Assembly (NCBI GenBank): GCA_017503735.1
Contig: JAFVSN010000038.1
Location: forward strand, 1 to 64,000
Length of the DNA: 64,000 bases
Direction: 5' to 3'
Source of the DNA: Lachnospiraceae bacterium
Lineage (GTDB): Bacteria > Bacillota > Clostridia > Lachnospirales > Lachnospiraceae
The notes beneath the pieces were generated by a model that saw nothing but the letters and a program-made list of their open reading frames with translations, was not told the DNA's origin and ran no database searches. A program made the position numbers and the translations under genes. Shown here piece after piece: positions 1-64,000 of the stretch. Each line of letters starts with the position of its first letter. The first letter of the stretch is position 1.

Positions 1-600
1 CTGACCGATACCGAACGGAATCTTCTTACGGGAAGTTCTCTGTACATTCTTAAAGTTTACGAAAATACCCTGCGCGGTCTCCGGACGAAGGTAAACGGTG
101 TTTCTTGCATCCTCGGTAACGCCCTGGAAGGTCTTAAACATAAGGTTGAACTGACGGATATCGGTAAAATTCTTCTTACCGCAGCTCGGACAGCAAATGC
201 CGTGCTCTGCAATATAATCCTGCATCTGCTCGTTGCTCCAACCGTCTACACCACCGTTAAACGTAATATTATTCTCTGCAGCGTAATCCTCGATTAACTT
301 ATCTGCGCGGAAACGCTCCTTACACTCCTTACAATCCATTAACGGATCGGAGAAACCGCCCAAATGACCGGAAGCTACCCAGGTCTGCGGGTTCATCAAA
401 ATCGCACAGTCAACACCTACGTTGTACGGATTTTCCTGGATGAACTTCTTCCACCAAGCCTTCTTCACATTGTTCTTAAGCTCAACACCAAGATTACCGT
501 AATCCCAGGTATTTGCAAGGCCGCCGTAAATCTCGGAACCCGGATACACAAAACCTCTGGACTTTGCAAGTGCAATAATCTTATCCATTGTCTTTTCCAT
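1..600 (-). CDS. glyQS: Glycine--tRNA ligase, single-chain type (3' part cut by window edge)
   Basis: Charges tRNA-Gly with glycine in the cytoplasm. About 200 N-terminal residues are visible; the rest lies left of position 1. The reverse complement opens [20 protein letters not shown], followed by the class II dimeric-type signature [10 protein letters not shown] and [14 protein letters not shown] (motif 2 region), which is typical of the alpha2 (eukaryote-like) bacterial enzyme rather than the glyQ/glyS tetramer. Two cysteine pairs (CKEC, CCPSC) fit the zinc-binding insertion. The ATG at 600 follows an AAGGAGG box. A sigma-A promoter is visible about 95 bases upstream; I see no T-box leader. 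Family assignment is firm. Confidence 0.95.
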
Positions 601-695
601 AATAAATGTCCTCCTTTTCATCTCCATGGGCACTTTTTCCAGATCAAACGCAACTTTGCGCATATTCCGTGCCATGTAAGAGAGTCTCGTTTCAT

Positions 696-724
696 ATCAT
701 AACACACATTTTTAAGGATTTCAA
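696..724 (-). promoter_or_regulatory. Sigma-A promoter of glyQS
   Basis: On the minus strand TTGAAA (724-719) is separated by 17 bases from TATGAT (701-696), about 95 bases before the glyQS start. Nearly consensus hexamers and ideal spacing. Confidence 0.7.
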
Positions 725-759
725 CGGTTAATCAAATTTTTTCCAAACTCCCTCCGCAA

Positions 760-1193
760 AGACCTTGAACCTCTGGTACAAGGTCTCCACCCTCGGGTGA
801 CAGGGTGCACAAGGTCCGGGGGACCTTGGTACTGCACCGACCGAAGCGAAGCCGGTCCGCAACGTCCGGTGGACGTTGGTCCTGGACGGACCGAAGTAAA
901 ACGGAGACGACCTTGAGCCTCAGGCTCAAGGTCTCCACTCGCATGCGGGTGACAGGGTGCTGAACGTCCGGGGGACGTTCGTTAGCACCGACCGGAGCGG
1001 AGCGGCCCACAAGGTCCGGTGGACCTTGGCTCTGGGCGGACCGTAGTGAAACGAAGACGACCTTGAACCTCTGGGGCAAGGTCTCCACCCGCGGGTGACA
1101 GGGCGCAAAATGTCCAGTGGACATTTGCTCTGCGCCGACCGAAGCGAAGCGAAGACCTTGAACCCAGGGGCAAGGAATCCACCGGATTCCTTG
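760..1193 (-). repeat. Tandem repeat array carrying copies of the tRNA-Leu 3' end
   Basis: Three imperfect units of about 150 bp lie directly downstream of tRNA-Leu. Each holds a copy of the tRNA 3' end (plus-strand GGGTGACAGG near 795, 947 and 1093; the tRNA itself has it at 1254). Each also holds short perfect hairpins with variable stems around TCCGGKGGA (811-827, 861-877, 962-980, 1011-1027, 1108-1126) and GC-rich tags of the type CGACCGAAGCGAAGC (837-851, 985-1003, 1133-1155) or GACCGWAGTRAAACG (about 888-902, 1038-1052). Reading frames across the array are low-complexity and have no ribosome-binding site, so I treat it as non-coding. The same tags recur at 24061-24419 behind another tRNA. 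Confidence 0.8.
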
Positions 1194-1245
1194 AAATACG
1201 AGAGGGTGGCGCGTCTTCTTTTGACGCACCACCCTCTCGTATTTC
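1193..1245 (-). other. Long hairpin immediately downstream of tRNA-Leu
   Basis: A near-perfect inverted repeat of about 22 bp with one mismatch and a 7-base loop begins five bases past the tRNA-Leu 3' end. No T-run follows on the minus strand, so it is not a canonical terminator. It may instead be a processing or protective structure, or the founder hairpin of the adjacent array. Confidence 0.6.
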
Positions 1246-1250
1246 AGTAA

Positions 1251-1330
<80 letters not shown>

Positions 1331-1374
1331 TTATTAACATCATGTGTAGGCACGCGCTCCACGCTTGCCTACCC

Positions 1375-1405
1375 GAAAAAAGCAAGGGCATATTTGTCCT
1401 TGCTT
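1375..1405 (-). terminator. Hairpin with T-run between tRNA-Lys and tRNA-Leu
   Basis: The minus strand reads AAGCAAGG, a 10-base loop, CCTTGCTT, then TTTTTC. It is terminator-shaped but lies inside the tRNA operon, so it may be partial or act as a processing site. Confidence 0.55.
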
Positions 1406-1411
1406 TCCTCA

Positions 1412-1484
1412 TGAGCCACGCGGGACTCGAACCCGCGACACCTTGATTAAAAGTCAAGTGCTCTACCGCCTGAGCTAGTAGCCC
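1412..1484 (-). tRNA. tRNA-Lys (UUU)
   Basis: 73-base cloverleaf; acceptor GGGCTAC/GTGGCTC with two G-U type pairs, anticodon loop CTTTTAA, T-arm CGGGTTCGAGTCCCG, discriminator A. Confidence 0.95.
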
Positions 1485-1530
1485 ATCACCGTAATATCGG
1501 TACAGACGGATCCTATACAAAAACCGTCAA

Positions 1531-1602
1531 CTGGGGTAGCTGGATTCGAACCAGCGGATGCAGGGATCAAAACCCTGTGCCTTACCGCTTGGCGATACCC
1601 CA
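1531..1602 (-). tRNA. tRNA-Gln (UUG)
   Basis: 72-base cloverleaf starting TGGGGTATCGCCAAG as in other bacterial tRNA-Gln genes; anticodon loop TTTTGAT, T-arm GCTGGTTCGAATCCAGC, discriminator G. Confidence 0.95.
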
Positions 1603-1628
1603 AAAGTGTAAAGAAAGTCATAAAATGG

Positions 1629-1746
1629 AGTTTCGCTTGCGAAACTCTCGCGTCGCTTTTGGTCGCATTCATGCGACATTCTACCTTACAAAAGCGGGCG
1701 CATCCACCGACTTTTTTTGTAACACTGAAATGTTACAAAAAAAGTC
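1629..1746. other. Hairpin-rich spacer between tRNA-His and tRNA-Gln
   Basis: The 168-base spacer holds GAGTTTCGCTTGCGAAACTC (1629-1648) and a perfect hairpin at 1709-1746 whose 16-bp stem ends in A7/T7 tracts, so it looks like a bidirectional terminator. It breaks the otherwise compact operon (about 25-80 base spacers), so His and Gln may sit in different transcripts or the structures guide processing. Confidence 0.5.
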
Positions 1747-1770
1747 TATGCTCACGCAATAGACTTTCAA

Positions 1771-1845
1771 GGTGGATACAGGGATTCGAACCCTGGGCCT
1801 CCAGAGCCACAATCTGGCGCGCTAACCAGCTGCGCTATATCCACC
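1771..1845 (-). tRNA. tRNA-His (GUG)
   Basis: 75 bases including the extra G-1 at 1845 opposite discriminator C, the tRNA-His identity pair; anticodon loop TTGTGGC. Confidence 0.95.
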
Positions 1846-1869
1846 ACAGTATTGACTGCCTAAGCAGAA

Positions 1870-1943
<74 letters not shown>

Positions 1944-2013
1944 ACATTTACTTCCAAAGGAAGCAAAAAAATTAGGCGTTTTTATTCGCCTTTGAAAATC
2001 TGGGATTTTCAAA

Positions 2014-2084
2014 AGCGGGTGATGGGAATCGAACCCACGTATCTAGCTTGGAAGGCTAGTGTTCTACCATTGAACTACACCCGC
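2014..2084 (-). tRNA. tRNA-Gly (UCC)
   Basis: 71-base cloverleaf, acceptor GCGGGTG/CACCCGC, anticodon loop CTTCCAA, T-arm GGGTTCGATTCCC, discriminator T. Confidence 0.95.
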
Positions 2085-2108
2085 ATGCCATATATGATGT
2101 CACTGAAA

Positions 2109-2183
2109 TCGGGGTGACAGGATTCGAACCTGCGACCTCTTGATCCCAAATCAAGCACTCTAGCCAAACTGAGCCACACCCCG
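2109..2183 (-). tRNA. tRNA-Pro (UGG)
   Basis: 75-base cloverleaf, acceptor CGGGGTG/CACCCCG, anticodon loop TTTGGGA, discriminator A. First gene of the operon, about 45 bases after the promoter. Confidence 0.95.
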
Positions 2184-2229
2184 GTCAGAGTATTTGGAAC
2201 CGAGATTCCGTTTTCGTGACGCAAGACAT

Positions 2230-2258
2230 ATTATATATGACGTTTTAGGAATTGTCAA
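2230..2258 (-). promoter_or_regulatory. Consensus promoter of the seven-tRNA operon
   Basis: The minus strand shows a perfect TTGACA (2258-2253), a 17-base spacer and a perfect TATAAT (2235-2230). Confidence 0.9.
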
Positions 2259-2329
2259 CAACTTTTTTCAAAAAATAAAAGTTTTTTCCTTTCGGTTCCC
2301 AACCACCGTATTTTCGGCAAATTACGACT

Positions 2330-2812
2330 CTACTCCAAATACTTTATATCCCATTTCAGCCCTTTTCCCGACACACTTTCCAATACCATATAAGTCGGTC
2401 TCCGGTTCTGCTGTCTCGGCTCCGACACACTGCCCGGGCAAAACACCATTACACCGTACCGCTCATCCACGGAAGGAATATGGGAATGACCGTGTACCGC
2501 AATGTCTGCTCCCAGATTCATTGCTGTTCTTGCCAAAGTCTCTTTCTCTGTCTTCACTCCGTACCGGTGACCGTGGGTAAGAAAAATACGATGACTGCCG
2601 AAGGGTACCGTAATCTCCTGCGGGAAATCCCCGGACCAGTCACAGTTTCCCTTTACCACATAAACCGGACATCCGGCCCACTCTTCGATACGGCCGCAGC
2701 CTCCCTGAATATCTCCGGCATGCAAAAACAAATCAAAGGGAGCTTCTTTTTCTATAATATCCTGTATCCCGCCGAACCGTCCGTGAGAATCGCTTACAAT
2801 CACTGCCTTCAC
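2330..2812 (-). CDS. YfcE/MJ0936-family metallophosphoesterase
   Basis: Predicted cytoplasmic phosphodiesterase of 160 residues, the usual length for the YfcE group. Metal ligands are visible in order: DSH near residue 8, GD in LFLHAGDIQGG near 34, GNCD near 56, HGHRYG near 80 and HGHSHIP near 108. It starts with GTG at 2812, one base after the TAG of rdgB, so the two are probably translationally coupled. It is the last gene of the operon that begins near 12.5 kb. The family hydrolyses phosphodiesters in vitro; the physiological substrate is unknown. Confidence 0.88.
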   Translation of the reverse strand: MKAVIVSDSHGRFGGIQDIIEKEAPFDLFLHAGDIQGGCGRIEEWAGCPVYVVKGNCDWSGDFPQEITVPFGSHRIFLTHGHRYGVKTEKETLARTAMNLGADIAVHGHSHIPSVDERYGVMVFCPGSVSEPRQQNRRPTYMVLESVSGKGLKWDIKYLE

Positions 2813-2813
2813 A

Positions 2814-3395
2814 CTAAAACTCCTTCTTCATCTCCCGCAATGCCTTTGCACGGTGACTGATTTCATTCTTTTCTTCCATGGAAAGCTCTGCCGTAGTCTT
2901 CCCAAACTGCGGAACGTAGAAAATCGGATCATAGCCGAACCCGTTTTCTCCTGCCGGTTCCTTTGCCAGCTCACCCTCGATGGTTGCACGGCAAACCCTG
3001 CTCTTCCCGTCCGGCCATACGCATGCGATGGCACAAACAAAGCGGGCGGAACGTGCCGCTCCTTCTACTCCCTCCAGTTGCTCGATTAAATACCGGTTCT
3101 TGATTTCATAGGAAGTATCCTCGCCGAGAAAGCGTGCGGAATAAATCCCCGGTGCTTTGTCCAGATAATCCACCTCAAGGCCGGAGTCGTCCGCCATGGC
3201 AATTTCTCCGGTCAGCTCTGCGATTGTTTTCGCTTTTATCATGGCATTCTCTTCAAAGGTGGTTCCGTCTTCCATAATATCCGCCGTCACACCTGCTTCC
3301 TTCATGGAAACCACTTCGTAAGGCAAATCACTTAAAATCTCTTTGATTTCTTTCATCTTTCCGGCGTTCCCGGTTGCAAAAATAATCCTGGCCAT
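2814..3395 (-). CDS. rdgB: XTP/dITP diphosphatase (RdgB/HAM1 family)
   Basis: Removes non-canonical purine triphosphates (dITP, XTP) from the nucleotide pool by hydrolysis to the monophosphate. The 193 residues match the family length. Typical motifs: IIFATGNAGKMKEI at the N-terminus (SxNxxK type), MADDSGLEVDYL near 66 with the catalytic Asp, APGIYSARFLG near 82, GFGYDPIF near 151 and the C-terminal SHRAKAL. An AGGAGA box lies a few bases before the ATG. Its 3' end touches the phosphodiesterase gene and its 5' end lies 55 bases after the amidase gene, all on one strand. Confidence 0.94.
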   Translation of the reverse strand: MARIIFATGNAGKMKEIKEILSDLPYEVVSMKEAGVTADIMEDGTTFEENAMIKAKTIAELTGEIAMADDSGLEVDYLDKAPGIYSARFLGEDTSYEIKNRYLIEQLEGVEGAARSARFVCAIACVWPDGKSRVCRATIEGELAKEPAGENGFGYDPIFYVPQFGKTTAELSMEEKNEISHRAKALREMKKEF

Positions 3396-3450
3396 CTTTT
3401 TTCTCCTCTAAATACATTTCTTGTCCCTGTTTTCTGTCGTGCTCGCAGTA

Positions 3451-4674
3451 CTAATTTTCATCCATTCGTGCATACGCGCTCTCTATGGAACGGTAAATTG
3501 CTTCCGCACACTGTCTTTGTCCTGCCTCCGAGGTAATCAGTGCCAAATCCGAAGCGTTTGACATAAAACCGAATTCGATTAACGCCATCGGCATGGTACA
3601 ATACTTAATAATATGAAGATTCGAGGAACGTTCTACCAGTTTCCGTTCCTTTAACCCGGTGGCTTCGGACACATAATCACTGCAAATGTTCGCAAGTGCT
3701 TTGGAATTCAATAAATCTCCCTGTCCCTGTACCCCGCTGTAAAGTACCTCAACTCCGTTCATGGATTTTGCCGGATTATAATTACAGTGTACGCTGATTA
3801 ACATATCCGCATGCAACGCATTGGCAAACTCTACCCGGGTCGACAAATCCGGAAGGATATTCGTTAACCTCGTGTAGTATATCTTCCAATCCTCCTGCTG
3901 ATCCAAAAGCTCTTTTACATATCGCACCACGGCAAGATTGACGGAGGCCTCGCTTACACCGCCTCCGCTGGTTCCCGGATCCCTTCCTCCGTGTCCCGCA
4001 TCAAGTACCACGATGTTCTCATACTTTTCGTGAGGACGAATCAAGTTAAGATAAATGAATTCTTCATCTTCCGTCAGTTCTACTTCGTAAACCGAATTAA
4101 ATTCCAACACAACCTTTGTTGTTCCGTCTGTTTCACTCAGCTCCAAAGAAAGCAACGAATCCTCCTCTGCCGTCTTCGGTTCTCTTACCAAAGGCACGTT
4201 TTTCAGTTCTTCCGGAATCTCCACAACCGGCACCTTCGGTTGTCCCACATACAATGCATTTCTGCTGATTCGAAGCACATCGTCTTCCGAAACGCTTCCC
4301 TGCACCCCTACGGTAAGCTTCCGGTAAATCATTTCTTCCGAAACCGAATCAAGTGCCCCGGTTCCTTTTCTGATTAATACACAATAGTCTCCCTGTTGTT
4401 TCACAATCTCCGGTATGTTTGTTCCGAAAACATGAGACCAGGCGGAAGTTTGTACCTCCGACAGGGCATGTCCCCCCTCCGGCTCACCCATTTCCTCCGT
4501 TTGGGTCAATTCTTCTTTGTCCCCGGAGGTATCCGGAGCAAACGCCGAAATCTCCGCATTCGCTTCCCGGGGTTCCGTCTTTTTCTGCACAAGAAACACG
4601 CCTAAAAAAGCAAGGCAAAGCATCATAAAAGAAACACAAAATTGCCGTACTTTTTTGATTCTGTTTTCTTCCAT
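3451..4674 (-). CDS. N-acetylmuramoyl-L-alanine amidase (Amidase_3) with membrane anchor
   Basis: Predicted zinc amidase that cuts the MurNAc-L-Ala bond of peptidoglycan outside the membrane. I start it at 4674 (407 residues) because AAAGGAGGCA lies eight bases upstream; an in-frame ATG at 4701 would overlap the preceding stop. Residues 9-30 form an uncleaved signal anchor, then comes an acidic linker and a domain of unknown fold. The C-terminal catalytic domain has VVLDAGHGGRDPG, SEASVNLAV (Glu ligand), LISVHCNYN and MALIEFGFMSN, all expected of Amidase_3. It is the only enzyme in the DUF5716/DUF5717 gene group, so that group probably acts at the cell wall (inference). Confidence 0.88.
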   Translation of the reverse strand: MEENRIKKVRQFCVSFMMLCLAFLGVFLVQKKTEPREANAEISAFAPDTSGDKEELTQTEEMGEPEGGHALSEVQTSAWSHVFGTNIPEIVKQQGDYCVLIRKGTGALDSVSEEMIYRKLTVGVQGSVSEDDVLRISRNALYVGQPKVPVVEIPEELKNVPLVREPKTAEEDSLLSLELSETDGTTKVVLEFNSVYEVELTEDEEFIYLNLIRPHEKYENIVVLDAGHGGRDPGTSGGGVSEASVNLAVVRYVKELLDQQEDWKIYYTRLTNILPDLSTRVEFANALHADMLISVHCNYNPAKSMNGVEVLYSGVQGQGDLLNSKALANICSDYVSEATGLKERKLVERSSNLHIIKYCTMPMALIEFGFMSNASDLALITSEAGQRQCAEAIYRSIESAYARMDEN

Positions 4675-4700
4675 CCTCTTTGCCTCCTTTCTGTTTTGCA

Positions 4701-5861
4701 CTACATCTTAGCCAATAACCGATACCGTTCGATTAAGTCTTTCATTTCTTCCGCATATTCCGGATGTTCTTTTACAAACCGGATTATCGCCGCCTCGTTC
4801 TTTTCCTTTTGTTTCATATTATAATCAATATGTTCCCGCAGTTTTTGGCGACGTACATTTAAGCTGTGACGCACTTCCACCATTTCACTTTTATCCACCA
4901 GTGCCTGGGGCTGCATCACCCAGATTCCGGCATCCACCACTCCCGCACGCCGAAGTACCTTTATAATGGAGCTACGATATACTTCCTGCTGACGCTCGTT
5001 CTTCCGCTGAAGCTCCTCCTCGGCACGAATCCGCAAATATTCTTTCCACATCGTTTCCAACTGCATGGCACTTGTGGCATGATATTTCTCGTAAGCATAA
5101 TCGATGCCCCAGGTGCAATTGACATACCGGAGCTTAATTTTATTTTCTACCGTAATCACTTTATTCCGCTTTAATTCCGCCACCTTCATATTGTAGATGT
5201 TCTTTCTGGTAGACACCACAACATACATGGCAAAAAGAAGTGCAACAATAACCGTCAAAAGGAACGGAATCCGTAAATCCTTTCCGGTTTTCTGACTGAT
5301 TGTAAAAAACAGAACAAAAAAAGCAACCACACCGATACTGATGCCGATCATCATTTTTTTCAGGAACTCATTGCGATCCAGACATTCTTCCCGTTCCATC
5401 TGGTATGCGGTTTTTTCGCCTGCCAAATACTTCATTTTTCCTTCGATTTCTCGTTGGTGTTCTTCTTCCTCCCGTAACCACCGAATCGTTCCCGGAATTT
5501 CCTCTTCATGTAACGAAAAGAACCGTTTCTGGGCATCGGAGATTGCCGGTTCCTGCTTTTTCGCCCGTTCCTTTTCGCTTTCCAACACCAAAAGACTTCT
5601 TGCGGACGCTTCCACCTCTGCTTTTCCTTCTCCCGACAAGGTTTCGATTTTCTGGACATCCGACAAATAATTCGTTACCAGACCGTATTCGTTCTTTGCC
5701 TGTTCGCTTTGGAATACCGCCTCATCGATTAACTCCGCACACTCTCGGTAAAACGCCTGACGAACCTCGGAATCTTCGATGTTTCCGGACACTCCCGCCT
5801 GACGGACTTCTTTTAATTTTTTATTCTTTTTTCTTTCTCTAAACCATGAAAACAAGCCCAT
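4701..5861 (-). CDS. Coiled-coil membrane protein of unknown function
   Basis: 386 residues from the ATG at 5861, chosen because GAGGG ends six bases upstream; an ATG at 5867 is also in frame but abuts the box. It has a basic N-terminus (FSWFRERKKNKK) and a long Glu/Lys/Arg-rich region predicted to be coiled coil (about 25-165). Two adjacent membrane segments follow (IGISIGVVAFFVLFFTI near 172 and FLLTVIVALLFAMYVVV near 200), then a second helical charged region. With two close membrane passes both helical arms should be cytoplasmic. I recognise no family. It sits 13 bases after the helical-repeat gene and 26 before the amidase, so it may link the cytoplasmic partners to the membrane. Confidence 0.75.
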   Translation of the reverse strand: MGLFSWFRERKKNKKLKEVRQAGVSGNIEDSEVRQAFYRECAELIDEAVFQSEQAKNEYGLVTNYLSDVQKIETLSGEGKAEVEASARSLLVLESEKERAKKQEPAISDAQKRFFSLHEEEIPGTIRWLREEEEHQREIEGKMKYLAGEKTAYQMEREECLDRNEFLKKMMIGISIGVVAFFVLFFTISQKTGKDLRIPFLLTVIVALLFAMYVVVSTRKNIYNMKVAELKRNKVITVENKIKLRYVNCTWGIDYAYEKYHATSAMQLETMWKEYLRIRAEEELQRKNERQQEVYRSSIIKVLRRAGVVDAGIWVMQPQALVDKSEMVEVRHSLNVRRQKLREHIDYNMKQKEKNEAAIIRFVKEHPEYAEEMKDLIERYRLLAKM

Positions 5862-5880
5862 TGTCATCCCTCATCTTATC

Positions 5881-6717
5881 TTACATATTATCCTGCCGGT
5901 ACTGCCGCTTAAATGTTTCCAGCAATTCCCCGGTAGCCTGTTGATATTCCGCCAGTTGACCTTCCGTAAACAGTTTTTTAATCCGGATCAACTCCTGATA
6001 CTCCGGAGATTCTCCCGCTTCTACCATACTTTCAAACAGCATCGCATCCATCTCGGTACGCATAAGTTCCGTTATCTCGTATCGTTCCATGGCCGCCACA
6101 TATTCCGCGTCCTTCTGTGCCAGTCGCAGTGCAATCAAATAGGAACGAAGCGACTCCTGACTACGGTTTCTCTCATAGGCCTCCGCAAAATGTCCGGCTG
6201 CGCTTCCTGCGCCCATGGTATGTAACTCACATATCGCCAGATTGTGGTATACATTTCCACTGGCTGCCTCCGGCATTCCGTTTTCCTTTCGTTCCCGCAA
6301 AAGCCGCTCATACACTCCCATGGCATCCCGGTAATTCCGGTGGTCTAAATAAACATCTGCTTTCGCTTTCTGTTTCTGCCAAAACTTCAACTCCTGCAGT
6401 CGTTCTATTTCTTTTAAAAACTCCTCGATTTCCTCCCGGGTATACATTGCCGTAGCTCCGAACAACGTTACGGCGAACTCCTTTACCCCGGCTTCCGACG
6501 CCTTCAAGACCCGTAACCGTTCCGCCACCAAAGGAAGCGCAAGCTCCGTTTCGTAATAATCTGCCAACGCATCCTCTGTCACATAATCCTCGGCCGTTGC
6601 CGGGTGATGAAACAAATAAAAACAGATTTCTTCCGCTGAATACAAATTCTGATTCACGTTATGCAGACGCAGGGGAACCCTGCTTCTTTTTCCGGCGCAC
6701 AGCACCACTCTTGCCAT
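5881..6717 (-). CDS. Helical-repeat (TPR-like) protein, unknown function
   Basis: 278 residues, no signal or membrane segment, so cytoplasmic. The first 60 residues look compact (VVLCAGKRSRVPLRL, then an acidic patch). From about 90 on it is helical, with TPR-like spacing in ADVYLDHRNYRDAMGVYERLL and NVYHNLAICELHTMGAGSAAGHF. AAAGGAGGGG precedes the ATG. It is 21 bases downstream of the DUF5716 gene and part of the same operon. TPR proteins usually serve as scaffolds; a specific role cannot be read from the sequence. Confidence 0.75.
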   Translation of the reverse strand: MARVVLCAGKRSRVPLRLHNVNQNLYSAEEICFYLFHHPATAEDYVTEDALADYYETELALPLVAERLRVLKASEAGVKEFAVTLFGATAMYTREEIEEFLKEIERLQELKFWQKQKAKADVYLDHRNYRDAMGVYERLLRERKENGMPEAASGNVYHNLAICELHTMGAGSAAGHFAEAYERNRSQESLRSYLIALRLAQKDAEYVAAMERYEITELMRTEMDAMLFESMVEAGESPEYQELIRIKKLFTEGQLAEYQQATGELLETFKRQYRQDNM

Positions 6718-6738
6718 ATGATTCCCCTCCTTTCTTCC

Positions 6739-8004
6739 TTATAATTCCCAGTTGGAAAAGTCTACGATTTCTTCATAAATCCGGTGGCCGGATTCGTAAA
6801 ACGCGCCAAAGCCGGTCTCCTTTAATTGAATTACCATCAAATTTCTCCCGACAAAAAACACACGCACCTCATACCGGTTCGTACGGTCGCCCCGCAATTC
6901 CGACGTCTGCGGAGCCACCCGGATCTGGGTCGGAGTTGCTGCCCCTGCCGGTAAAATCCGAAATGTTAATTTGTCGGTTCCGTCAAGCAATACTTCAGCC
7001 CGCGCATTTACCTGGCGGTAGCGGTCGCCTACCCTTGCTAAGTAAACACCGTCTTCCTGCGCGGCATTTTCCGCCACCAAAAGCACGTCTACCGTAATCT
7101 GCCCCGGTGTCAGCAATGCAAAATCCACATTGCATTCGTTGCGAAACTCCTCCGCTCCCGCATAACAGGCCCCCTGTGTATAGAGATTCTGTCCGCGGAA
7201 CACACGTCTTCCGCCGGATAGCAGGCGCAATACATCCGACACCCACTCTCCTTCAAACCCTCTTCCCGTTACAAACAGCGACGCCACCTTTTGCTGTAAC
7301 GCCATTGTGGCAAGACGTTCAAAAGAAAATGCCCCCTGTTCCGTATTCCCTTGGGTAATAAAGCCCGGCGGAATAATTTCGGAGTAATCCTTATAATCCG
7401 CAAGCAGCAAACGCCTTCCCGCTGCCATACGACATTCCATATGGTAAAATAACAAGCCCTCCGTCGTATAATCAAATACTGCAGAGCCGTTTTTCCACAA
7501 ACCTTCCTCCTGACGAATCACAAAATGTAAAAAAGACTCCAGGTGACTTAACACAAGACAGGTTCCCGGTTCTCCCACCTGTTTTTCAAACAGCGACCGA
7601 AGCAGTTCTTTGACCGACTCCATACGATTTGCCTCTTCGCAGGTCACTGCCACGAATCCGATTTTCTGTCCTTCAAATAGTTCATCGATTTTCTGAAACA
7701 ATAAGCTGACATAACGTTCCAGCAGTTCTTTTCCGGAATAAGTAACCGCTTCCGAAACCACACACTCTCCCCGTATCGCCGCATGAAAAAACGGCGGTAA
7801 AACCGTAACTTCCTGTTGCATCGTTTCCCCGATACCCCATTCTCCGTCCGGGTCTTTCCACAGCAACGTATGCAAAAACTCTCTGCTTGTCCGGGCATCA
7901 AAACAAACCGCATCCGGTTCTGCCGCGTGCGGGCGCATAACCGATACCTGCGTTATATCGTTACATAAGTCGATTCCCAATACAAGCTTTCCCTTTTCCT
8001 GCAT
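6739..8004 (-). CDS. DUF5716-type protein with actin/Hsp70-like ATPase fold
   Basis: 421 residues. The start LVLGIDLCNDITQVSVM resembles the phosphate-1 loop of the Hsp70/actin superfamily. SAVFDYTTEGLLFYHME near 168 sits where phosphate-2 is expected, and SLFVTGRGFEGEWV near 247 looks like the adenosine motif. The last 110 residues are beta-rich (ILPAGAATPTQIRV). I recall this as the DUF5716 family of Lachnospiraceae; that name comes from memory. An AAAGGAG box lies before the ATG, and only four bases separate it from the DUF5717 stop. It is likely the nucleotide-dependent partner of the large neighbour. The diverged phosphate loops mean ATP binding is unproven. Confidence 0.75.
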   Translation of the reverse strand: MQEKGKLVLGIDLCNDITQVSVMRPHAAEPDAVCFDARTSREFLHTLLWKDPDGEWGIGETMQQEVTVLPPFFHAAIRGECVVSEAVTYSGKELLERYVSLLFQKIDELFEGQKIGFVAVTCEEANRMESVKELLRSLFEKQVGEPGTCLVLSHLESFLHFVIRQEEGLWKNGSAVFDYTTEGLLFYHMECRMAAGRRLLLADYKDYSEIIPPGFITQGNTEQGAFSFERLATMALQQKVASLFVTGRGFEGEWVSDVLRLLSGGRRVFRGQNLYTQGACYAGAEEFRNECNVDFALLTPGQITVDVLLVAENAAQEDGVYLARVGDRYRQVNARAEVLLDGTDKLTFRILPAGAATPTQIRVAPQTSELRGDRTNRYEVRVFFVGRNLMVIQLKETGFGAFYESGHRIYEEIVDFSNWEL

Positions 8005-8008
8005 TTTG

Positions 8009-11000
8009 CTACTCCTTTATCGGTGCGAACAAACGATGAATGGTATATTCCATCCGATAATAATTCTCCAGCATATCCATTGTCGTTTTTTCATCTTTTA
8101 AATCCTGTGCGGTAAGAATCAAATTAATCTGACCGTACTTCGTTGTCTCGTCATGTACCTTTACCGTGTCAATCTCACGATAAAAGCTCTCGGTAATCCG
8201 GGCTTCCCCGTCTGCTTCTTCCGTAATGTAGTATTGCAATACCTCTTCATAGAACAAAATGAATTCTTTTACAAATACTCCATACCCCACATGACGCATT
8301 TCATCTGTTATAAAGTGATCCCCCGCATCTCCGTCATACAGATAAGAAATCTTAACATGATGCTTCGGATTCGTGCGGTATTCCACATACAATTTGTCAG
8401 CCATACACGGTGGCAACGGTACTTTCCCTTCAAACTCGGTAAAGAACGGAAAAATCATTCCCTTTTCCGCAAACAGACGCATACTGTACTCTGCGTATTG
8501 TGCCTGTGCTTCCGTCAGTTCTTCTTTTTCCGCGTAATACTTTAAAACTGCCAGACGGCAAATCTCATTCTCTTCTTCCGCTTCTTCCCGCATCAGCTCC
8601 AGCAGTTCTTCCGACAGTTCACAATCCAATAAGAAGCAGCGGTGCGCCGCCTGGGAAAGGTACGCCCTTACCAGCTTTAAATTACCCTTTCTCCGCATGT
8701 AGCTTAAAAACACCTGATGAGCTTCCGGAACATAGCTGCCTGCAAATAAAATCTGACCCAGCAACCGTTCCTCCAATCGTTCGGTCTGCAGCTCGAACTC
8801 CCGCGCATGCAACCATACCTGATACATCTCATCGGTAGTCCCGTTAAAATACTGTACCAGATACTGTACCACGTTTTCCTGATAGCGCCCTTCGAAGAAC
8901 ACCCTATGGCAAAGTAACAGTAACATATCATTCTGTTCTCCGTCGCACTGCAACAACAAACGTTCGCAAAGACGCAGCAATCGCTTCGGGTCCACGCCTG
9001 CCATCCCGTACTTATGAATTGCATCCAATGCCAAATCATATCTGCCCCGCACAATTAACAGTTCAATCATCCGGTTCCTTTCCTCTTTTTCCAAAAAGTC
9101 CAGACGCAATTTGGACAGATAGCCGTCCATTAATTCCCCTTGATAATTGTCGTAACAGTATTGAATCAAATCATAAATTTCTCTTTGTTTAAATTCCTCC
9201 CGCAAGCCCTCCGCATGGATAATCCGCTTACTCAGCTCCACCGCATCAGCTTCCACGGTACGGAAATTATGTACTTTTTCCAGCAAATTCAACAGAAGTA
9301 TTTTATTGTCCCCCGCCAATTCATAGCACCTTGCGAGCAATTCCTCTTCCTGAAGAAGCCGTGTGATTTTACAATGATCCGACGGAAGATACCGGTTTCC
9401 TTCCTCGTCCACCAACACTAGTTTCGCACCTTCCGTGTACATGCAAACCCGTGCTGTTCCGTTTTCTAACGGAACAAGACTCTCCTGTTCTTCCTCCTTA
9501 TGCAATACGGACACTGCGGTCATTTCTTTGTTGTCGCACTCCACATAATAGGTAAACAACAACTCCGGCAAATTCACCGCAAGTTCTTCATCCAACAAAG
9601 AACTTCGCAACACCTCATCATACACAACCGCAAGATTCCGGTCGATTTTTCCGTCCTTAATACTGTTTACGACATACTGCTCCATTCGTTTTAAATATGT
9701 CCTGTAAAACGAACTCAACAATTCCTTGTTCCTTACGATATATGCATATAAAAAGGCACAGTACGGCTCATCCAATTCATTCCCGTAAATAAAATAGAGC
9801 AATACCGACTGATCTAACTTCATTTGCGGATCGCAATCGCAGGTATAAATATAGTACTCCTGCAACATCGGAATGCGAAGCTGCATGGCACAGGCATCCG
9901 CAAAATAAGTATGGTATCTTTTCTCCCGTATATCTTCTGCAATCAAAAGGGTACAAAGGGCCTGTAACGTATCCCGTTGTCCATACTGCTTATACGCCAG
10001 GCATAGGCATCTGACCAATAACTTGCTGTACTCTTTTTTCTGCAATGCCAACAGCGAGAACTGAAGTACCGTCTCTTTCTGCAGCATCCCTTTCCGCAAC
10101 GCAAATAAAAGTACCTGTAATTCAAACCGTCCCAGATCTTTTAACAGCCCCGGTTCTTCGTTCCATAACACCGCCGTTTCGAAATACAACAACGGACTGC
10201 GGTTTCCTCTTTGATACCGTTCCTCTAACTCCGCAAGAAATACGCTGCGTATGCTTTCGCTTCGCTTATCCGTATACAAACGGAACCACAACAACAAACC
10301 GCTTTCTTTGTATTGCTCGGAAAGAAGCTTGATTTGTGCGGCATATATTCTGACATCCTCTGCATTTTTCTGGCGCATTGCTTCCAGATACTGCATTGCA
10401 CCCAACAGTTCTCCGTGAATCCGTTCCCGCTCTATCCGCAGCTTTAACTGGTTCAATTCCATTTCCGCGAACTTCTCTTTTTTCCCGATTAACGCAAGAT
10501 AGGCACGGTACATCAGATACGCCAGTTCTTTCTTCCGGCGAATCCCTTCCTCAAATATAGTTTCCTGCAAGCGTTGCAGCAACAAATCTACGATACTCTC
10601 CGCTTCCGCAATATAACTGCCCGGTTTGATTTTCCCCAGACGAAACTCAAAGTATCGTTGAAATAACTTTGCTTCCGAATTACGAAACGCTCTCCGCTTT
10701 CGTTCCTCTTCTCTTGCCGTCCTCTCGCAGACGCAGGTTACCTCAATACAAATACACTGACTCGGTGTCTTTAAGTAAATCCGTCCGTAATGATTTCCTT
10801 CCACAAGTGCGGCTCCGTCCACCGCAACCTCCAATACGCAGCGATTTCCGTTAAAGTTCTCCGAAAACAGTTTCTTGGAAGAAACCAGAAAAAAGTCTCC
10901 TTCCGTCTCTACCGTAACGTCCAAATAGCCCCAGGTATCCCGGCTGATGGTAATCCGTTCCATCACCGCTTTATCCCCCGGTTCAAAACGCAATCCGGTC

Positions 11001-11599
11001 TTATCCGCTTTCATTTGTACCGGTGCCTTCTTTTTGGTATAAACCAAAAACTCTTCCAACGCCCGGTCAAGGGAACGGCTTTTTCTTAACTGCCGGTACA
11101 ATGTCAGTTCTTCTTCCCTGTCCCCCAACACCGTTGTCACAAAACGTTCATCCAAAAATAATTTTTTTGCTTCAAACCAGTCATTTTGTGCCAAGCCGGC
11201 AAATTGAAACAAATCCCGGATTTCTCCTTCGGAAGACACACAACTTACAGGAACCACTTGGATTACAAAAGGGAGTAAAACTTCCCCGAATTCACTTACA
11301 ATGGTAATCGTTCCCCTGTGGGTATCCCCCGGTGCCGCATACTCTCCGTGTACCCGATAATTGATTTCATTTTCGGTTCCTACAAACTGATGCTCAATTA
11401 ATTCCAACATCTCATCGGAAGAATAAAGAACGCCTTTCATTGTTGCCATTCCACGATTGCGCACGGAAAAAACGCCGCAAAAGGTCTCCCCCGCAGAGAC
11501 TTCAATGGAAAGCACCTCTTCGGAGATTAACACTTCCGGCTGTTCATATTCAAAATATCCTTTTGCCAATCGTTCTACTTTATCCTTCACGTTTTTCAC
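8009..11599 (-). CDS. DUF5717-type very large helical protein
   Basis: 1196 residues without signal peptide or membrane segment. Residues 20-120 look like an immunoglobulin-like beta sandwich (LSIEVSAGETFCGVFSVRNR), and residues 200-290 look like a second one. From about 300 to 1000 it is alpha-helical, in a solenoid style rich in Leu, Glu and Tyr. The last 200 residues are mixed (HVKISYLYDGDAGDHFITDE). It starts with GTG at 11599. A second GTG three codons on (11590) has AGGTGA five bases upstream and is a fair alternative start. I recall the family as DUF5717, which accompanies DUF5716. Function unknown; probably a large scaffold. Confidence 0.75.
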   Translation of the reverse strand: MKNVKDKVERLAKGYFEYEQPEVLISEEVLSIEVSAGETFCGVFSVRNRGMATMKGVLYSSDEMLELIEHQFVGTENEINYRVHGEYAAPGDTHRGTITIVSEFGEVLLPFVIQVVPVSCVSSEGEIRDLFQFAGLAQNDWFEAKKLFLDERFVTTVLGDREEELTLYRQLRKSRSLDRALEEFLVYTKKKAPVQMKADKTGLRFEPGDKAVMERITISRDTWGYLDVTVETEGDFFLVSSKKLFSENFNGNRCVLEVAVDGAALVEGNHYGRIYLKTPSQCICIEVTCVCERTAREEERKRRAFRNSEAKLFQRYFEFRLGKIKPGSYIAEAESIVDLLLQRLQETIFEEGIRRKKELAYLMYRAYLALIGKKEKFAEMELNQLKLRIERERIHGELLGAMQYLEAMRQKNAEDVRIYAAQIKLLSEQYKESGLLLWFRLYTDKRSESIRSVFLAELEERYQRGNRSPLLYFETAVLWNEEPGLLKDLGRFELQVLLFALRKGMLQKETVLQFSLLALQKKEYSKLLVRCLCLAYKQYGQRDTLQALCTLLIAEDIREKRYHTYFADACAMQLRIPMLQEYYIYTCDCDPQMKLDQSVLLYFIYGNELDEPYCAFLYAYIVRNKELLSSFYRTYLKRMEQYVVNSIKDGKIDRNLAVVYDEVLRSSLLDEELAVNLPELLFTYYVECDNKEMTAVSVLHKEEEQESLVPLENGTARVCMYTEGAKLVLVDEEGNRYLPSDHCKITRLLQEEELLARCYELAGDNKILLLNLLEKVHNFRTVEADAVELSKRIIHAEGLREEFKQREIYDLIQYCYDNYQGELMDGYLSKLRLDFLEKEERNRMIELLIVRGRYDLALDAIHKYGMAGVDPKRLLRLCERLLLQCDGEQNDMLLLLCHRVFFEGRYQENVVQYLVQYFNGTTDEMYQVWLHAREFELQTERLEERLLGQILFAGSYVPEAHQVFLSYMRRKGNLKLVRAYLSQAAHRCFLLDCELSEELLELMREEAEEENEICRLAVLKYYAEKEELTEAQAQYAEYSMRLFAEKGMIFPFFTEFEGKVPLPPCMADKLYVEYRTNPKHHVKISYLYDGDAGDHFITDEMRHVGYGVFVKEFILFYEEVLQYYITEEADGEARITESFYREIDTVKVHDETTKYGQINLILTAQDLKDEKTTMDMLENYYRMEYTIHRLFAPIKE

Positions 11600-11616
11600 C
11601 TGTCTATGACTTTATG

Positions 11617-12528
11617 CTATCGTTTGATAAACTCTCCGGTCGCATCATCCCTGCTGTAAACCGCGCTTCCGTCCATTGTCACATAGAACGTTCCACGGAA
11701 TTTCGAAGTACCGTTCACCGTTTCAAGCAGATTCACGCCATAGCACTCAATCCCCTCTACATTGGTCGTCCATTCATCTATTGTCATATCATAAGAAGCC
11801 GGATCTTTTGCGATCCCCAGCTGCTTTGCCGAATACCCCAACAGTACTTTCTTTGCGGCTTCCGCTTCCACCGGTGCCGCATCCTCGTTTCCTGTTTCCG
11901 TTTGATCCAACGGGAACGTTTCTATTGTTGCCACCACACCGGAAGTATCGTAGCATAACAACGTTCCTTCTTTTCTCTCTACAATCAGGAGCGGCTCCAT
12001 GGACTCTCCCGCCGCATCATTGATACAAAACGCATAATACTCACATCCGTCAATCATCAAATGATCATCCAGCAATTCCATGGAATAGCGATCCAACGTA
12101 ACAATACGTTCCGCAATTTTTTTTGCCTCTTCCAAAGATAGTACCGGTTCTTCCGTCGGTGTCGGAACCGGGGTAGCCGTTGGGGGAACCGTCGGTTTTA
12201 CGTCCTTGGTCGGTGTCGGTTCCGTTTCCTTTGTAGGAACCGGCGTGTTTGTCTCCGGCTCCGGAGTCGCCATATCCGGAACAATTGCTTCGGTAGGAGA
12301 CACCTCTTTTGTCGGAAGTACAGGTCCTTCCCCGTCATTCTTCTTATTCTTCGATACCAAAACCAGCACCAGAACTACCGCAACCAATACTACTATAATC
12401 GTCAATAAATCCGGTCCCTGATTTCCCTTCTGTTTATTATTTCTGGTATTCTTCTTTCCGGAAGATCCCCCTCTCGTCGTTGTTCCTCTGCTTGACCGGG
12501 AGACTTTTTTTCCGTTTTGCGCCGCCAT
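11617..12528 (-). CDS. Single-pass membrane protein with Pro/Thr-rich stalk
   Basis: Start placed at 12528 (303 residues) because AGGAGGG lies five bases upstream. Three in-frame ATGs further up lack such a box. Architecture: a very basic, Ser/Gly/Arg/Lys-rich cytoplasmic tail (1-50), one hydrophobic helix LLTIIVVLVAVVLVLVLVS, a Pro/Thr/Glu stalk with repeats of the kind PTxTxxPTPTK (about 80-135), and a C-terminal outer domain of about 165 residues that I do not recognise. It is the first gene of the operon with DUF5717 and the amidase, and could be its surface-exposed sensor (inference). Confidence 0.75.
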   Translation of the reverse strand: MAAQNGKKVSRSSRGTTTRGGSSGKKNTRNNKQKGNQGPDLLTIIVVLVAVVLVLVLVSKNKKNDGEGPVLPTKEVSPTEAIVPDMATPEPETNTPVPTKETEPTPTKDVKPTVPPTATPVPTPTEEPVLSLEEAKKIAERIVTLDRYSMELLDDHLMIDGCEYYAFCINDAAGESMEPLLIVERKEGTLLCYDTSGVVATIETFPLDQTETGNEDAAPVEAEAAKKVLLGYSAKQLGIAKDPASYDMTIDEWTTNVEGIECYGVNLLETVNGTSKFRGTFYVTMDGSAVYSRDDATGEFIKR

Positions 12529-12620
12529 AAAATCCCTCCTGTTTCTCATCCTTTGTTTCTTTCCCATACGCCCTTTCAGTATATCATATTTTCCGTTTTT
12601 CCGCAATGGACAAACCACAG

Positions 12621-12671
12621 AAAAAGTGCGTATCGACACCCCGGATTTCTACCCGGTTGCAATACGCACTT
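12621..12671 (-). terminator. Rho-independent terminator after pyk
   Basis: The minus strand forms AAGTGCGTAT...ATACGCACTT with an inner CCGG pairing, followed by TTTTTC. It sits between the pyk stop and the next gene, separating the two operons. Confidence 0.75.
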
Positions 12672-12698
12672 ACTTCCTTTTACTTCTATCCTTATTTC

Positions 12699-14120
12699 TT
12701 AGAATCTGTCATTTTTCACCGTCTGTACTTTTAACACATCCGTCACACCCTGGGCTCCGGCCGCAATCACAACCCGGTCGTTTTCTACCAAAAGACCGTA
12801 CCTCTTTCCGCATGCCACCGCATGGTCAAACAAAACATTTGCATCCGGCTGATACAGTGCCGTCACCGGATACACGCCCCAGGAAAGTGCTAGCTGATGA
12901 AAGGTTTTTTCATTCGGCGTTGCCGCAATAATCAACTGTCGCGGACGGAACTTCGACATACGTCTTGCGGTGTAGCCGGACATGGTCACCGCAATAATCG
13001 CCGTCGCCCCAACATCTTTTGCCGTTGTGCAGGCCGCATCACATATAGCGTTGGTGGTATCGTTGGTATCGTTCACATATTGAACCCCACGGTAAACATC
13101 CATCTCAAACGCATCGCGTTCCGCCTGCTCCGCAATTTTAGACATTACTTCTACCACCAATGCCGGATGGTCGCCTGCCGCGGTCTCTCCGGATAACATA
13201 ATGGCAGAGGTTCCGTCAAATACCGCATTTGCCACATCGGTAATCTCCGCTCTGGTGGGTGTTGAATTGTGTATCATGGATTCCAGCATCTGGGTTGCGG
13301 TAATTACCATTTTCCCCGCCTGATAACACTTCTTAATAAACTTTTTCTGCAAGCCCGGCAACTTTTCGTACTCAATTTCCACGCCCATATCGCCGCGGGC
13401 AACCATAATACCGTCCGAATGCTCCAAAATCTCGTCAAAGTGCTCTACCCCTTCGATATTCTCTATCTTGGAAATGATCTTAACATCATATCCGCCGTAG
13501 AAATCCAGGCAGTTTCGTATGCCGATGACATCTTCTTTGGAACGTACAAAGGATGCGGCAACAAAATCCACATTCTGCTCTACACCGAAACGTAAATCCG
13601 CTTCATCCTGTTCACTCAAATGCGGAAAATCCAGATGTACATTCGGCACATTGACCCCCTTGTGATTGGAAATCACTCCGCCGTTTATTACCTCACAGAA
13701 AATATCGGTTTTGTTCACTTCCGATACACGAAGTAACAGCTTCCCATCATCCACCAATATCTCGTTCCCGGGTATCAGCTGTGCAGGAAGCTCCTTATAT
13801 GCAATACTTACTTCGTTTTCATTTCCTTCTACTTCTCTGGTTGTAAATACAAAACGGTCACCGTTTTTTAACTCTACGGCACCGTTTTTAAAATTCCCCA
13901 CCCGGATTTCCGGTCCCTTGGTATCTAACATAATGGCTGCCGGTACTTTGAGTTCATCCCGTACCTTACGAAACATCTCAATATTTGCCTTATGATACTC
14001 ATGGGTTCCGTGGGAAAAATTCAGTCTTGCCACATTCATGCCGTTTTTTAACATCTGTGCCAAAGTTTGTTCATTGTTGCATGCCGGTCCCAGCGTACAA
14101 ACAATTTTGGTTCTTCTCAT
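12699..14120 (-). CDS. pyk: Pyruvate kinase
   Basis: Last step of glycolysis: phosphoenolpyruvate + ADP to pyruvate + ATP. 473 residues, the short form without the C-terminal PEP-utiliser domain found in Bacillus and Geobacillus. Signatures: RRTKIVCTLGPA, NVARLNFSHG, MLDTKGPEIR near 80, the IISKIENIEGVEHFDEI active-site Lys region near 215, VARGDMGVE, and TATQMLESM near 265. The start is six bases past the stop of the response regulator gene, with its GAAGGAGA box inside that gene's 3' end, so it is probably co-transcribed with the KdpDE-like pair. The terminator at 12621-12671 ends the unit. Confidence 0.96.
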   Translation of the reverse strand: MRRTKIVCTLGPACNNEQTLAQMLKNGMNVARLNFSHGTHEYHKANIEMFRKVRDELKVPAAIMLDTKGPEIRVGNFKNGAVELKNGDRFVFTTREVEGNENEVSIAYKELPAQLIPGNEILVDDGKLLLRVSEVNKTDIFCEVINGGVISNHKGVNVPNVHLDFPHLSEQDEADLRFGVEQNVDFVAASFVRSKEDVIGIRNCLDFYGGYDVKIISKIENIEGVEHFDEILEHSDGIMVARGDMGVEIEYEKLPGLQKKFIKKCYQAGKMVITATQMLESMIHNSTPTRAEITDVANAVFDGTSAIMLSGETAAGDHPALVVEVMSKIAEQAERDAFEMDVYRGVQYVNDTNDTTNAICDAACTTAKDVGATAIIAVTMSGYTARRMSKFRPRQLIIAATPNEKTFHQLALSWGVYPVTALYQPDANVLFDHAVACGKRYGLLVENDRVVIAAGAQGVTDVLKVQTVKNDRF

Positions 14121-14126
14121 TCTTTC

Positions 14127-14834
14127 TTAATCTCCTTCAATCATTCGATATCCCACTCCGACCTCAGTAAATATATACTTCGGTTCTGCCGGATTTTCTT
14201 CAATCTTTCTTCGAATGTTCGCCATATTTACGCGCAGAATCTGATTATCTCCATTGGTGTTCGGCCCCCAGATTTCACGAATAATAAAATCATAGGTCAA
14301 TACTTTTCCCGCATATTTTCCCAAAAGGCTCACGATTTTAAATTCATTCTGGGTAAGTCCCGCATCTTCTCCCGCAACAAACACGCGATACTTCTCATAA
14401 TCAATCACAAGTTCACCGACCGTAAACTTCCCGCTTTGCGCTACATCATGATTTGCTCCCGTCGTCCTTGTATGACGCAATGCCATACGGATTCTGGCCA
14501 GTAACTCCGCCGTTCCGAAAGGCTTTGTAATATAATCATCCGCCCCCAGATCCAGTGCCTCTACTTTATCCCGTTCATTGGTCCTTGCCGACACGACAAT
14601 AATCGGCAAAATAGACCATTTACGGACTGCTTTCAGCACATCGATACCATCCATATCCGGCAACCCCAAATCAAGAATAACAACATCCGGGCAACAAGAC
14701 GTAATCAGACTATACGCTTCCTGACCACTTCTTGCCGTAACAACGTCATAATTGTTTGCGTTCAAAATTGCAACAATAAAATTGCTGATACTTTTTTCAT
14801 CTTCAACCACTAAGACTTTACTTTTTACCGGCAT
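14127..14834 (-). CDS. KdpE-like response regulator (OmpR/PhoB family)
   Basis: 235 residues: receiver domain with acidic pair EDE near 11, phospho-acceptor Asp in VVILDLGLPD near 54, SAR and KPF near 104; then an OmpR-type winged helix (residues 130-235, ending with FTEVGVGYRM). Most similar in texture to KdpE, regulator of the K+ transporter operon kdpFABC. No kdpFABC is visible nearby, so the real targets are open. One base separates its start from the stop of the kinase gene upstream, and pyk follows within six bases. Confidence 0.88.
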   Translation of the reverse strand: MPVKSKVLVVEDEKSISNFIVAILNANNYDVVTARSGQEAYSLITSCCPDVVILDLGLPDMDGIDVLKAVRKWSILPIIVVSARTNERDKVEALDLGADDYITKPFGTAELLARIRMALRHTRTTGANHDVAQSGKFTVGELVIDYEKYRVFVAGEDAGLTQNEFKIVSLLGKYAGKVLTYDFIIREIWGPNTNGDNQILRVNMANIRRKIEENPAEPKYIFTEVGVGYRMIEGD

Positions 14835-14835
14835 G

Positions 14836-15915
14836 TTATCCCTCCTTTATCGGTAATGAAAACTCAAATACGGCTCCGCCCTCTTTCCGGTTATAAGCTT
14901 TTACGTCGCCGCCGTGAGCATAAATAATACCGGTACATACGGAAAGACCGATTCCCATATTCCTCTTTCCGTCTATGTTCTCTGTATTTTCCCGGTAGAT
15001 ACTTTCTTTTAAAATCCGGGGAAGTACTTCCTTTGCGATTCCCACACCGTCATCCGTTACACTGAAAATCGCAACATCACCGTCCTTCCGGACGCCCAGA
15101 ATAATTTCACTGACCACACCACCGTGCAAAACTGCATTTTCTAAGAGGTTACATAGGACCTGCTCTATCAGCACGGCATCCATAGGAACGAACAGAACCT
15201 CCTCCGGCATCTGTATTTTTACCGGTGCTCCCGGAAAACGTTTCTTAAACTTTGCCACTGCTTCGCCTAAAATCTCTTCCACCATCTCCGGTGCTTTTTC
15301 AACCTTTGCGGAGTCCGCATCAATCCGGGTTACCAGCAACAAATTTTCTACCACCCGGACCAGCCACTGAGCCTCTTCTTTTACATCTCCGAGTAAGGAT
15401 AAGGTTTTCTCTTCCGTCAATTTATCATGGTTCTCTACCACTGCGGAAACCGCACCCACAATGGACGTCAAGGGCGTCCGAATGTCATGGGACACCGCGC
15501 GGAGGAGATTACTCCGCATCTGTTCCTTTTCAATTTCCGTTCGGATTTTCTCCTGCTGCTTGATCTGTGTGGTAAGCATGCTGACCACAATCGATACGGA
15601 AAACATGGCAACAAAAGTCAGCGGATAACCGCTTAAGGTAAAGTTTAAATGATAATACGGATATGTAAATATGTAGTTTACTTCGATTACTGCTATAACC
15701 GAAGAAACCATACCATAAAAATAGCTGTTCGTAAATCTGGAAATCAGAAGAATCGCCAGTACAAACACCAACGGCGCATGACTATCCGTCTCCCCTCCTC
15801 TCCCCAATAAAACGCAAAAAAAAGTAGCAACCGCCAAAATACCGAGTGTTATCAGGCTGTCCTTCCAAGTCAACTTCACCATAGTATGTTTTTCATGTGT
15901 GTTCTTTTGCTTCAT
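14836..15915 (-). CDS. KdpD-like sensor histidine kinase, short form
   Basis: 359 residues. Four membrane helices in a DUF4118-like block (about 16-125) are followed by a short linker, the H-box AVSHDIRTPLTSIVGA (phosphorylated His near 144) and a HATPase domain with N-box (LCNLLENAVLHG), DDGVGI and GIGLSVC. Compared with classical KdpD (about 900 residues) the N-terminal KdpD/universal-stress domain is absent, a form seen in many Firmicutes. It pairs with the adjacent regulator. Input could be K+ or turgor by analogy only. Confidence 0.87.
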   Translation of the reverse strand: MKQKNTHEKHTMVKLTWKDSLITLGILAVATFFCVLLGRGGETDSHAPLVFVLAILLISRFTNSYFYGMVSSVIAVIEVNYIFTYPYYHLNFTLSGYPLTFVAMFSVSIVVSMLTTQIKQQEKIRTEIEKEQMRSNLLRAVSHDIRTPLTSIVGAVSAVVENHDKLTEEKTLSLLGDVKEEAQWLVRVVENLLLVTRIDADSAKVEKAPEMVEEILGEAVAKFKKRFPGAPVKIQMPEEVLFVPMDAVLIEQVLCNLLENAVLHGGVVSEIILGVRKDGDVAIFSVTDDGVGIAKEVLPRILKESIYRENTENIDGKRNMGIGLSVCTGIIYAHGGDVKAYNRKEGGAVFEFSLPIKEG

Positions 15916-16006
15916 GTCACATACCCCGTTCTCTTCCGTACAATATTACTATCATTTTACAGCACCCAGTATATCATATTTTTCTGTTAAATACTCGTTA
16001 AGGATT

Positions 16007-16046
16007 AAAAAGTCTTCTGTCCGTTTCCGGCCAAAAGACTTTTTTT
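16007..16046. terminator. Bidirectional-type terminator hairpin
   Basis: AAAAAGTCTT pairs with AAGACTTTTT across an 18-base loop, with T-runs on both strands. It lies downstream of the minus-strand gene ending at 16064. Confidence 0.7.
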
Positions 16047-16063
16047 CTGCAAAATACGTTATT

Positions 16064-16786
16064 TTATTCTGTTTCTTCCTGCATTAACAGGTAACGGATA
16101 AACTCTTCCGCATTTTCCCCGTGGGGCGCGTTTCCGCAAATGGTAAGCACCAACGGTTCTAACTGATAAGCCGGAACTTCAATTAACCCATCGATATAAA
16201 TCCCGTACGGTAACTCTTCCCCCGGTTTTCCCGACTCATCCACCGCTTTGGCATAACAGAACCGGTCGGACAACTTCTCATACAAATCCGCAGGAAGCTT
16301 TTCAGATAAAGGCAACAGATAGTGTCCCGCATAGCTCCGGATTACGGTTTCGGTAGCAAGTATCATATCAATCTCTCCCGCAAACGCATGTACCGTAAAC
16401 TTCTGTGCCGATGCCGCATCTGAAGTATTGGAAATCATAATCGAATTATCAAACAACGTTTCCTGTGTCTCTTCATCCAAAGACATATACGTTTCATAAC
16501 CATCCTGCAGTGTTTCCACCGTTGCGTTTGTCACTACGCTGTCCAACACCGCCACATAAAGCATGGTTTCTTTTTCCGGACCTACGATTTCATAAATCCC
16601 GTACCCCGCAAGTGCAATCACACAAGCCCAAATAAAGGTTTTCAAAAGATAATACGCCCGGAAATGCTCCCATTTCGCCCGAAAGCCTTTTAACTCTTTC
16701 CATTTTGCCCGGTCCGACTTTTCTTCTCTTTTCTGATAGATAGACGCACTGTCATCCAACACTGTTTTTTTATCCGAAATATCCAT
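16064..16786 (-). CDS. Membrane-anchored protein of unknown function
   Basis: 240 residues with GAGGTGA before the ATG. A charged cytoplasmic N-terminus (1-45) is followed by one hydrophobic segment (YYLLKTFIWACVIALAGYGI) and an outer domain of about 170 residues. That domain has alternating strands and helices, for example EIDMILATETVIRSYA and YLLPLSEKLPADLYEKL, vaguely like a periplasmic-binding-protein lobe. I do not recognise a family. It lies about 110 bases downstream of secDF on the same strand and ahead of the terminator at 16007. Confidence 0.7.
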   Translation of the reverse strand: MDISDKKTVLDDSASIYQKREEKSDRAKWKELKGFRAKWEHFRAYYLLKTFIWACVIALAGYGIYEIVGPEKETMLYVAVLDSVVTNATVETLQDGYETYMSLDEETQETLFDNSIMISNTSDAASAQKFTVHAFAGEIDMILATETVIRSYAGHYLLPLSEKLPADLYEKLSDRFCYAKAVDESGKPGEELPYGIYIDGLIEVPAYQLEPLVLTICGNAPHGENAEEFIRYLLMQEETE

Positions 16787-16898
16787 AAGTCACCTCATCT
16801 GTTTCCTGAAACTCTTACAGAATTCAGTATAGCATTCCTTTCGGTTTCATAAAAGAAATAATTTATAAAATTTAAGGAAATAACTCTAAAATTCTCCT

Positions 16899-19127
16899 TT
16901 ATTCTTCCTCTTCTTCCGGAAACTTCTCTCTTAACTTTAACCACAACAATCCCGTAATACAGATGGAAGAATATCCACCGCAAATAATACCTGCCATTAA
17001 CGGAATCGCAAATTCACGAATAGCACTCACTCCGAAAATAACCAGTGCCGCCACCATGAAAAACGTAGTTAAAGACGTGTAAATATTTCTCGAGAAGGTC
17101 TGTACGATACTCTTGTTTACAATATCCAGATATGTTTCCTTCTTCAAACGTTCCTTTATATTCTCTCTGATACGGTCAAATACCACAATGGTCGCATTGA
17201 TGGAATAACCTACAATAGTTAACATACAAGCAATAAAGGTATTGCCTACTCCGATTCGTCCCACGGCGTATACCGCAAGCACAATCAATACATCATGTAA
17301 CAACGCGATGACCGCACTGGCCGCAAATGCCAGATTCGAGAACCGGAACCAGATGTAAATCAACATACATACCGTTGCAACTGTCACCGCCAGAATCGCA
17401 TCCTTCTTCATCTCACCGCTGACCGTACCGCTGATACTCTGCATCTCAATCTCAGCTTCCGATACTCCGTAAGTTGTTACCAGATAATTTACCAACGTAT
17501 TCCGCTCATCTTCCGATAATTCCGTCGTCTTAAGAGTTGCTGCATTCTCATCGTTTACCAGATTTACGACCGCATCTTCGTTAATGGCAGTCTTTACCGC
17601 CTTCTCCAATTCCGCGATGGAAGGTTCTACCGTTTCCGGAAACTTTACCGTCATAGCGGTTCCGCCCTTAAAATCCAAACCGTAGGCCAATATTTCACCT
17701 TTACTGAACTTGCCGAATGCCATACCGGCCACACCGATTAAAATCACCGCAATGGAAATGAATGCGTATTTCTTTCCGTGCTTTACAAAAGCAAATTCCT
17801 TGTACTTTGCTACCTGTCCGTAGTGCTTTTCCTTATCAAAACCTACCTCATACAATCCGTATAAGATAAACCGGGTAACAAACAACGCCGTAAACATGGA
17901 AAGAATAATACCCAGTGCAAGGGTTGTAGCAAAGCCCTTTACCGTACCGGACCCCATGATATACAATACGATTGCCGCAATCAACGTGGTAATGTTTCCG
18001 TCAAAAATCGCAGAAAACGCCTTGGAAAAACCAAGCTTAACGGAAGTTGCCACCGTCTTTCCCACACCGATTTCTTCCTGAATACGGGAGAAAATGATCA
18101 CGTTGGCATCCACCGCCATACCGATGGATAAAATAATACCCGCCAGTCCCGAAAGAGTTAAAGTAATCTCCAACAGATTCAGACAAATTACCATAAGTCC
18201 GATATAAATCGCCAGAGCCATGTCCGCTGCCACACCTGCCACGCGGTAACGAATCGCCATAAACACAAATACTAAAATAACACCGATTAATCCGGCCATC
18301 AAACTGGTATTGATTGCTTCCGCACCAAGATTTGCTCCCACTACGTTGGAACGAAGTTCTTTTAACTCTAACGGAAGAGCTCCTACACGGATCGTAGTGG
18401 CAAGACTACTTGCTTCCTCTGCCGTAAAGTTACCGGAAATCTGTGCCTTTCCGTCAACCAACGGTTCCTGCACAACAGGAGCACTTACAATCTCTCCGTC
18501 ATATACAATGGCAATCGGTTCCCCTACATGTGCCGTGGTCGCCGTGGCAAATTTCGCCTTTCCGGTTTCCTTTAACGTAAGCGATACGATGTTATGGGTT
18601 ATATTATATTCCTGATACCAACCCGGATCCGCGCCCTGAATGTCGGTTCCGTCTAAGATGATATCACCTGCCGCTTTGATTTCCTCCCAGGACTTTGTAA
18701 AGGCATACACCGGCGCACCGGTTTCTTCCTCCTGTCCTATCATCTCAATGTTATCGGTTCCGAGAATAAAGAAAATCTCACCCACACGGCCAAGCTCCTT
18801 TAAAGTAGCCTCCGCATCGGTAGCTCCCGGAATATCTACATTGATCCGGTTGTCTCCTTCTCTATACACCTCAGCTTCCGTCATACCGCTGTCATCCACA
18901 CGTTTCCGAAGCTTATATCTGGTATCCTCCATCTCTTCGTCCGTCGGATCCTCTTTCACCGTTTCATAGGTAATGCTGACACCGCCCGCCAAATCAAGAC
19001 CGAGACGAATTCCTTCCGCACTTCCCTTCTTTTTTGCTCCGATTCCCCACAAGGAAGTAAAAAGCACTGCCGCTCCTACAACCAATGTCAGGAATAATCT
19101 CACGAATCCTTTTGTTTTGTGGTTCAT
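16899..19127 (-). CDS. secDF: Protein translocase SecDF fusion
   Basis: Membrane component that uses the proton gradient to help SecYEG complete export. 742 residues from the ATG at 19127, chosen because MNHKTKGFVRLF begins a normal first transmembrane helix. The longer frame upstream adds a non-membrane leader and has no clear box. The SecD half has RLGLDLAGG near 40, the P1 domain, and helices with GLAGIILSIGMAVDANVIIF. The SecF half starts near 440, with YGLDFKGGTAM and IVGYSINATIVVFDRIREN. Fusion of the two subunits in one chain occurs in Bacillus and many Clostridia. Confidence 0.95.
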   Translation of the reverse strand: MNHKTKGFVRLFLTLVVGAAVLFTSLWGIGAKKKGSAEGIRLGLDLAGGVSITYETVKEDPTDEEMEDTRYKLRKRVDDSGMTEAEVYREGDNRINVDIPGATDAEATLKELGRVGEIFFILGTDNIEMIGQEEETGAPVYAFTKSWEEIKAAGDIILDGTDIQGADPGWYQEYNITHNIVSLTLKETGKAKFATATTAHVGEPIAIVYDGEIVSAPVVQEPLVDGKAQISGNFTAEEASSLATTIRVGALPLELKELRSNVVGANLGAEAINTSLMAGLIGVILVFVFMAIRYRVAGVAADMALAIYIGLMVICLNLLEITLTLSGLAGIILSIGMAVDANVIIFSRIQEEIGVGKTVATSVKLGFSKAFSAIFDGNITTLIAAIVLYIMGSGTVKGFATTLALGIILSMFTALFVTRFILYGLYEVGFDKEKHYGQVAKYKEFAFVKHGKKYAFISIAVILIGVAGMAFGKFSKGEILAYGLDFKGGTAMTVKFPETVEPSIAELEKAVKTAINEDAVVNLVNDENAATLKTTELSEDERNTLVNYLVTTYGVSEAEIEMQSISGTVSGEMKKDAILAVTVATVCMLIYIWFRFSNLAFAASAVIALLHDVLIVLAVYAVGRIGVGNTFIACMLTIVGYSINATIVVFDRIRENIKERLKKETYLDIVNKSIVQTFSRNIYTSLTTFFMVAALVIFGVSAIREFAIPLMAGIICGGYSSICITGLLWLKLREKFPEEEEE

Positions 19128-19323
19128 AGTTTCCCTCTTTTCGTAATACCTTTTTCCGGGGACAAGTTCCCCCGAATCATAAGTATAGCACAGGTCCGCA
19201 ACGAAAGAAAGACTTTTTTGTCTTTTTACTTGCACTTTTTCCGGTTTTATTATAAAATAGTTTTGAAAACCATATGCAACATTTTTTCATGCTACTTTTT
19301 GTCGTTTTAAATAAGGAGGTCCT

Positions 19324-20184
19324 ATGAAATATATTATTTCAACCGATTCTACCGCAGATTTGCCGGCTTCTTACGTAAAAGAACACGGCATTTCCGTTCA
19401 ATTTCTTTCTTATTCTTTCGGCGATACGGTATATGATGCCGAAACCCAGATGGAGCCGCATGCCTTTTACGAGCGTATGCGTTCCGGCGAAATGCCTACC
19501 ACCAATGCCTGCATTCCGGACGAAGTGGAATGTAACTTCGAAACCTATTTAAAAGAAGGCTACGATATTCTTCATATCAGCTTTTCTTCCGGTTTAAGTG
19601 CCAGCCACAACAATGCACGGATTGCGGCAAACGAATTGGCGGAACGTTACCCTGACCGCAAGATTGTTTTAGTGGATTCCTTATGTGCCTCCTTAGGCCA
19701 GGGCTTACTGGTACATTATGCGGTTATGATGAAAGAAAGCGGGAAATCCATGGAAGAAGTGGCTGACTGGCTGGAAGAAAACAAGCTTCACTTATGCCAT
19801 CAGTTTACCGTAGACGATTTGTTCCATTTACATCGCGGAGGACGTGTTTCCAAAACCACCGCCATCCTCGGAACCTTAATTAACGTAAAACCGGTGCTTC
19901 ATGTAGATGATGAAGGACACCTTACTTCCGTCTGCAACGTCAGAGGACGTAAGAAAGCTTTATTGAAACTGGTAGAAAATATGGGTTCCCAGATGGAAGG
20001 GTTCAAAAATGATATTGTTTTCATCAGCCACGGCGACTGTCCGGAGGATGCCGAATTTGTTGCCGCACAGGTTCGTGAAAAATTCGGCATTCAGAATATT
20101 TTAATCGATTACGTCAGTCCGACCATCGGTGCGCATTCCGGCCCTGGCACGGTAGCATTATTCCATCTGGGCCAAAACCGGTAA
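19324..20184 (+). CDS. DegV-family fatty-acid-binding protein
   Basis: 286 residues, typical DegV length. It starts YIISTDSTADLP (first ligand-binding loop), has FSSGLSASHNNAR near 85 and the conserved LHRGGRVSKTTA near 165. The family (FakB-like) binds a fatty acid and, in staphylococci, presents it to the kinase FakA for phospholipid synthesis; here only the binding role is supported. AAGGAGG is four bases from the ATG. Isolated plus-strand gene between minus-strand operons, with its own terminator. Confidence 0.9.
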   Translation: MKYIISTDSTADLPASYVKEHGISVQFLSYSFGDTVYDAETQMEPHAFYERMRSGEMPTTNACIPDEVECNFETYLKEGYDILHISFSSGLSASHNNARIAANELAERYPDRKIVLVDSLCASLGQGLLVHYAVMMKESGKSMEEVADWLEENKLHLCHQFTVDDLFHLHRGGRVSKTTAILGTLINVKPVLHVDDEGHLTSVCNVRGRKKALLKLVENMGSQMEGFKNDIVFISHGDCPEDAEFVAAQVREKFGIQNILIDYVSPTIGAHSGPGTVALFHLGQNR

Positions 20185-20233
20185 TACAAGTTTATTGTCC
20201 GGACAACACAGAACAAATAGTTCCAAACCTTAC

Positions 20234-20271
20234 AAAGGGGAGTCACGCAAACTGCGGGACTCCCCCTTTTT
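20234..20271 (+). terminator. Terminator after the degV-family gene
   Basis: GGGGAGTC pairs with GACTCCCC across a short loop and is followed by CTTTTT on the plus strand. It also lies downstream of the convergent GH39 gene. Confidence 0.8.
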
Positions 20272-20305
20272 CACAATCATTCTATCTTCTTTCACCCGGT
20301 GTTAT

Positions 20306-21841
20306 TTATTCTTCTATCGGATCTTCAATAACCTGCTGTAAGGTTCTCTCGTAAGAATATCCGGTATCACCGGTAATTGCTGCCGGAATCAATTCGAAAT
20401 ACTGCAGAGCATTCTTCTTTAAGTGCAGAGAAACCGAAACCAGACCGGTGCCTTCCTCAAAACGGGTCGTGGTCAGCAACGGTTTTGCGCTCTCCTTAAT
20501 AAGTTCCAACTCTTTTTTCGAAGGATTTGCCGGTTCTCCCAAATCGTGCCATACCTTAAGCGGATTACAGCACTCTTCATCCACCGTCTTCACAAGCAGA
20601 CAATACGGCACACCTTTTTTCACCGGAAGTGCTATGGTGAAATCCAGTTCCTCTCCGGTATTTCGTCCGTCGGCATTCCAAACCAAACCGCGGTATTCAT
20701 CCCCCGGTTTGCGCACTACCACCGCTTCTTCGGAACGGTGTACGCAATCCCCCTTTAACTTTTTAAAGAACGCAAAGGTCCAATACGTCGGCTTCTTTAT
20801 CAAACCGTTTGCCACCAGACCGAAGCCTCCGGAGAACGGTGTAAAAGCCACGCCGTTTTCTTCAAACACATCACCGAAGGTCCAATAGGAATACGAAGCA
20901 TGCTTGTCTCCCAGACGGGACAGCATATGAGCCACATACGCCGCATTCAGATTCGTATCATGGATCGGACACTGCGGAATATAAGACGTATTAAACTCCG
21001 TAATATGAATATCCATTCCCTCAAATTCCGGAAAACTGTCTACAATCTCCCTGGAACGTTCCAACTGGGAAAAGGCATATTCCGGTTCATGCAGATTAAT
21101 ATAACCGTAATGACCGTCCCACTGCGGCATATAACTGGTATAATGATGTCTCGTCACAAAATCAAGCGGCGCATTGTTGCTCTTTACAAATTTCAGGAAA
21201 GAACGGAGCCAGTTTTCATCATCCACACCGCAAATCGCAGGACCCCCGACCTTTAATCCTTCATCCACTGCCTTCACTGCCTGGGCGGTTACCTTATACA
21301 GTTTAAAATACTCCTTCATATCCGCATCTTTCCAAAAGGATGTAAGATTCGGCTCATTCCAAACCTCAATCGGCCAAGTCAGAACTTCCTTTCTGCCGTA
21401 ACGCTTAATCAAATGACGGAGTGTTGCCTGCACCAGTGCAATCCATGCACTGTAATCCTTCGGCGGTGTTACGTTTCCTTTCCAGTAAAACACCGACTGT
21501 TCTCCGGAAGCCATCATCTTTGGCATAAACCCCAGCTCCAGGAACGGACGGATATGTAATTCCTGATACATGTCCATTACCCGGTCAAGATAGGTAAAGT
21601 TGTATTCTACCGTTACTTTTCCGTCTTTCCAGCCCTTTCTGTACTGATAGATTGCCATATCATCGCAAAACAGACCGTGACCGCGAATGTACGAGAAACC
21701 GATTTCGTCCTGTACCAGCTTCAATTGTTCGTAATACTCTCGCTGCAACGCCAGCCCCATTCTTCCGGTACCGATGCAAAAATCCGCTCCGTTCCGGAAC
21801 TTTACCATAGCCCCTTTCTCTACGAAGTACTTTTTCTCCAT
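20306..21841 (-). CDS. Glycoside hydrolase family 39 (beta-xylosidase-like)
   Basis: 511 residues, no signal peptide, so cytoplasmic. GH39 retaining-enzyme marks are visible: the acid/base Glu163 in PIEVWNEPN and the nucleophile Glu282 in DIHITEFNTSY, inside a TIM barrel. A beta-sandwich tail follows (from about 370). Known GH39 activities include beta-xylosidase and alpha-L-iduronidase; the length and lack of secretion favour intracellular xylo-oligosaccharide cleavage. AAAGGGAGGAG lies just before the ATG. It is 48 bases downstream of an SGNH esterase gene, which fits joint processing of acetylated xylan fragments. Confidence 0.88.
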   Translation of the reverse strand: MEKKYFVEKGAMVKFRNGADFCIGTGRMGLALQREYYEQLKLVQDEIGFSYIRGHGLFCDDMAIYQYRKGWKDGKVTVEYNFTYLDRVMDMYQELHIRPFLELGFMPKMMASGEQSVFYWKGNVTPPKDYSAWIALVQATLRHLIKRYGRKEVLTWPIEVWNEPNLTSFWKDADMKEYFKLYKVTAQAVKAVDEGLKVGGPAICGVDDENWLRSFLKFVKSNNAPLDFVTRHHYTSYMPQWDGHYGYINLHEPEYAFSQLERSREIVDSFPEFEGMDIHITEFNTSYIPQCPIHDTNLNAAYVAHMLSRLGDKHASYSYWTFGDVFEENGVAFTPFSGGFGLVANGLIKKPTYWTFAFFKKLKGDCVHRSEEAVVVRKPGDEYRGLVWNADGRNTGEELDFTIALPVKKGVPYCLLVKTVDEECCNPLKVWHDLGEPANPSKKELELIKESAKPLLTTTRFEEGTGLVSVSLHLKKNALQYFELIPAAITGDTGYSYERTLQQVIEDPIEE

Positions 21842-21889
21842 GGTCTCCTCCCTTTCTGTCCGAACCTACGGACCGCATACCTTCGTTCC

Positions 21890-23593
21890 TTACAATGTAT
21901 ACCCAAAGCCTAATATCGTAAAGCTTTTTTCCGCATCTTCCTCTTTCATGGAAATCTCCACCTCATGCTCCGCTGCCTCGTCACTTTCCAACACAACATA
22001 AGCCGTACAATGATCCCATCCGATTTCTAACGGATCCACCGTTCTTGTTACCTTACCGTCGATACGAACCTCTGCTTTTCCAAACATCGGATTGCCGGAA
22101 TCTTTATATACCAACAACAAATCCTTACAAGTAAGGCACATGCGGAACGGTTCTCCCGTACTTCCGGACGGTTTCATCCAGTTATCCGGAAACTCTGCTT
22201 CCGCCTTCGGATTATCATCCTTTTCTACATACTGTAACATTGTATCCTTCTCGGAAAAAACGCCTTCCCGCAAAGACTTCACTGCCGCATGGTTTTTATA
22301 GGTTGCCCGGTCAAAGGCACGCAAAGAACGATACTTTTCTCCGATTGCCGGTGTCCCATCAATCTCTGCATCTTCCGTCTGCTCCGGTGCAGCTTCCGCC
22401 TGTTCCCAGAAATAATCGATACAATCCGTCATAATCCGGTGTCCGTCATTGCTCGGATGGAACAAATCATAGAAAAACTGGCGTTTTGTAATTACCGGCG
22501 TCTCCTCGGAAAACTGCGGTGTTACCGCATTCTTTATACTGATCATCGGTGTTTTCAAGCGAGTTCCCACCGGAATCATGCGTTCCTGCAAGTTGAAATC
22601 ATCCATAAATACGGAGAACAGTAAAATCACCGCCGGATGTCCCGGACCGTCCATTGCCATCCGTACCAGGCTTTCAAAGCAAACACCGTCGGTTTCATCA
22701 CCGGCATCATTTACCGCATACTCTAAAAATACAATATCCGGAACTACCGTCCCCCGACGTAATACATCCAAATCATACCGGGTCAGCCCAAGCTCGGAAC
22801 AGGTTCCGCCTGCTCCCGCTTTTACCAGACGAACATTGTCACCGTTTCCTTTGCCGAAACGCTTCCGGAATGCCAGATAGGATTGATATGCATAACACTC
22901 CGTATGAATCGGCTTTGCACCGGCACCCTGGGTAATGGAACCTCCAAGGTACGCAATGGTCACTTCCTCACCGGCTCTGGCCTTCTTTATTGCCTTTTGT
23001 ACCCGGTACAGATTTCCCGGTTGTATCAAAGAACGTTCAATCATCTCTTTATAACGTTTTGTTCCGAACTCCACCGGCGGGTCCGGAATCATCTCCGGCG
23101 CGGTATAGCCGTCATTCAGATAAAAACATACCGTAAGCTTTGCCGACTCGTGGGACGGGAAAGTAGTAACAAAGGACCCCAGTAAACCGTCCGCTTCATT
23201 TTCCGGATACTCCGAAACGGTAATCTTTACTTCTTTTCCGTTGCACGGTACTTCCGCGCTGTAACAAGTCCCGGCTTTCCCCTGAACCGTAGAAAGACAA
23301 TTTAATTCAAACAATACCGTATCTTCCTGTCTTTCCTTCTTTGTAGCAAGCACCGTAACACCGATACTATGTACCAGTTTACGAAATCCCGCACCGGTAG
23401 GTACAAGATCCAAAACATCCTTCGGCATATCACTACACAATACGGATATCTTCTGCACAATTCTTCCGTTTAAATAACAAATATCCTGAAACTTTCCGTT
23501 TCCTCTCGGGCTGCCGTCAATCACGGCATCTACCATAACATAAACCGCCGGTCTCTTTGCTACCGGGTCTTTTGGTGCTTTCGGTCCTCTCAT
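21890..23593 (-). CDS. SGNH/GDSL-type carbohydrate esterase
   Basis: 567 residues. The first 190 are beta-rich, and the SGNH hydrolase domain runs from about 190 to 400: block I IAYLGGSITQGAG with the nucleophile Ser, block II Gly in KAGAGGTC, block III Asn in LEYAVNDAGD, block V DLFHPSNDGH with catalytic Asp and His. A C-terminal beta domain of about 150 residues follows (possibly carbohydrate-binding). No signal peptide is seen. TAGGAGGTAA precedes the ATG. Likely deacetylates oligosaccharides, working with the GH39 gene directly downstream; the substrate is inferred from context. Confidence 0.82.
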   Translation of the reverse strand: MRGPKAPKDPVAKRPAVYVMVDAVIDGSPRGNGKFQDICYLNGRIVQKISVLCSDMPKDVLDLVPTGAGFRKLVHSIGVTVLATKKERQEDTVLFELNCLSTVQGKAGTCYSAEVPCNGKEVKITVSEYPENEADGLLGSFVTTFPSHESAKLTVCFYLNDGYTAPEMIPDPPVEFGTKRYKEMIERSLIQPGNLYRVQKAIKKARAGEEVTIAYLGGSITQGAGAKPIHTECYAYQSYLAFRKRFGKGNGDNVRLVKAGAGGTCSELGLTRYDLDVLRRGTVVPDIVFLEYAVNDAGDETDGVCFESLVRMAMDGPGHPAVILLFSVFMDDFNLQERMIPVGTRLKTPMISIKNAVTPQFSEETPVITKRQFFYDLFHPSNDGHRIMTDCIDYFWEQAEAAPEQTEDAEIDGTPAIGEKYRSLRAFDRATYKNHAAVKSLREGVFSEKDTMLQYVEKDDNPKAEAEFPDNWMKPSGSTGEPFRMCLTCKDLLLVYKDSGNPMFGKAEVRIDGKVTRTVDPLEIGWDHCTAYVVLESDEAAEHEVEISMKEEDAEKSFTILGFGYTL

Positions 23594-23749
23594 AAGTTAC
23601 CTCCTAAAATAAAACATGTGCTCCCGAAGAACCGCTGTTATGCATCTTTCTTCCTGCACATTCCTAGGAATAAGTATACCTCATTTTTCCTTTTTTGAAA
23701 AGACCGCATGTAAAAATACAAAAAATACAGAAAAAAGAAAAAATACCGC

Positions 23750-23778
23750 TTGACAAACCTATTATTATTTACTATAAT
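23750..23778 (+). promoter_or_regulatory. Consensus promoter of the tRNA-Val/tRNA-Met operon
   Basis: Perfect TTGACA (23750-23755), 17-base spacer and perfect TATAAT (23773-23778), about 32 bases before tRNA-Val. Confidence 0.9.
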
Positions 23779-23810
23779 ATCAAACGTACCGTTTGAACGA
23801 GGAACATTTT

Positions 23811-23883
23811 GGGGTCTTAGCTCAGCTGGGAGAGCATCTGCCTTACAAGCAGAGGGTCATAGGTTCGAGCCCTATAGGCCCCA
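23811..23883 (+). tRNA. tRNA-Val (UAC)
   Basis: 73-base cloverleaf, acceptor GGGGTCT/AGGCCCC, anticodon loop CTTACAA, T-arm ATAGGTTCGAGCCCTAT, discriminator A. Confidence 0.95.
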
Positions 23884-23909
23884 CTCCAAACGGTCACTTA
23901 ACTTCATAT

Positions 23910-23983
23910 GGCGGAATAGCTCAGTTGGCTAGAGCACACGGTTCATACCCGTGGTGTCGAGGGTTCAAATCCCCCTTCCGCTA
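23910..23983 (+). tRNA. tRNA-Met (CAU), elongator type
   Basis: 74 bases, acceptor GGCGGAA/TTCCGCT with a terminal G-U pair, anticodon loop TTCATAC, discriminator A. The T-stem GAGGG/CCCCC has one A-C mismatch. The layout matches elongator tRNA-Met of Firmicutes; a lysidine-modified tRNA-Ile cannot be fully excluded. Its last bases recur in the array downstream. Confidence 0.92.
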
Positions 23984-23991
23984 TTAAGAAA

Positions 23992-24029
23992 AAAGAGAAC
24001 AGACTCCAAAGGAGTTCTGTTCTTTTTTT
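23992..24029 (+). terminator. Terminator after tRNA-Met
   Basis: AGAACAG-ACTCC pairs with GGAGT-CTGTTCT (one bulge), then seven T. The repeat array starts about 30 bases beyond it. Confidence 0.85.
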
Positions 24030-24060
24030 CTTGATATGGAATGACAATTTGAAACAAAGA

Positions 24061-24419
24061 GACACCACGGGTACCGTGGTGTCGAGGGGCGCACGAGGTC
24101 CGGGGGACCTCGGTTTTGCGCCGACCGTAGCGAAGCGAAGACCAAATCCCCCTTCCGCACCTCACTTTGCGCCGACCGAAGCGAAGCGGAGACCAAATCC
24201 CCCTTCCGCACCTCACTTTGCGCCGACCGCAGCGAAGCGTCCCACGACATCCGGTGGATGTCGGTTTTGGGACTGACCGAAGTGAAACGAAGAAGACCAA
24301 ATCCCCCTTCCGCACCTCACTTTGCGCCGACCGTAGCGGAGCGTCCCACGACATCCGGTGGATGTCGGTTTTGGGACTGACCGAAGTGAAACGAAGAAGA
24401 CCAAATCCCCCTTCCGCTA
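24061..24419 (+). repeat. Tandem repeat array carrying copies of the tRNA-Met 3' end
   Basis: It begins with an inverted copy and a direct copy of the tRNA-Met anticodon-arm segment (GACACCACGG / CCGTGGTGTCGAGGG, 24061-24088). Four copies of the tRNA 3' end CAAATCCCCCTTCCGC then follow, at 24143, 24194, 24298 and 24402; the original is at 23966. Between them are the same module types as at 760-1193: hairpins GAGGTCCGGGGGACCTC (24095-24111) and CGACATCCGGTGGATGTCG (24245 and 24349), and tags of the kind CGACCGAAGCGAAGCG. The last copy ends with CTA, which is the complement of the topB stop codon. Confidence 0.8.
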
Positions 24420-26525
24420 TTTCTTGTAATACCCTGCAACTTCCGAAAAACGTCCGTGAAGCATACTCTGGTTGTTCAGTCCTTTTACTCCGTCGGTCAT
24501 TCTTCTTACAAAGCTTTCCAGTTTTCCCATGTACTCTTCGCTGCTGATGCTGCCTTCCGCCACATACGTCAACCCCTTTTCCCAACTTGCGGTTAACTCC
24601 GCATTTAACAAGGAACGGATAGAAGCATTCACCACTTCGTAAACAATCTCTCCCAGTAGCGTAGGTGTAATAATCTGTGTCTTTTTATTTAACGCCAGAT
24701 ATTCAATCTTCACCAGTTTATTTAAAATTTCAGCGCGGGTTGCACTTGTCCCGATTCCGCTGCCCTTTATCTGGGCACGGAGTTCTTCGTCTTCAATGAA
24801 CTGCCCCGCATTTTCCATGGCAAGAATCAAAGAACCGGAATTGTATCGTTTCGGTGCTGCCGTCTCGCCTTCCCGAATGGTAAACAAAGTCACCGGAAGT
24901 TTGCTTCCCTTTTTCATATCCTTTATTGCTTCTAACATTTCGGCACCGCAGGTAAGCTCTCCATCCGCATCCTCTGTTTTGTCGGCTTCCCCTTTTTCCT
25001 TGTCTTCCGGTGCTCCGGCGGACCGTTCCTCCTTTGCGGCAGGCTTTTGATATAACACAAGATATCCTTCCTCTGCCAACACTTTAAAGCTGGCGAAGAA
25101 AGATTCTTCCCCGATTTTCACAGTAACCGCCACTTTTCGATACACCGCCGGCGGATAAAAAATGCTTAAGAACCGCTTCACAATTGCCGCATACACCCTC
25201 TTCGCCGTGGTTGACACGGAAGACAATGCGGAGATTCCCTGTCCCGTGGGTATAATGGCATAATGGTCCGTAATCTGTTTATCGTTTACATACCGGGTCT
25301 TTTCCAATCCCTTATAACTTCCGCTTTGCAGTACCTGTTCCGCAAAACCGGCAGCAGGCGTATAATTTTTCAATCCGCTTATATGTTTCACGATTTCCTT
25401 TGCCACCGCCGTGGAAAGAACTCTTGCATCCGTACGGGGATAAGAAACCAGCTTTTTCTCATACAATTCCTGGACAATCTTAAGCGTTTCATCCGGGCTG
25501 ATTTTAAACAAGCGGGCACACTCATTCTGCAATTCCGCCAGATTAAACAAAAGCGGCGGATTTTTCTTCTCCTGCTTTTTCTCAATCTGCTCCACCACCG
25601 CAGTCAGACCGTCCACACCTCTTTGCGTCGTAATCTGTTTTTCCTTTTCCGTAATTTCTTCAAAAGGCATCTCCCCCGGCACATTTAACGACGTAATCAG
25701 TGCCATGGCATCTTCTTTTTGACGGAATCCGTTTTCCTTATACAACTTCGGCGAATCCTCGTACTTTGAGCCTTTTACTGCGCGAAATTCCGCTTCAAAT
25801 ACCGCTTCGCCTGCAGAAAGCTTTGAAAGCACCCGGTAAAACGGTGTCTTTACAAAAGCACGAATCTCTCTTTCCCTGCGTACCACCATCCCCAGCACAC
25901 AAGTCATCACCCGTCCCACGGAAATTGCCTGATTCTTTTCCGCCTTTAAAAAATTCCGTACCGCAGTTCCGTACTTTAATGTCAATACCCGGGAAAAATT
26001 AATTCCCATCAGGTAATCTTCCTTTGCTCTGAGATATGCCGCATCACTTAAGGCATCATAGGAAGAAAGAGGTTTGGCCTCCCTGATTCCACGCAGAATT
26101 TCCTCTTCGGTCTGGGAATCGATCCAGACACGCTTCCGTTCCTTTTCCGCCGGCACTTCCGCCAATTGATCCACCAGGCGGTAAATATATTCTCCTTCCC
26201 GTCCGGAGTCGGTACAAACATAGATACAATCCACATCTGCCCTGCACAAAAGCCCTTTTACAATCTGAAACTGCTTTGCCACCCCCGGAATTACCTCATA
26301 CAAAAAGTTCTCCGGTAAAAACGGTATCGTTTCCAAACGCCACTGCCGGAGTGCCGGATCGTAACATTCCGGATAACTCATGGTAACCAAATGTCCCACG
26401 CACCAGGTTACGACCGCTTCCGACGCTTCCAGAAAACCGTCTTTCCGCGAAAACTGATAAGGGAGTGCCTTTGCAAACTCCTGGGCCACACTGGGCTTTT
26501 CCGCAATAAACAAACTTTTTCCCAT
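24417..26525 (-). CDS. topB: DNA topoisomerase III (type IA)
   Basis: Relaxes or decatenates DNA by single-strand passage. 702 residues from the ATG at 26525; CAGGAGAG lies about nine bases upstream, and the longer ATG at 26561 would overlap the upstream gene. Toprim motifs: FIAEKPSVAQE at the start and CTDSGREGEYIYRL near 95; active-site Tyr in LVSYPRTDARVLS near 330. A Glu/Lys/Asp-rich insertion near 500-525 is a local peculiarity. There is no C-terminal zinc-finger extension. Its stop codon is supplied by the last repeat of the tRNA-Met array, so the array reaches into the gene's end. Confidence 0.92.
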   Translation of the reverse strand: MGKSLFIAEKPSVAQEFAKALPYQFSRKDGFLEASEAVVTWCVGHLVTMSYPECYDPALRQWRLETIPFLPENFLYEVIPGVAKQFQIVKGLLCRADVDCIYVCTDSGREGEYIYRLVDQLAEVPAEKERKRVWIDSQTEEEILRGIREAKPLSSYDALSDAAYLRAKEDYLMGINFSRVLTLKYGTAVRNFLKAEKNQAISVGRVMTCVLGMVVRREREIRAFVKTPFYRVLSKLSAGEAVFEAEFRAVKGSKYEDSPKLYKENGFRQKEDAMALITSLNVPGEMPFEEITEKEKQITTQRGVDGLTAVVEQIEKKQEKKNPPLLFNLAELQNECARLFKISPDETLKIVQELYEKKLVSYPRTDARVLSTAVAKEIVKHISGLKNYTPAAGFAEQVLQSGSYKGLEKTRYVNDKQITDHYAIIPTGQGISALSSVSTTAKRVYAAIVKRFLSIFYPPAVYRKVAVTVKIGEESFFASFKVLAEEGYLVLYQKPAAKEERSAGAPEDKEKGEADKTEDADGELTCGAEMLEAIKDMKKGSKLPVTLFTIREGETAAPKRYNSGSLILAMENAGQFIEDEELRAQIKGSGIGTSATRAEILNKLVKIEYLALNKKTQIITPTLLGEIVYEVVNASIRSLLNAELTASWEKGLTYVAEGSISSEEYMGKLESFVRRMTDGVKGLNNQSMLHGRFSEVAGYYKK

Positions 26526-26544
26526 AAACCGGACTCTCCTGTTT

Positions 26545-28275
26545 CTACTCTTCCTCTGCATCCTTTTCCGTCAAAGCATCATACTCCCCTGCGAAAAAGA
26601 ATCCCTTAAAATCATATTTCAACACTCTTGCCAAATACTCTGTCCCCGCAGCGGTATACTTCCGAATCAAATTCCGTTCTCCGTCAAACTCGCTGTAAGC
26701 AAAGCGTCCTGCCGTATCCGTAATCAAATGCCCCTCCGGTGTCAACTGCGCACTTCCCTTGTAACCGGAATAATCAAGCGGAACCGACTCCGTTAATTCC
26801 CATGTTCTTGCCGTTTCGTTCACCAGATAACGACAAAAATAAGATGTCTCACCCTTCTTTAACGAGCTTCCCAAATCGGAAGCCATCTCATTATAATCAA
26901 ACTCCGGACGGCTTTCGCTTCCTCCGATATGATTATCATATAAGTAAAGAATGTACATGCCCGAGGACATCAGTTCTTCTCTCATGCACGTAAAGGTATT
27001 GGCTCCCACAAAGGCTTCAAAATCATCTTCCTTCGTCAAAAGATATTCTTCATATCCCGTGTTTTCAAACATCTCTTCCTCACCGATGATGTAATCCAAC
27101 ATCGGAATTCCGTAAATATCCTTTATCTTGAATGCGGCAGACGGCTCCCTTGCTCCCAAAAGCACACCGCTGTCGTTCCACATCTGCACGGAATTTAATC
27201 CCAGCCAGTCCAAAACGCCCTCTTGGTTTTTCTTGCAAATCTCTTTGTATTCCTTTAAGAGCACGCCCATATCCAGCAATTCTTTCACTTCACCGGAAAG
27301 CAAATCCACACAAAGCAACCGGTCGTTTATGCTTGCAACCTTTTCCTTCCCCGGATTTTTACTTGCCGTTACCAAAAGTTTCAATCCGGTTTCATCCGCA
27401 CAATAATCCTCCCCGATGGTATATCCGTCAATGGAATAGACCTGCTCTGCCCTGCCGAACGGATTCATTGCCACAATCTGCGTATCGGAAATGTTGAAGT
27501 ACACTTTATTATTTAAAAACACAAAACGTTTGGCACTTCCGGATAAAAGAGGAAACTCGCTTCGTAAAATACCGTCATTATCATAAAGGGACACCGTCTC
27601 CTTTTCCCCCGATATATTTCCGAAATGGGCAAATAATCCATCGGAAAGCCCTTCCGTGCTGACTCCCTTTCCTACATCCAGTTTCTTTTTTCCGGTACCG
27701 AATTGGCTGCCGGCTGTCACATAGAAAGTCCGGACGTTGGAATTCCCTTCCTCATCCTCCATCACAAGAGAAACACGATTGCTTTCCTCCGCCGTCAGAC
27801 CGATTAACAAATACTCATGTACCATGGTATAGAGTTGCCCATCGTTGCAGTTTGCGGTAAAGGTAGGAATTTCCTCTGCCTGCACACTGACACGATACGA
27901 AGTCTTTACCGGAACTTCCGTGGTAAAATACACATACACCGACAACGCATTCACACCGTACGGATTATAAATCACCAACGGGTTGTCCTTTGTATAGATA
28001 CCGTCACGTTTTAACGCTTCGATTCGCTCGTAAACTTCCGTATGCCTTGCCACGTCATACAAGCCATCCGTCGATTCCAATGCAGAAAAGTCCTCATATA
28101 TCATAGGGGCTATGGTTCTGGAATCCGTCTGTCGCTCCTCGTATTTTTCCTGAAACTCCTTTAATTTCGAAACCGTCTTCCCTTTTTCGTCTTTTAACAT
28201 AATTCCTAACAGCACGCATAATACTATGCCGCTGACAACCATCATTCCGAGTAAAACCTTCAATGCTTTATTCAT
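26545..28275 (-). CDS. Membrane-anchored extracytoplasmic protein, unknown
   Basis: 576 residues from the ATG at 28275, with AAAGGAGGGA about 11 bases upstream. One N-terminal hydrophobic anchor (VLLGMMVVSGIVLCVLLGIML) is followed by a basic/acidic helix and a large, mostly beta region. Repeating strand-turn patterns there (LYDNDGILRSEFPLLSG, VYFNISDTQIVAMNPFG, LLVTASKNPG) suggest a propeller-like surface domain. No family recognised. It ends 20 bases before topB on the same strand, so the two may be co-transcribed. Divergent from the LUD gene. Confidence 0.7.
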   Translation of the reverse strand: MNKALKVLLGMMVVSGIVLCVLLGIMLKDEKGKTVSKLKEFQEKYEERQTDSRTIAPMIYEDFSALESTDGLYDVARHTEVYERIEALKRDGIYTKDNPLVIYNPYGVNALSVYVYFTTEVPVKTSYRVSVQAEEIPTFTANCNDGQLYTMVHEYLLIGLTAEESNRVSLVMEDEEGNSNVRTFYVTAGSQFGTGKKKLDVGKGVSTEGLSDGLFAHFGNISGEKETVSLYDNDGILRSEFPLLSGSAKRFVFLNNKVYFNISDTQIVAMNPFGRAEQVYSIDGYTIGEDYCADETGLKLLVTASKNPGKEKVASINDRLLCVDLLSGEVKELLDMGVLLKEYKEICKKNQEGVLDWLGLNSVQMWNDSGVLLGAREPSAAFKIKDIYGIPMLDYIIGEEEMFENTGYEEYLLTKEDDFEAFVGANTFTCMREELMSSGMYILYLYDNHIGGSESRPEFDYNEMASDLGSSLKKGETSYFCRYLVNETARTWELTESVPLDYSGYKGSAQLTPEGHLITDTAGRFAYSEFDGERNLIRKYTAAGTEYLARVLKYDFKGFFFAGEYDALTEKDAEEE

Positions 28276-28446
28276 AAAGAGTATTCCCTCCTTTACAGAC
28301 ACCTTCTCATTCTTATTTTAACAATTTACGTCATACTTTGCAACCTTTGTTCAAAAATATCATTGCACTTCTTTTTATCTTAAGGTAAACTGGAATCAGA
28401 AGAAATCTTAACATCCATAACCTAGGAAGAAAGGGGTCCAACAACT

Positions 28447-29085
28447 ATGACCACACCGAAACAACAATACTATGAAAATCTCGCCGAAAGCCTGATTGAA
28501 GCTTTTAACCGTCGCGGTATCGAAGGCTATTATTGCGCGGATAAAGCAGACGCTCTGACTACCGCCCTTCGCTTTTTGACTCCGGGTTGCAGCATTTCCT
28601 GGGGTGGTTCCGTTTCCTGTACGGAAATCGGACTGTTCGAGGCATTAAAAAATTCAGACTTTGTTCTCCATGACCGGGCTGTCGCAAAAACGCCGGAAGA
28701 ACAACGGGAACTCTATGCAAAGGCTGTTATGTCGGACTATTACTTTATGAGCAGCAACGCTGTCACCTTAGACGGTGAGTTAGTCAACATTGACGGAAAC
28801 GGAAACCGGGTTGCCTGCCTCATTACCGGCCCGAAAAACGTCATTCTGATTGTAGGAATGAATAAAATCGTTCCGGATGTCAATTCCGCCTTTGATCGTA
28901 TCCGTAACATGGCAGCTCCGCCAAACGGAGTCCGTCTCGGTTTAAATACCCCATGTTCCAAATACGGCAAATGCCATGACTGCTATTCTCCGGATTGCAT
29001 GTGTTGTGAACTTGTTGTAACCCGCAAATCCCGAATTCCGGGACGCATCAAAGTAATTTTGGTAGGCGAAGAACTGGGTTACTAA
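28447..29085 (+). CDS. LUD-domain protein (LutB/LutC-related)
   Basis: 212 residues of LUD/DUF162 type: SISWGGSVSCTEIGLFEAL near 55 and ITGPKNVILIVGMNKIV near 120 are characteristic. In LutBC-type systems this domain takes part in lactate oxidation, but here it stands alone without LutA or LutB iron-sulfur partners. The C-terminus has a tight cysteine group (CSKYGKCHDC...CMCC near 172-188) that could bind metal. AAGAAAGGGG lies upstream of the ATG, and a strong terminator follows. Metabolic role not inferable. Confidence 0.85.
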   Translation: MTTPKQQYYENLAESLIEAFNRRGIEGYYCADKADALTTALRFLTPGCSISWGGSVSCTEIGLFEALKNSDFVLHDRAVAKTPEEQRELYAKAVMSDYYFMSSNAVTLDGELVNIDGNGNRVACLITGPKNVILIVGMNKIVPDVNSAFDRIRNMAAPPNGVRLGLNTPCSKYGKCHDCYSPDCMCCELVVTRKSRIPGRIKVILVGEELGY

Positions 29086-29096
29086 TCCGAAGCATA

Positions 29097-29148
29097 GAAA
29101 AGGGACGACGTCGTTTCAAACCAAAACGACATCGTCCCTTTCTTTTTC
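29097..29148 (+). terminator. Terminator after the LUD gene
   Basis: AAAGGGACGA and inner GTCGTTT pair with AAACGAC and TCGTCCCTTT (one mismatch), then CTTTTT. Confidence 0.85.
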
Positions 29149-29172
29149 CAAACGCAGTTCCGCTCCTTCTTC

Positions 29173-30183
29173 CTACGGAATATACTTCTTTGCATGTGCA
29201 GCTGTCATAATATATACGAAATCACTTCCGTTGATTCGTACAAAATAATTATCGCTTACCGTCTTATCTCCGATTTCCGCCACCATAGTCATCGGCTCTC
29301 TCGTAATCGCTCCGGCATCATCCATCACATACCCGAGATAATCCACCGTAACCGTTACATACGGGTCGTCCAGACCATACTGGGCGAAATCGGTACAATT
29401 GTACTCCTGAATCGTGGAAGCCACAAACCGTACACTGTCATAAAAAATCTGCGGATAGGTCATCGTACCGTCATCAGCCACCTCCGGCTTGTAGGAAATC
29501 GTCTCTCCGTCACGTACTTCGATTCGAATCTCCATCATGGATTCCGGTTCCGCACTCGGGAACGTTTCTCCCAGCACCAGCTTCAATTCCTTGGTAGAAA
29601 GTAATGTATATACATTCTTTCTGACAACAAATACGTCTCCGGTATTCTCATACAACATATAATAGCCTTCGGAATACGGTGCTTCATCCCCCAAAAGGAA
29701 CCGGTGCTCCGTACCGTCCGTCAAAGTAAGTCTTGCGGAGTATTTTGCATCCTCCAAACCGTAATCCGCAAGGACAACATCCTCTGCCGGAATCCGCATC
29801 GAACCGGTCATTTGGCAGAACTCGTCCCCGATGGTCTGTACTTTCTCATCGTTGGTCGGGAACACGTCTACGCCTTGTCTTACCCAACTTCCGTAGTTTC
29901 CGATTTCCGTCCAGACAAAATGATAGGTTGCCTCTTCATTGGTAAACTCGATTTCGGCTACATCCGTCAAAGAAAAACTTGTTATATCTACCGTCTGATT
30001 TGCGGCAAGTTCCTTTTCTGCTTTCTTTTTTGCCTCATCGGCTGCCTTCTTTTCGTTTTGCCGGTTCACCGCAAAATATGCTCCGCCGAGTCCCAAAATA
30101 ATCACGAAAAGAACCGCCATTGAAATCATTCTTTTTTGTTTCAGGCGTTTCAAACGCCGTAATCTTTCTTCTCTTTCTTCCAT
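29173..30183 (-). CDS. DUF4340-domain membrane protein
   Basis: 336 residues from the ATG at 30183 with GGAGG five bases upstream; the longer frame would need a TTG lying over that box. Very basic N-terminus (RRLKRLKQKR), one membrane helix (AVLFVIILGLGGAYFAV), a Lys/Ala/Glu coil, then a beta-rich DUF4340 domain (residues 65-300, with FTNEEATYHFVW, LTDGTEHRFLLGDEAP, GDVFVVRKNVYTLL). DUF4340 genes commonly follow Gld-type ABC exporter genes, as here, 13 bases after GldG. The domain is extracytoplasmic; function unknown. Confidence 0.85.
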   Translation of the reverse strand: MEEREERLRRLKRLKQKRMISMAVLFVIILGLGGAYFAVNRQNEKKAADEAKKKAEKELAANQTVDITSFSLTDVAEIEFTNEEATYHFVWTEIGNYGSWVRQGVDVFPTNDEKVQTIGDEFCQMTGSMRIPAEDVVLADYGLEDAKYSARLTLTDGTEHRFLLGDEAPYSEGYYMLYENTGDVFVVRKNVYTLLSTKELKLVLGETFPSAEPESMMEIRIEVRDGETISYKPEVADDGTMTYPQIFYDSVRFVASTIQEYNCTDFAQYGLDDPYVTVTVDYLGYVMDDAGAITREPMTMVAEIGDKTVSDNYFVRINGSDFVYIMTAAHAKKYIP

Positions 30184-30196
30184 GTAAGCCTCCAAA

Positions 30197-31678
30197 CTAA
30201 CGACTTCTTCTGCGAAGCATCACATAAATACCGGCAATTACCAAAAGTACCGGAATCGAAATCACGAGAACCACGGCCACCAAATTTGCCTGTGCGGCAT
30301 TGATGGTCAGCATTTCTTCGGAATCAAAATCAACCGTACGAATGGCTTCGGCAATCTCAGCCTTCGCCATATAATTAATACTGCTGGTAAAGAATCCCGC
30401 ATTCGCATAATTGGCAATCTGCAAATACTGGTCATAAATTGCATACGGGCTGGCCAATACAATTGCCTCGGAACCGGTTTCCTTGTTATTTACATACACA
30501 CCGACATGGAACGGTCCTTCCGTATCCCCTTCTGCCTTTGTCAGAACAACCTTACCGTTATTGACATCCTTCAGATATGCATCTTCGGAAGTCGTCAATA
30601 ATCCGGTTACAATAATGTCTCTTGTCTCTCCCTTTATTCTGGACAAAGAATAGGAAGTACGCATCGGGAAATAGTAACCGCTGCTCAGCCGTTCCGTAAC
30701 CGGATGGCTCTTATTTAAGGCCGGATAAAGTTCCAGGGAAGACGACGGATTATGATACTTGGAATCTCCTTCAACAATCACACCGTGGCCGATTTCAAAA
30801 CCGCAATGTGTCAGGAACTTATCAAAATTCGTCAGACCCTCCTGTTCCATCACTAACAGGAAGAAATCTCCGCCCTTATCCGCATAAGCCTTTAACATCT
30901 CCACTTCCGTCTCCGTGTAATCCTTGGCCGGCACACCGATAAACAAGACATCACAATCTTCCGGAATAGAGTCAATCGTCATGGTTTCTAATTTACTGTA
31001 GTTTATATTTGCTTTCCGGAGTATGTTTTCTCCCTCCGAACCCGGCAACAATTCACCGTGTCCCGTTACGGCATACAGATTAATCTGCTGACCGCTTGTG
31101 ACATAACGGATTGCCGCATTTACCTGTCCTTCGATATCAACACCGGACAATCGGGACTCATACTGAAATGTCTGGGTATTCAAAGCGGTTTCCGTCAACA
31201 CCATGTCCTGACTGGAAATGTACTTACTCAGCTTCGTCCGCTCATTTACCACAATCATACTATACTGAATGACTGCCTGGTCCGTGTAGGCTTCCGCAAA
31301 CTTCGGATTCAACAACAAATCTACCGTTTCAAACTTAATCTTGTCACTTTCCTTCTGATACAATTCGATGAATTTATCAAAGGAAGAATCCAACAAGTCT
31401 AACATCTGACCTTCCTTGGTTAAATAATAAAAGGTCAAATCATCTTCCAAACCGCTTAATAATTCCTTCGTTTCCTTCGTAAGAGAATTCTTACTGCCGG
31501 AGGTCAAATCCTTTTCGATTTTTGTTGCGGATGCCACAAGATTCAAAATAATGACCGCAACAATTACCAGCGCACCGGTTACCGTTGTATATACACCGGC
31601 ACGAAAACTCTTCCGCTGAAAGGTTGCTTTTATTTTCCCAAACAAAGTGTTTGTTTCTTTTTTATTTTGCTTTTCCAT
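30197..31678 (-). CDS. GldG-family ABC transporter auxiliary protein
   Basis: 493 residues: N-terminal membrane helix (about 33-52), a large extracytoplasmic region with the ABC_transp_aux features (LTSGSKNSLTKETKELL, VNLYAVTGHGELLPGSEG-like segment, DCDVLFIGVPAKDYTE), and a C-terminal helix followed by RRRSR. In Bacteroidetes GldG joins GldA and GldF in an exporter needed for gliding; in Firmicutes homologues exist without gliding and the substrate is unknown. AAGGAGGAG precedes the ATG. Lies 13 bases after the permease gene. Confidence 0.85.
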   Translation of the reverse strand: MEKQNKKETNTLFGKIKATFQRKSFRAGVYTTVTGALVIVAVIILNLVASATKIEKDLTSGSKNSLTKETKELLSGLEDDLTFYYLTKEGQMLDLLDSSFDKFIELYQKESDKIKFETVDLLLNPKFAEAYTDQAVIQYSMIVVNERTKLSKYISSQDMVLTETALNTQTFQYESRLSGVDIEGQVNAAIRYVTSGQQINLYAVTGHGELLPGSEGENILRKANINYSKLETMTIDSIPEDCDVLFIGVPAKDYTETEVEMLKAYADKGGDFFLLVMEQEGLTNFDKFLTHCGFEIGHGVIVEGDSKYHNPSSSLELYPALNKSHPVTERLSSGYYFPMRTSYSLSRIKGETRDIIVTGLLTTSEDAYLKDVNNGKVVLTKAEGDTEGPFHVGVYVNNKETGSEAIVLASPYAIYDQYLQIANYANAGFFTSSINYMAKAEIAEAIRTVDFDSEEMLTINAAQANLVAVVLVISIPVLLVIAGIYVMLRRRSR

Positions 31679-31691
31679 CTTTTTCTCCTCC

Positions 31692-32555
31692 TTAACTGTA
31701 TCGTCTCTTTCGTATATTCTGATACGTCAGGAAACAAAAAACGAATGCAATACTCAAATAATACACCGGCATCCTAAGCTGTAAAACACCGGACACCGTG
31801 GCATCATATACCGTTAATACAGAAAGGCAACCCAGTACCTTCTCCACGGTTCCTTCCAATACAACGCCCTTTAATAAATACACCAAAGACAATGCCAGTT
31901 CCCCGATGGCAAATACAACCAAAGCCACCGTGGCGTTCTTCATGGCACGCCACATCCACACAGCTGCCAGCGCCCAAATCACGGAATACGTAATCCACGC
32001 TGCCTTTGCTGTCGGAGGAATCATATTTGCGATACCGTCCGCAAGACAGGTAATCAATACCACAATAAAAGTCATAACCGCCGCAAAGGCCTGGGATTCG
32101 GTCAGACTGGAAATAAACAGACCGATGGCAAGATACGCACAACCTACCAGGAAGAATCCTAAAATTGCGGTATACGACATTGCAAAATTCACTACACCGA
32201 ACCGGGTAAATAAAATCGGATACACACTTACCAACAACATCGCCATTCCGATTAAGGTCACTAAGGAAAGATACTTTCCGCATACAATCTTCCAAATCGG
32301 AACCGGAGAAGTCAATAACAGTTGGTCCGTCTTCTGGCGTTTTTCTTCCGCCATGATTCGCATGGTTACCATCGGTACCAAAAGGGCAAAGATCAAAGAA
32401 ACGCTGCTTAAGGCATAACCGATATACGCATAACCGCTTACAAAATTATACAAATACACATAGATTCCCACAAACGCCAGGAAAAAGGCAAGGAATAACC
32501 ATCCGATAATGGAATTGAAATAAGCTCGTAATTCTTTTTTATAAATCGCTAACAT
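31692..32555 (-). CDS. ABC-2 type permease (GldF/NosY-like)
   Basis: 287 residues with six hydrophobic helices. It starts MLAIYKKELRAYFNSIIGW, a typical ABC-2 permease opening (cytoplasmic amphipathic helix), and has RIMAEEKRQKTDQLLLTSP near 70, the conserved loop contacting the ATPase. Two bases separate it from the ATPase gene, whose acidic 3' end contains this gene's GGAGGAG box. Membrane partner of the ATPase at 32558. Confidence 0.9.
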   Translation of the reverse strand: MLAIYKKELRAYFNSIIGWLFLAFFLAFVGIYVYLYNFVSGYAYIGYALSSVSLIFALLVPMVTMRIMAEEKRQKTDQLLLTSPVPIWKIVCGKYLSLVTLIGMAMLLVSVYPILFTRFGVVNFAMSYTAILGFFLVGCAYLAIGLFISSLTESQAFAAVMTFIVVLITCLADGIANMIPPTAKAAWITYSVIWALAAVWMWRAMKNATVALVVFAIGELALSLVYLLKGVVLEGTVEKVLGCLSVLTVYDATVSGVLQLRMPVYYLSIAFVFCFLTYQNIRKRRYS

Positions 32556-32557
32556 AC

Positions 32558-33592
32558 TTACTCTTTCTCCTCCTCTGCTTCTTCTGTTGCCGGAGTCGTT
32601 TCTTCATCCGCTTCTTCCTGTTGCTCCGGTTCATTCCCGTCCGCAAACATCTCGTCTGTCTCCGGCTTTTCGGCGGTTGCCTCTAAGAAAATGTCTTCCA
32701 ATGTCTTTGTATTTCGTACAAACTTAATGACCGGAAGACCGGCCTTTGCAAAAGCAAAGAACAACGCTTCACGAATATCCTCTGCACTCTTTATGCACAC
32801 AGCATACCCGTTCTCCTTTTCCGCTGCAATCTCCGTCACGTCGGAAATCGCGGAAAATCCGTTTAAGATATCCGTTACCTGTTCCTTTAAAGCACATACT
32901 TCCAATTCCAAATTTTCGCCCTGATTTGCCTGTGCCTGTAACTCTTCCGGAGTTCCAGAAAGTACAAGCTTTCCGTGACTGATAATCATAATGTGGTCAC
33001 AGACCGCACTGATTTCCTGCATAATATGCGAACTTAAAAGCACAGTGTGTTCCTTTGCCAGTGCCTTCATCAAATCACGAATCTCTATAATCTGCTTCGG
33101 GTCAAGTCCTACCGTCGGCTCATCCAGAATAATTACTTCCGGATTCCCCACTAATGCCTGGGCAATCCCCACACGCTGACGATACCCCTTGGAAAGATGC
33201 TGAATCAGACGATTTCTCATTTCATTCAGCTGCGTCACTTCAATGACACGCTCTACTTCATTTTCTCTATTCTTCCGCGGAACACCTTTTAACTCCGTTA
33301 CAAACTTTAAGTATTCCGTCACTGTCATATCCGGATATACCGGAGGCTGCTCCGGAAGATAGCCGATACTCTTTTTCGCCAGCTCCGGCTCTTCCAACAT
33401 ATCATATCCGTTTACTAAAACAGTTCCTTCCGTTGCCGATATGTAGCCGGTCAACATATTCATGGTTGTAGACTTTCCTGCACCGTTCGGTCCCAAAAAG
33501 CCGAGAATTTGTCCCTTTTCTACTGTAAAATTCAAGTGATCCACAGCAACATGGTCGCCGTACTCCTTCACCAATCCAATGGCTTCAATCAC
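32558..33592 (-). CDS. ABC transporter ATP-binding protein (GldA-like)
   Basis: 344 residues. Walker A GPNGAGKST near 36, Q-loop EQPPVYPDMTV, signature LSKGYRQRVGIAQ near 134, Walker B VIILDEPTVGLD near 156, and the switch His in LSSHIMQEI. An added C-terminal tail of about 45 residues is almost all Glu/Thr/Ala (EEADEETTPATEEAEEEKE), which is unusual for this family and predicted to be disordered. First gene of the GldA-F-G-DUF4340 operon. Confidence 0.92.
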   Translation of the reverse strand: MIEAIGLVKEYGDHVAVDHLNFTVEKGQILGFLGPNGAGKSTTMNMLTGYISATEGTVLVNGYDMLEEPELAKKSIGYLPEQPPVYPDMTVTEYLKFVTELKGVPRKNRENEVERVIEVTQLNEMRNRLIQHLSKGYRQRVGIAQALVGNPEVIILDEPTVGLDPKQIIEIRDLMKALAKEHTVLLSSHIMQEISAVCDHIMIISHGKLVLSGTPEELQAQANQGENLELEVCALKEQVTDILNGFSAISDVTEIAAEKENGYAVCIKSAEDIREALFFAFAKAGLPVIKFVRNTKTLEDIFLEATAEKPETDEMFADGNEPEQQEEADEETTPATEEAEEEKE

Positions 33593-33700
33593 TTCTTTCT
33601 ACCTCCTTTATTTAGCTTCCCTCCTACCATACCACATCTCATTCTACTTTGCAACCATGAAGATAGTTTGTTAGAACTGTGAAAAAAGTGTGAAACCCGC

Positions 33701-34072
33701 TTATTTTAATCCCAATGCGGTTTCAATCTTTGCTACTAACTGTTCGGAATCCGCAGGTTTAACAATATATCCCGCCACACCGCTGGTAATTCCTTTTACC
33801 ACCTTTTCTTTGTGTCTGGTACCCGTCAGAATAATTATCGGCAAATCCCGCAGATTCTCTCTCTGTCGGATAGAAGTCAATGTTGCAAATCCGTCCATGA
33901 CCGGCATCTCGATATCCAGTAACACCAAATCAAACACTTCATTATCCAATCGCTTTAATCCTGCCAATCCGCTTGTAACCCCTACAAACTCAAACTCTTT
34001 GTCCAAAATATTTTGTAACTGCTTCAGTGCAATCGCGCTGTCATCAATTGCCAAAATCCTTTTCTTTATCAT
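33701..34072 (-). CDS. Stand-alone receiver (CheY-like) protein
   Basis: 123 residues, receiver domain only: acidic pair DD near 10, phospho-acceptor Asp in LVLLDIEMPVMDG near 53, Thr in ILTGTR near 82 and Lys in VKPADSE near 104. No output domain. It follows two phosphotransfer proteins on the same strand (19 bases from the previous stop), so it probably receives phosphate from their Hpt domains. Confidence 0.9.
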   Translation of the reverse strand: MIKKRILAIDDSAIALKQLQNILDKEFEFVGVTSGLAGLKRLDNEVFDLVLLDIEMPVMDGFATLTSIRQRENLRDLPIIILTGTRHKEKVVKGITSGVAGYIVKPADSEQLVAKIETALGLK

Positions 34073-34091
34073 CCTTTTATCCTCCTGTCAT

Positions 34092-34982
34092 TCACTCAGC
34101 ATATAACTTTGTAAAATATTCTGCCGTTCTGTCCCCGGTTTGAATTACTTTATCAAATCCATCCCGGATACCCTTCACATCTCCTGCTTTTGCTTTCAGT
34201 TCCTGTTCATAGGCCAGTTTAGCAAAAATATCCGCTCCTAATGTTCTTGCATCCCCCTTAATTGCATGAATGAGGATTGCGTACTCTGTCATATTCTCTT
34301 CGTTTAAGAACTGCCGAAGCTGTTCCTTCCGTTCTTCCCACAACGTTGCGAACAGCACTAATGTTTCCCGATACACCTCATCCTTTCCGTCAAAATTTTT
34401 TAACCCGTTCTGATAAGAGAAGCCCTCCGGGCGTTGCAACACCTTTTCCTGCGGCAACAACCGGAGTAACAGTTCTTCTAACCGGTTCCCCTGAATCGGT
34501 TTTGCAACACAGCCTGCAAATCCGGCCTCTAAATACTCTGTTTCGTTTTCTTTCCGTATTCCGGAGCTGACCGCCACGACCGGCACCTCTCTGTTTTTCT
34601 CAGCTCCTTCTTTTAACAGCCGCATTGTTTCCTTCCCGTCGATTCCCGGCATCATCTGATCCAAAAAGATCAAATCGAATTTGCTTTTCTTTGCCAACGC
34701 CACTGCCTCGGTACCACTTCCCGCTTCCGTGAACACAATTCCGGTTTGCTCCAAAAACTCCTTGATTACCTTCCTACTCAGTTTACTGTCATCCACCAGA
34801 AGAACCCGTATCCCCGGGGCCACAAAAGCAACGTTTTCCGCAAGCTTTCCCCGTTTTATTTTCTCCTCACATTCTTCGGAATTTCTGTTCGTCTGCCTGC
34901 TTTTCTTATAAAAATACAGAACCAGCGCAAGCAACACCGCAAACAAACAACCACACCAAAAGCCCATTATAAACTGGGGCAT
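34092..34982 (-). CDS. Membrane-tethered receiver-Hpt protein
   Basis: 296 residues from the ATG at 34982 (AAGGAGGCG upstream; the earlier ATG overlaps the kinase gene). One N-terminal helix (FIMGFWCGCLFAVLLALVLYF), then a receiver domain (LLVDDSK near 57, Asp in LIFLDQMMPGIDG near 100, KPI near 152). The C-terminal Hpt domain has the phosphorylatable His in AILIHAIKGDARTLGA near 236. There is no kinase domain, so it can only relay. Its start codon lies one base after the stop of the hybrid kinase. Confidence 0.88.
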   Translation of the reverse strand: MPQFIMGFWCGCLFAVLLALVLYFYKKSRQTNRNSEECEEKIKRGKLAENVAFVAPGIRVLLVDDSKLSRKVIKEFLEQTGIVFTEAGSGTEAVALAKKSKFDLIFLDQMMPGIDGKETMRLLKEGAEKNREVPVVAVSSGIRKENETEYLEAGFAGCVAKPIQGNRLEELLLRLLPQEKVLQRPEGFSYQNGLKNFDGKDEVYRETLVLFATLWEERKEQLRQFLNEENMTEYAILIHAIKGDARTLGADIFAKLAYEQELKAKAGDVKGIRDGFDKVIQTGDRTAEYFTKLYAE

Positions 34983-34983
34983 T

Positions 34984-37596
34984 TTATTCGCCTCCTTCTG
35001 TCGTTTCTGAATTGAAAAGACGTTCAAAGCATTCCGCTACTCTTTGATACTCTGCCGATAGCAACCCGAATTTGTCTATTATAAAAGATAAATTACCTTC
35101 CTTTCCCATCTTTTCCTGTTCCCACGCCATCTCGGCCAACTCTTTTGCCCCAAGCAATTTCGCGTCCGCTTTAATGGCATGAACCAATATGGTATAATCC
35201 GGCACATCCTCTGTACGGATATACTCATGCAACATACGCAAACGTTCCTCCCTCAAAGAAGCAAACAGTCTTGCGGTCTTCCGGTACATCTCTTTATCGC
35301 CTTCCATCTGTTCCATGCCTTCTGTAAAACTAATCCGTTCCATCGACAATACATTCCGAATTTCTTCCGAACGAAACTTATGCTGCCCCGTTTGTTCCCA
35401 CATCAGTTGCTTCTCATCTACTCTTCTCTTCAACACCAGCTCTTCCGGTAAATACTTTAATAACATCCGCTCCAAACCGGTCCCGCTGATCGGCTTACTC
35501 ATGTAGTCATCAAAGCCTTTCTCCATATAAAAATCTTTTACGCCCATCACTGCATTTGCCGTCAATACAATTACCGGTGTTCCTGCACATGTCCCGTTTT
35601 GACTACGCAATCGTTGTAACGTCTCTACACCGTCCATTCCCGGCATCATATGATCCAAAAGAATCACGTCGTAATGATTGTTTTGTGTCAGTTTCAGGCA
35701 CTCGGCACCTCCGTCCGCTTCTTCTATCTGCATCAGGGTATGTTTTAACAGTCCCTTTACTACCACACGGTTCATTACATTATCATCCACCACCAAAACC
35801 TTGGCATCCGGGGCGGTAAATGTCACCCGAAAAGTCTCCTTAACCGGTTCCTGTTTTTCATAAGTATACTCTCCGATCGGAGTCGCATCCATAATCATCT
35901 GCGGGATCTTTACCCGAAATTCGGAACCGATTCCGTATTCACTTTCAACAAAGATTTCTCCGTCCATCAATTGCAGCAACTGTGCGGTAATACTCATTCC
36001 CAACCCGGTTCCTTCGATTCGACTGTTTCGCACGGAATCAAATCGTTTAAATTTCTCGAATATCTCCTTCACATTATCTTTTTGAATTCCGATTCCGCTA
36101 TCCCTTACACGAATGTCCAGCACTGCCGTTTTTTCATCCCGCAGATTCCATTCCAATGCAAGTTTTACAAAACCTCGCTCCGTATACTTCACCGCATTGC
36201 TGAGAAGATTGTTCAATATCTGTTTCAAGCGGAGCTCATCTCCGTATAAAACAGCCGGAACATCCGATGCAATATCCACTTCAAACTCCAATCCTTTTTC
36301 CTCTGTTTTTATGGAAAACATCGCCACCACATCATGAATCAATGCCTGTGTTTCATACGACACTTCCGCAAGTTCCATCTTACCGGACTCTATTTTGGAA
36401 AAGTCCAGCAAATCGTTAATCAATGACATCAGCGTCTTGCCTTCTTTTTTGATATTTTGGGCATATTCCAATACATTCAGATTTTGTGCTTCCCGCAAAA
36501 TCAATTCATCCATCCCCAAAATAGTGTTAATCGGCGTCCGAATTTCATGAGACATATTGGCAAGAAAATTACTCTTTGCGTTATTGGCTGCCATCGCCAT
36601 CTGATGTAACTCTTTTAATTGTCTCTCACGTTCCTTTGTCTGCGTCATGTCAATAAAGCACCAGGTTTTACCGGTCACCTTCTCCCCTTCATACACCTCC
36701 GACTCCGTAACGGCATAATAACGTTCTCCTATTTGAAACTCTCCCTCTTCCGTCGGTATCAACTCACATAACACATCGGAAATGTTCTTTAACTCTTTTC
36801 CGCAAAAAATCTCATGCATTTTCTGATTCTGGTAAACAAAATGTCCTTCCTCATCACAAACAAGAATCCCTTCTTCCATGGTATCCAGAACGTCGTTTTT
36901 TGCATTCTCTGCCACATCAAAAATACGGAAAAAATAAAGAATCAGAATAAAGCATGCATTACTGCAAAACAATCCGAAAGGAATCAAATCATAGTCTCTG
37001 AGGCTTCCCACCAGACGCAACACCCAAAAAAGCAACGGAATCAAAGCCGCCAAGCCAAGAAACATATACTTTTTATAATTTTCTTTTCTCTTAACATCAC
37101 GAATGTAGGCATAAATGATAACACCGATACAAATGCCCATGGATACCAGTGTAATAATTGTATGGGAAGTATAATGAGGCCCCGGCACCATACGAAATAC
37201 CGCAATATGCTCTCTGAGTTCCAAAGACGCACTTTCGTAATGCAGATGATGATACTTATTTGTAACAACCAAGATGCACGACGCAAAAAAGGCTAATACC
37301 ACAATGCTACGGACCCATTTTTTCATCTTTACATGAAACAATTCACAAATAAAAAGAAGTGCCGCAACGGTAGCCGTACACAAACCGAAATACTCGAATC
37401 GGATTGCCATCATTGCCTCTTCTACTGTATCGCTTCTTAATTCGAACAAATAGGAAAGTCCGTTTAGCAGCACCGCAATGGAATATAACAACAAATGGCT
37501 ACACAGCGCAGATTTCTTTTGATACGCCACAAATGTGATAAACACAAACGAAAACATCACCGAAACGTATTGCAAACCAACAATCAGAATATCCAT
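34984..37596 (-). CDS. Hybrid histidine kinase: 7TM-PAS-HisKA-HATPase-receiver-Hpt
   Basis: 870 residues from the ATG at 37596 (AAAGGAG five bases upstream). Seven helices in the first 215 residues match the 7TM sensor type of histidine kinases. A PAS-like region follows (LDTMEEGILVCDEEGHFVYQN near 235), then H-box FLANMSHEIRTPINTILGM near 350 and HATPase boxes (NNLLSNAVKYTERG, DSGIGI, GTGLGMSI). The receiver has Asp in VILLDHMMPGMDG near 655, and an Hpt domain ends the protein (ILVHAIKADAKLLGA near 805). All four phosphorelay sites are therefore in one chain. It is followed by a receiver-Hpt protein and a lone receiver. Confidence 0.92.
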   Translation of the reverse strand: MDILIVGLQYVSVMFSFVFITFVAYQKKSALCSHLLLYSIAVLLNGLSYLFELRSDTVEEAMMAIRFEYFGLCTATVAALLFICELFHVKMKKWVRSIVVLAFFASCILVVTNKYHHLHYESASLELREHIAVFRMVPGPHYTSHTIITLVSMGICIGVIIYAYIRDVKRKENYKKYMFLGLAALIPLLFWVLRLVGSLRDYDLIPFGLFCSNACFILILYFFRIFDVAENAKNDVLDTMEEGILVCDEEGHFVYQNQKMHEIFCGKELKNISDVLCELIPTEEGEFQIGERYYAVTESEVYEGEKVTGKTWCFIDMTQTKERERQLKELHQMAMAANNAKSNFLANMSHEIRTPINTILGMDELILREAQNLNVLEYAQNIKKEGKTLMSLINDLLDFSKIESGKMELAEVSYETQALIHDVVAMFSIKTEEKGLEFEVDIASDVPAVLYGDELRLKQILNNLLSNAVKYTERGFVKLALEWNLRDEKTAVLDIRVRDSGIGIQKDNVKEIFEKFKRFDSVRNSRIEGTGLGMSITAQLLQLMDGEIFVESEYGIGSEFRVKIPQMIMDATPIGEYTYEKQEPVKETFRVTFTAPDAKVLVVDDNVMNRVVVKGLLKHTLMQIEEADGGAECLKLTQNNHYDVILLDHMMPGMDGVETLQRLRSQNGTCAGTPVIVLTANAVMGVKDFYMEKGFDDYMSKPISGTGLERMLLKYLPEELVLKRRVDEKQLMWEQTGQHKFRSEEIRNVLSMERISFTEGMEQMEGDKEMYRKTARLFASLREERLRMLHEYIRTEDVPDYTILVHAIKADAKLLGAKELAEMAWEQEKMGKEGNLSFIIDKFGLLSAEYQRVAECFERLFNSETTEGGE

Positions 37597-37716
37597 GGGA
37601 CTCCTTTCCCTCATAGTTCCTACACAATTTTATATATATCCCCAAATTACCCAATTCTATTTGGTATTTTAGCATAATTTTCCTCTTATTTCAAGATATT
37701 GTTGCAAAAAAGACAG

Positions 37717-37769
37717 AAAAAAGGCACGAAACATCACAACTTTTTATGAATTGCAACATTTCGTGCCTT
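37717..37769 (-). terminator. Terminator after guaB
   Basis: On the minus strand AAGGCACGAAA pairs with TTTCGTGCCTT and is followed by TTTT. It lies about 50 bases beyond the guaB stop. Confidence 0.85.
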
Positions 37770-37817
37770 ACTTTTCAATTAATAAATCCCAAAACAATAC
37801 AAAACTACGATCTTGAT

Positions 37818-39302
<1,485 letters not shown>

Positions 39303-39352
39303 TTATTGTATTTACTCTTACCCACTCCCATAACAGGGGTGGTATTCTCTGT

Positions 39353-39381
39353 ATTTTACTTTGTTTTTTTTCAGTTGTCAA
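39353..39381 (-). promoter_or_regulatory. Promoter of guaB
   Basis: TTGACA (39381-39376), 17-base spacer, TAAAAT (39358-39353) on the minus strand. Confidence 0.8.
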
Positions 39382-39395
39382 GCTATATTTCAAAG

Positions 39396-39432
39396 AAAAA
39401 AAAAGAACCGTCCCCTTACGGGTTACGGTTCT
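39396..39432 (-). terminator. Terminator after the DUF6106 gene
   Basis: AGAACCGT pairs with ACGGTTCT; nine or more T follow on the minus strand. Confidence 0.85.
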
Positions 39433-39445
39433 CCGTACTCTTCTA

Positions 39446-39964
39446 TTAATATTCCGACACCTTACGCGGTGCCTTTTGCTTAATATAGGAAATCATCTTC
39501 TCATTCGGCTCGAAATAAACAAGAGTCTGGATATCGCCTTCCGATTGCACAATACAATATACCTTTCTGTCCTTTTCCAAAGAAGAAAAGTCCTTCTTTC
39601 TTGCATTCGGGTTGTTTTTGTAGCTGTCTAAGGCATGGGAATTTGCCGGTGCCATCAATAACACCTGGTCAAAATCCAACCGGTAAATATGTTTTCTCTT
39701 TTCACCGGCCATGATCTTATCAAAATCCAACTGACCGTCACAAAAGATATACTCATATACCACAGAAAGGCGCGGCAAAAGAGTAAATACCAAGAAACCA
39801 CCGACAACACCTGCCAGAATTACCACTCCGTTGAGCAACCACACACCGACCAACAGAACCAGTGCCACGCCTGCAATCGCCGCAAACTTAATCAGGTTAT
39901 CCGTTGCCGTTACTTTCTTTTTTACACTTGCTTCCGTATACAAATCATTCATTTGCTTCCCCAT
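39446..39964 (-). CDS. DUF6106-type membrane protein
   Basis: 172 residues with GGAAAGGAGA before the ATG. Two close helices (about 25-62: IAGVALVLLVGVWLL and VVILAGVVGGFLVFTLL), then a cytoplasmic-type domain with YEYIFCDGQLDFDKIMAGEKRK near 75, which I recall as diagnostic of the DUF6106 group common in Lachnospiraceae. The topology resembles bacterial PH-like membrane proteins. It lies about 85 bases after groEL on the same strand and ends in its own terminator. Function unknown. Confidence 0.78.
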   Translation of the reverse strand: MGKQMNDLYTEASVKKKVTATDNLIKFAAIAGVALVLLVGVWLLNGVVILAGVVGGFLVFTLLPRLSVVYEYIFCDGQLDFDKIMAGEKRKHIYRLDFDQVLLMAPANSHALDSYKNNPNARKKDFSSLEKDRKVYCIVQSEGDIQTLVYFEPNEKMISYIKQKAPRKVSEY

Positions 39965-40048
39965 TCTCCTTTCCGATATGCAGATACCCCGGAGGCATTC
40001 CCCCGAGGTTTCCGCAACAGTAACCTGTGTTACAATCTTTCTTTTGTT

Positions 40049-41749
<1,701 letters not shown>

Positions 41750-41764
41750 CTACTCGCGTTTCTC

Positions 41765-42052
41765 TTAGTCTTCAACAATCGCAACGATATCGTTCTGTTT
41801 TACGATGATGAACTCTTCCTCACCAAGCTTCACTTCCGTACCTGCGTACTTGGAGTAAATAACCTGATCTCCGACCTTCACCTGCATGGTAACTTCCTTA
41901 CCGTCTACCATTCCGCCCGGTCCTACCGCTACAACCTCTGCCTGCTGCGGTTTTTCCTTTGCCTGGCCCGGAAGTACGATTCCGGACTTCGTGGTTTCCT
42001 CTGCCACTAACTGCTTTAATACCACCTTATCTCCTAACGGTACTAACTTCAT
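41765..42052 (-). CDS. groES: Co-chaperonin GroES (10 kDa)
   Basis: Heptameric lid of GroEL. 95 residues from the ATG at 42052 (AAGGAGG upstream); the longer frame runs through the CIRCE leader and is not real. KLVPLGDKVVLKQL, the mobile-loop segment EETTKSGIVLPGQA and the roof/base segment VGDQVIYSKYAGTEVK are family hallmarks. Confidence 0.97.
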   Translation of the reverse strand: MKLVPLGDKVVLKQLVAEETTKSGIVLPGQAKEKPQQAEVVAVGPGGMVDGKEVTMQVKVGDQVIYSKYAGTEVKLGEEEFIIVKQNDIVAIVED

Positions 42053-42109
42053 AATGAATCCTCCTTCTATTTTGCGCGGTTTCTTTGTTTCCCGCAATCT
42101 GTCGCTTTT

Positions 42110-42136
42110 TGTTAGCACTCATCTCATTCGAGTGCT
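42110..42136 (-). promoter_or_regulatory. CIRCE operator (HrcA site)
   Basis: Perfect TTAGCACTC-N9-GAGTGCTAA, the binding site of the heat-shock repressor HrcA, between the groES promoter and start codon. Confidence 0.97.
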
Positions 42137-42147
42137 AACCGATATCC

Positions 42148-42176
42148 ATATATTACATACTACGAAAAAAAGATGC
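42148..42176 (-). promoter_or_regulatory. groES promoter
   Basis: TTGCAT (42176-42171), 17-base spacer, TAATAT (42153-42148) on the minus strand, just upstream of CIRCE. Moderate match to consensus. Confidence 0.6.
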
Positions 42177-42337
42177 AAGTTTTTCCCTTGTGGCAAACCG
42201 AATCATTTTGTACATTTTCTACTGTATTCTCAAATATACTCGATTATTCTAAGTTTTCCTCTGTTATTCTCTTATTTCACAATACAAATACCGACTCCGA
42301 TGCAAAAAAGCACCGCCCACACCCGTTTTGCAACTAA

Positions 42338-43051
42338 TTATTCCACCCGAACTCCGTTGGTCTTGAGAATGGTCCGCGGCAAAGCATCTTTCGAATTCTT
42401 CCAAGGTGCGTCCGCATTACGGTAATCGAATTTGTCGGTAAACCATTCCAAATCATCCCGTACCCGCTTCATATTTGTGAGATACACTTCGTTTATCATT
42501 TCAATAAACTCCGTCAGATTTTTTCCGGTCAAATACTGCGGTGCCTGTTCATACAAAAGTGCATAGTGCTCGTTACAAAATCCTTTGGAAGCCGCAAGCT
42601 TCTGTCTGAAATCCGATTCCTTCTCATATAAATAGAAAATTGTGGCAATATATCGCTTAAATACCGCCTCTACCCGTTCACACACAAAGCAGGAGCAATT
42701 TAACTTCTTTATGTACTCCACCACCGGTGCATCCGACTTCTTCTTAAATAAACCACCACCCAACACCGGCCCTTTGGAAAGATGCTCCAATTCCTTTATG
42801 GTACGGTCCATATGTGTTTTTAAAATCAACGCCAATCCCAACCGGTTCTGCTGACGGTACAATTCCTTTGCATGGGTTGCACAAAATCCTGTTCTGTCCG
42901 TCACCATCCGGACATCATCTTCCATATAACTCGGTCCCAACGTGTATTCTAAGGACGCCTTCTCCAATTCATGCCGCATGGCACAAACCGGACATTCACA
43001 GTCTTTTTCCAAAGCCTCATTTACCGGTATGGTATAAAGCTGTTCTTTCAT
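42338..43051 (-). CDS. DUF6062-type cysteine-rich protein
   Basis: 237 residues from the ATG at 43051 (AAAGGAAGG upstream). It has paired Cys motifs CECPVC near 19 and CSCFVC near 115, each followed by a Cys-His group (FCATHA near 53, FCNEHYALLY near 152). This looks like two zinc-binding half-repeats of one ancestral unit. I recall it as DUF6062. It lies 125 bases downstream of the DUF2225 gene, another zinc-ribbon protein, with a terminator between them. Function unknown. Confidence 0.78.
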   Translation of the reverse strand: MKEQLYTIPVNEALEKDCECPVCAMRHELEKASLEYTLGPSYMEDDVRMVTDRTGFCATHAKELYRQQNRLGLALILKTHMDRTIKELEHLSKGPVLGGGLFKKKSDAPVVEYIKKLNCSCFVCERVEAVFKRYIATIFYLYEKESDFRQKLAASKGFCNEHYALLYEQAPQYLTGKNLTEFIEMINEVYLTNMKRVRDDLEWFTDKFDYRNADAPWKNSKDALPRTILKTNGVRVE

Positions 43052-43126
43052 TCTCAATCCTTCCTTTCCGAACATATTCTGCCGGCAAGCTTGCAACGGC
43101 AACTCAATGTTTGCTTTGCCTGCTCG

Positions 43127-43160
43127 AAAGAAAGGGACTGCGCCGATATCGCAGTCCCTT
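43127..43160 (-). terminator. Terminator after the DUF2225 gene
   Basis: AAGGGACTGCG pairs with CGCAGTCCCTT; TTTC follows on the minus strand. Confidence 0.8.
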
Positions 43161-43175
43161 GGTTACGCATCCTTG

Positions 43176-44012
43176 TTACTTATTCTGCATATCTTCCACA
43201 ATCAATTCCTTAATCTCACGGGCTTTATTTTTAATACGTTCCGCTGCATTCCGGGAAATGATCACCTTTGAAATCATGCGTCCCGCTTCCTCGTAGTGAC
43301 CGATTCGTCTTCCGATGTCCGCCACCATACAGTAAAGCGTCATTTCATCCATTCCGCAAATCGGATAATTTTCCTTTGACATTGCCTCTACAAAGCCTTC
43401 GTACGCATTCTTCAAAAACTCAAGTTCCTGGGCATGCAGTGCTTCCTTCTCCCCCGGCTTTGTTTCTTCCTCCTCCTGCTTTGCACGAAGCAACCACGCC
43501 GTTTTCAAACAGGTATATGCCCTTTCACTGAGCTTTCCCCGCTTCACCACCGCGCTGGCCAGTGCAAGACGATGGAATAAAATCGCATCATCATAGGAAA
43601 ATACGCCGTCCAATTTTAAAGTCGCGTTAAACCGTTTGGAAATTTGTTCCATTACAAGCTTTGCCTGCGGTGTCGTAATGGCATTAAAGAAACGATTTAC
43701 CGCCGCATATCCGCAACGCGGACAAACCAGTGCGTCATACTTTAACGGGTCGATTCCCAAATACTTCGGACGCAAATCCGAATCGGTACCGACCAACTTC
43801 GCTTTTCCCGTCCGCACCGCACTGCACTTAAACTCCTCATCACAAACCGGACAAGTATGTGTCTTTTCAAAAAGATAATCACTCTCTGTCTTTTCATGTT
43901 TTTCTTCGACGCCGGCTTCTTTCTTTTCCTTTGTTTCCACGTCTTCAAACACTTCCATCTTACTTACGCCTCCGAGGCCAAGTGCCTCAAGGCCCGACAG
44001 TAAACCGCTCAT
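43176..44012 (-). CDS. DUF2225-domain zinc-ribbon protein
   Basis: 278 residues from the ATG at 44012 (GGAGGAGG nine bases upstream); the earlier ATG at 44045 would overlap the box. A short acidic N-terminus is followed by the DUF2225 pattern: THTCPVCDEEFKC near 55 and ALVCPRCGYAAVNRFF near 100 form a zinc ribbon. A helical region follows with TPR-like repeats (YTCLKTAWLLRAK, FLKNAYEGFVEAM). Cytoplasmic. The family is widespread in Clostridia with no established role. Confidence 0.85.
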   Translation of the reverse strand: MSGLLSGLEALGLGGVSKMEVFEDVETKEKKEAGVEEKHEKTESDYLFEKTHTCPVCDEEFKCSAVRTGKAKLVGTDSDLRPKYLGIDPLKYDALVCPRCGYAAVNRFFNAITTPQAKLVMEQISKRFNATLKLDGVFSYDDAILFHRLALASAVVKRGKLSERAYTCLKTAWLLRAKQEEEETKPGEKEALHAQELEFLKNAYEGFVEAMSKENYPICGMDEMTLYCMVADIGRRIGHYEEAGRMISKVIISRNAAERIKNKAREIKELIVEDMQNK

Positions 44013-44721
44013 TCGTTCCTCCTCCGAATTTGCATCATCTGACAATGCAATCCGTATCTTCTCTATACTACTGTTCCTTCAAAAAACCTCTAGTTCCATC
44101 ATACGATACTTTTTTCCTTTTATCAAGCCTTTTTTCCGAAAAAACCACGCGCCCCCCGCCATCCGCCAAACAAAGTCCCGTTTGTTGTTACGCCTCCTCT
44201 TTGCCCTAGGGCTTCCGGGGGGGACATTTTGGCTTTCCTTCTGCTTCCCGGCGGCTTCCAGGGTGGGCATTTTCTCAAAAAGCTTCTTGGAGCTTGTTTT
44301 GACCCAAACATTTGGCAATAAGTAACGAAAATGCGTTTGATTTCTTTATTATTTCCGCGGATTTTCTCAAAACGCTGTCTTTTTCAATATATGAGAAAAT
44401 TTTTCCCCTTTTCTTGGGTCAAAACAACTCAAATATACTGCTCTGAGAAAATTTACCAAAGAAGCACCGCACATCACCTCCATATCAAGCAAAAAGCACA
44501 CCCTTCTTGGGTCAAACCAAACAAAAAAATGCTTTTTGAGAAACTACCACCAAGCAAAATCGCTTCCTCTCACAAGACTACAATCAAACAAAACCTTTTT
44601 TGCATAAGTCCCCGTCCGTACAAGACTCCTTCTGTCGCAAGCCGACACTACCGCACAACAAAACAGAATATCTTTTGAATCAAGTCATATATTATACGAA
44701 GCACAACCATCGAGGCAAACC
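44013..44721. other. Non-coding region with dispersed TGGGTCAAA/TTTGAGAA repeats
   Basis: About 700 bases with no convincing gene. It holds a repeated motif TGGGTCAAAMC, 15-20 variable bases, then TTTTTGAGAA (or CTGAGAAAA): direct copies at about 44414-44453 and 44509-44548, an inverted copy at about 44269-44310, and a related half at 44352-44395. A G/C-rich stretch (44148-44225) and an A/C-rich stretch alternate with it. The 3' end carries the putative sigma-E promoter of the split deacetylase gene. Confidence 0.5.
44666..44693 (+). promoter_or_regulatory. Sigma-E-like promoter of the split deacetylase gene
   Basis: GAATATC, 13-base spacer, CATATATT, 28 bases before the ATG. Compared with the B. 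subtilis sigma-E consensus KMATATT-N13/14-CATACAHT it matches 6 of 7 and 7 of 8 positions. No sigma-A pair with 16-18 base spacing is seen here. Confidence 0.5.
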
Positions 44722-44970
44722 ATGAATTATGATGAAAATCCAACCAAAGTCTACCGCATCGTAAAGTACTCCCTGTTTCTTTTTTCTATCGCCTTTTTCC
44801 TCTTTGCAGGCAGCAAACTTTTAAATGACACAATCCCCACAGCGGGTAAAACAAAGAAGCTTCCGATTTACTGCGTGGACACGGAGGAGAAGAAGGTGTC
44901 GCTTAGCTTTGACGCAGCCTGGGGGAATGGTAGATATGGAAAAGACAATTATACTGTTTTGATCTATTAA
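44722..44970 (+). pseudogene. PdaB-like polysaccharide deacetylase, 5' part of a split gene
   Basis: Codes for the N-terminus of a NodB-type deacetylase: a short cytoplasmic start, one membrane anchor (YSLFLFSIAFFLFAG), KLPIYCVDTEEKKVSLSFDAAWGN with the first metal Asp64, then 13 foreign residues and a stop. The break falls exactly at the 15-bp repeat CAGCCTGGGGGAATG (44915-44929), which recurs at 62619. Joining the two parts there gives an uninterrupted frame reading FDAAWGNEDTRNILSIL. PdaB proteins are needed for spore maintenance in B. subtilis, where the gene is sigma-E controlled. As it stands, this fragment cannot be active. Confidence 0.9.
44915..44929 (+). other. Left attachment site core (attL)
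   Basis: CAGCCTGGGGGAATG, identical to 62619-62633. The left flank continues the deacetylase gene and the right flank is element sequence. Confidence 0.85.
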
Positions 44971-44983
44971 TTTTCTTCCTCAA

Positions 44984-46030
44984 TTACAGCTGCAAACATC
45001 TAACAATGTCATTCATCGTACTTAATACTTCTTTTCTCAGCAACTCTTTCTTTTTTGGCATATTATATACTTTCTTTGACAACTCATCTATACTAATCAG
45101 CGTCTTATGAACACGCTTCTTTCGAATATAGATCTTTTTCTGCTCTATGTAGTTACGGTAATACCCCGTCTTTTCTGCATCCAAATATTTCCCCATTACA
45201 AATTTATCTTTGATATCTGTTTCTAAATAAATTGTATATATTTCTTCCAATTCATTCAGTACCGCTACAAAATACTTTTTTGTTAAGTCTGCATTTTTTC
45301 TTTCTCTTCTGTACTTTTTTAACTGTTTAAAAGAGTACCAAAGCAATATTGGCATGAATGCTACTGCATAATCCGAATCACTATAGAACGTCGCAATTAC
45401 AGTCGCCAACAAAAAAACATATTCACTTACCACATCCATCTCTGATTTATATTTATATCTTTCATAAAAGCGATAATCTCCTGTGATGAAAACACGCCTA
45501 ATGCCCGCTCGAAAAATAATCTCAAACACAATCGTTATCACATATACAACAAACAAATCCACCAGATTAGATGAAAACTGTAATGTTTGTACGACAAGAC
45601 ATATCGCAAAAATCACGTAATAAAGCACTTCCACTAAAAAGCATAGAAAATTTCTCCTTAGTACATACTCTTTCTTTATCAGCACAGAAACACAGTATCC
45701 AATTCCCGCCAAAACCAAAACAGGAAGAAGCCCAATAAGCATAATTGATAACGAACCAAAATAGATAAATTTCTTCGTTCGAATAAATTCAAATGCCTTT
45801 TCCTTTTTTCTATAAAAGTAAATGCAGAAATAATGTAACACTATCAGTAGCCCTGCAAACGCTACATAACAAAAGAACCATTTGGGAACAGTGCTATAAA
45901 TAATAGATAGCATTACAACTACCCCTAATACCACAAATCCCACCATTTTTTTCAAATCATTTTTATTTTCAACGCTTCCCTGCATTTTCTCTAGTTCTTT
46001 TATCTTTCTTTTAACTCGTTCCTTCATCAT
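44984..46030 (-). CDS. Multi-pass membrane protein, unknown
   Basis: 348 residues; I use the ATG at 46030 because AAAGGAGAAAA lies directly before it. A TTG further up would include the box. A Lys/Glu-rich N-terminus is followed by about seven hydrophobic helices (residues 30-225, in pairs such as MVGFVVLGVVVMLSIIYS and WFFCYVAFAGLLIVLHYF), then a charged cytoplasmic C-terminal third. No family recognised. First gene inside the left att site. It lies about 220 bases after the kinase gene on the same strand and may be the membrane effector of that module (inference). Confidence 0.65.
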   Translation of the reverse strand: MMKERVKRKIKELEKMQGSVENKNDLKKMVGFVVLGVVVMLSIIYSTVPKWFFCYVAFAGLLIVLHYFCIYFYRKKEKAFEFIRTKKFIYFGSLSIMLIGLLPVLVLAGIGYCVSVLIKKEYVLRRNFLCFLVEVLYYVIFAICLVVQTLQFSSNLVDLFVVYVITIVFEIIFRAGIRRVFITGDYRFYERYKYKSEMDVVSEYVFLLATVIATFYSDSDYAVAFMPILLWYSFKQLKKYRRERKNADLTKKYFVAVLNELEEIYTIYLETDIKDKFVMGKYLDAEKTGYYRNYIEQKKIYIRKKRVHKTLISIDELSKKVYNMPKKKELLRKEVLSTMNDIVRCLQL

Positions 46031-46247
46031 TTTTTCTCCTTTCAAAAGTAGTCATAAATGAACCTTTTCATCTCTCATGCCAGAAACCATAACCCACCTA
46101 GTATACTTTTTGCCACTATCAACGCACTTGCATCAGCAAAATATTCCTTCATTATAAATCACAGACACTAGCCGGACAGAAAATATTTCTAACATTTATC
46201 TCATTATCGTTCAGCATTCTATCAGATTTATCTTCATCCGTATTGTT

Positions 46248-47480
46248 CTAAATTGCAATTCCTTCACATTCTTCATCAATCACGGTAGCATCGAGCGAAC
46301 TAGCAATTTCCTTTTCCTGTTCATTTAATCTGGACAGATATACAGTCATCCTATTCTCGCCAATCTCTAACCTACGAATATGTAATGCGAATCTTTGAAC
46401 TATCTCAGGTCCCAGTTCTTGTGTAAAAAAATAAAAGTTAGTCCCTGCTTCTTTAACAGTTATTGGGCTCAAAACAACCTTCTCTCGCCATAGCACACTA
46501 TTAATTTCCAGCATAGGCTTCATCTCATGTAAAAAGGTCACTATCTTACTACTATCTTCGTAAGTTTTTGCGTCTTCTTTTACATTCGCTTTATAAAAGA
46601 GTAACCTTTCCATTCTTATATATTCTCGCTCTCTTTCACTAGGAAACTCACCTTTTAAAATAAAAAGCTCGTGCTTAATTAATTCTATACACTCAGCAAT
46701 TGAAATGCGCTTACTCCACTCTTGCTTTGTTGCCCCTTCCATCAATAAATGCAATGGTTCTAATGTCTTATCGCTGTACTGCTTTAAATTCAAATATATC
46801 TGTTTCTCACTTCTTGTATACTTCCCTTTAAACCCATACCTATCTTCCTTAAGATACATCCACATTACCTTTGCAAACAAATACACATCTGATTTAAAAT
46901 AATCACAGGCACATATTTCTTCTCTCTCTTCCAATTCAGGAGGCATAATCCAACTCGGACCTAATCTCTCATCAATTAACGTAAATGATTCTTCTCCTTC
47001 TATCCATATCAATCCATAATCTGCTAAATGAATTTTATCATTATATATCAGCAGATTATCTGGTTTGATATCTCTATGTGCCATCCCTCTTTTATGTAGC
47101 TCTCTTATGATCTCCGCTAATTCAAGCATTCTCTCCAATTTTTCCATCAAAGATAACTTGTCATGAACTATAAACTTATCGGCCTTAGGCATCGTATACC
47201 AAGCTGGCATCGTTTCAGTATACTCTACTGGGAAACCGTAGTCATATACCGGGAGCACACCTTTCATTTGACCAGCCAACTCTTTCTGTACACATATTTC
47301 CTTACAAAATCTCTGATATCGCCTATCTCGTTTATCATTATTGAATTTTTTGTCAGCAGAAAAAATTTTAACCACCGCTTTCTGTTTACTGTCCGGAAGC
47401 TGATATACTATTCCATTTCCTCCGCCACCAATCTTTTTCATCTTCGTAACCTCACACGGAGGAAGTCTATACTCCTGCAT
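46248..47480 (-). CDS. Serine/threonine protein kinase
   Basis: 410 residues from the ATG at 47480, which overlaps the upstream gene by 14 bases; in-frame ATGs at 47510, 47513 and 47540 are alternatives. Kinase marks: Gly-rich loop KIGGGGNGIVYQL (18-23), Lys38 in AVVKIF, catalytic AHRDIKPDNLLI near 135, and DYG in place of DFG in IHLADYGLIW. A YFKSDVYLFAKVMWMYL segment fits the F-helix. The last 150 residues are not kinase-like and may sense a signal. Cytoplasmic, no membrane anchor or PASTA domains, unlike housekeeping PrkC. Coupled to the 1240-residue gene. Confidence 0.88.
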   Translation of the reverse strand: MQEYRLPPCEVTKMKKIGGGGNGIVYQLPDSKQKAVVKIFSADKKFNNDKRDRRYQRFCKEICVQKELAGQMKGVLPVYDYGFPVEYTETMPAWYTMPKADKFIVHDKLSLMEKLERMLELAEIIRELHKRGMAHRDIKPDNLLIYNDKIHLADYGLIWIEGEESFTLIDERLGPSWIMPPELEEREEICACDYFKSDVYLFAKVMWMYLKEDRYGFKGKYTRSEKQIYLNLKQYSDKTLEPLHLLMEGATKQEWSKRISIAECIELIKHELFILKGEFPSEREREYIRMERLLFYKANVKEDAKTYEDSSKIVTFLHEMKPMLEINSVLWREKVVLSPITVKEAGTNFYFFTQELGPEIVQRFALHIRRLEIGENRMTVYLSRLNEQEKEIASSLDATVIDEECEGIAI

Positions 47481-50400
47481 ATTCTTCACACTCTCTTTCC
47501 GAATCTGCATCATATAGATACCGCTCGTATAGTCTGTCATATATGCCTGCCACTTTGGGATGTTTTACTCTTACTGCATCCGCATTCTTTTTATATCTAT
47601 TAGCCAGATTTCGTTCTTCAACCCCGCCTGTCGGACTGAAAACTCCTCGTTGGTTAAACACACTTACTACATATTCGCGCTCCAAGCTTTCATCACCATA
47701 CTTTTGTATTACATCACGTATCGTTTCATATGGTTTGTATCCATCCTCACCGACCGGTGAAAAAGAGAACAACCTCCCAAGAAGGTAAGTGAATAGTCTT
47801 CCCTGATTTTGTTGTTCCAACATGTTTTTAAACTCATCTACCCATTTCCATAAAGCCTCTGCTTCAACGATTCCTCCCGTCTGAGCAGGACAAAAATCCG
47901 CCTTGTTAAGCAAAGAATAAACACTGCTAATCACTTGTTCATTTATCGATTCATCTTCTAACACCTCTCCGTTATCCTTTTTATACACAATTGCAACCAT
48001 ATCAGCATAATATCGTGGTGAAAGTTCTAAGCAACGTTTAAAACACTTCATGTGTGCCCATTCCAACGGCCCGCGATATCGCAGTTCCAATTGCGCAACC
48101 CTCTTGCAATTTTCAGAATCCACAAATGCCTGCTGCATTTTCTCAAAGATATTTCTTAAACTATAAGATGATATCACTGAATCAGTTCCAGGATCAAGGA
48201 CATGTATCTTCTCCATAATTCCTAAAATTTCTTCCGGAGAGAAGTGCTTCATACACCTTTGTAGCGTGTCAATGAGCGTTATTTGATCAGAGTATTTACA
48301 CATCTCTTCCATCATAAAGCGACAAGTTTGGTTATCATCCACATAGTTTGGTCTGTGCCCAAGCCCCCAATATTTAAGCTTAATCTCTTCATCCTCCAAA
48401 CAAATAAGTGGTGTTTCATTTGCATCGAACGGTTCAATTAACAACAAATCAACCAGTATCTCATCATCTACACCTTGCTTTTTGGCGATCTCGACAGCAC
48501 GCTCAAGACATGCTCTATCCATCCAATATGCCATCCTCACATATAATTTCACAATCTCTTTGTAGTCTACACTACTAATGAGCAACTCAAATAAGCCAAC
48601 ATCAAAACACTTGTCGCAGTAAACCTCAAACAAGTACTTTCCAAGAGTTGAGTAGTTTTGTTTACTGCATAATGATATCAGCTCTCCAACATTTAACTTC
48701 TGTTCTTTAAAACGTAACATCCCTTCCCTTATTTCTTTCTCTTTTAATTGCTCATTAACCTCTCGTTTTTCATCCTCCGAATACGGGCATGGATGCAACA
48801 ACGGAAAATCAAAGTCATTCGTAAACAGATATTCATACTCATATACCGGATTCTCCGTCTTGATACGCCCCAATGAATCCTCAAAATATGACAATTCTTC
48901 CTCATCCATGGCCCATTCAGTACTACCAAAATACCTATGACGATATATCTCATGCCTAATTGCATTCTTTATAGATATGATTTCCGCATCTGTCATATAC
49001 TTTAATTCATAGTCCAGTTTTTCAAAAATCTCTGGTATAAATTTCTTTCCCAAATGATCTGCAATTTCTATCACTTTTACCCAACGATTTACATTAAATT
49101 CCATATGAGATAAACAAAGAGAAAAATACTCTCTATTTGCATCCCACATATCTCCCATTGTCACACTTATCGGTTCTCCGACTATTCTATATCTAGGCTT
49201 ACTTGGTCCCCCTATCATATTTTTGCTACGTCCAGGTAACTCATCATATATCAGTTCCCACACATCATAGTTACTATCAAAGGCCTCCTTTGCAAGATAC
49301 ACTTTCTCTTCCTGTGTTAACACCGTCACATTCAGCCACGTACAAAAAATGCGTTTCAACGTTTCTTCCGGACTATTACTGATTGCATACTTTATTCCCA
49401 AGTCATACATTTTTAGAAACCATCTGACAGCCCATGCCACATATTCCTTTTGTAAAAGGAATTGCTCCACACCCCAAATAAAGTGCGTATAATAATTCTT
49501 ACTAAATATGCCGTTGTCCTCTTGCCTTTTGAATACTCCTACTAAGCCGGTATCGTTACTCCACTCCTCATCCAATCTTCGACTAACGGCATTCGGAGAA
49601 GCTTCACATAAAACAGTAAAATACCCTGCAATTGAAAGCCACTGATTCTTTGACTTAATTTCAGATAATATCTTTTCCACTACACTATCAATTGCTCTCT
49701 GATTTTCTGCATCCTTCTTATAGTATGCTTTCATAACAAGACTACGAAGTAATCCTTTTTTCAATGTTGCGGACCAAAACGGCTTTGAATCCGGATAAAA
49801 TTCCGCATATAATTGCTTTTCTTCAGGATAATCAAATATCGGATCTGGCTCTGAAACAATATCTAAAACGCAATCCACATACTTTCTCCATCTCCTATCA
49901 CCAATCACAACTTGACTATCTAAATAGTCCCAGGCATTTTCCACACTGGCCAAATGATAAATCACTCGACCATGTACTTTAAATCTGATAAAAAGAGGGT
50001 CTTCTCCCTTCGTATACGGTCTTAACTCTTCTACAATCTGCTCATACTTTTTTCCACACAAATCTTCTAATACTGTTATATCTCCGTCTGTTTCAGTCCA
50101 CTGTCCACATAGAAGAAGTGGGATTATTAAGTCACTTTCTCCCGACAGCCAATTTGGAATAAGATTATATTGTCCTCGAATAATTTTCTTTTTAAGTGGA
50201 ATATACAACCCATGTGTGTCATCCACCATCGTATATGCCACATTACTGTCCATTCCTGCAGCTTCTAACTTACGCGCTATTGTACTACGCTTTCTTTTGC
50301 GCATAGTAATTGCATCCTTACCGACGCAATACTCTTCTTCACCGTATACAAAAATATTTGTATTGTTTGGAATTGCATATATTTGTTCCGCACCAAACCA

Positions 50401-51189
50401 CGGAATAAGAATCTTTCCTCCCATCTCCGGATTCTGCTCATTTGCAATTCTCAGGTTCTGCCATTCTTCTTCTTTCTTTACAACCAGCACCACTTTCCCC
50501 GTATCTATTCTACGTAATTCATTCAACAAACAATAGATTGTTTCTTCCTTGCACTGTCCCAAAACATAAATGCACTCATCACTCAAGCGCGATTCAAACA
50601 TTTCCCTGAAAATCTCGTCATCAATTTCAAAAAAATCCAAGTCAAGACTCGGCTCCGCTGTTTGCCTTACCAAATCCACTTCAATCTGATCTAATGAATA
50701 TATCTCAACCTTTTTATTTTGAATAACCCTTAACTGTTTACTCATATGAAGCAGCTCTTTTTTTATTTCAGCAAGAGTAGCTTCTTCCTTTTCTCTCCAT
50801 TCCCCTAAATATGCACATTGAAAAGCCTCTGGATTAACTTCCTCTAACTCATGCATAATAACCTTAATAAAATTTGCAATATAAAAATTCGCCTCAATTG
50901 CAGGAATTTCATATTGCAACATCAATCGCTTTAACTCAGCATATAGCTTATCTCTTAATGCATATTTGCTTCCCTCATCTACTCGCTCTGCCAACTCCTT
51001 CATGCTCTCACTTGACAAAAGCGCAGATATATCCTCTATAAGCAACTCTCCTTTTTCCACCTGCTTTAAAAAGAACTCTCCGGTATTAACAAATAACTGC
51101 TCCCACTGCTTTTTATTTTTATATTCATCAACTTTCTCTATCGCTTTACCTAGTACTAACTCTGCAACTTTCTCTCTAGCCTTTTCCAT
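47467..51189 (-). CDS. Very large (1240 residue) putative defence protein, partner of the kinase
   Basis: No signal or membrane segments. Residues 1-160 are helical. Residues 165-330 look like a compact alpha/beta fold (CIYVLGQCKEETIYCLLNEL, GKVVLVVKKEEEWQNL, TNIFVYGEEEYCVG). The rest is a long helical solenoid, and the C-terminus has GVFSPTGGVEERNLANRY and VAGIYDRLYERYLYDA. I have an impression of similar endings in giant STAND-type defence proteins but cannot confirm it; no Walker A is obvious. AGAGGAGGAT precedes the ATG. The stop overlaps the kinase start, so both proteins are probably made in a fixed ratio. Confidence 0.7.
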   Translation of the reverse strand: MEKAREKVAELVLGKAIEKVDEYKNKKQWEQLFVNTGEFFLKQVEKGELLIEDISALLSSESMKELAERVDEGSKYALRDKLYAELKRLMLQYEIPAIEANFYIANFIKVIMHELEEVNPEAFQCAYLGEWREKEEATLAEIKKELLHMSKQLRVIQNKKVEIYSLDQIEVDLVRQTAEPSLDLDFFEIDDEIFREMFESRLSDECIYVLGQCKEETIYCLLNELRRIDTGKVVLVVKKEEEWQNLRIANEQNPEMGGKILIPWFGAEQIYAIPNNTNIFVYGEEEYCVGKDAITMRKRKRSTIARKLEAAGMDSNVAYTMVDDTHGLYIPLKKKIIRGQYNLIPNWLSGESDLIIPLLLCGQWTETDGDITVLEDLCGKKYEQIVEELRPYTKGEDPLFIRFKVHGRVIYHLASVENAWDYLDSQVVIGDRRWRKYVDCVLDIVSEPDPIFDYPEEKQLYAEFYPDSKPFWSATLKKGLLRSLVMKAYYKKDAENQRAIDSVVEKILSEIKSKNQWLSIAGYFTVLCEASPNAVSRRLDEEWSNDTGLVGVFKRQEDNGIFSKNYYTHFIWGVEQFLLQKEYVAWAVRWFLKMYDLGIKYAISNSPEETLKRIFCTWLNVTVLTQEEKVYLAKEAFDSNYDVWELIYDELPGRSKNMIGGPSKPRYRIVGEPISVTMGDMWDANREYFSLCLSHMEFNVNRWVKVIEIADHLGKKFIPEIFEKLDYELKYMTDAEIISIKNAIRHEIYRHRYFGSTEWAMDEEELSYFEDSLGRIKTENPVYEYEYLFTNDFDFPLLHPCPYSEDEKREVNEQLKEKEIREGMLRFKEQKLNVGELISLCSKQNYSTLGKYLFEVYCDKCFDVGLFELLISSVDYKEIVKLYVRMAYWMDRACLERAVEIAKKQGVDDEILVDLLLIEPFDANETPLICLEDEEIKLKYWGLGHRPNYVDDNQTCRFMMEEMCKYSDQITLIDTLQRCMKHFSPEEILGIMEKIHVLDPGTDSVISSYSLRNIFEKMQQAFVDSENCKRVAQLELRYRGPLEWAHMKCFKRCLELSPRYYADMVAIVYKKDNGEVLEDESINEQVISSVYSLLNKADFCPAQTGGIVEAEALWKWVDEFKNMLEQQNQGRLFTYLLGRLFSFSPVGEDGYKPYETIRDVIQKYGDESLEREYVVSVFNQRGVFSPTGGVEERNLANRYKKNADAVRVKHPKVAGIYDRLYERYLYDADSERECEEYAGV

Positions 51190-51334
51190 TGCATATCCTC
51201 CTCTGATACAAAGTCGCTATCTAAGCCTTCTAATCCATTTTATCATAAGAATTTACAAATCACAATTATTTTGTCGCCCTTTAATTGTTCAAAAAAAGAA
51301 AGATGCATCTACGCTACATCTTTCCGTTCTCCTC

Positions 51335-52849
51335 CTATAGAGAATACTTTAATCTAATATCCACCCTCAACTCCTCATCATCCTCATACACCGTAATCCC
51401 GTCCAAAATACAGGCCAATATTGCCCGGTCCAACCGCTCAATCCTCCGGTACTTCTTCAAATGCTCTACCCATTCGTTGCGCTCATCTTTTTCTTCCATA
51501 GACTGAAGGACTGCTGCCATCTGACCGTTTACCAATGCTTCCTCCTTGGTATAGTCCTCTTTATAGAGAAGATATTCCTCCTTCGTCAACAAACCATTCT
51601 TATAGTCCTCATAACTATCTTTCTTCAGTTTATATAGCTTTGCCAATTTTTCCTTATACTTGCTGATGTCTACCTTCCGCTTCTCCGACTTCGGTCTCGA
51701 GAAGTCCTCTTCATCCAGTTTTACAAACTCCTCATTCAATTTCTCCAATATAAGTGATTCGAGCATCCTTTCCTTTACCGAATGACTGCTACACTGCTTG
51801 GAGGTATACCATTTATACGTACCACAAACATACCTCACCTCACTACCATGCTTTATCTTTGCCATTGCTCGTCCACAGTCACCACACCGAATAAAACCGG
51901 CAAATAGCCCCACCTCCGATAAGAAATTGGGTTGTCGCCCTCTTCTCTTCAACAGTTCCTGTGTGATGTTCCATGTTTCCCTATCAATGATAGCCTCATG
52001 TGTATTTTCAACTCTAATCCATTCATTACTGCTCATTATGGTCGCCTTTCCTCTTACTGTTCTTCTCTCAGATTTGTTCTGAACCAACATCCCCGTATAC
52101 ATCTCATTGTTCAAGATTTTGTGTATGGTACTGTAAGTCCAATAGGTGGTGTAATCCATCCGGTGACAATTGGCATACCGCATTCCCTTTAGCTTCTTAT
52201 ATTCCGAAGGACAAGGAATATGTTCTTCGTTCAAAATATGCGCGATGCTTATTTTCCCCTGCCCTTGATTGTATAAAGAAAAAATTCTGCGAACAATAGT
52301 CGCTGCCTCCTCATCAATAATCAGTTTATGCCTGTCATTAGGATCTTTTATGTATCCATAACTTGCAAAGGCTCCTACGAATTCTCCGGAATTTTGCTTC
52401 GCCTTAAACGCACTACGAACTTTCTTACTAATATCCTTGCTATAATTTGCATTAAAAAGATTTCGAATCGGCATCATGAAATCGTTGTCCGAATTTGAAT
52501 TAATCGAATCATAGTTATCATTGATTGCTATGAATCTAACACCTTTCAGCGGAAAGTACTGTTCCAAATATAATCCGGTCTGCACATAGTTCCGTCCGAG
52601 TCTGGACAAATCCTTGGTTATCACGCAATTTACCTCGCCCGATTCTATGTCTTCTATCAACTTTTTGAAGCCAGGCCGTTTAAAATTTGTGCCTGTATAA
52701 CCGTCATCCAGATATTCTCCTGTCAGAAGCATATCATCGTGCTTATCAATGAAACTCTGTATAATCGCACGCTGAGAAGCAATACTGTTGCTTTCTTGTT
52801 TATCCCCATCATCATTACTGATACGAAGGTACATACCAATCCTATGCAT
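51335..52849 (-). CDS. Large serine recombinase
   Basis: 504 residues. Resolvase domain with catalytic Ser11 in GMYLRISNDD, QRAIIQSFID and CVITKDLSRLGRN; a recombinase domain (about 170-290, NEEHIPCPSEYKK, KILNNEMYTGMLVQNK); a Cys4 zinc ribbon (CGDCGRAM and CGTYKWYTSKQC near 312-348); and a coiled-coil tail ending in ILDGITVYEDDEELRVDIRL. This is the TnpX/SpoIVCA/integrase class that works with short att cores and needs a directionality factor to excise. It is the only integrase in the element. AAAGGAGGAC lies upstream, just past a hairpin. Confidence 0.93.
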   Translation of the reverse strand: MHRIGMYLRISNDDGDKQESNSIASQRAIIQSFIDKHDDMLLTGEYLDDGYTGTNFKRPGFKKLIEDIESGEVNCVITKDLSRLGRNYVQTGLYLEQYFPLKGVRFIAINDNYDSINSNSDNDFMMPIRNLFNANYSKDISKKVRSAFKAKQNSGEFVGAFASYGYIKDPNDRHKLIIDEEAATIVRRIFSLYNQGQGKISIAHILNEEHIPCPSEYKKLKGMRYANCHRMDYTTYWTYSTIHKILNNEMYTGMLVQNKSERRTVRGKATIMSSNEWIRVENTHEAIIDRETWNITQELLKRRGRQPNFLSEVGLFAGFIRCGDCGRAMAKIKHGSEVRYVCGTYKWYTSKQCSSHSVKERMLESLILEKLNEEFVKLDEEDFSRPKSEKRKVDISKYKEKLAKLYKLKKDSYEDYKNGLLTKEEYLLYKEDYTKEEALVNGQMAAVLQSMEEKDERNEWVEHLKKYRRIERLDRAILACILDGITVYEDDEELRVDIRLKYSL

Positions 52850-52879
52850 CCTCTTTCCGTCCTCCTTTCTGGTATTTTA

Positions 52880-52908
52880 ATCAGGAAGCCCTTAAAGGGC
52901 TTCCTGAT
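52880..52908 (-). other. Perfect hairpin between the small ORF and the recombinase
   Basis: 12-bp stem ATCAGGAAGCCC/GGGCTTCCTGAT with a 5-base loop containing the stop codon of the 52-residue ORF. No T-run follows, and the recombinase ribosome-binding site begins about 12 bases on. It could control recombinase translation or mRNA stability. Confidence 0.6.
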
Positions 52909-53050
52909 ATAACACATTATTCTCGTCACTACTATGAACCTCGATAATTTTCTTCATAGCCTTCTTTGCATCCAGTTCATTCGTACTACTATACCGAACC
53001 GATACCGGCTTTTCTTTTACACGTTTTTCTACTTTATCTTTCTCGTCCAT
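52892..53050 (-). CDS. Small charged protein upstream of the recombinase (possible directionality factor)
   Basis: 52 residues with an excellent GAAGGAGGTAA box. It starts MDEKDKVEKRVKEKPVSVRY, contains ELDAKKAMKKIIEV and ends LYQEAL; basic N-terminal half, acidic C-terminal end, no Cys. It is encoded 42 bases ahead of the serine recombinase in the same orientation. Recombination directionality factors of this recombinase class are small proteins often encoded next to it, so this is a natural candidate, but sequence alone does not prove it. Confidence 0.65.
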   Translation of the reverse strand: MDEKDKVEKRVKEKPVSVRYSSTNELDAKKAMKKIIEVHSSDENNVLYQEAL

Positions 53051-53087
53051 ATAATTACTTACCTCCTTCGTAAAGATTCCTTACTAT

Positions 53088-53115
53088 AATATATAGTCGA
53101 GCTTCCGAAGTATTC
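53088..53115 (-). promoter_or_regulatory. Sigma-E-like promoter of the recombinase operon
   Basis: The minus strand shows GAATACT, 13-base spacer, TATATATT, 37 bases before the 52-residue ORF. It closely mirrors the promoter-like motif of the split deacetylase gene (GAATATC-N13-CATATATT); both continue with ATA. Confidence 0.45.
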
Positions 53116-53324
53116 CGCAAGAAACCTTCTATTTTACATGAATGTGATACGCTTTCGATACCCTGGCGGCATCGTCGGGTCATAATCAACATACACCATT
53201 GGCCTTGCAAATATGCGTTTATTCCTCTCTCCTTTTCCTTCTTATCTGTAACACCATGTTTTTTAAAAAATACCCAATAAATAATGCTTGCGTTGCCGCC
53301 TACACATATGCATTCCATTTTACA

Positions 53325-53369
53325 AAATAGAAAACGTCACCATGACATTCAATTCATATCATGGTGACG
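53325..53369 (-). terminator. Terminator after rloB
   Basis: CGTCACCATGA pairs with TCATGGTGACG across a 13-base loop, then TTTTC and a T-rich stretch on the minus strand. Confidence 0.8.
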
Positions 53370-53405
53370 CAGGCTGACTATTCTTTTTGTCTTTTGGAAT
53401 TAACC

Positions 53406-54065
53406 TTATTCATTTTTCAAATTCTCTAGATACCGGATTGCCTCATATACACTGGAAAATGTCTTGCACATTGTACATAACCACTGATTCCTCACATCAC
53501 TATCCTCTAATCCTGGAAGACCGTCCGGAAGAAGATTTTTCATTGTCTTCTCTGCATTTTTTACAGCCGTCGGATAATTCTGGGCAATTCTAAATGTAGC
53601 TTGTTGGTTTCCTTTTGAATATGTGGATTCTTTAGTAGTCACTTCAGCTATTACTCTTTCCTTTTCCGCCACAGTTTGTAACGGAGGTGCATACATCTTA
53701 TAGTGCAACATTAGCCAATATTCCATACATCCCGTAGTCATCAACAATCTAACCCTAATATTAGGATTTTTCCGTAGCTTTCTTAATCGGTTAATTATAA
53801 CAAGCCGATCATTCCATTTGCCGATATCCTTTGTTTCTACATCAAAGAAAAACCAAATTTCATCTGTTACTTCCGCACTATTTTTATATCTCACATTCTT
53901 CTTGAAAAGGTCATCCGCTTCATCAAATACTCCCGGTGCTTTTGGACGTTTTATCACAGCAACATCCTCAAATTGCTTTTTGAGAAAATCCGTGTAGGCC
54001 TGTTCACTTTCACCTTCACAAAAAACTTGAATAAGCGGCTTTGTTTTTTTGAGTTGACGAGACAT
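53406..54065 (-). CDS. rloB: RloB-family protein (Toprim-like)
   Basis: 219 residues. IQVFCEGESEQAYTDFLKK near 12 is the family start, carrying the Toprim-type Glu; DEIWFFFDVETKD near 68 supplies the acidic pair; CMEYWLMLHY near 112 is typical of RloB/OLD-like families. RloB was named as a restriction-linked ORF in Campylobacter and is paired with the ATPase RloA, as here. The start ATG overlaps the RloA stop by one base (TAATG), so translation is coupled. Probable nuclease half of an ATPase-nuclease phage-defence pair. Confidence 0.87.
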   Translation of the reverse strand: MSRQLKKTKPLIQVFCEGESEQAYTDFLKKQFEDVAVIKRPKAPGVFDEADDLFKKNVRYKNSAEVTDEIWFFFDVETKDIGKWNDRLVIINRLRKLRKNPNIRVRLLMTTGCMEYWLMLHYKMYAPPLQTVAEKERVIAEVTTKESTYSKGNQQATFRIAQNYPTAVKNAEKTMKNLLPDGLPGLEDSDVRNQWLCTMCKTFSSVYEAIRYLENLKNE

Positions 54066-55363
54066 TACTCCACCTCCTCAATCTCAATATCCGGTGTTGC
54101 ACCGTACTTGCCCAACAAATAACCCTTTCTGATATTTTCCGTTGTTTTTGTTGAAAACTCACTGATACTATAAAGTTCTGAGGAACCATCCTCACGATTT
54201 TTATCAGCAAAGTAGAACTGGTCCTTTCTCAGAAGTTCCAGATTCATAAGTTCTGTGTTGTGAGTTGTAAAAATAATCTGTGCACCGTTCTTATTGGTAG
54301 ATTTACTCTGGAATTTTGCTATAATAAAATCCACAAGCATCGGATGAAGTTCTCTTTCTATCTCATCAATTAATAAAACTCCACCTTTTCTTAAAGCCGA
54401 CTCAATCGCCGGCGCAATAGACATCAGTTTTCTTGTTCCATCAGACTCATCCATTAATTCCAATGGATACAATTCTATACTTCCTTCTTTATTGTAGCCT
54501 TGATGAAGAGCCGTCGCCTTTACTTGCCCCATTTTCAACTTTGCTTCGGAATTGTTGGAGGTTTCGGACAACGCATGTATAAACTGCGTCAGCGCTTCTT
54601 TTATCCCTTCCGGCATATCTTTCGGGAATTCTATTTCTTCGTCTATATCTTTACTGTCTATTTCAAATTGCATATCTTCAATACCAAAATCCGCAGCTTT
54701 TGCATAATCAGAAATAGCTTTTAGCATATTGGTATCATTTGAATAATCTAGTAATTGTTTCGGAATATCTGCATAATCTCTTGAAAAGAATATTTGTTCT
54801 CTAAACCATTTCATTGCATTCGTACATGCAATATCATTCATAGTACATGCAAGTGAGAAGAATAATTGATTCTCTGCTACTGTTTCACTGATTAACTTTC
54901 TCTTTGCCTTATCCTCAGTAAAGGAAAACTTCTGACCTTCTCTTGAAAAAACCAGTGCCTTTTGACCTTTTGGTGCATGATACAGAGATTCCTTTATAAC
55001 TTTTTCTCTTGTAGCTGCAAACATATACCAATATTTTATATCACCAATCGTATATATAAACTCAAACTCAGAAGGTTCATTCCTAGAAGTATCATTTAAA
55101 ATAAAAGGAACCACCGGAACATTCGCATTCTCATGCTGGGTTCTTTGTGCATTCTTTATAAACTGTACTGCAAGCCAGAAGGCTCTGATTACATTACTTT
55201 TTCCGCCACCGTTCTTGCCGTATATAGCAACACCCGGTAAAAGCTTCATAGCATTATATCCAATCAAACAATTTTTAAACGAACTCAAACCGGTCGCTTC
55301 CATCGAAAGCACCACTTCATCCCGAAAAGACCTATAATTCTTGAACTTAAATTCTATCAGCAT
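54065..55363 (-). CDS. rloA: RloA-like AAA-family ATPase
   Basis: 432 residues. IEFKFKNYRSFRDEVVLSM opening, Walker A YGKNGGGKSN (49-57), signature-like DGTRKLMSIAPAIESAL near 325, Walker B VLLIDEIERELHP and the His switch IFTTHNTELM. This is the SMC/ABC-like AAA_15/21 fold shared by RloA, PARIS AriA and OLD proteins. GGAGGTGG precedes the ATG, and a promoter is visible 20-50 bases upstream. The IS at 55479 has landed just behind that promoter without breaking it. Forms an operon with rloB. Confidence 0.87.
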   Translation of the reverse strand: MLIEFKFKNYRSFRDEVVLSMEATGLSSFKNCLIGYNAMKLLPGVAIYGKNGGGKSNVIRAFWLAVQFIKNAQRTQHENANVPVVPFILNDTSRNEPSEFEFIYTIGDIKYWYMFAATREKVIKESLYHAPKGQKALVFSREGQKFSFTEDKAKRKLISETVAENQLFFSLACTMNDIACTNAMKWFREQIFFSRDYADIPKQLLDYSNDTNMLKAISDYAKAADFGIEDMQFEIDSKDIDEEIEFPKDMPEGIKEALTQFIHALSETSNNSEAKLKMGQVKATALHQGYNKEGSIELYPLELMDESDGTRKLMSIAPAIESALRKGGVLLIDEIERELHPMLVDFIIAKFQSKSTNKNGAQIIFTTHNTELMNLELLRKDQFYFADKNREDGSSELYSISEFSTKTTENIRKGYLLGKYGATPDIEIEEVE

Positions 55364-55381
55364 AATTCCACCTCCAATTAT

Positions 55382-55410
55382 AGTATATCCACTTATTTCA
55401 ATAAATGCAA
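55382..55410 (-). promoter_or_regulatory. Promoter of rloAB
   Basis: TTGCAT (55410-55405), 17-base spacer, TATACT (55387-55382) on the minus strand, outside the IS. Confidence 0.65.
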
Positions 55411-55730
55411 CTGTTTTTATTCGTTTTTTTGATTTTTTTGTTTCAATTTAGCAAAAATCACGTTAAAGCATCAAAAAACGGGTGATCAAAGTTTTTGAGG
55501 GGCTGACTCTTTGAGGGTTCTTCGTGATGGTTTGTTATGAGGGGCTTTCGTGAGGGGCTGGTTTGAGGGTTATTTATGAGGGTTTACAAAAAAAACAAAA
55601 CATTTAACAGAAAACCAGGGTTGTCAAATCGACTTCCCTGGTTTCCTTTTTTGAAGGATACTGCTTGTCCTTCCATCCTCTTTTTCCTATGATAGGTTTG
55701 CAAGCTAAAAACAGAAAAAGGAGGATACAT

Positions 55731-57140
55731 ATGAATAGTATCACAGAATTGCTAAACCTTGAATACTCTGATATCTTTATTTCTGATATTTCCATTCAAG
55801 GTACAACCAAACCTCTCACACTTGAAACCACTCCTTATGCACACTATTGCCCCTCGTGCGGTTTCAGAATGCATTCCAAAGGAGTCAAAAATCGTAAAGT
55901 CAAACATCCTGTTTTACAGGATAATTATGAACTCATCCTGATTCTTAAACAACGGCGTTGGAAATGCACAAATCCCGAATGCAACTATGATATCAGTGAT
56001 ACCTTTAAGTTTGTCAACAAACGCAGACGTACCACCAATGCCACAGATATGCTTATTGTTCTCGCTTATCGCGACCTCATGGAAACAGCAGTTTCCATTG
56101 CTAACCGTTTTCACATCTCCGATACTCATGCTCATGAGGTCTTTGACCGCTATGTAAAAATGGATAGATTGCCTCTAACGGATGCCATCTGCATCGACGA
56201 AGTATTCTTAGATATGGATGAACACTGTAAATACGCATTGGTCATTCAGGACTTTCATACCGGCGATCCGATTGACCTGCTTCGCAGTCGCCGTTCTAAT
56301 GTAACCGAACCGTACTTCGCTTCCCTTCCTGTTGCAGAAAGAACCGCTGTCAAATACCTTATCTCAGACATGTATAACCCCTACATCTCCTACGTTGATA
56401 AATACTTCCCCAACGCCGTTTCCGTCGTAGATTCTTTTCATGTGATCCAATGGCTCATCCGGATGATTGATAACTATATCCGGCAGCTTTTGAAAAAGTT
56501 TCGTCAGCGTGACAGGGAAGAGGAAGAGAAACTTTCCTACGAGGCCCAACACCCGGTTTCTCTTCCTCCATCCAGAGAGGTTTATCTTCTTCAGAAATAC
56601 CGTTGGTTGATTCTGGCCAATCAATCAAACATAAAATACCACTCCGAACCAAGAATGGATTCCCACTTCCGATGTTTAATGAATACCTATGATTATGAAG
56701 ATGCACTGTTTCGTATTGACCCCAAACTCAAAGATTTCCGGGATTTAAAAGAAACATATATTCAGTTCAACTCACGCAATGCTGGTAAGCCATTGGAAGC
56801 CCGTCGAGAACTGGACGAACTGATTCCTATGTATCAGCGCTCTGAATACGAGATTTTCAGAGACTTCGGGAGTCTTCTTGAAAACTACAAAGATTACATA
56901 ATCAATTCCTTTGTTATGGTGGAAAAACACGGACCCGGAAAGGTCTACGAAAGCAGACTTTCTAATGGTCCCATTGAATCCATCAATCGAAAAGTGAAGG
57001 ATTTAAAACGCTCCGGCAGAGGCTACCGAAACTTTGAGCACTTTCGTAACCGCTTCTTATATTCCGCAAGACAATCACCTGTACTGAACGGCGTAACTGA
57101 CTATACACCTGTTTTATACCTTGAAGACGATGACAACTAA
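55731..57140 (+). CDS. ISL3-family transposase
   Basis: 469 residues from the ATG at 55731, which has AAAGGAGG eight bases upstream; the longer frame starts inside the leader. N-terminal zinc finger (YCPSCGFRMHSKG near 40 and CTNPECNYDISDTF near 78), a helix-turn-helix region near 105-130, then a DDE domain (ICIDEVFLDMDEH near 155, AVKYLISDMYNPYIS near 215, SVVDSFHVIQWL, and the late Glu in SNGPIESINRKVKDLKR near 425). Appears intact, so the IS may be active. Confidence 0.92.
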   Translation: MNSITELLNLEYSDIFISDISIQGTTKPLTLETTPYAHYCPSCGFRMHSKGVKNRKVKHPVLQDNYELILILKQRRWKCTNPECNYDISDTFKFVNKRRRTTNATDMLIVLAYRDLMETAVSIANRFHISDTHAHEVFDRYVKMDRLPLTDAICIDEVFLDMDEHCKYALVIQDFHTGDPIDLLRSRRSNVTEPYFASLPVAERTAVKYLISDMYNPYISYVDKYFPNAVSVVDSFHVIQWLIRMIDNYIRQLLKKFRQRDREEEEKLSYEAQHPVSLPPSREVYLLQKYRWLILANQSNIKYHSEPRMDSHFRCLMNTYDYEDALFRIDPKLKDFRDLKETYIQFNSRNAGKPLEARRELDELIPMYQRSEYEIFRDFGSLLENYKDYIINSFVMVEKHGPGKVYESRLSNGPIESINRKVKDLKRSGRGYRNFEHFRNRFLYSARQSPVLNGVTDYTPVLYLEDDDN

Positions 57141-57165
57141 TCACATTCCCAAAGGAGGATTACAC

Positions 57166-57369
57166 ATGGATAATTACTGTGCTTTTAGCAAAAATCATAA
57201 ATGTATGAAATGGACGGATTATGAACTTACAAGACATGAACTCGAAGAAGCCGACACCCTATGTCACGGAAACTGGATTGAAATCCAGCACCTTCGCAGA
57301 AAAATCGAAATCTTAGAAACCTTACTTAAGAATGCCGGTATTGATATCCCGGTTGAATTTTACAATTAA
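57166..57369 (+). CDS. Small passenger protein of the IS
   Basis: 67 residues; the ATG at 57166 has AAAGGAGGAT seven bases upstream, 26 bases after the transposase stop. NYCAFSKNHKCMKWTDYE start with two Cys, then a helix with heptad spacing (IQHLRRKIEILETLLKNA) that could be a coiled coil. No family recognised. Its position and box suggest it is made with the transposase and may modulate it. Confidence 0.65.
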   Translation: MDNYCAFSKNHKCMKWTDYELTRHELEEADTLCHGNWIEIQHLRRKIEILETLLKNAGIDIPVEFYN

Positions 57370-57625
57370 AAATACCCATTCAATAAGGGCTGACGCAAAC
57401 AAACGTCAGCCCCTCATAAAAGACCCTCATAGCAGCCCCTCACGAAGCCCCCTCATTAACGCATGGTCAAAATCGGGCAAACCCTCATGAAAGACCCTCA
57501 CAAAGTTTGGCAAACCCTCAAAAACTTTGATGACCCGACTTTTCAACTGTTTTCATTCATTTAAATGTCTAAACTTATTCCATTTCTTCCAGAACAAAAA
57601 GTATTAAGCAAACGAAGCCTCGTAC

Positions 57626-59122
57626 TTATCCTTTTCTTTTTAAATATTCTTTCACATTGAAATCATAATTCCAACTTAATTTTCTTTGATTAGCCCTTTG
57701 ATCAATTTTCTTACACAACTCTATGAACGCTTTATCCATACGTTCTTCATCTCCAAGTGCAAAAAACTCTTGATTCTGCATGCGCTGTTCCTCCGAGCAT
57801 TCGTTCTCATATTCCTCTTTAATAACATCCTCACACGAGAAATCCTCTACTTCCTGTGAAAGAAAATCATCCTCCAACCATTCCGGATTATCAAAGTCTG
57901 GCTCATAATCGTAGTCTTCTTCCTCCCCGCAATATGACATATATCCATCCTCGCCAAAATCCGGATTATACATATCCACCTCCTGATATGATGATTCATA
58001 CCCTTCCAATGCAGCCTCATACCTACGTTGTTCCGCTTCCCTAATTCGTTTTTCGGTCGCTCTATCCCATTCCTCATACATATTATCCAAAAATTCCTGA
58101 TGCTCTCTTTCAGCAATAATTATCTGTTCTTCAATACTCTTTTCATCACGGTGTCCCGGTAAAATAGAATCAAACGCTTTTTCTCTATTATAATACCGAA
58201 GAAGTTCTACATACAGAATGTAATCATAGTATGTGTACAATTCGTTACACCTCTGCATATAATATTGATAGTCCTCTTCGTACATCGCAATTTTTTCCCC
58301 TGAGTTATAACGAGTTGTAAACCATTGGCAAGCTAATACCACATCAACACGCCTACTACAACCTTCCAAAAACATCTTACTGCACTCTTCCAAATCCATA
58401 TTAATCATCTTTATTTCCTTAGCAAGCAAGACACCAAAAATCACATCCATCGTAAAATGATATTTGAAATACATTTTCAATACATCTTTATCTCTCAGAT
58501 AGTCTTCTATACCACTGTCTCTCGCTCTCTCATCGCGTTCGCCTTCTATAAACTTCCAGACATAGTTGTAGATATACTCGTATACTTCCTTTAAATCTAT
58601 TCCATGAGCTCTATGTAATTCTAATGCCAACTTGCATTCTCTCTCGTTTAATCTGTAATATCCTGTCAATCTAGCGACTTCTAATGCAAATCTGTCATTT
58701 TCAGAAACATAGTCCCAATTTGCAACCGGTAATAACAAAGAAACGTCTTTCCGTACCGCCGCCACTTCCGGCGAAACAATAAAATACGATTTAAACTTTT
58801 CAATAAATCCTGCCTGCGTTGACAACCCTGAAATCTGTATTGCCTTGCTATATCCCCTCCCCATTTCACCTTTCAAAATACATTTGTATGCTGCCATCAT
58901 CTTTCTTTCATCAATATACTCATTCACCCTTTTCTCCAACAGAAACTGAAATAATGCATTCTTCTCTCGCTTTTCGCTTAAATAACAATGCGCCGCGGCA
59001 AAGGCCTTTTCACAAATATCCTGCTTGTCATAATAGGTTATGTAACCTTCTTGGTCTTCTACTCCATTCACCAAACGCTCAATTTCATTAACAATCAAAT
59101 CAAACTTCTCTTTAGGATTCAT
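57626..59122 (-). CDS. Large acidic protein with AraC-like HTH, unknown
   Basis: 498 residues. Residues 90-125 (KAIQISGLSTQAGFIEKFKS then YFIVSPEVAAVRKD) have the spacing of the second helix-turn-helix of AraC regulators. The middle (150-330) is helical. Residues 340-400 form a Glu/Arg coiled coil, and 400-450 is extremely rich in Asp, Glu and Tyr (EEEDYDYEPDFDNPEWLEDD), possibly a DNA mimic or disordered tail. Its ATG overlaps the upstream stop by four bases (ATGA). Role unknown; regulator or antitoxin are options. Confidence 0.65.
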   Translation of the reverse strand: MNPKEKFDLIVNEIERLVNGVEDQEGYITYYDKQDICEKAFAAAHCYLSEKREKNALFQFLLEKRVNEYIDERKMMAAYKCILKGEMGRGYSKAIQISGLSTQAGFIEKFKSYFIVSPEVAAVRKDVSLLLPVANWDYVSENDRFALEVARLTGYYRLNERECKLALELHRAHGIDLKEVYEYIYNYVWKFIEGERDERARDSGIEDYLRDKDVLKMYFKYHFTMDVIFGVLLAKEIKMINMDLEECSKMFLEGCSRRVDVVLACQWFTTRYNSGEKIAMYEEDYQYYMQRCNELYTYYDYILYVELLRYYNREKAFDSILPGHRDEKSIEEQIIIAEREHQEFLDNMYEEWDRATEKRIREAEQRRYEAALEGYESSYQEVDMYNPDFGEDGYMSYCGEEEDYDYEPDFDNPEWLEDDFLSQEVEDFSCEDVIKEEYENECSEEQRMQNQEFFALGDEERMDKAFIELCKKIDQRANQRKLSWNYDFNVKEYLKRKG

Positions 59123-59490
59123 ACTGCCTCAGCCTCCTTGTCGTAATCTCTATCACACAAATCCATGCATAAATCATTAGGGTAACACTTTGCATATCTC
59201 TTATTATTTCTGATAACTTCTTTTCCACAATACTTTGCTTTCTTTCCGAACCATGCTGGTGCCAAAAACATTGTAATACATGCATGCTCCATATTAAAGA
59301 TAAAGCAATATCCGGCATAATATTTTGCATAACTTCCATCTCTGGACCTTTCAAGCAAATATCTTCTCTCTCTTGCCGGAAAATCCACTGCGCTCTTTCC
59401 TCTTACTTTCGCGTTTTGAATCATCCTTACCGCCGAATCAACATTCAGACCGGCTCTTTCTTGCGTTCTAAGAATACTATGGTACGTCAT
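59119..59490 (-). CDS. Small basic protein, possible RelE/DUF4258-like toxin
   Basis: 123 residues. The pattern ILRTQERAGLNVDSAVRMIQ, a run of basic residues (PARERRYLLERSRDG) and YYAGYCFIFNMEHACITMFLAP resembles RelE-superfamily DUF4258/BrnT toxins. Those have a helix with H/R..QER, then strands around a substrate pocket. A short Cys-containing tail follows (CYPNDLCMDLCDRD). It is translationally coupled to the 498-residue acidic gene, which would be an unusually large antitoxin. Tentative. Confidence 0.55.
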   Translation of the reverse strand: MTYHSILRTQERAGLNVDSAVRMIQNAKVRGKSAVDFPARERRYLLERSRDGSYAKYYAGYCFIFNMEHACITMFLAPAWFGKKAKYCGKEVIRNNKRYAKCYPNDLCMDLCDRDYDKEAEAV

Positions 59491-59607
59491 TTGTTATCCT
59501 CCTTTGCTGTTTGTGATTATATTTTAGCAACAAAGGTTAGATTTGTATTTTGGTTTTTTGTACAAAAAAAGAAAACTGCTTGTTTTTGTCTATCTCACAT
59601 GTATAGC

Positions 59608-60510
59608 CTAGTATCTTAACGGAATCTTTGATTTACCAACTTTGACATTCAATCCCTTACTCTCACAAAACATTTCCATTCCTTTACGTGCAATATCTAT
59701 ATTACTTTTGGGTCCTATACAAACCGACCGCAAGCTTTTCAAAATTCCTTCTGGAACTTTAATAAACGGAATCAATGTATCCCTTTTAGCTCGGAAGAAT
59801 ATCTCCCCTTCCTCCTTAAGTGTTTTTCTTCCTTTTAACACCCCCGAAAAAACAAATCGATATTCCTCTTCCAATGAAAACTCAGGCTTTTTAAAAAACA
59901 TCCCATATAGTATGCAAATCATCATCGCAGACTCTACCATTGCATCTAGCATCTTGTTCGAAATATTAGCAAGCGTTGCATTTAAAAACTGTTCATATGG
60001 GTACTCATATATCCCTTCTGCGACTTTAATCCAACTCTTTCTCAATGCTTCTTCTTGTTGCTTTCCGTCATAGATTACTTTTCCGTTCCATGAAAGGCCT
60101 CCCCCTATACACTCCTTTAATGTACCGTAATCAAATCCCATACAGTACCCGGCTTCATTAGAAAACTCTGACCATAACGCTAAATTGTCTTTGTTCAATG
60201 AAAACGATAGAACATAATAGCCGCTTCTATTCTTCTCCGTCAGGTCTGCTTCTATCTCTTTTTTTAGTCGGTCCCTTATTTGAGTTTGCAAACTCTTATC
60301 ATGGATTTCCGAAAGAATTTTGCTTACAAACACTTTATGTGCATACTTGAACTCTTCTTGGTCATTTAAAAAATCATGTCGTGTTGCCCAAAATTCATCC
60401 TTCTCTATCATATTCTGTACCGCACTTACAGTCGTATAATGATATAACTTTTGTCCGCTTCCCAACATTTCGACAAAAATGAATTCATCCATATAATTTC
60501 TTTTTTTCAT
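59608..60510 (-). CDS. DUF2971-domain protein
   Basis: 300 residues from the ATG at 60510 (AAAGGAGA eight bases upstream). DUF2971 marks: LYHYTTVSAVQNMIEKDEFWATR near 20, FLNDQEEFKYA near 46, YYVLSFSLNKDNLALWSEFS near 102, and GYCMGFDY near 123. A late EEYRFVF near 225 is also typical. Such proteins recur in prophages and defence islands without a proven activity. Lies about 90 bases downstream of the reverse transcriptase gene and probably shares its transcript. Confidence 0.82.
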   Translation of the reverse strand: MKKRNYMDEFIFVEMLGSGQKLYHYTTVSAVQNMIEKDEFWATRHDFLNDQEEFKYAHKVFVSKILSEIHDKSLQTQIRDRLKKEIEADLTEKNRSGYYVLSFSLNKDNLALWSEFSNEAGYCMGFDYGTLKECIGGGLSWNGKVIYDGKQQEEALRKSWIKVAEGIYEYPYEQFLNATLANISNKMLDAMVESAMMICILYGMFFKKPEFSLEEEYRFVFSGVLKGRKTLKEEGEIFFRAKRDTLIPFIKVPEGILKSLRSVCIGPKSNIDIARKGMEMFCESKGLNVKVGKSKIPLRY

Positions 60511-60603
60511 GACAAAATCTCCTTTCATCCGTCTATTCCCCTTTCTCTTGATCCGTCATTATCTAGAACCTATCACATTACAATCATTTCAATACCGCCA
60601 TCT

Positions 60604-62433
60604 TTATATTAACCACGACAAATCGTCCAGATCATCCTCAACCACCGTCTCACCCTTCTTATCTGGTACACCTAAAACCTGCTCCTCTATATTAGCGCTT
60701 CTACCCGTATAAAATGCCTTCATATTCTTGTAAAACAAATGAAAATGATTACTATTATAAAACTCCGAATAATTCTTTTCATCTTTCAAATATATAATAA
60801 ATAATGGGAACCACCATTTAGAAAGCATTATACTACGCTTCCAATAATCCTTTTCCCCATCCTTCTTCTCTATAGCAGAATACTTTCCTTTTATACATTT
60901 AAAAATCTCTTCATTTTTTCCTTTTCCTGTTTTTACAAAACTTGCCAAAATTATCGGATTAATTTCTCGTTCTTTAAATGAAATAATCAGCTCCTCAATC
61001 TCGGCTTCTTCCTCATACTGACTCAAAACATAGTAATGCCATATTTGCATTACAGAATCATGGTATGTAGTGTCAATATAATCGCTCTTAGATCTAAGCT
61101 CCTTCAAAAGTTCCCCATATATCTCTTCTCCCCTACTCTGTTCAAAAATTTCCATAATCACTTTATAACAACGAGAAGAAAATACCGGTTCTACACAAGA
61201 AAGCTGTAAAAGATACGATACAACATATTTTTTAAACTGAATCTGTTCCTCCAAGAAAATAATTTTACCTTTGTTTATCGCTGTCTTTAATAATGTCAAA
61301 AATGTTTTAATCTCCGACTTTTTATCATTATCATATGCTACAGAAATATAACCTTTAATATTATAAAACACATCCTTATCTAACACAGTTATTCCATCTT
61401 CATCAAAGCAAAAAAACGAGAAACGCTTTTTTAATTCATACATATCCACATATGACATATTATATATATTTTTACATGCTTCTGTTTTATTATTATTTAT
61501 TCTAAGCCTATACTTATTTAATACCATTTGAACTTTCGGAAGAATAGAATAAATTTTTTCTAACGAATCAGAAAAAAAAGTCATATCATCAACATATCTA
61601 ATATATTCAACATCTTGACCTATTTCCTTCTCTATTTCAAAATCCACACATAACATTAGCAATTCCGCAGATATAGCTGACGAAAAAACTCCCGCTGCTA
61701 TTCCCTTAGTCTGATTATTATTTGTTTTCATATTGTAGCTATCAAGGAAATCAAAAAACTCATCACACTGTAACTTACTATGTGGTTCAAAACGCTTTAT
61801 CTTACTTAAATAATGCGTATATACATTCGGATAAAATGACTCTATGTCAACTTTTACAGAATAAATTCTTGAACCCTGCTTTTTTAAATATCTAAGATTA
61901 TTTTCTTCATGAGCCAATTGTCCTGTCGTTTTACTGTTCTTTACAGCAAAAAATCCTCTTTCAATTATCTCCTCATCCCCTGTATAATCCCGATGAACAT
62001 GAAATGTTTCATTGAATAATATGTAAGAGTTCGAACTAGCTATATAGTCCTTCAGACTTAAATCTGTATATAATCTCACAAATAGTTTCTCATAAACTAC
62101 CATTGTGTTGTAAATAAAGGAACAATAGTACTTTAAATTGGGCACCTGCATTTCTCGCAATGCTCCATTTTTCTTAAAATCAAAAAAAGTAATTGGCTCA
62201 ATTCCATCACCATAAATATACTCTGGCGAAACAACATTTAAATATTCTTTTATTATACCACTTGTATCCATTTTAAATTCTGTATACTTTCGCCCTTCAA
62301 TATCCTTCATTGCTTTTTTGATAAAAGGTTTTATTTTTTCAATATCTATTATAGGCGGTAAATCTTCATACCAATACCCTTCAGCTAACAATTCAATATT
62401 CCTCTGCTGTACCTCATTTTTTTCATCAAACAT
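60604..62433 (-). CDS. Reverse transcriptase of unknown-group (UG/DRT-like) type
   Basis: 609 residues. RT motif A VKVDIESFYPNVYTH (Asp196), motif B-like QTKGIAAGVFSSAISAELL (244), motif C YIRYVDDMTFFS (YVDD 280-283), motif D LRINNNKTEACKN. About 180 unrelated N-terminal residues and a 280-residue helical tail. No maturase, endonuclease or intron structure, so it is not a group II intron enzyme. The fused extra domains and defence setting fit the UG/DRT class. GAGAGGTGAG precedes the ATG. Its stop is followed by the DUF2971 gene. I cannot assign a DRT subtype. Confidence 0.83.
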   Translation of the reverse strand: MFDEKNEVQQRNIELLAEGYWYEDLPPIIDIEKIKPFIKKAMKDIEGRKYTEFKMDTSGIIKEYLNVVSPEYIYGDGIEPITFFDFKKNGALREMQVPNLKYYCSFIYNTMVVYEKLFVRLYTDLSLKDYIASSNSYILFNETFHVHRDYTGDEEIIERGFFAVKNSKTTGQLAHEENNLRYLKKQGSRIYSVKVDIESFYPNVYTHYLSKIKRFEPHSKLQCDEFFDFLDSYNMKTNNNQTKGIAAGVFSSAISAELLMLCVDFEIEKEIGQDVEYIRYVDDMTFFSDSLEKIYSILPKVQMVLNKYRLRINNNKTEACKNIYNMSYVDMYELKKRFSFFCFDEDGITVLDKDVFYNIKGYISVAYDNDKKSEIKTFLTLLKTAINKGKIIFLEEQIQFKKYVVSYLLQLSCVEPVFSSRCYKVIMEIFEQSRGEEIYGELLKELRSKSDYIDTTYHDSVMQIWHYYVLSQYEEEAEIEELIISFKEREINPIILASFVKTGKGKNEEIFKCIKGKYSAIEKKDGEKDYWKRSIMLSKWWFPLFIIYLKDEKNYSEFYNSNHFHLFYKNMKAFYTGRSANIEEQVLGVPDKKGETVVEDDLDDLSWLI

Positions 62434-62481
62434 TTTATCTCACCTCTCGTCAAAATTAACCCCACTACTTATACTCATTTC

Positions 62482-62510
62482 ATTATAACATAATTTTTAT
62501 TGTTTTGTAT
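62482..62510 (-). promoter_or_regulatory. Promoter of the reverse transcriptase operon
   Basis: The minus strand has TATAAT (62487-62482) preceded by an extended TG at the right spacing. The -35 (TACAAA) is weak. About 50 bases before the RT start. Confidence 0.55.
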
Positions 62511-62618
62511 TACCTGATTAAAAAAACTAAACCAATTACCTCTTTCACTATACCCATTAGCATCTTTTTCCCGATTCATTGAAAGTCCCGCCTATTTCCG
62601 CCATTCCATATCTCCCCT

Positions 62619-62633
62619 CAGCCTGGGGGAATG
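62619..62633 (+). other. Right attachment site core (attR)
   Basis: CAGCCTGGGGGAATG, identical to attL. The right flank continues the deacetylase gene. Confidence 0.85.
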
Positions 62634-63352
62634 AAGACACCCGCAACATTCTCTCCATCCTAAAAAAGCACAACGTAAAAGTAACCTTCTTCATGACCGG
62701 GGAATGGATGAATAAATATCCGGATGACGTAAAGGCAATTTTAGCCGACGGTCACGATCTGGGCAATCACAGTGAGAACCACAAGCAGATGTCACAGCTT
62801 TCCGCAGAGCAATGCCGCACGGAAATTCAAAAAGCCCATGACCGTATTAAGGAACTGACCGGTGTGGAAATGAATTTGTTCCGTCCGCCGTATGGAGATT
62901 ATAACAATACTCTTGTGGAAGTATGTAAGGACATGGGATATCACTGCGTGCAGTGGGACATTGATTCTCTGGACTGGAAAGACTACGGTACCGATGCCAT
63001 TATTAAGAAGGTGCTGGAGCATAAGCATCTGGGCAACGGTTCCATCATCCTCATGCACAACGGAGCAAAGTATACGCCGGCGGCATTGGAAGCAATTATT
63101 CTGGGCTTAAAGGAAAAGGGATATGAGCTGGTGCCGATTTCGGAGCTCATACATAAAGAAAATTATGAGATGGATCATGAAGGGAGACAACATGTGAAGG
63201 AAGATTCCGACAATCGCAAAAGCTCTGACACCACCGGTACACCGCACCCACAACAAACTACCGAATCCCCTGTGTCTACTCCGGACACAACTCCGGACAT
63301 TGCTTCAAAAACAGCGAAAAAAGGAACGCCTATGCCGCATCACGCGGCATAG
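62619..63352 (+). pseudogene. PdaB-like polysaccharide deacetylase, 3' part of a split gene
   Basis: Carries the catalytic NodB core: motif 2 HDLGNHSENH, motif 3 LFRPPYGDYNN, motif 4 WDIDSLDWKD and motif 5 IILMHNG, followed by a Thr/Pro/Ser-rich tail. The frame is open a short way left of the att core (a TTG at 62579), but no proper start or binding site is there; the real start is at 44722. The joined protein would have about 310 residues. Its last codons lie inside the hairpin at 63325-63357. It would be expressed only after excision of the element. Confidence 0.9.
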
Positions 63353-63357
63353 GCGTT
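63316..63357 (-). terminator. Terminator overlapping the deacetylase 3' end
   Basis: AACGCCTATGCCGC pairs perfectly with GCGGCATAGGCGTT. On the minus strand CCTTTTTTC follows, so it serves the gene at 63399. Its stem also encodes the last residues and stop of the deacetylase. Confidence 0.8.
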
Positions 63358-63398
63358 AATCGTCTTTCCGAATTCATTCTTTCGTTATATTAGAATTC

Positions 63399-64000
63399 TC
63401 ACTTCACTTCTTTGATATAGAACGCAGAATTAACAAATTCTTCTAAATCCATTCCCAGCTCAATATTATATATCTCGATGTACTCATTCTCACCAATTTG
63501 TACATAAAGAATATCCGGATCTCCGATGTCCGTTTCCGTCATGAAAAAGCCTTCCCCGTAATGATAGGTATAGCCGTTAACACTATATTTATCAAGCACA
63601 CTCACGGTTGGGTCTTCAGCCCCCGCAGCATACCACTTCTCCATAAAAGCTATTACATAATCCTCAAAGGAAGTGCATCCGGTTCTGATTTCAGGATATC
63701 CGTACGGTCCCCATTTACTTTCATCAAGCACATGCAGATAGGTAACCAGGCCGCTTGGAAGTTCCCGTCCGTTCACAATCCATCCTCCCGCGCCGAAGTT
63801 ATCCTGCAATTCAAGGCTCACGATAGAAGAATCATATTCAATCACAACCTCCACCGGCGAACCGTCACTTTTCACACCCTTTAACACATAAGAGCTGTCT
63901 CTGTTATATGTACTCACATACCGGCTTTCATCCGCCACCATTTCCACCGGTACAAGCTTATAGGAAACGCTGACATCCTGAACCCAATCATATCCCTTTA
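63399..64000 (-). CDS. Hypothetical protein (5' end beyond window)
   Basis: The frame stays open to the window edge; a GTG at 63947 is in frame but has no binding site, and upstream codons read GYDWVQDVSVSYKLVPVEMV, so the gene continues right. About 200 residues are visible: YVLKGVKSDGSPVEVVIEY, VSLELQDNFGAGGWIVNG, ending DLEEFVNSAFYIKEVK. Beta-rich, possibly an extracytoplasmic or lipoprotein domain; no family recognised. It ends at the shared hairpin. Confidence 0.65.
   Translation of the reverse strand, partial: KGYDWVQDVSVSYKLVPVEMVADESRYVSTYNRDSSYVLKGVKSDGSPVEVVIEYDSSIVSLELQDNFGAGGWIVNGRELPSGLVTYLHVLDESKWGPYGYPEIRTGCTSFEDYVIAFMEKWYAAGAEDPTVSVLDKYSVNGYTYHYGEGFFMTETDIGDPDILYVQIGENEYIEIYNIELGMDLEEFVNSAFYIKEVK

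Follow-up and report, generated by a model that had tools for sequence, protein, structure and literature searches.

The split pdaB gene and its reading frame

The window, a stretch of 64,000 nucleotides from a Lachnospiraceae bacterium, contains a pdaB-type deacetylase gene in two halves that lie 17.7 kb apart and have the same 15-mer at both breaks. Two NodB deacetylase halves at this spacing, with identical 15-mers at 44915 and 62619, had been described in the initial annotation, and both copies proved exact. The 15-mer CAGCCTGGGGGAATG occupies positions 44915-44929 and 62619-62633, with 17,704 bp between the starts of the two core copies, and has no further exact copy in the window. When up to three mismatches were allowed, the window gave 3 matches where 1.23 were expected, a number also reached in 13 of 100 shuffles; the weight of the 15-mer therefore comes from its position within both gene halves. 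Fusing the halves at one core copy kept the frame and yielded KKVSLSFDAAWGNEDTRNIL, in agreement with the in-frame restoration proposed earlier. The features of the locus are:

44666..44693, + strand: sigma-E-type promoter of pdaB, -35 GAATATC, 13 bp, -10 CATATATT (score 14.0, p 0.007 against shuffles)
44722..44929, + strand: 5' part of pdaB, membrane anchor to FDAAWGN (ORF reading and homology)
44915..44929, + strand: attL core, 15-mer, with the TG crossover dinucleotide inferred at 44920-44921 (exact repeat, dyad)
44932..44941, + strand: attP arm AGATATGGAA at the element's left end (inverse of 62604-62613; near-identical in L087 and L109)
44984..46045, - strand: 353-aa protein without family match
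46248..47540, - strand: protein kinase, PD-T4-6-like (PF00069 1.3e-15; PADLOC 1.2e-17)
47467..51189, - strand: 1240-aa protein, phrog_18693 of unknown function (PHROG match 1.8e-41)
51335..52849, - strand: large serine recombinase, 504 aa (Resolvase, Recombinase and Zn ribbon; PHROG 95 integrase 9.6e-100; tree)
52892..53050, - strand: 52-aa ORF directly upstream of the recombinase, at the place of a candidate directionality factor (position)
53406..54065, - strand: RloB/AbiLii-like protein (family matches; PADLOC AbiLii 2.3e-17)
54065..55363, - strand: AbiLi-like AAA ATPase (PADLOC AbiLi 6.7e-90)
55665..57140, + strand: ISL3-family transposase, an insertion sequence within the element (PF01610 2.4e-44)
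57626..59122, - strand: 498-aa protein without family match
59119..59490, - strand: 123-aa protein, phrog_16724 of unknown function (PHROG match)
59608..60528, - strand: DUF2971 protein, PDC-S31-like defence candidate (PADLOC PDC-S31 4.9e-9)
60604..62433, - strand: defence reverse transcriptase RT_UG31 (PADLOC 2.4e-110)
62604..62613, + strand: attP arm TTCCATATCT at the element's right end (inverse of the left arm)
62619..62633, + strand: attR core, 15-mer (exact repeat)
62619..63352, + strand: 3' part of pdaB, NodB catalytic domain, without stop (ORF reading and homology)

The element has inserted into the coding sequence of a sporulation gene. TIGR02764, the PdaB equivalog, was by a wide margin the best model for the protein of an uninterrupted congener (L010), though the score of 228.8 bits is below the curated cut-off of 237.4, so the earlier designation PdaB-type was kept and the gene is not called PdaB proper.

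Recombinase, ends and cargo of the element

The element encodes one serine recombinase (51335-52849, minus strand), and its assignment as a large serine recombinase held, with the Resolvase, Recombinase and Zn-ribbon domains in order over 504 aa. Its best NCBIfam match was XisF (NF041201), the recombinase of the cyanobacterial fdxN element, at 117 bits, far below the 375-bit cut-off, and organism and gene differ as well. The recombinase is 6.4 kb from the left end and adjoins neither end, which is unusual within its group. When brought together, the inner ends of the element make up an attP-like dyad whose centre falls on the TG within the Trp codon of FDAAWGN, and recombination between the att repeats would restore the frame. 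The closest relatives of the recombinase (55% and 49% identity) are both at split pdaB genes, beside near-identical end sequence (TTAGATATGGAC, GTATATATGGAC). Because its nearest kin share both location and end sequence, the recombinase is very probably cognate to the element ends, and the idea that it is unrelated to them, raised by its mid-element position, was rejected on the same grounds. A conserved small ORF was present upstream of the recombinase in 20 of 26 pdaB-associated rows. The 52-aa ORF of the window had no match to the profile of this ORF, and no directionality factor was identified.

Matches to several known defence families (RT_UG31, AbiLi, AbiLii, PDC-S31 and PD-T4-6) mark the element as a defence island. 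The reverse transcriptase, the AbiLi/AbiLii-like pair, the DUF2971 protein and the kinase are likely anti-phage genes, in agreement with the phage-defence cargo annotated initially. Phage structural or packaging genes were found neither by Pfam in the main ORFs of the element nor by PHROGs in 10 of its ORFs, a search that left out the RloB, AAA, ISL3 and RT genes, and a prophage identity was rejected because structural genes were not found. In a search of viral_contigs for a circular or viral form, there was no exact attP match, and a single-protein query gave no confirmed relative of the recombinase.

The initial annotation had also called the element skin-like. The mechanism fits this comparison, but phage structural genes were not found, and the element is therefore nearer to gin in gerE than to skin. 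As described for Bacillus cereus ATCC 10987 (PMC5595907), gin is likewise a non-phage island in a sporulation gene, with a serine recombinase, a short direct repeat and in-frame rejoining. It differs in its host gene gerE and its three recombinases, and its rearrangement is demonstrated there, whereas the rejoining of pdaB is predicted from sequence; the defence cargo, and the many genera struck in the same gene, set the pdaB element apart from gin as that account presents it. The skin element in sigK of C. difficile (PMC5025042) and SP-beta in spsM (PMC4191935) also combine a sporulation gene, a serine recombinase and exact rejoining, but are presented in these reports as prophage or prophage-like, with a known directionality factor and sporulation control. 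Another recombinase-bearing element in a conserved sporulation gene is yin in yabG of Clostridium botulinum V73, whose recombinase was compared with SpoIVCA in its report (PMC10747680); it is described there as prophage-like, from a single strain, and in yabG instead of pdaB. Two mother-cell genes, spoVFB and spoVR, likewise have intervening elements, vfbin and vrin, both named in the same source as SP-beta (PMC4191935); these have phage-related genes and occur in Bacilli and in other host genes.

Interrupted and uninterrupted pdaB in the genus and the family

The initial annotation had named an intact second pdaB in the genome combined with a lack of excision under any condition, or relatives lacking the joined sequence, as findings that would speak against its reading. 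In the draft genome of 58 contigs, no second intact pdaB was found; the split copy was accompanied only by distant paralogues (the best by E-value with 32-33% identity), and a second copy was rejected. Same-genus relatives carry the joined sequence: eight of nine contain a copy that is uninterrupted at the break, and the break position was viewed directly in G002, G005, G003, G006, G009, G004, G007 and G008. The G004 copy ends later, at residue 146, because of a contig end, and G001 has a distant paralogue only. G000 alone among the ten genomes of the genus is split without a through-reading copy. On both flanks, the window locus and the uninterrupted locus of G005 are colinear. In G003 and G007, the through-reading pdaB copy is flanked by element ends like those in the window; both loci combine such ends with a pdaB that has re-formed intact. 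The re-formed gene of G007 appears to be a chimaera that switches near the att core, and its spare 3' half contains a stop. For the split 3' half, dN/dS against G002, G005 and G003 was 0.014-0.019, close to the 0.007-0.014 of uninterrupted pairs and with dS near saturation; this closeness may be explained as well by recent insertion as by function.

The interruption is not an isolated case, and the same gene has been struck repeatedly in other genera of gut bacteria by related elements and by different recombinase groups. Beyond the window, sampling of 299 genomes of the Lachnospiraceae yielded 16 with an interrupted pdaB (one scan alone gave 13 of 115), while SpoIVA, used as a control, gave two matches in 4 of 194. 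There were four insertion positions in pdaB and four recombinase groups. The window's build, at position 1, is repeated in 14 other genomes: all 15 position-1 loci that were read on both sides give FDAAWGNE in frame after joining and have the same dyad centre, and the dyad had p <=0.03 against shuffles in 12 of them. Three further recombinase groups occupy three further positions, with 19-30% identity between and 40-56% within groups. All five family matches to the position-3 recombinase with at least 48% identity lie in or adjoin pdaB pieces. In a tree labelled by locus, where the second L089 recombinase, beyond the 3' half, was counted as pdaB, the pdaB-associated recombinases clustered (8 changes versus 23.4 when shuffled). 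The attL pattern matched the window only among 200 family genomes, as the end sequence is group-specific, and SpoIVA was not seen beside recombinases among the loci examined.

Double interruptions with open pieces occur in G035, G332 and G091, and L106 is split at positions 1 and 3. The host-gene part of the pieces, as delimited here, had no internal stop in the printed loci; of four flagged rows, L110 has its stop at the core Trp codon, while in L071, L107 and L185 it lies beyond the break, in element sequence. An uninterrupted PdaB-type copy was present in 7 of 30 genomes examined and absent in 23, an absence that is weak as many are drafts or MAGs. Insertions can be recent, since another split genus includes a congener whose 3' half is 99% identical and whose frame is long and open. 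In the genus of G116, 11 further genomes gave a match, each with an open frame of at least 284 aa, and so look uninterrupted. G038 is alone in its own genus. The insert in G233 is without a recombinase and is a probable non-autonomous member. The position-3 locus of G132 has no clean junction and was retained only as a recombinase-plus-pieces locus, and G066 has the 3' half only, beside a recombinase, with the 5' half off the contig.

Sporulation context and proposed excision

The gene ybaN/pdaB is listed under sigma-E in PMC3416734 and PMC4703394, and PMC517825 reports binding of SpoIIID to the DNA upstream of it. As the B. subtilis homologue is under sigma-E and a sigma-E-type promoter sequence precedes pdaB in the window, the gene is, by homology and promoter, a presumed mother-cell gene. 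A similar site lies 48 to 58 bases upstream of the start in the scored congeners, a set that excludes G008 (locus L013). SpoIVA was matched in 36 of 37 genomes and Spo0A in 10 of 10 genomes of the genus. Sigma-E control of the elements themselves was searched for and not seen as an excess: 15 elements contained 9 promoters against 7.0 expected, and the window's element had none at threshold, where shuffles give 1.2. One plausible sigma-E site is located ahead of the recombinase operon in G025.

From these data we infer that the element is excised during sporulation. With moderate confidence, we propose that it is a defence island in pdaB which its recombinase would excise in the mother cell, and that it belongs to a pdaB-intervening group widespread in the Lachnospiraceae and some relatives. 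The sequence shows a non-phage island, mobilised by a serine recombinase, that has entered pdaB site-specifically; the insertion point is the TG within the Trp codon of FDAAWGN, a catalytic motif. The recombinase that the island encodes would act with a directionality factor to excise it and rejoin FDAA-WGNED exactly, as the cognate ends and the 15 loci of the same build suggest. In growing cells the insertion would be silent, since PdaB is made in the mother cell under sigma-E and is required for sporulation only; rejoining would take place in the mother cell, which does not pass on its chromosome, and the forespore would inherit the element. That related elements cut the same gene in many gut bacteria also suggests excision at spore formation. 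We counted against the proposal the sigma-E promoters without excess, the directionality factor that was not identified, the recent-looking insertion in another genus, the uninterrupted copies in 7 of 30 genomes, the G233 insert without a recombinase, the dN/dS values that fit recent insertion as well as function, and G000 as the only one of ten genomes split without a through-reading copy.

It is unlikely, though worth serious consideration, that an element targeting conserved coding sequence has simply inactivated pdaB, with the loss tolerated in the gut and the carriers being short-lived lineages. Such a history would fit the congeners that read through the break, a target encoding invariant catalytic motifs and thus a good conserved attB, the re-formed genes between element ends in G003 and G007, as if the break were costly, and the lack of a sigma-E excess in the elements. 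It accounts poorly for the frequency of interruption (13/115, and 16/299 overall, versus two SpoIVA matches in 4/194), for double interruptions with open pieces, and for host-gene parts without a stop, whereas the spare 3' half of G007 has one. A stochastic switch, in which low-frequency excision and reinsertion in all cells would make pdaB phase-variable and spores would arise from the excised fraction, appears improbable. The developmental promoter that was not seen, a near-identical congener without the element, and yin, for which both forms are reported from one pure culture of Clostridium botulinum (PMC10747680), agree with it, but skin of C. difficile is described as using a sigma-E-dependent directionality factor (PMC5025042). 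That the locus is an assembly chimaera, or that recombinase and ends do not belong together, is nearly refuted: the genome is a draft of 58 contigs and the recombinase sits in the middle of the element, but the locus is on a single 164 kb contig, the same build recurs in 14 other genomes and the ends go with the nearest kin of the recombinase.

Beyond mother-cell excision of the window's own island, a broader picture is offered tentatively. In it, pdaB would be a split gene of Lachnospiraceae in the gut and of some of their kin. Serine recombinases of at least four groups would have colonised it at four positions, three of which fall in catalytic motifs, at times with two positions occupied together, and the gene would be spliced at the DNA level in the mother cell. 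Its insertions may offer anti-phage and other cargo a standing dock that the cell can dispense with; G233 would be a probable non-autonomous member, and re-formed pdaB, as in the G007 chimaera, would have rescued stranded insertions.

If true, pdaB would join the short list of genes rebuilt by DNA excision in sporulation, and the phenomenon would extend to common gut commensals, where spores carry transmission. Because different recombinase groups have struck one gene repeatedly, it becomes possible to test whether intervening elements act as regulators, as tolerated parasites or as safe docks for defence genes, with natural replicates at hand that include double interruptions and rescued loci.

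The split pdaB gene and the ends of its element

The initial annotation had described one deacetylase gene split around a repeated 15-mer, and this was borne out to the base level. Both parts belong to one NodB-type deacetylase, and the following features were located in and at the edge of the window:

44138-44687: ~550 bp upstream of pdaB, extra relative to the uninterrupted locus of G005 (same genus)
from 44722: pdaB 5' part, with a core copy CAGCCTGGGGGAATG inside it at 44915
51335-52849: element recombinase, with Resolvase, Recombinase and Zn-ribbon domains
55665-57140: ISL3-family transposase, within the defence island
62619: second core copy, starting the pdaB 3' part, which ends at 63352
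63352-64965: 1.6 kb downstream of pdaB, extra relative to G005, ending outside the window on the same contig

Both flanks of the locus were colinear with that of G005, and pdaB seems to lie in a general hot spot for insertions. The joined sequence proposed in the annotation exists in relatives, as a copy reading through the break was present in eight of nine same-genus genomes (G002, G005, G006, G008, G009, G004, G003 and G007) and absent from G001. The G004 copy ends early at a contig end downstream of the break, and the copies of G003 and G007 are located between element ends. Stop flags on two same-genus rows were natural protein ends (residues 303 and 296). No second intact pdaB was found in the window's own genome (94.6% complete, 58 contigs), where the other matches were distant paralogues only. 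The nearest model of the uninterrupted congener protein was the sporulation PdaB model TIGR02764, and because its score of 228.8 bits is just below the cut-off of 237.4 the protein is termed PdaB-type.

The joined inner ends of the element, TTCCATATCT...CAGCC TG GGGGAATG...AGATATGGAA, form a dyad whose centre falls on the TG within the Trp codon of FDAAWGN. Its arms paired at 16 of 25 positions in one scoring and 16 of 24 in a second, which none of 200 shuffles equalled. The attP sites of large serine recombinases have such a dyad build. In the named genome collection the nearest relatives of the window recombinase were those at loci L087 (55%) and L109 (49%), each with an element ending beside a split pdaB gene's 5' half; these ends read TTAGATATGGAC and GTATATATGGAC, compared to GTAGATATGGAA in the window. 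Since its nearest kin adjoin nearly the same ends at a split pdaB, the window recombinase is very probably the maker of these ends. It lies 6.4 kb inside the element; in many relatives the recombinase adjoins one end.

Recurrence across the family

A family search with the joined PdaB protein covered 299 genomes of 298 genera and gave a match at 1e-45 in 115, of which 13, counting this search alone, had an interrupted pdaB. Nine matches started at residues 60-66, the exact break, and many of these were adjoined by recombinase homologues, which were found in 37 of 200 genomes. The gene was split at FDAAWG (position 1) in G000, the window's genome, and in G025, G035, G038, G091, G116, G178, G233 and G272; a split in G066 was supported as far as the contig reaches. 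Among the best 80 recombinase relatives in the named collection, whose genomes G319-G332 may overlap with the family sample, pdaB pieces occurred at 14 loci, some of them in records titled Oscillospiraceae, Butyricicoccus and Ruminococcus. All 15 position-1 loci readable on both sides gave an in-frame FDAAWGNE join and had their best attP dyad centred on the same TG, with p <= 0.03 against letter shuffles in 12 (exceptions: G025, 0.21; G091, 0.39; G330, 0.08).

Cargo varied between loci; as named from translations and not from protein-family searches, G116 carried two MATE-like transporters, G035 an AbiEi/AbiEii-like pair and G038 little more than the recombinase. The 1.47 kb position-1 insert of G233 (L074 9565-11672) held one large ORF and end arms of the group type with no recombinase match, and is likely a non-autonomous member. 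Recombinases of the same large clade at L077-L083, L099 and L102 had no pdaB piece in their fetched flanks, and some of them were mutually close despite distant hosts (Thomasclavelia, an Erysipelotrichaceae record).

Three further positions were split, each by a different recombinase group. Position 3 (WDVD|SLDW) was split in G035, G169, G259, G327, G332 and G270, and in G200 as judged from its 3' piece; no clean junction was readable in G132. Loci of this group were:

L181 7022-10063 (G259)
L120 25-3851
L187 3543-9392
L228 9104-12438
L229 6036-6275

A family search with the position-3 recombinase gave matches in 21 of 299 genomes, and all five with at least 48% identity (G270, G132, G259, G200, G035) were in or beside pdaB pieces. 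Position 2 (RPP|YG) was split by a third group in G091 and G328, and a fourth group was found in G281, with a break near residue 90. Recombinase identity was 19-30% between the four groups and 40-56% within them. Two positions were interrupted together in G035, G332 and G091; in the last, positions 1 and 2 are both interrupted and pdaB lies in three pieces over ~51 kb (L076 3745-16635; L190 14861-15172).

Altogether, pdaB was interrupted in 16 of the 299 genomes (G000, G025, G035, G038, G066, G091, G116, G132, G169, G178, G200, G233, G259, G270, G272, G281), a count that may miss further cases, as G091, G200 and G270 fell below the 1e-45 threshold. SpoIVA, a sporulation control twice the length of pdaB, was found in 194 of 299, with two matches in four of the genomes listed (G106, G114, G213, G280), which could reflect splits or contig breaks, as could weaker single matches.

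Proposed excision and sporulation

The site, frame, dyad, matching ends and recurrence are established, and the element would be excised in the mother cell. When scored with the sigma-E consensus, a predicted sigma-E-type promoter stood 48 to 58 bases upstream of pdaB in the scored copies (p <= 0.04 in 9 of 9); a tenth copy, taken on the wrong strand, was left out of this count. Inside the elements there was no excess of such promoters (9 found vs 7.0 expected in 110 kb), and the window's element had no site reaching the threshold; this absence counts against mother-cell excision. According to passages on B. subtilis, ybaN/pdaB is under sigma-E (PMC3416734, PMC4703394), its upstream region is bound by SpoIIID (PMC517825), and pdaB (spoVIE) is tabulated in a screen for sporulation-defective mutants (PMC4703394). 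In C. difficile, a passage of PMC5025042 has the recombinase driven by sigma-A and the directionality factor by sigma-E, so that the missing piece would be this factor. A small conserved ORF preceding the recombinase, found in 20 of 26 pdaB-associated rows vs 23 of 115 others, is a candidate; the window's own small ORF did not match its profile.

The hosts look like sporulators, because SpoIVA was matched in 36 of 37 genomes (34 above the cut-off) and Spo0A was present in 10 of 10 genomes of the window's genus. Splitting by such elements is established for the sporulation genes sigK, spsM, spoVFB, spoVR, gerE and yabG (passages in PMC5025042, PMC4191935, PMC5595907 and PMC10747680). In the open literature, which leaves most subscription papers outside its coverage, we found no paper on pdaB with a serine recombinase, on a polysaccharide deacetylase gene with a rearrangement or intervening sequence, on interrupted sporulation genes in Lachnospiraceae or, from 2020, on mother-cell excision in gut bacteria; pdaB together with the mother cell did match two papers. 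Though this is no proof of novelty, the host gene, the four positions and recombinase groups, the defence cargo and the rescued or non-autonomous members appear to be new.

State of the split genes and the probably rescued loci

In the printed pieces of the split loci no stop was found in what is taken as the host-gene part. Four rows were stop-flagged: L110 at the core tryptophan codon, which is supplied from the 3' side, and L071, L107 and L185 beyond the break, on the side of the element. With dS near saturation, dN/dS of the window's 3' half was 0.014-0.019 against G002, G005 and G003 (uninterrupted pairs 0.007-0.014) and that of the 5' half 0.021-0.065 (0.026-0.086), values that a recent insertion would also yield. 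Seven of 30 genomes also had an uninterrupted PdaB-type copy (G003, G007, G259, G272, G320, G324, G331); none was found in the other 23, which are drafts where absence is uncertain.

In two same-genus genomes, window-type element ends surround a through-reading pdaB:

G007: L024 2760-7990, ends GGTAGATATGG and CCATATCTCCCC
G003: L025 8429-13377, ends GGTAGATAAG and CCATATCTCCCC

The break is the same as the window's, the window's recombinase had no match at either locus, and the cargo differs. In G007 the internal pdaB is chimaeric, with its switch close to the att core. Its first ~40 codons, counted from the start codon, were 87-93% identical to the window gene and 57-73% to G007's own broken 5' half; from the core on, the gene was 95-100% identical to G007's own 3' half for ~180 bases and then 72-87%. 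The 60 bases upstream of its start codon were nearest to G002 (88%; window only 64%). The chimaera was likely made by recombination at the core or close to it, as the switch point falls in the stretch from residue 40 to the core. The spare 3' half of G007 has acquired a stop. Both loci look like stranded insertions, mended afterwards, as would fit a gene that matters.
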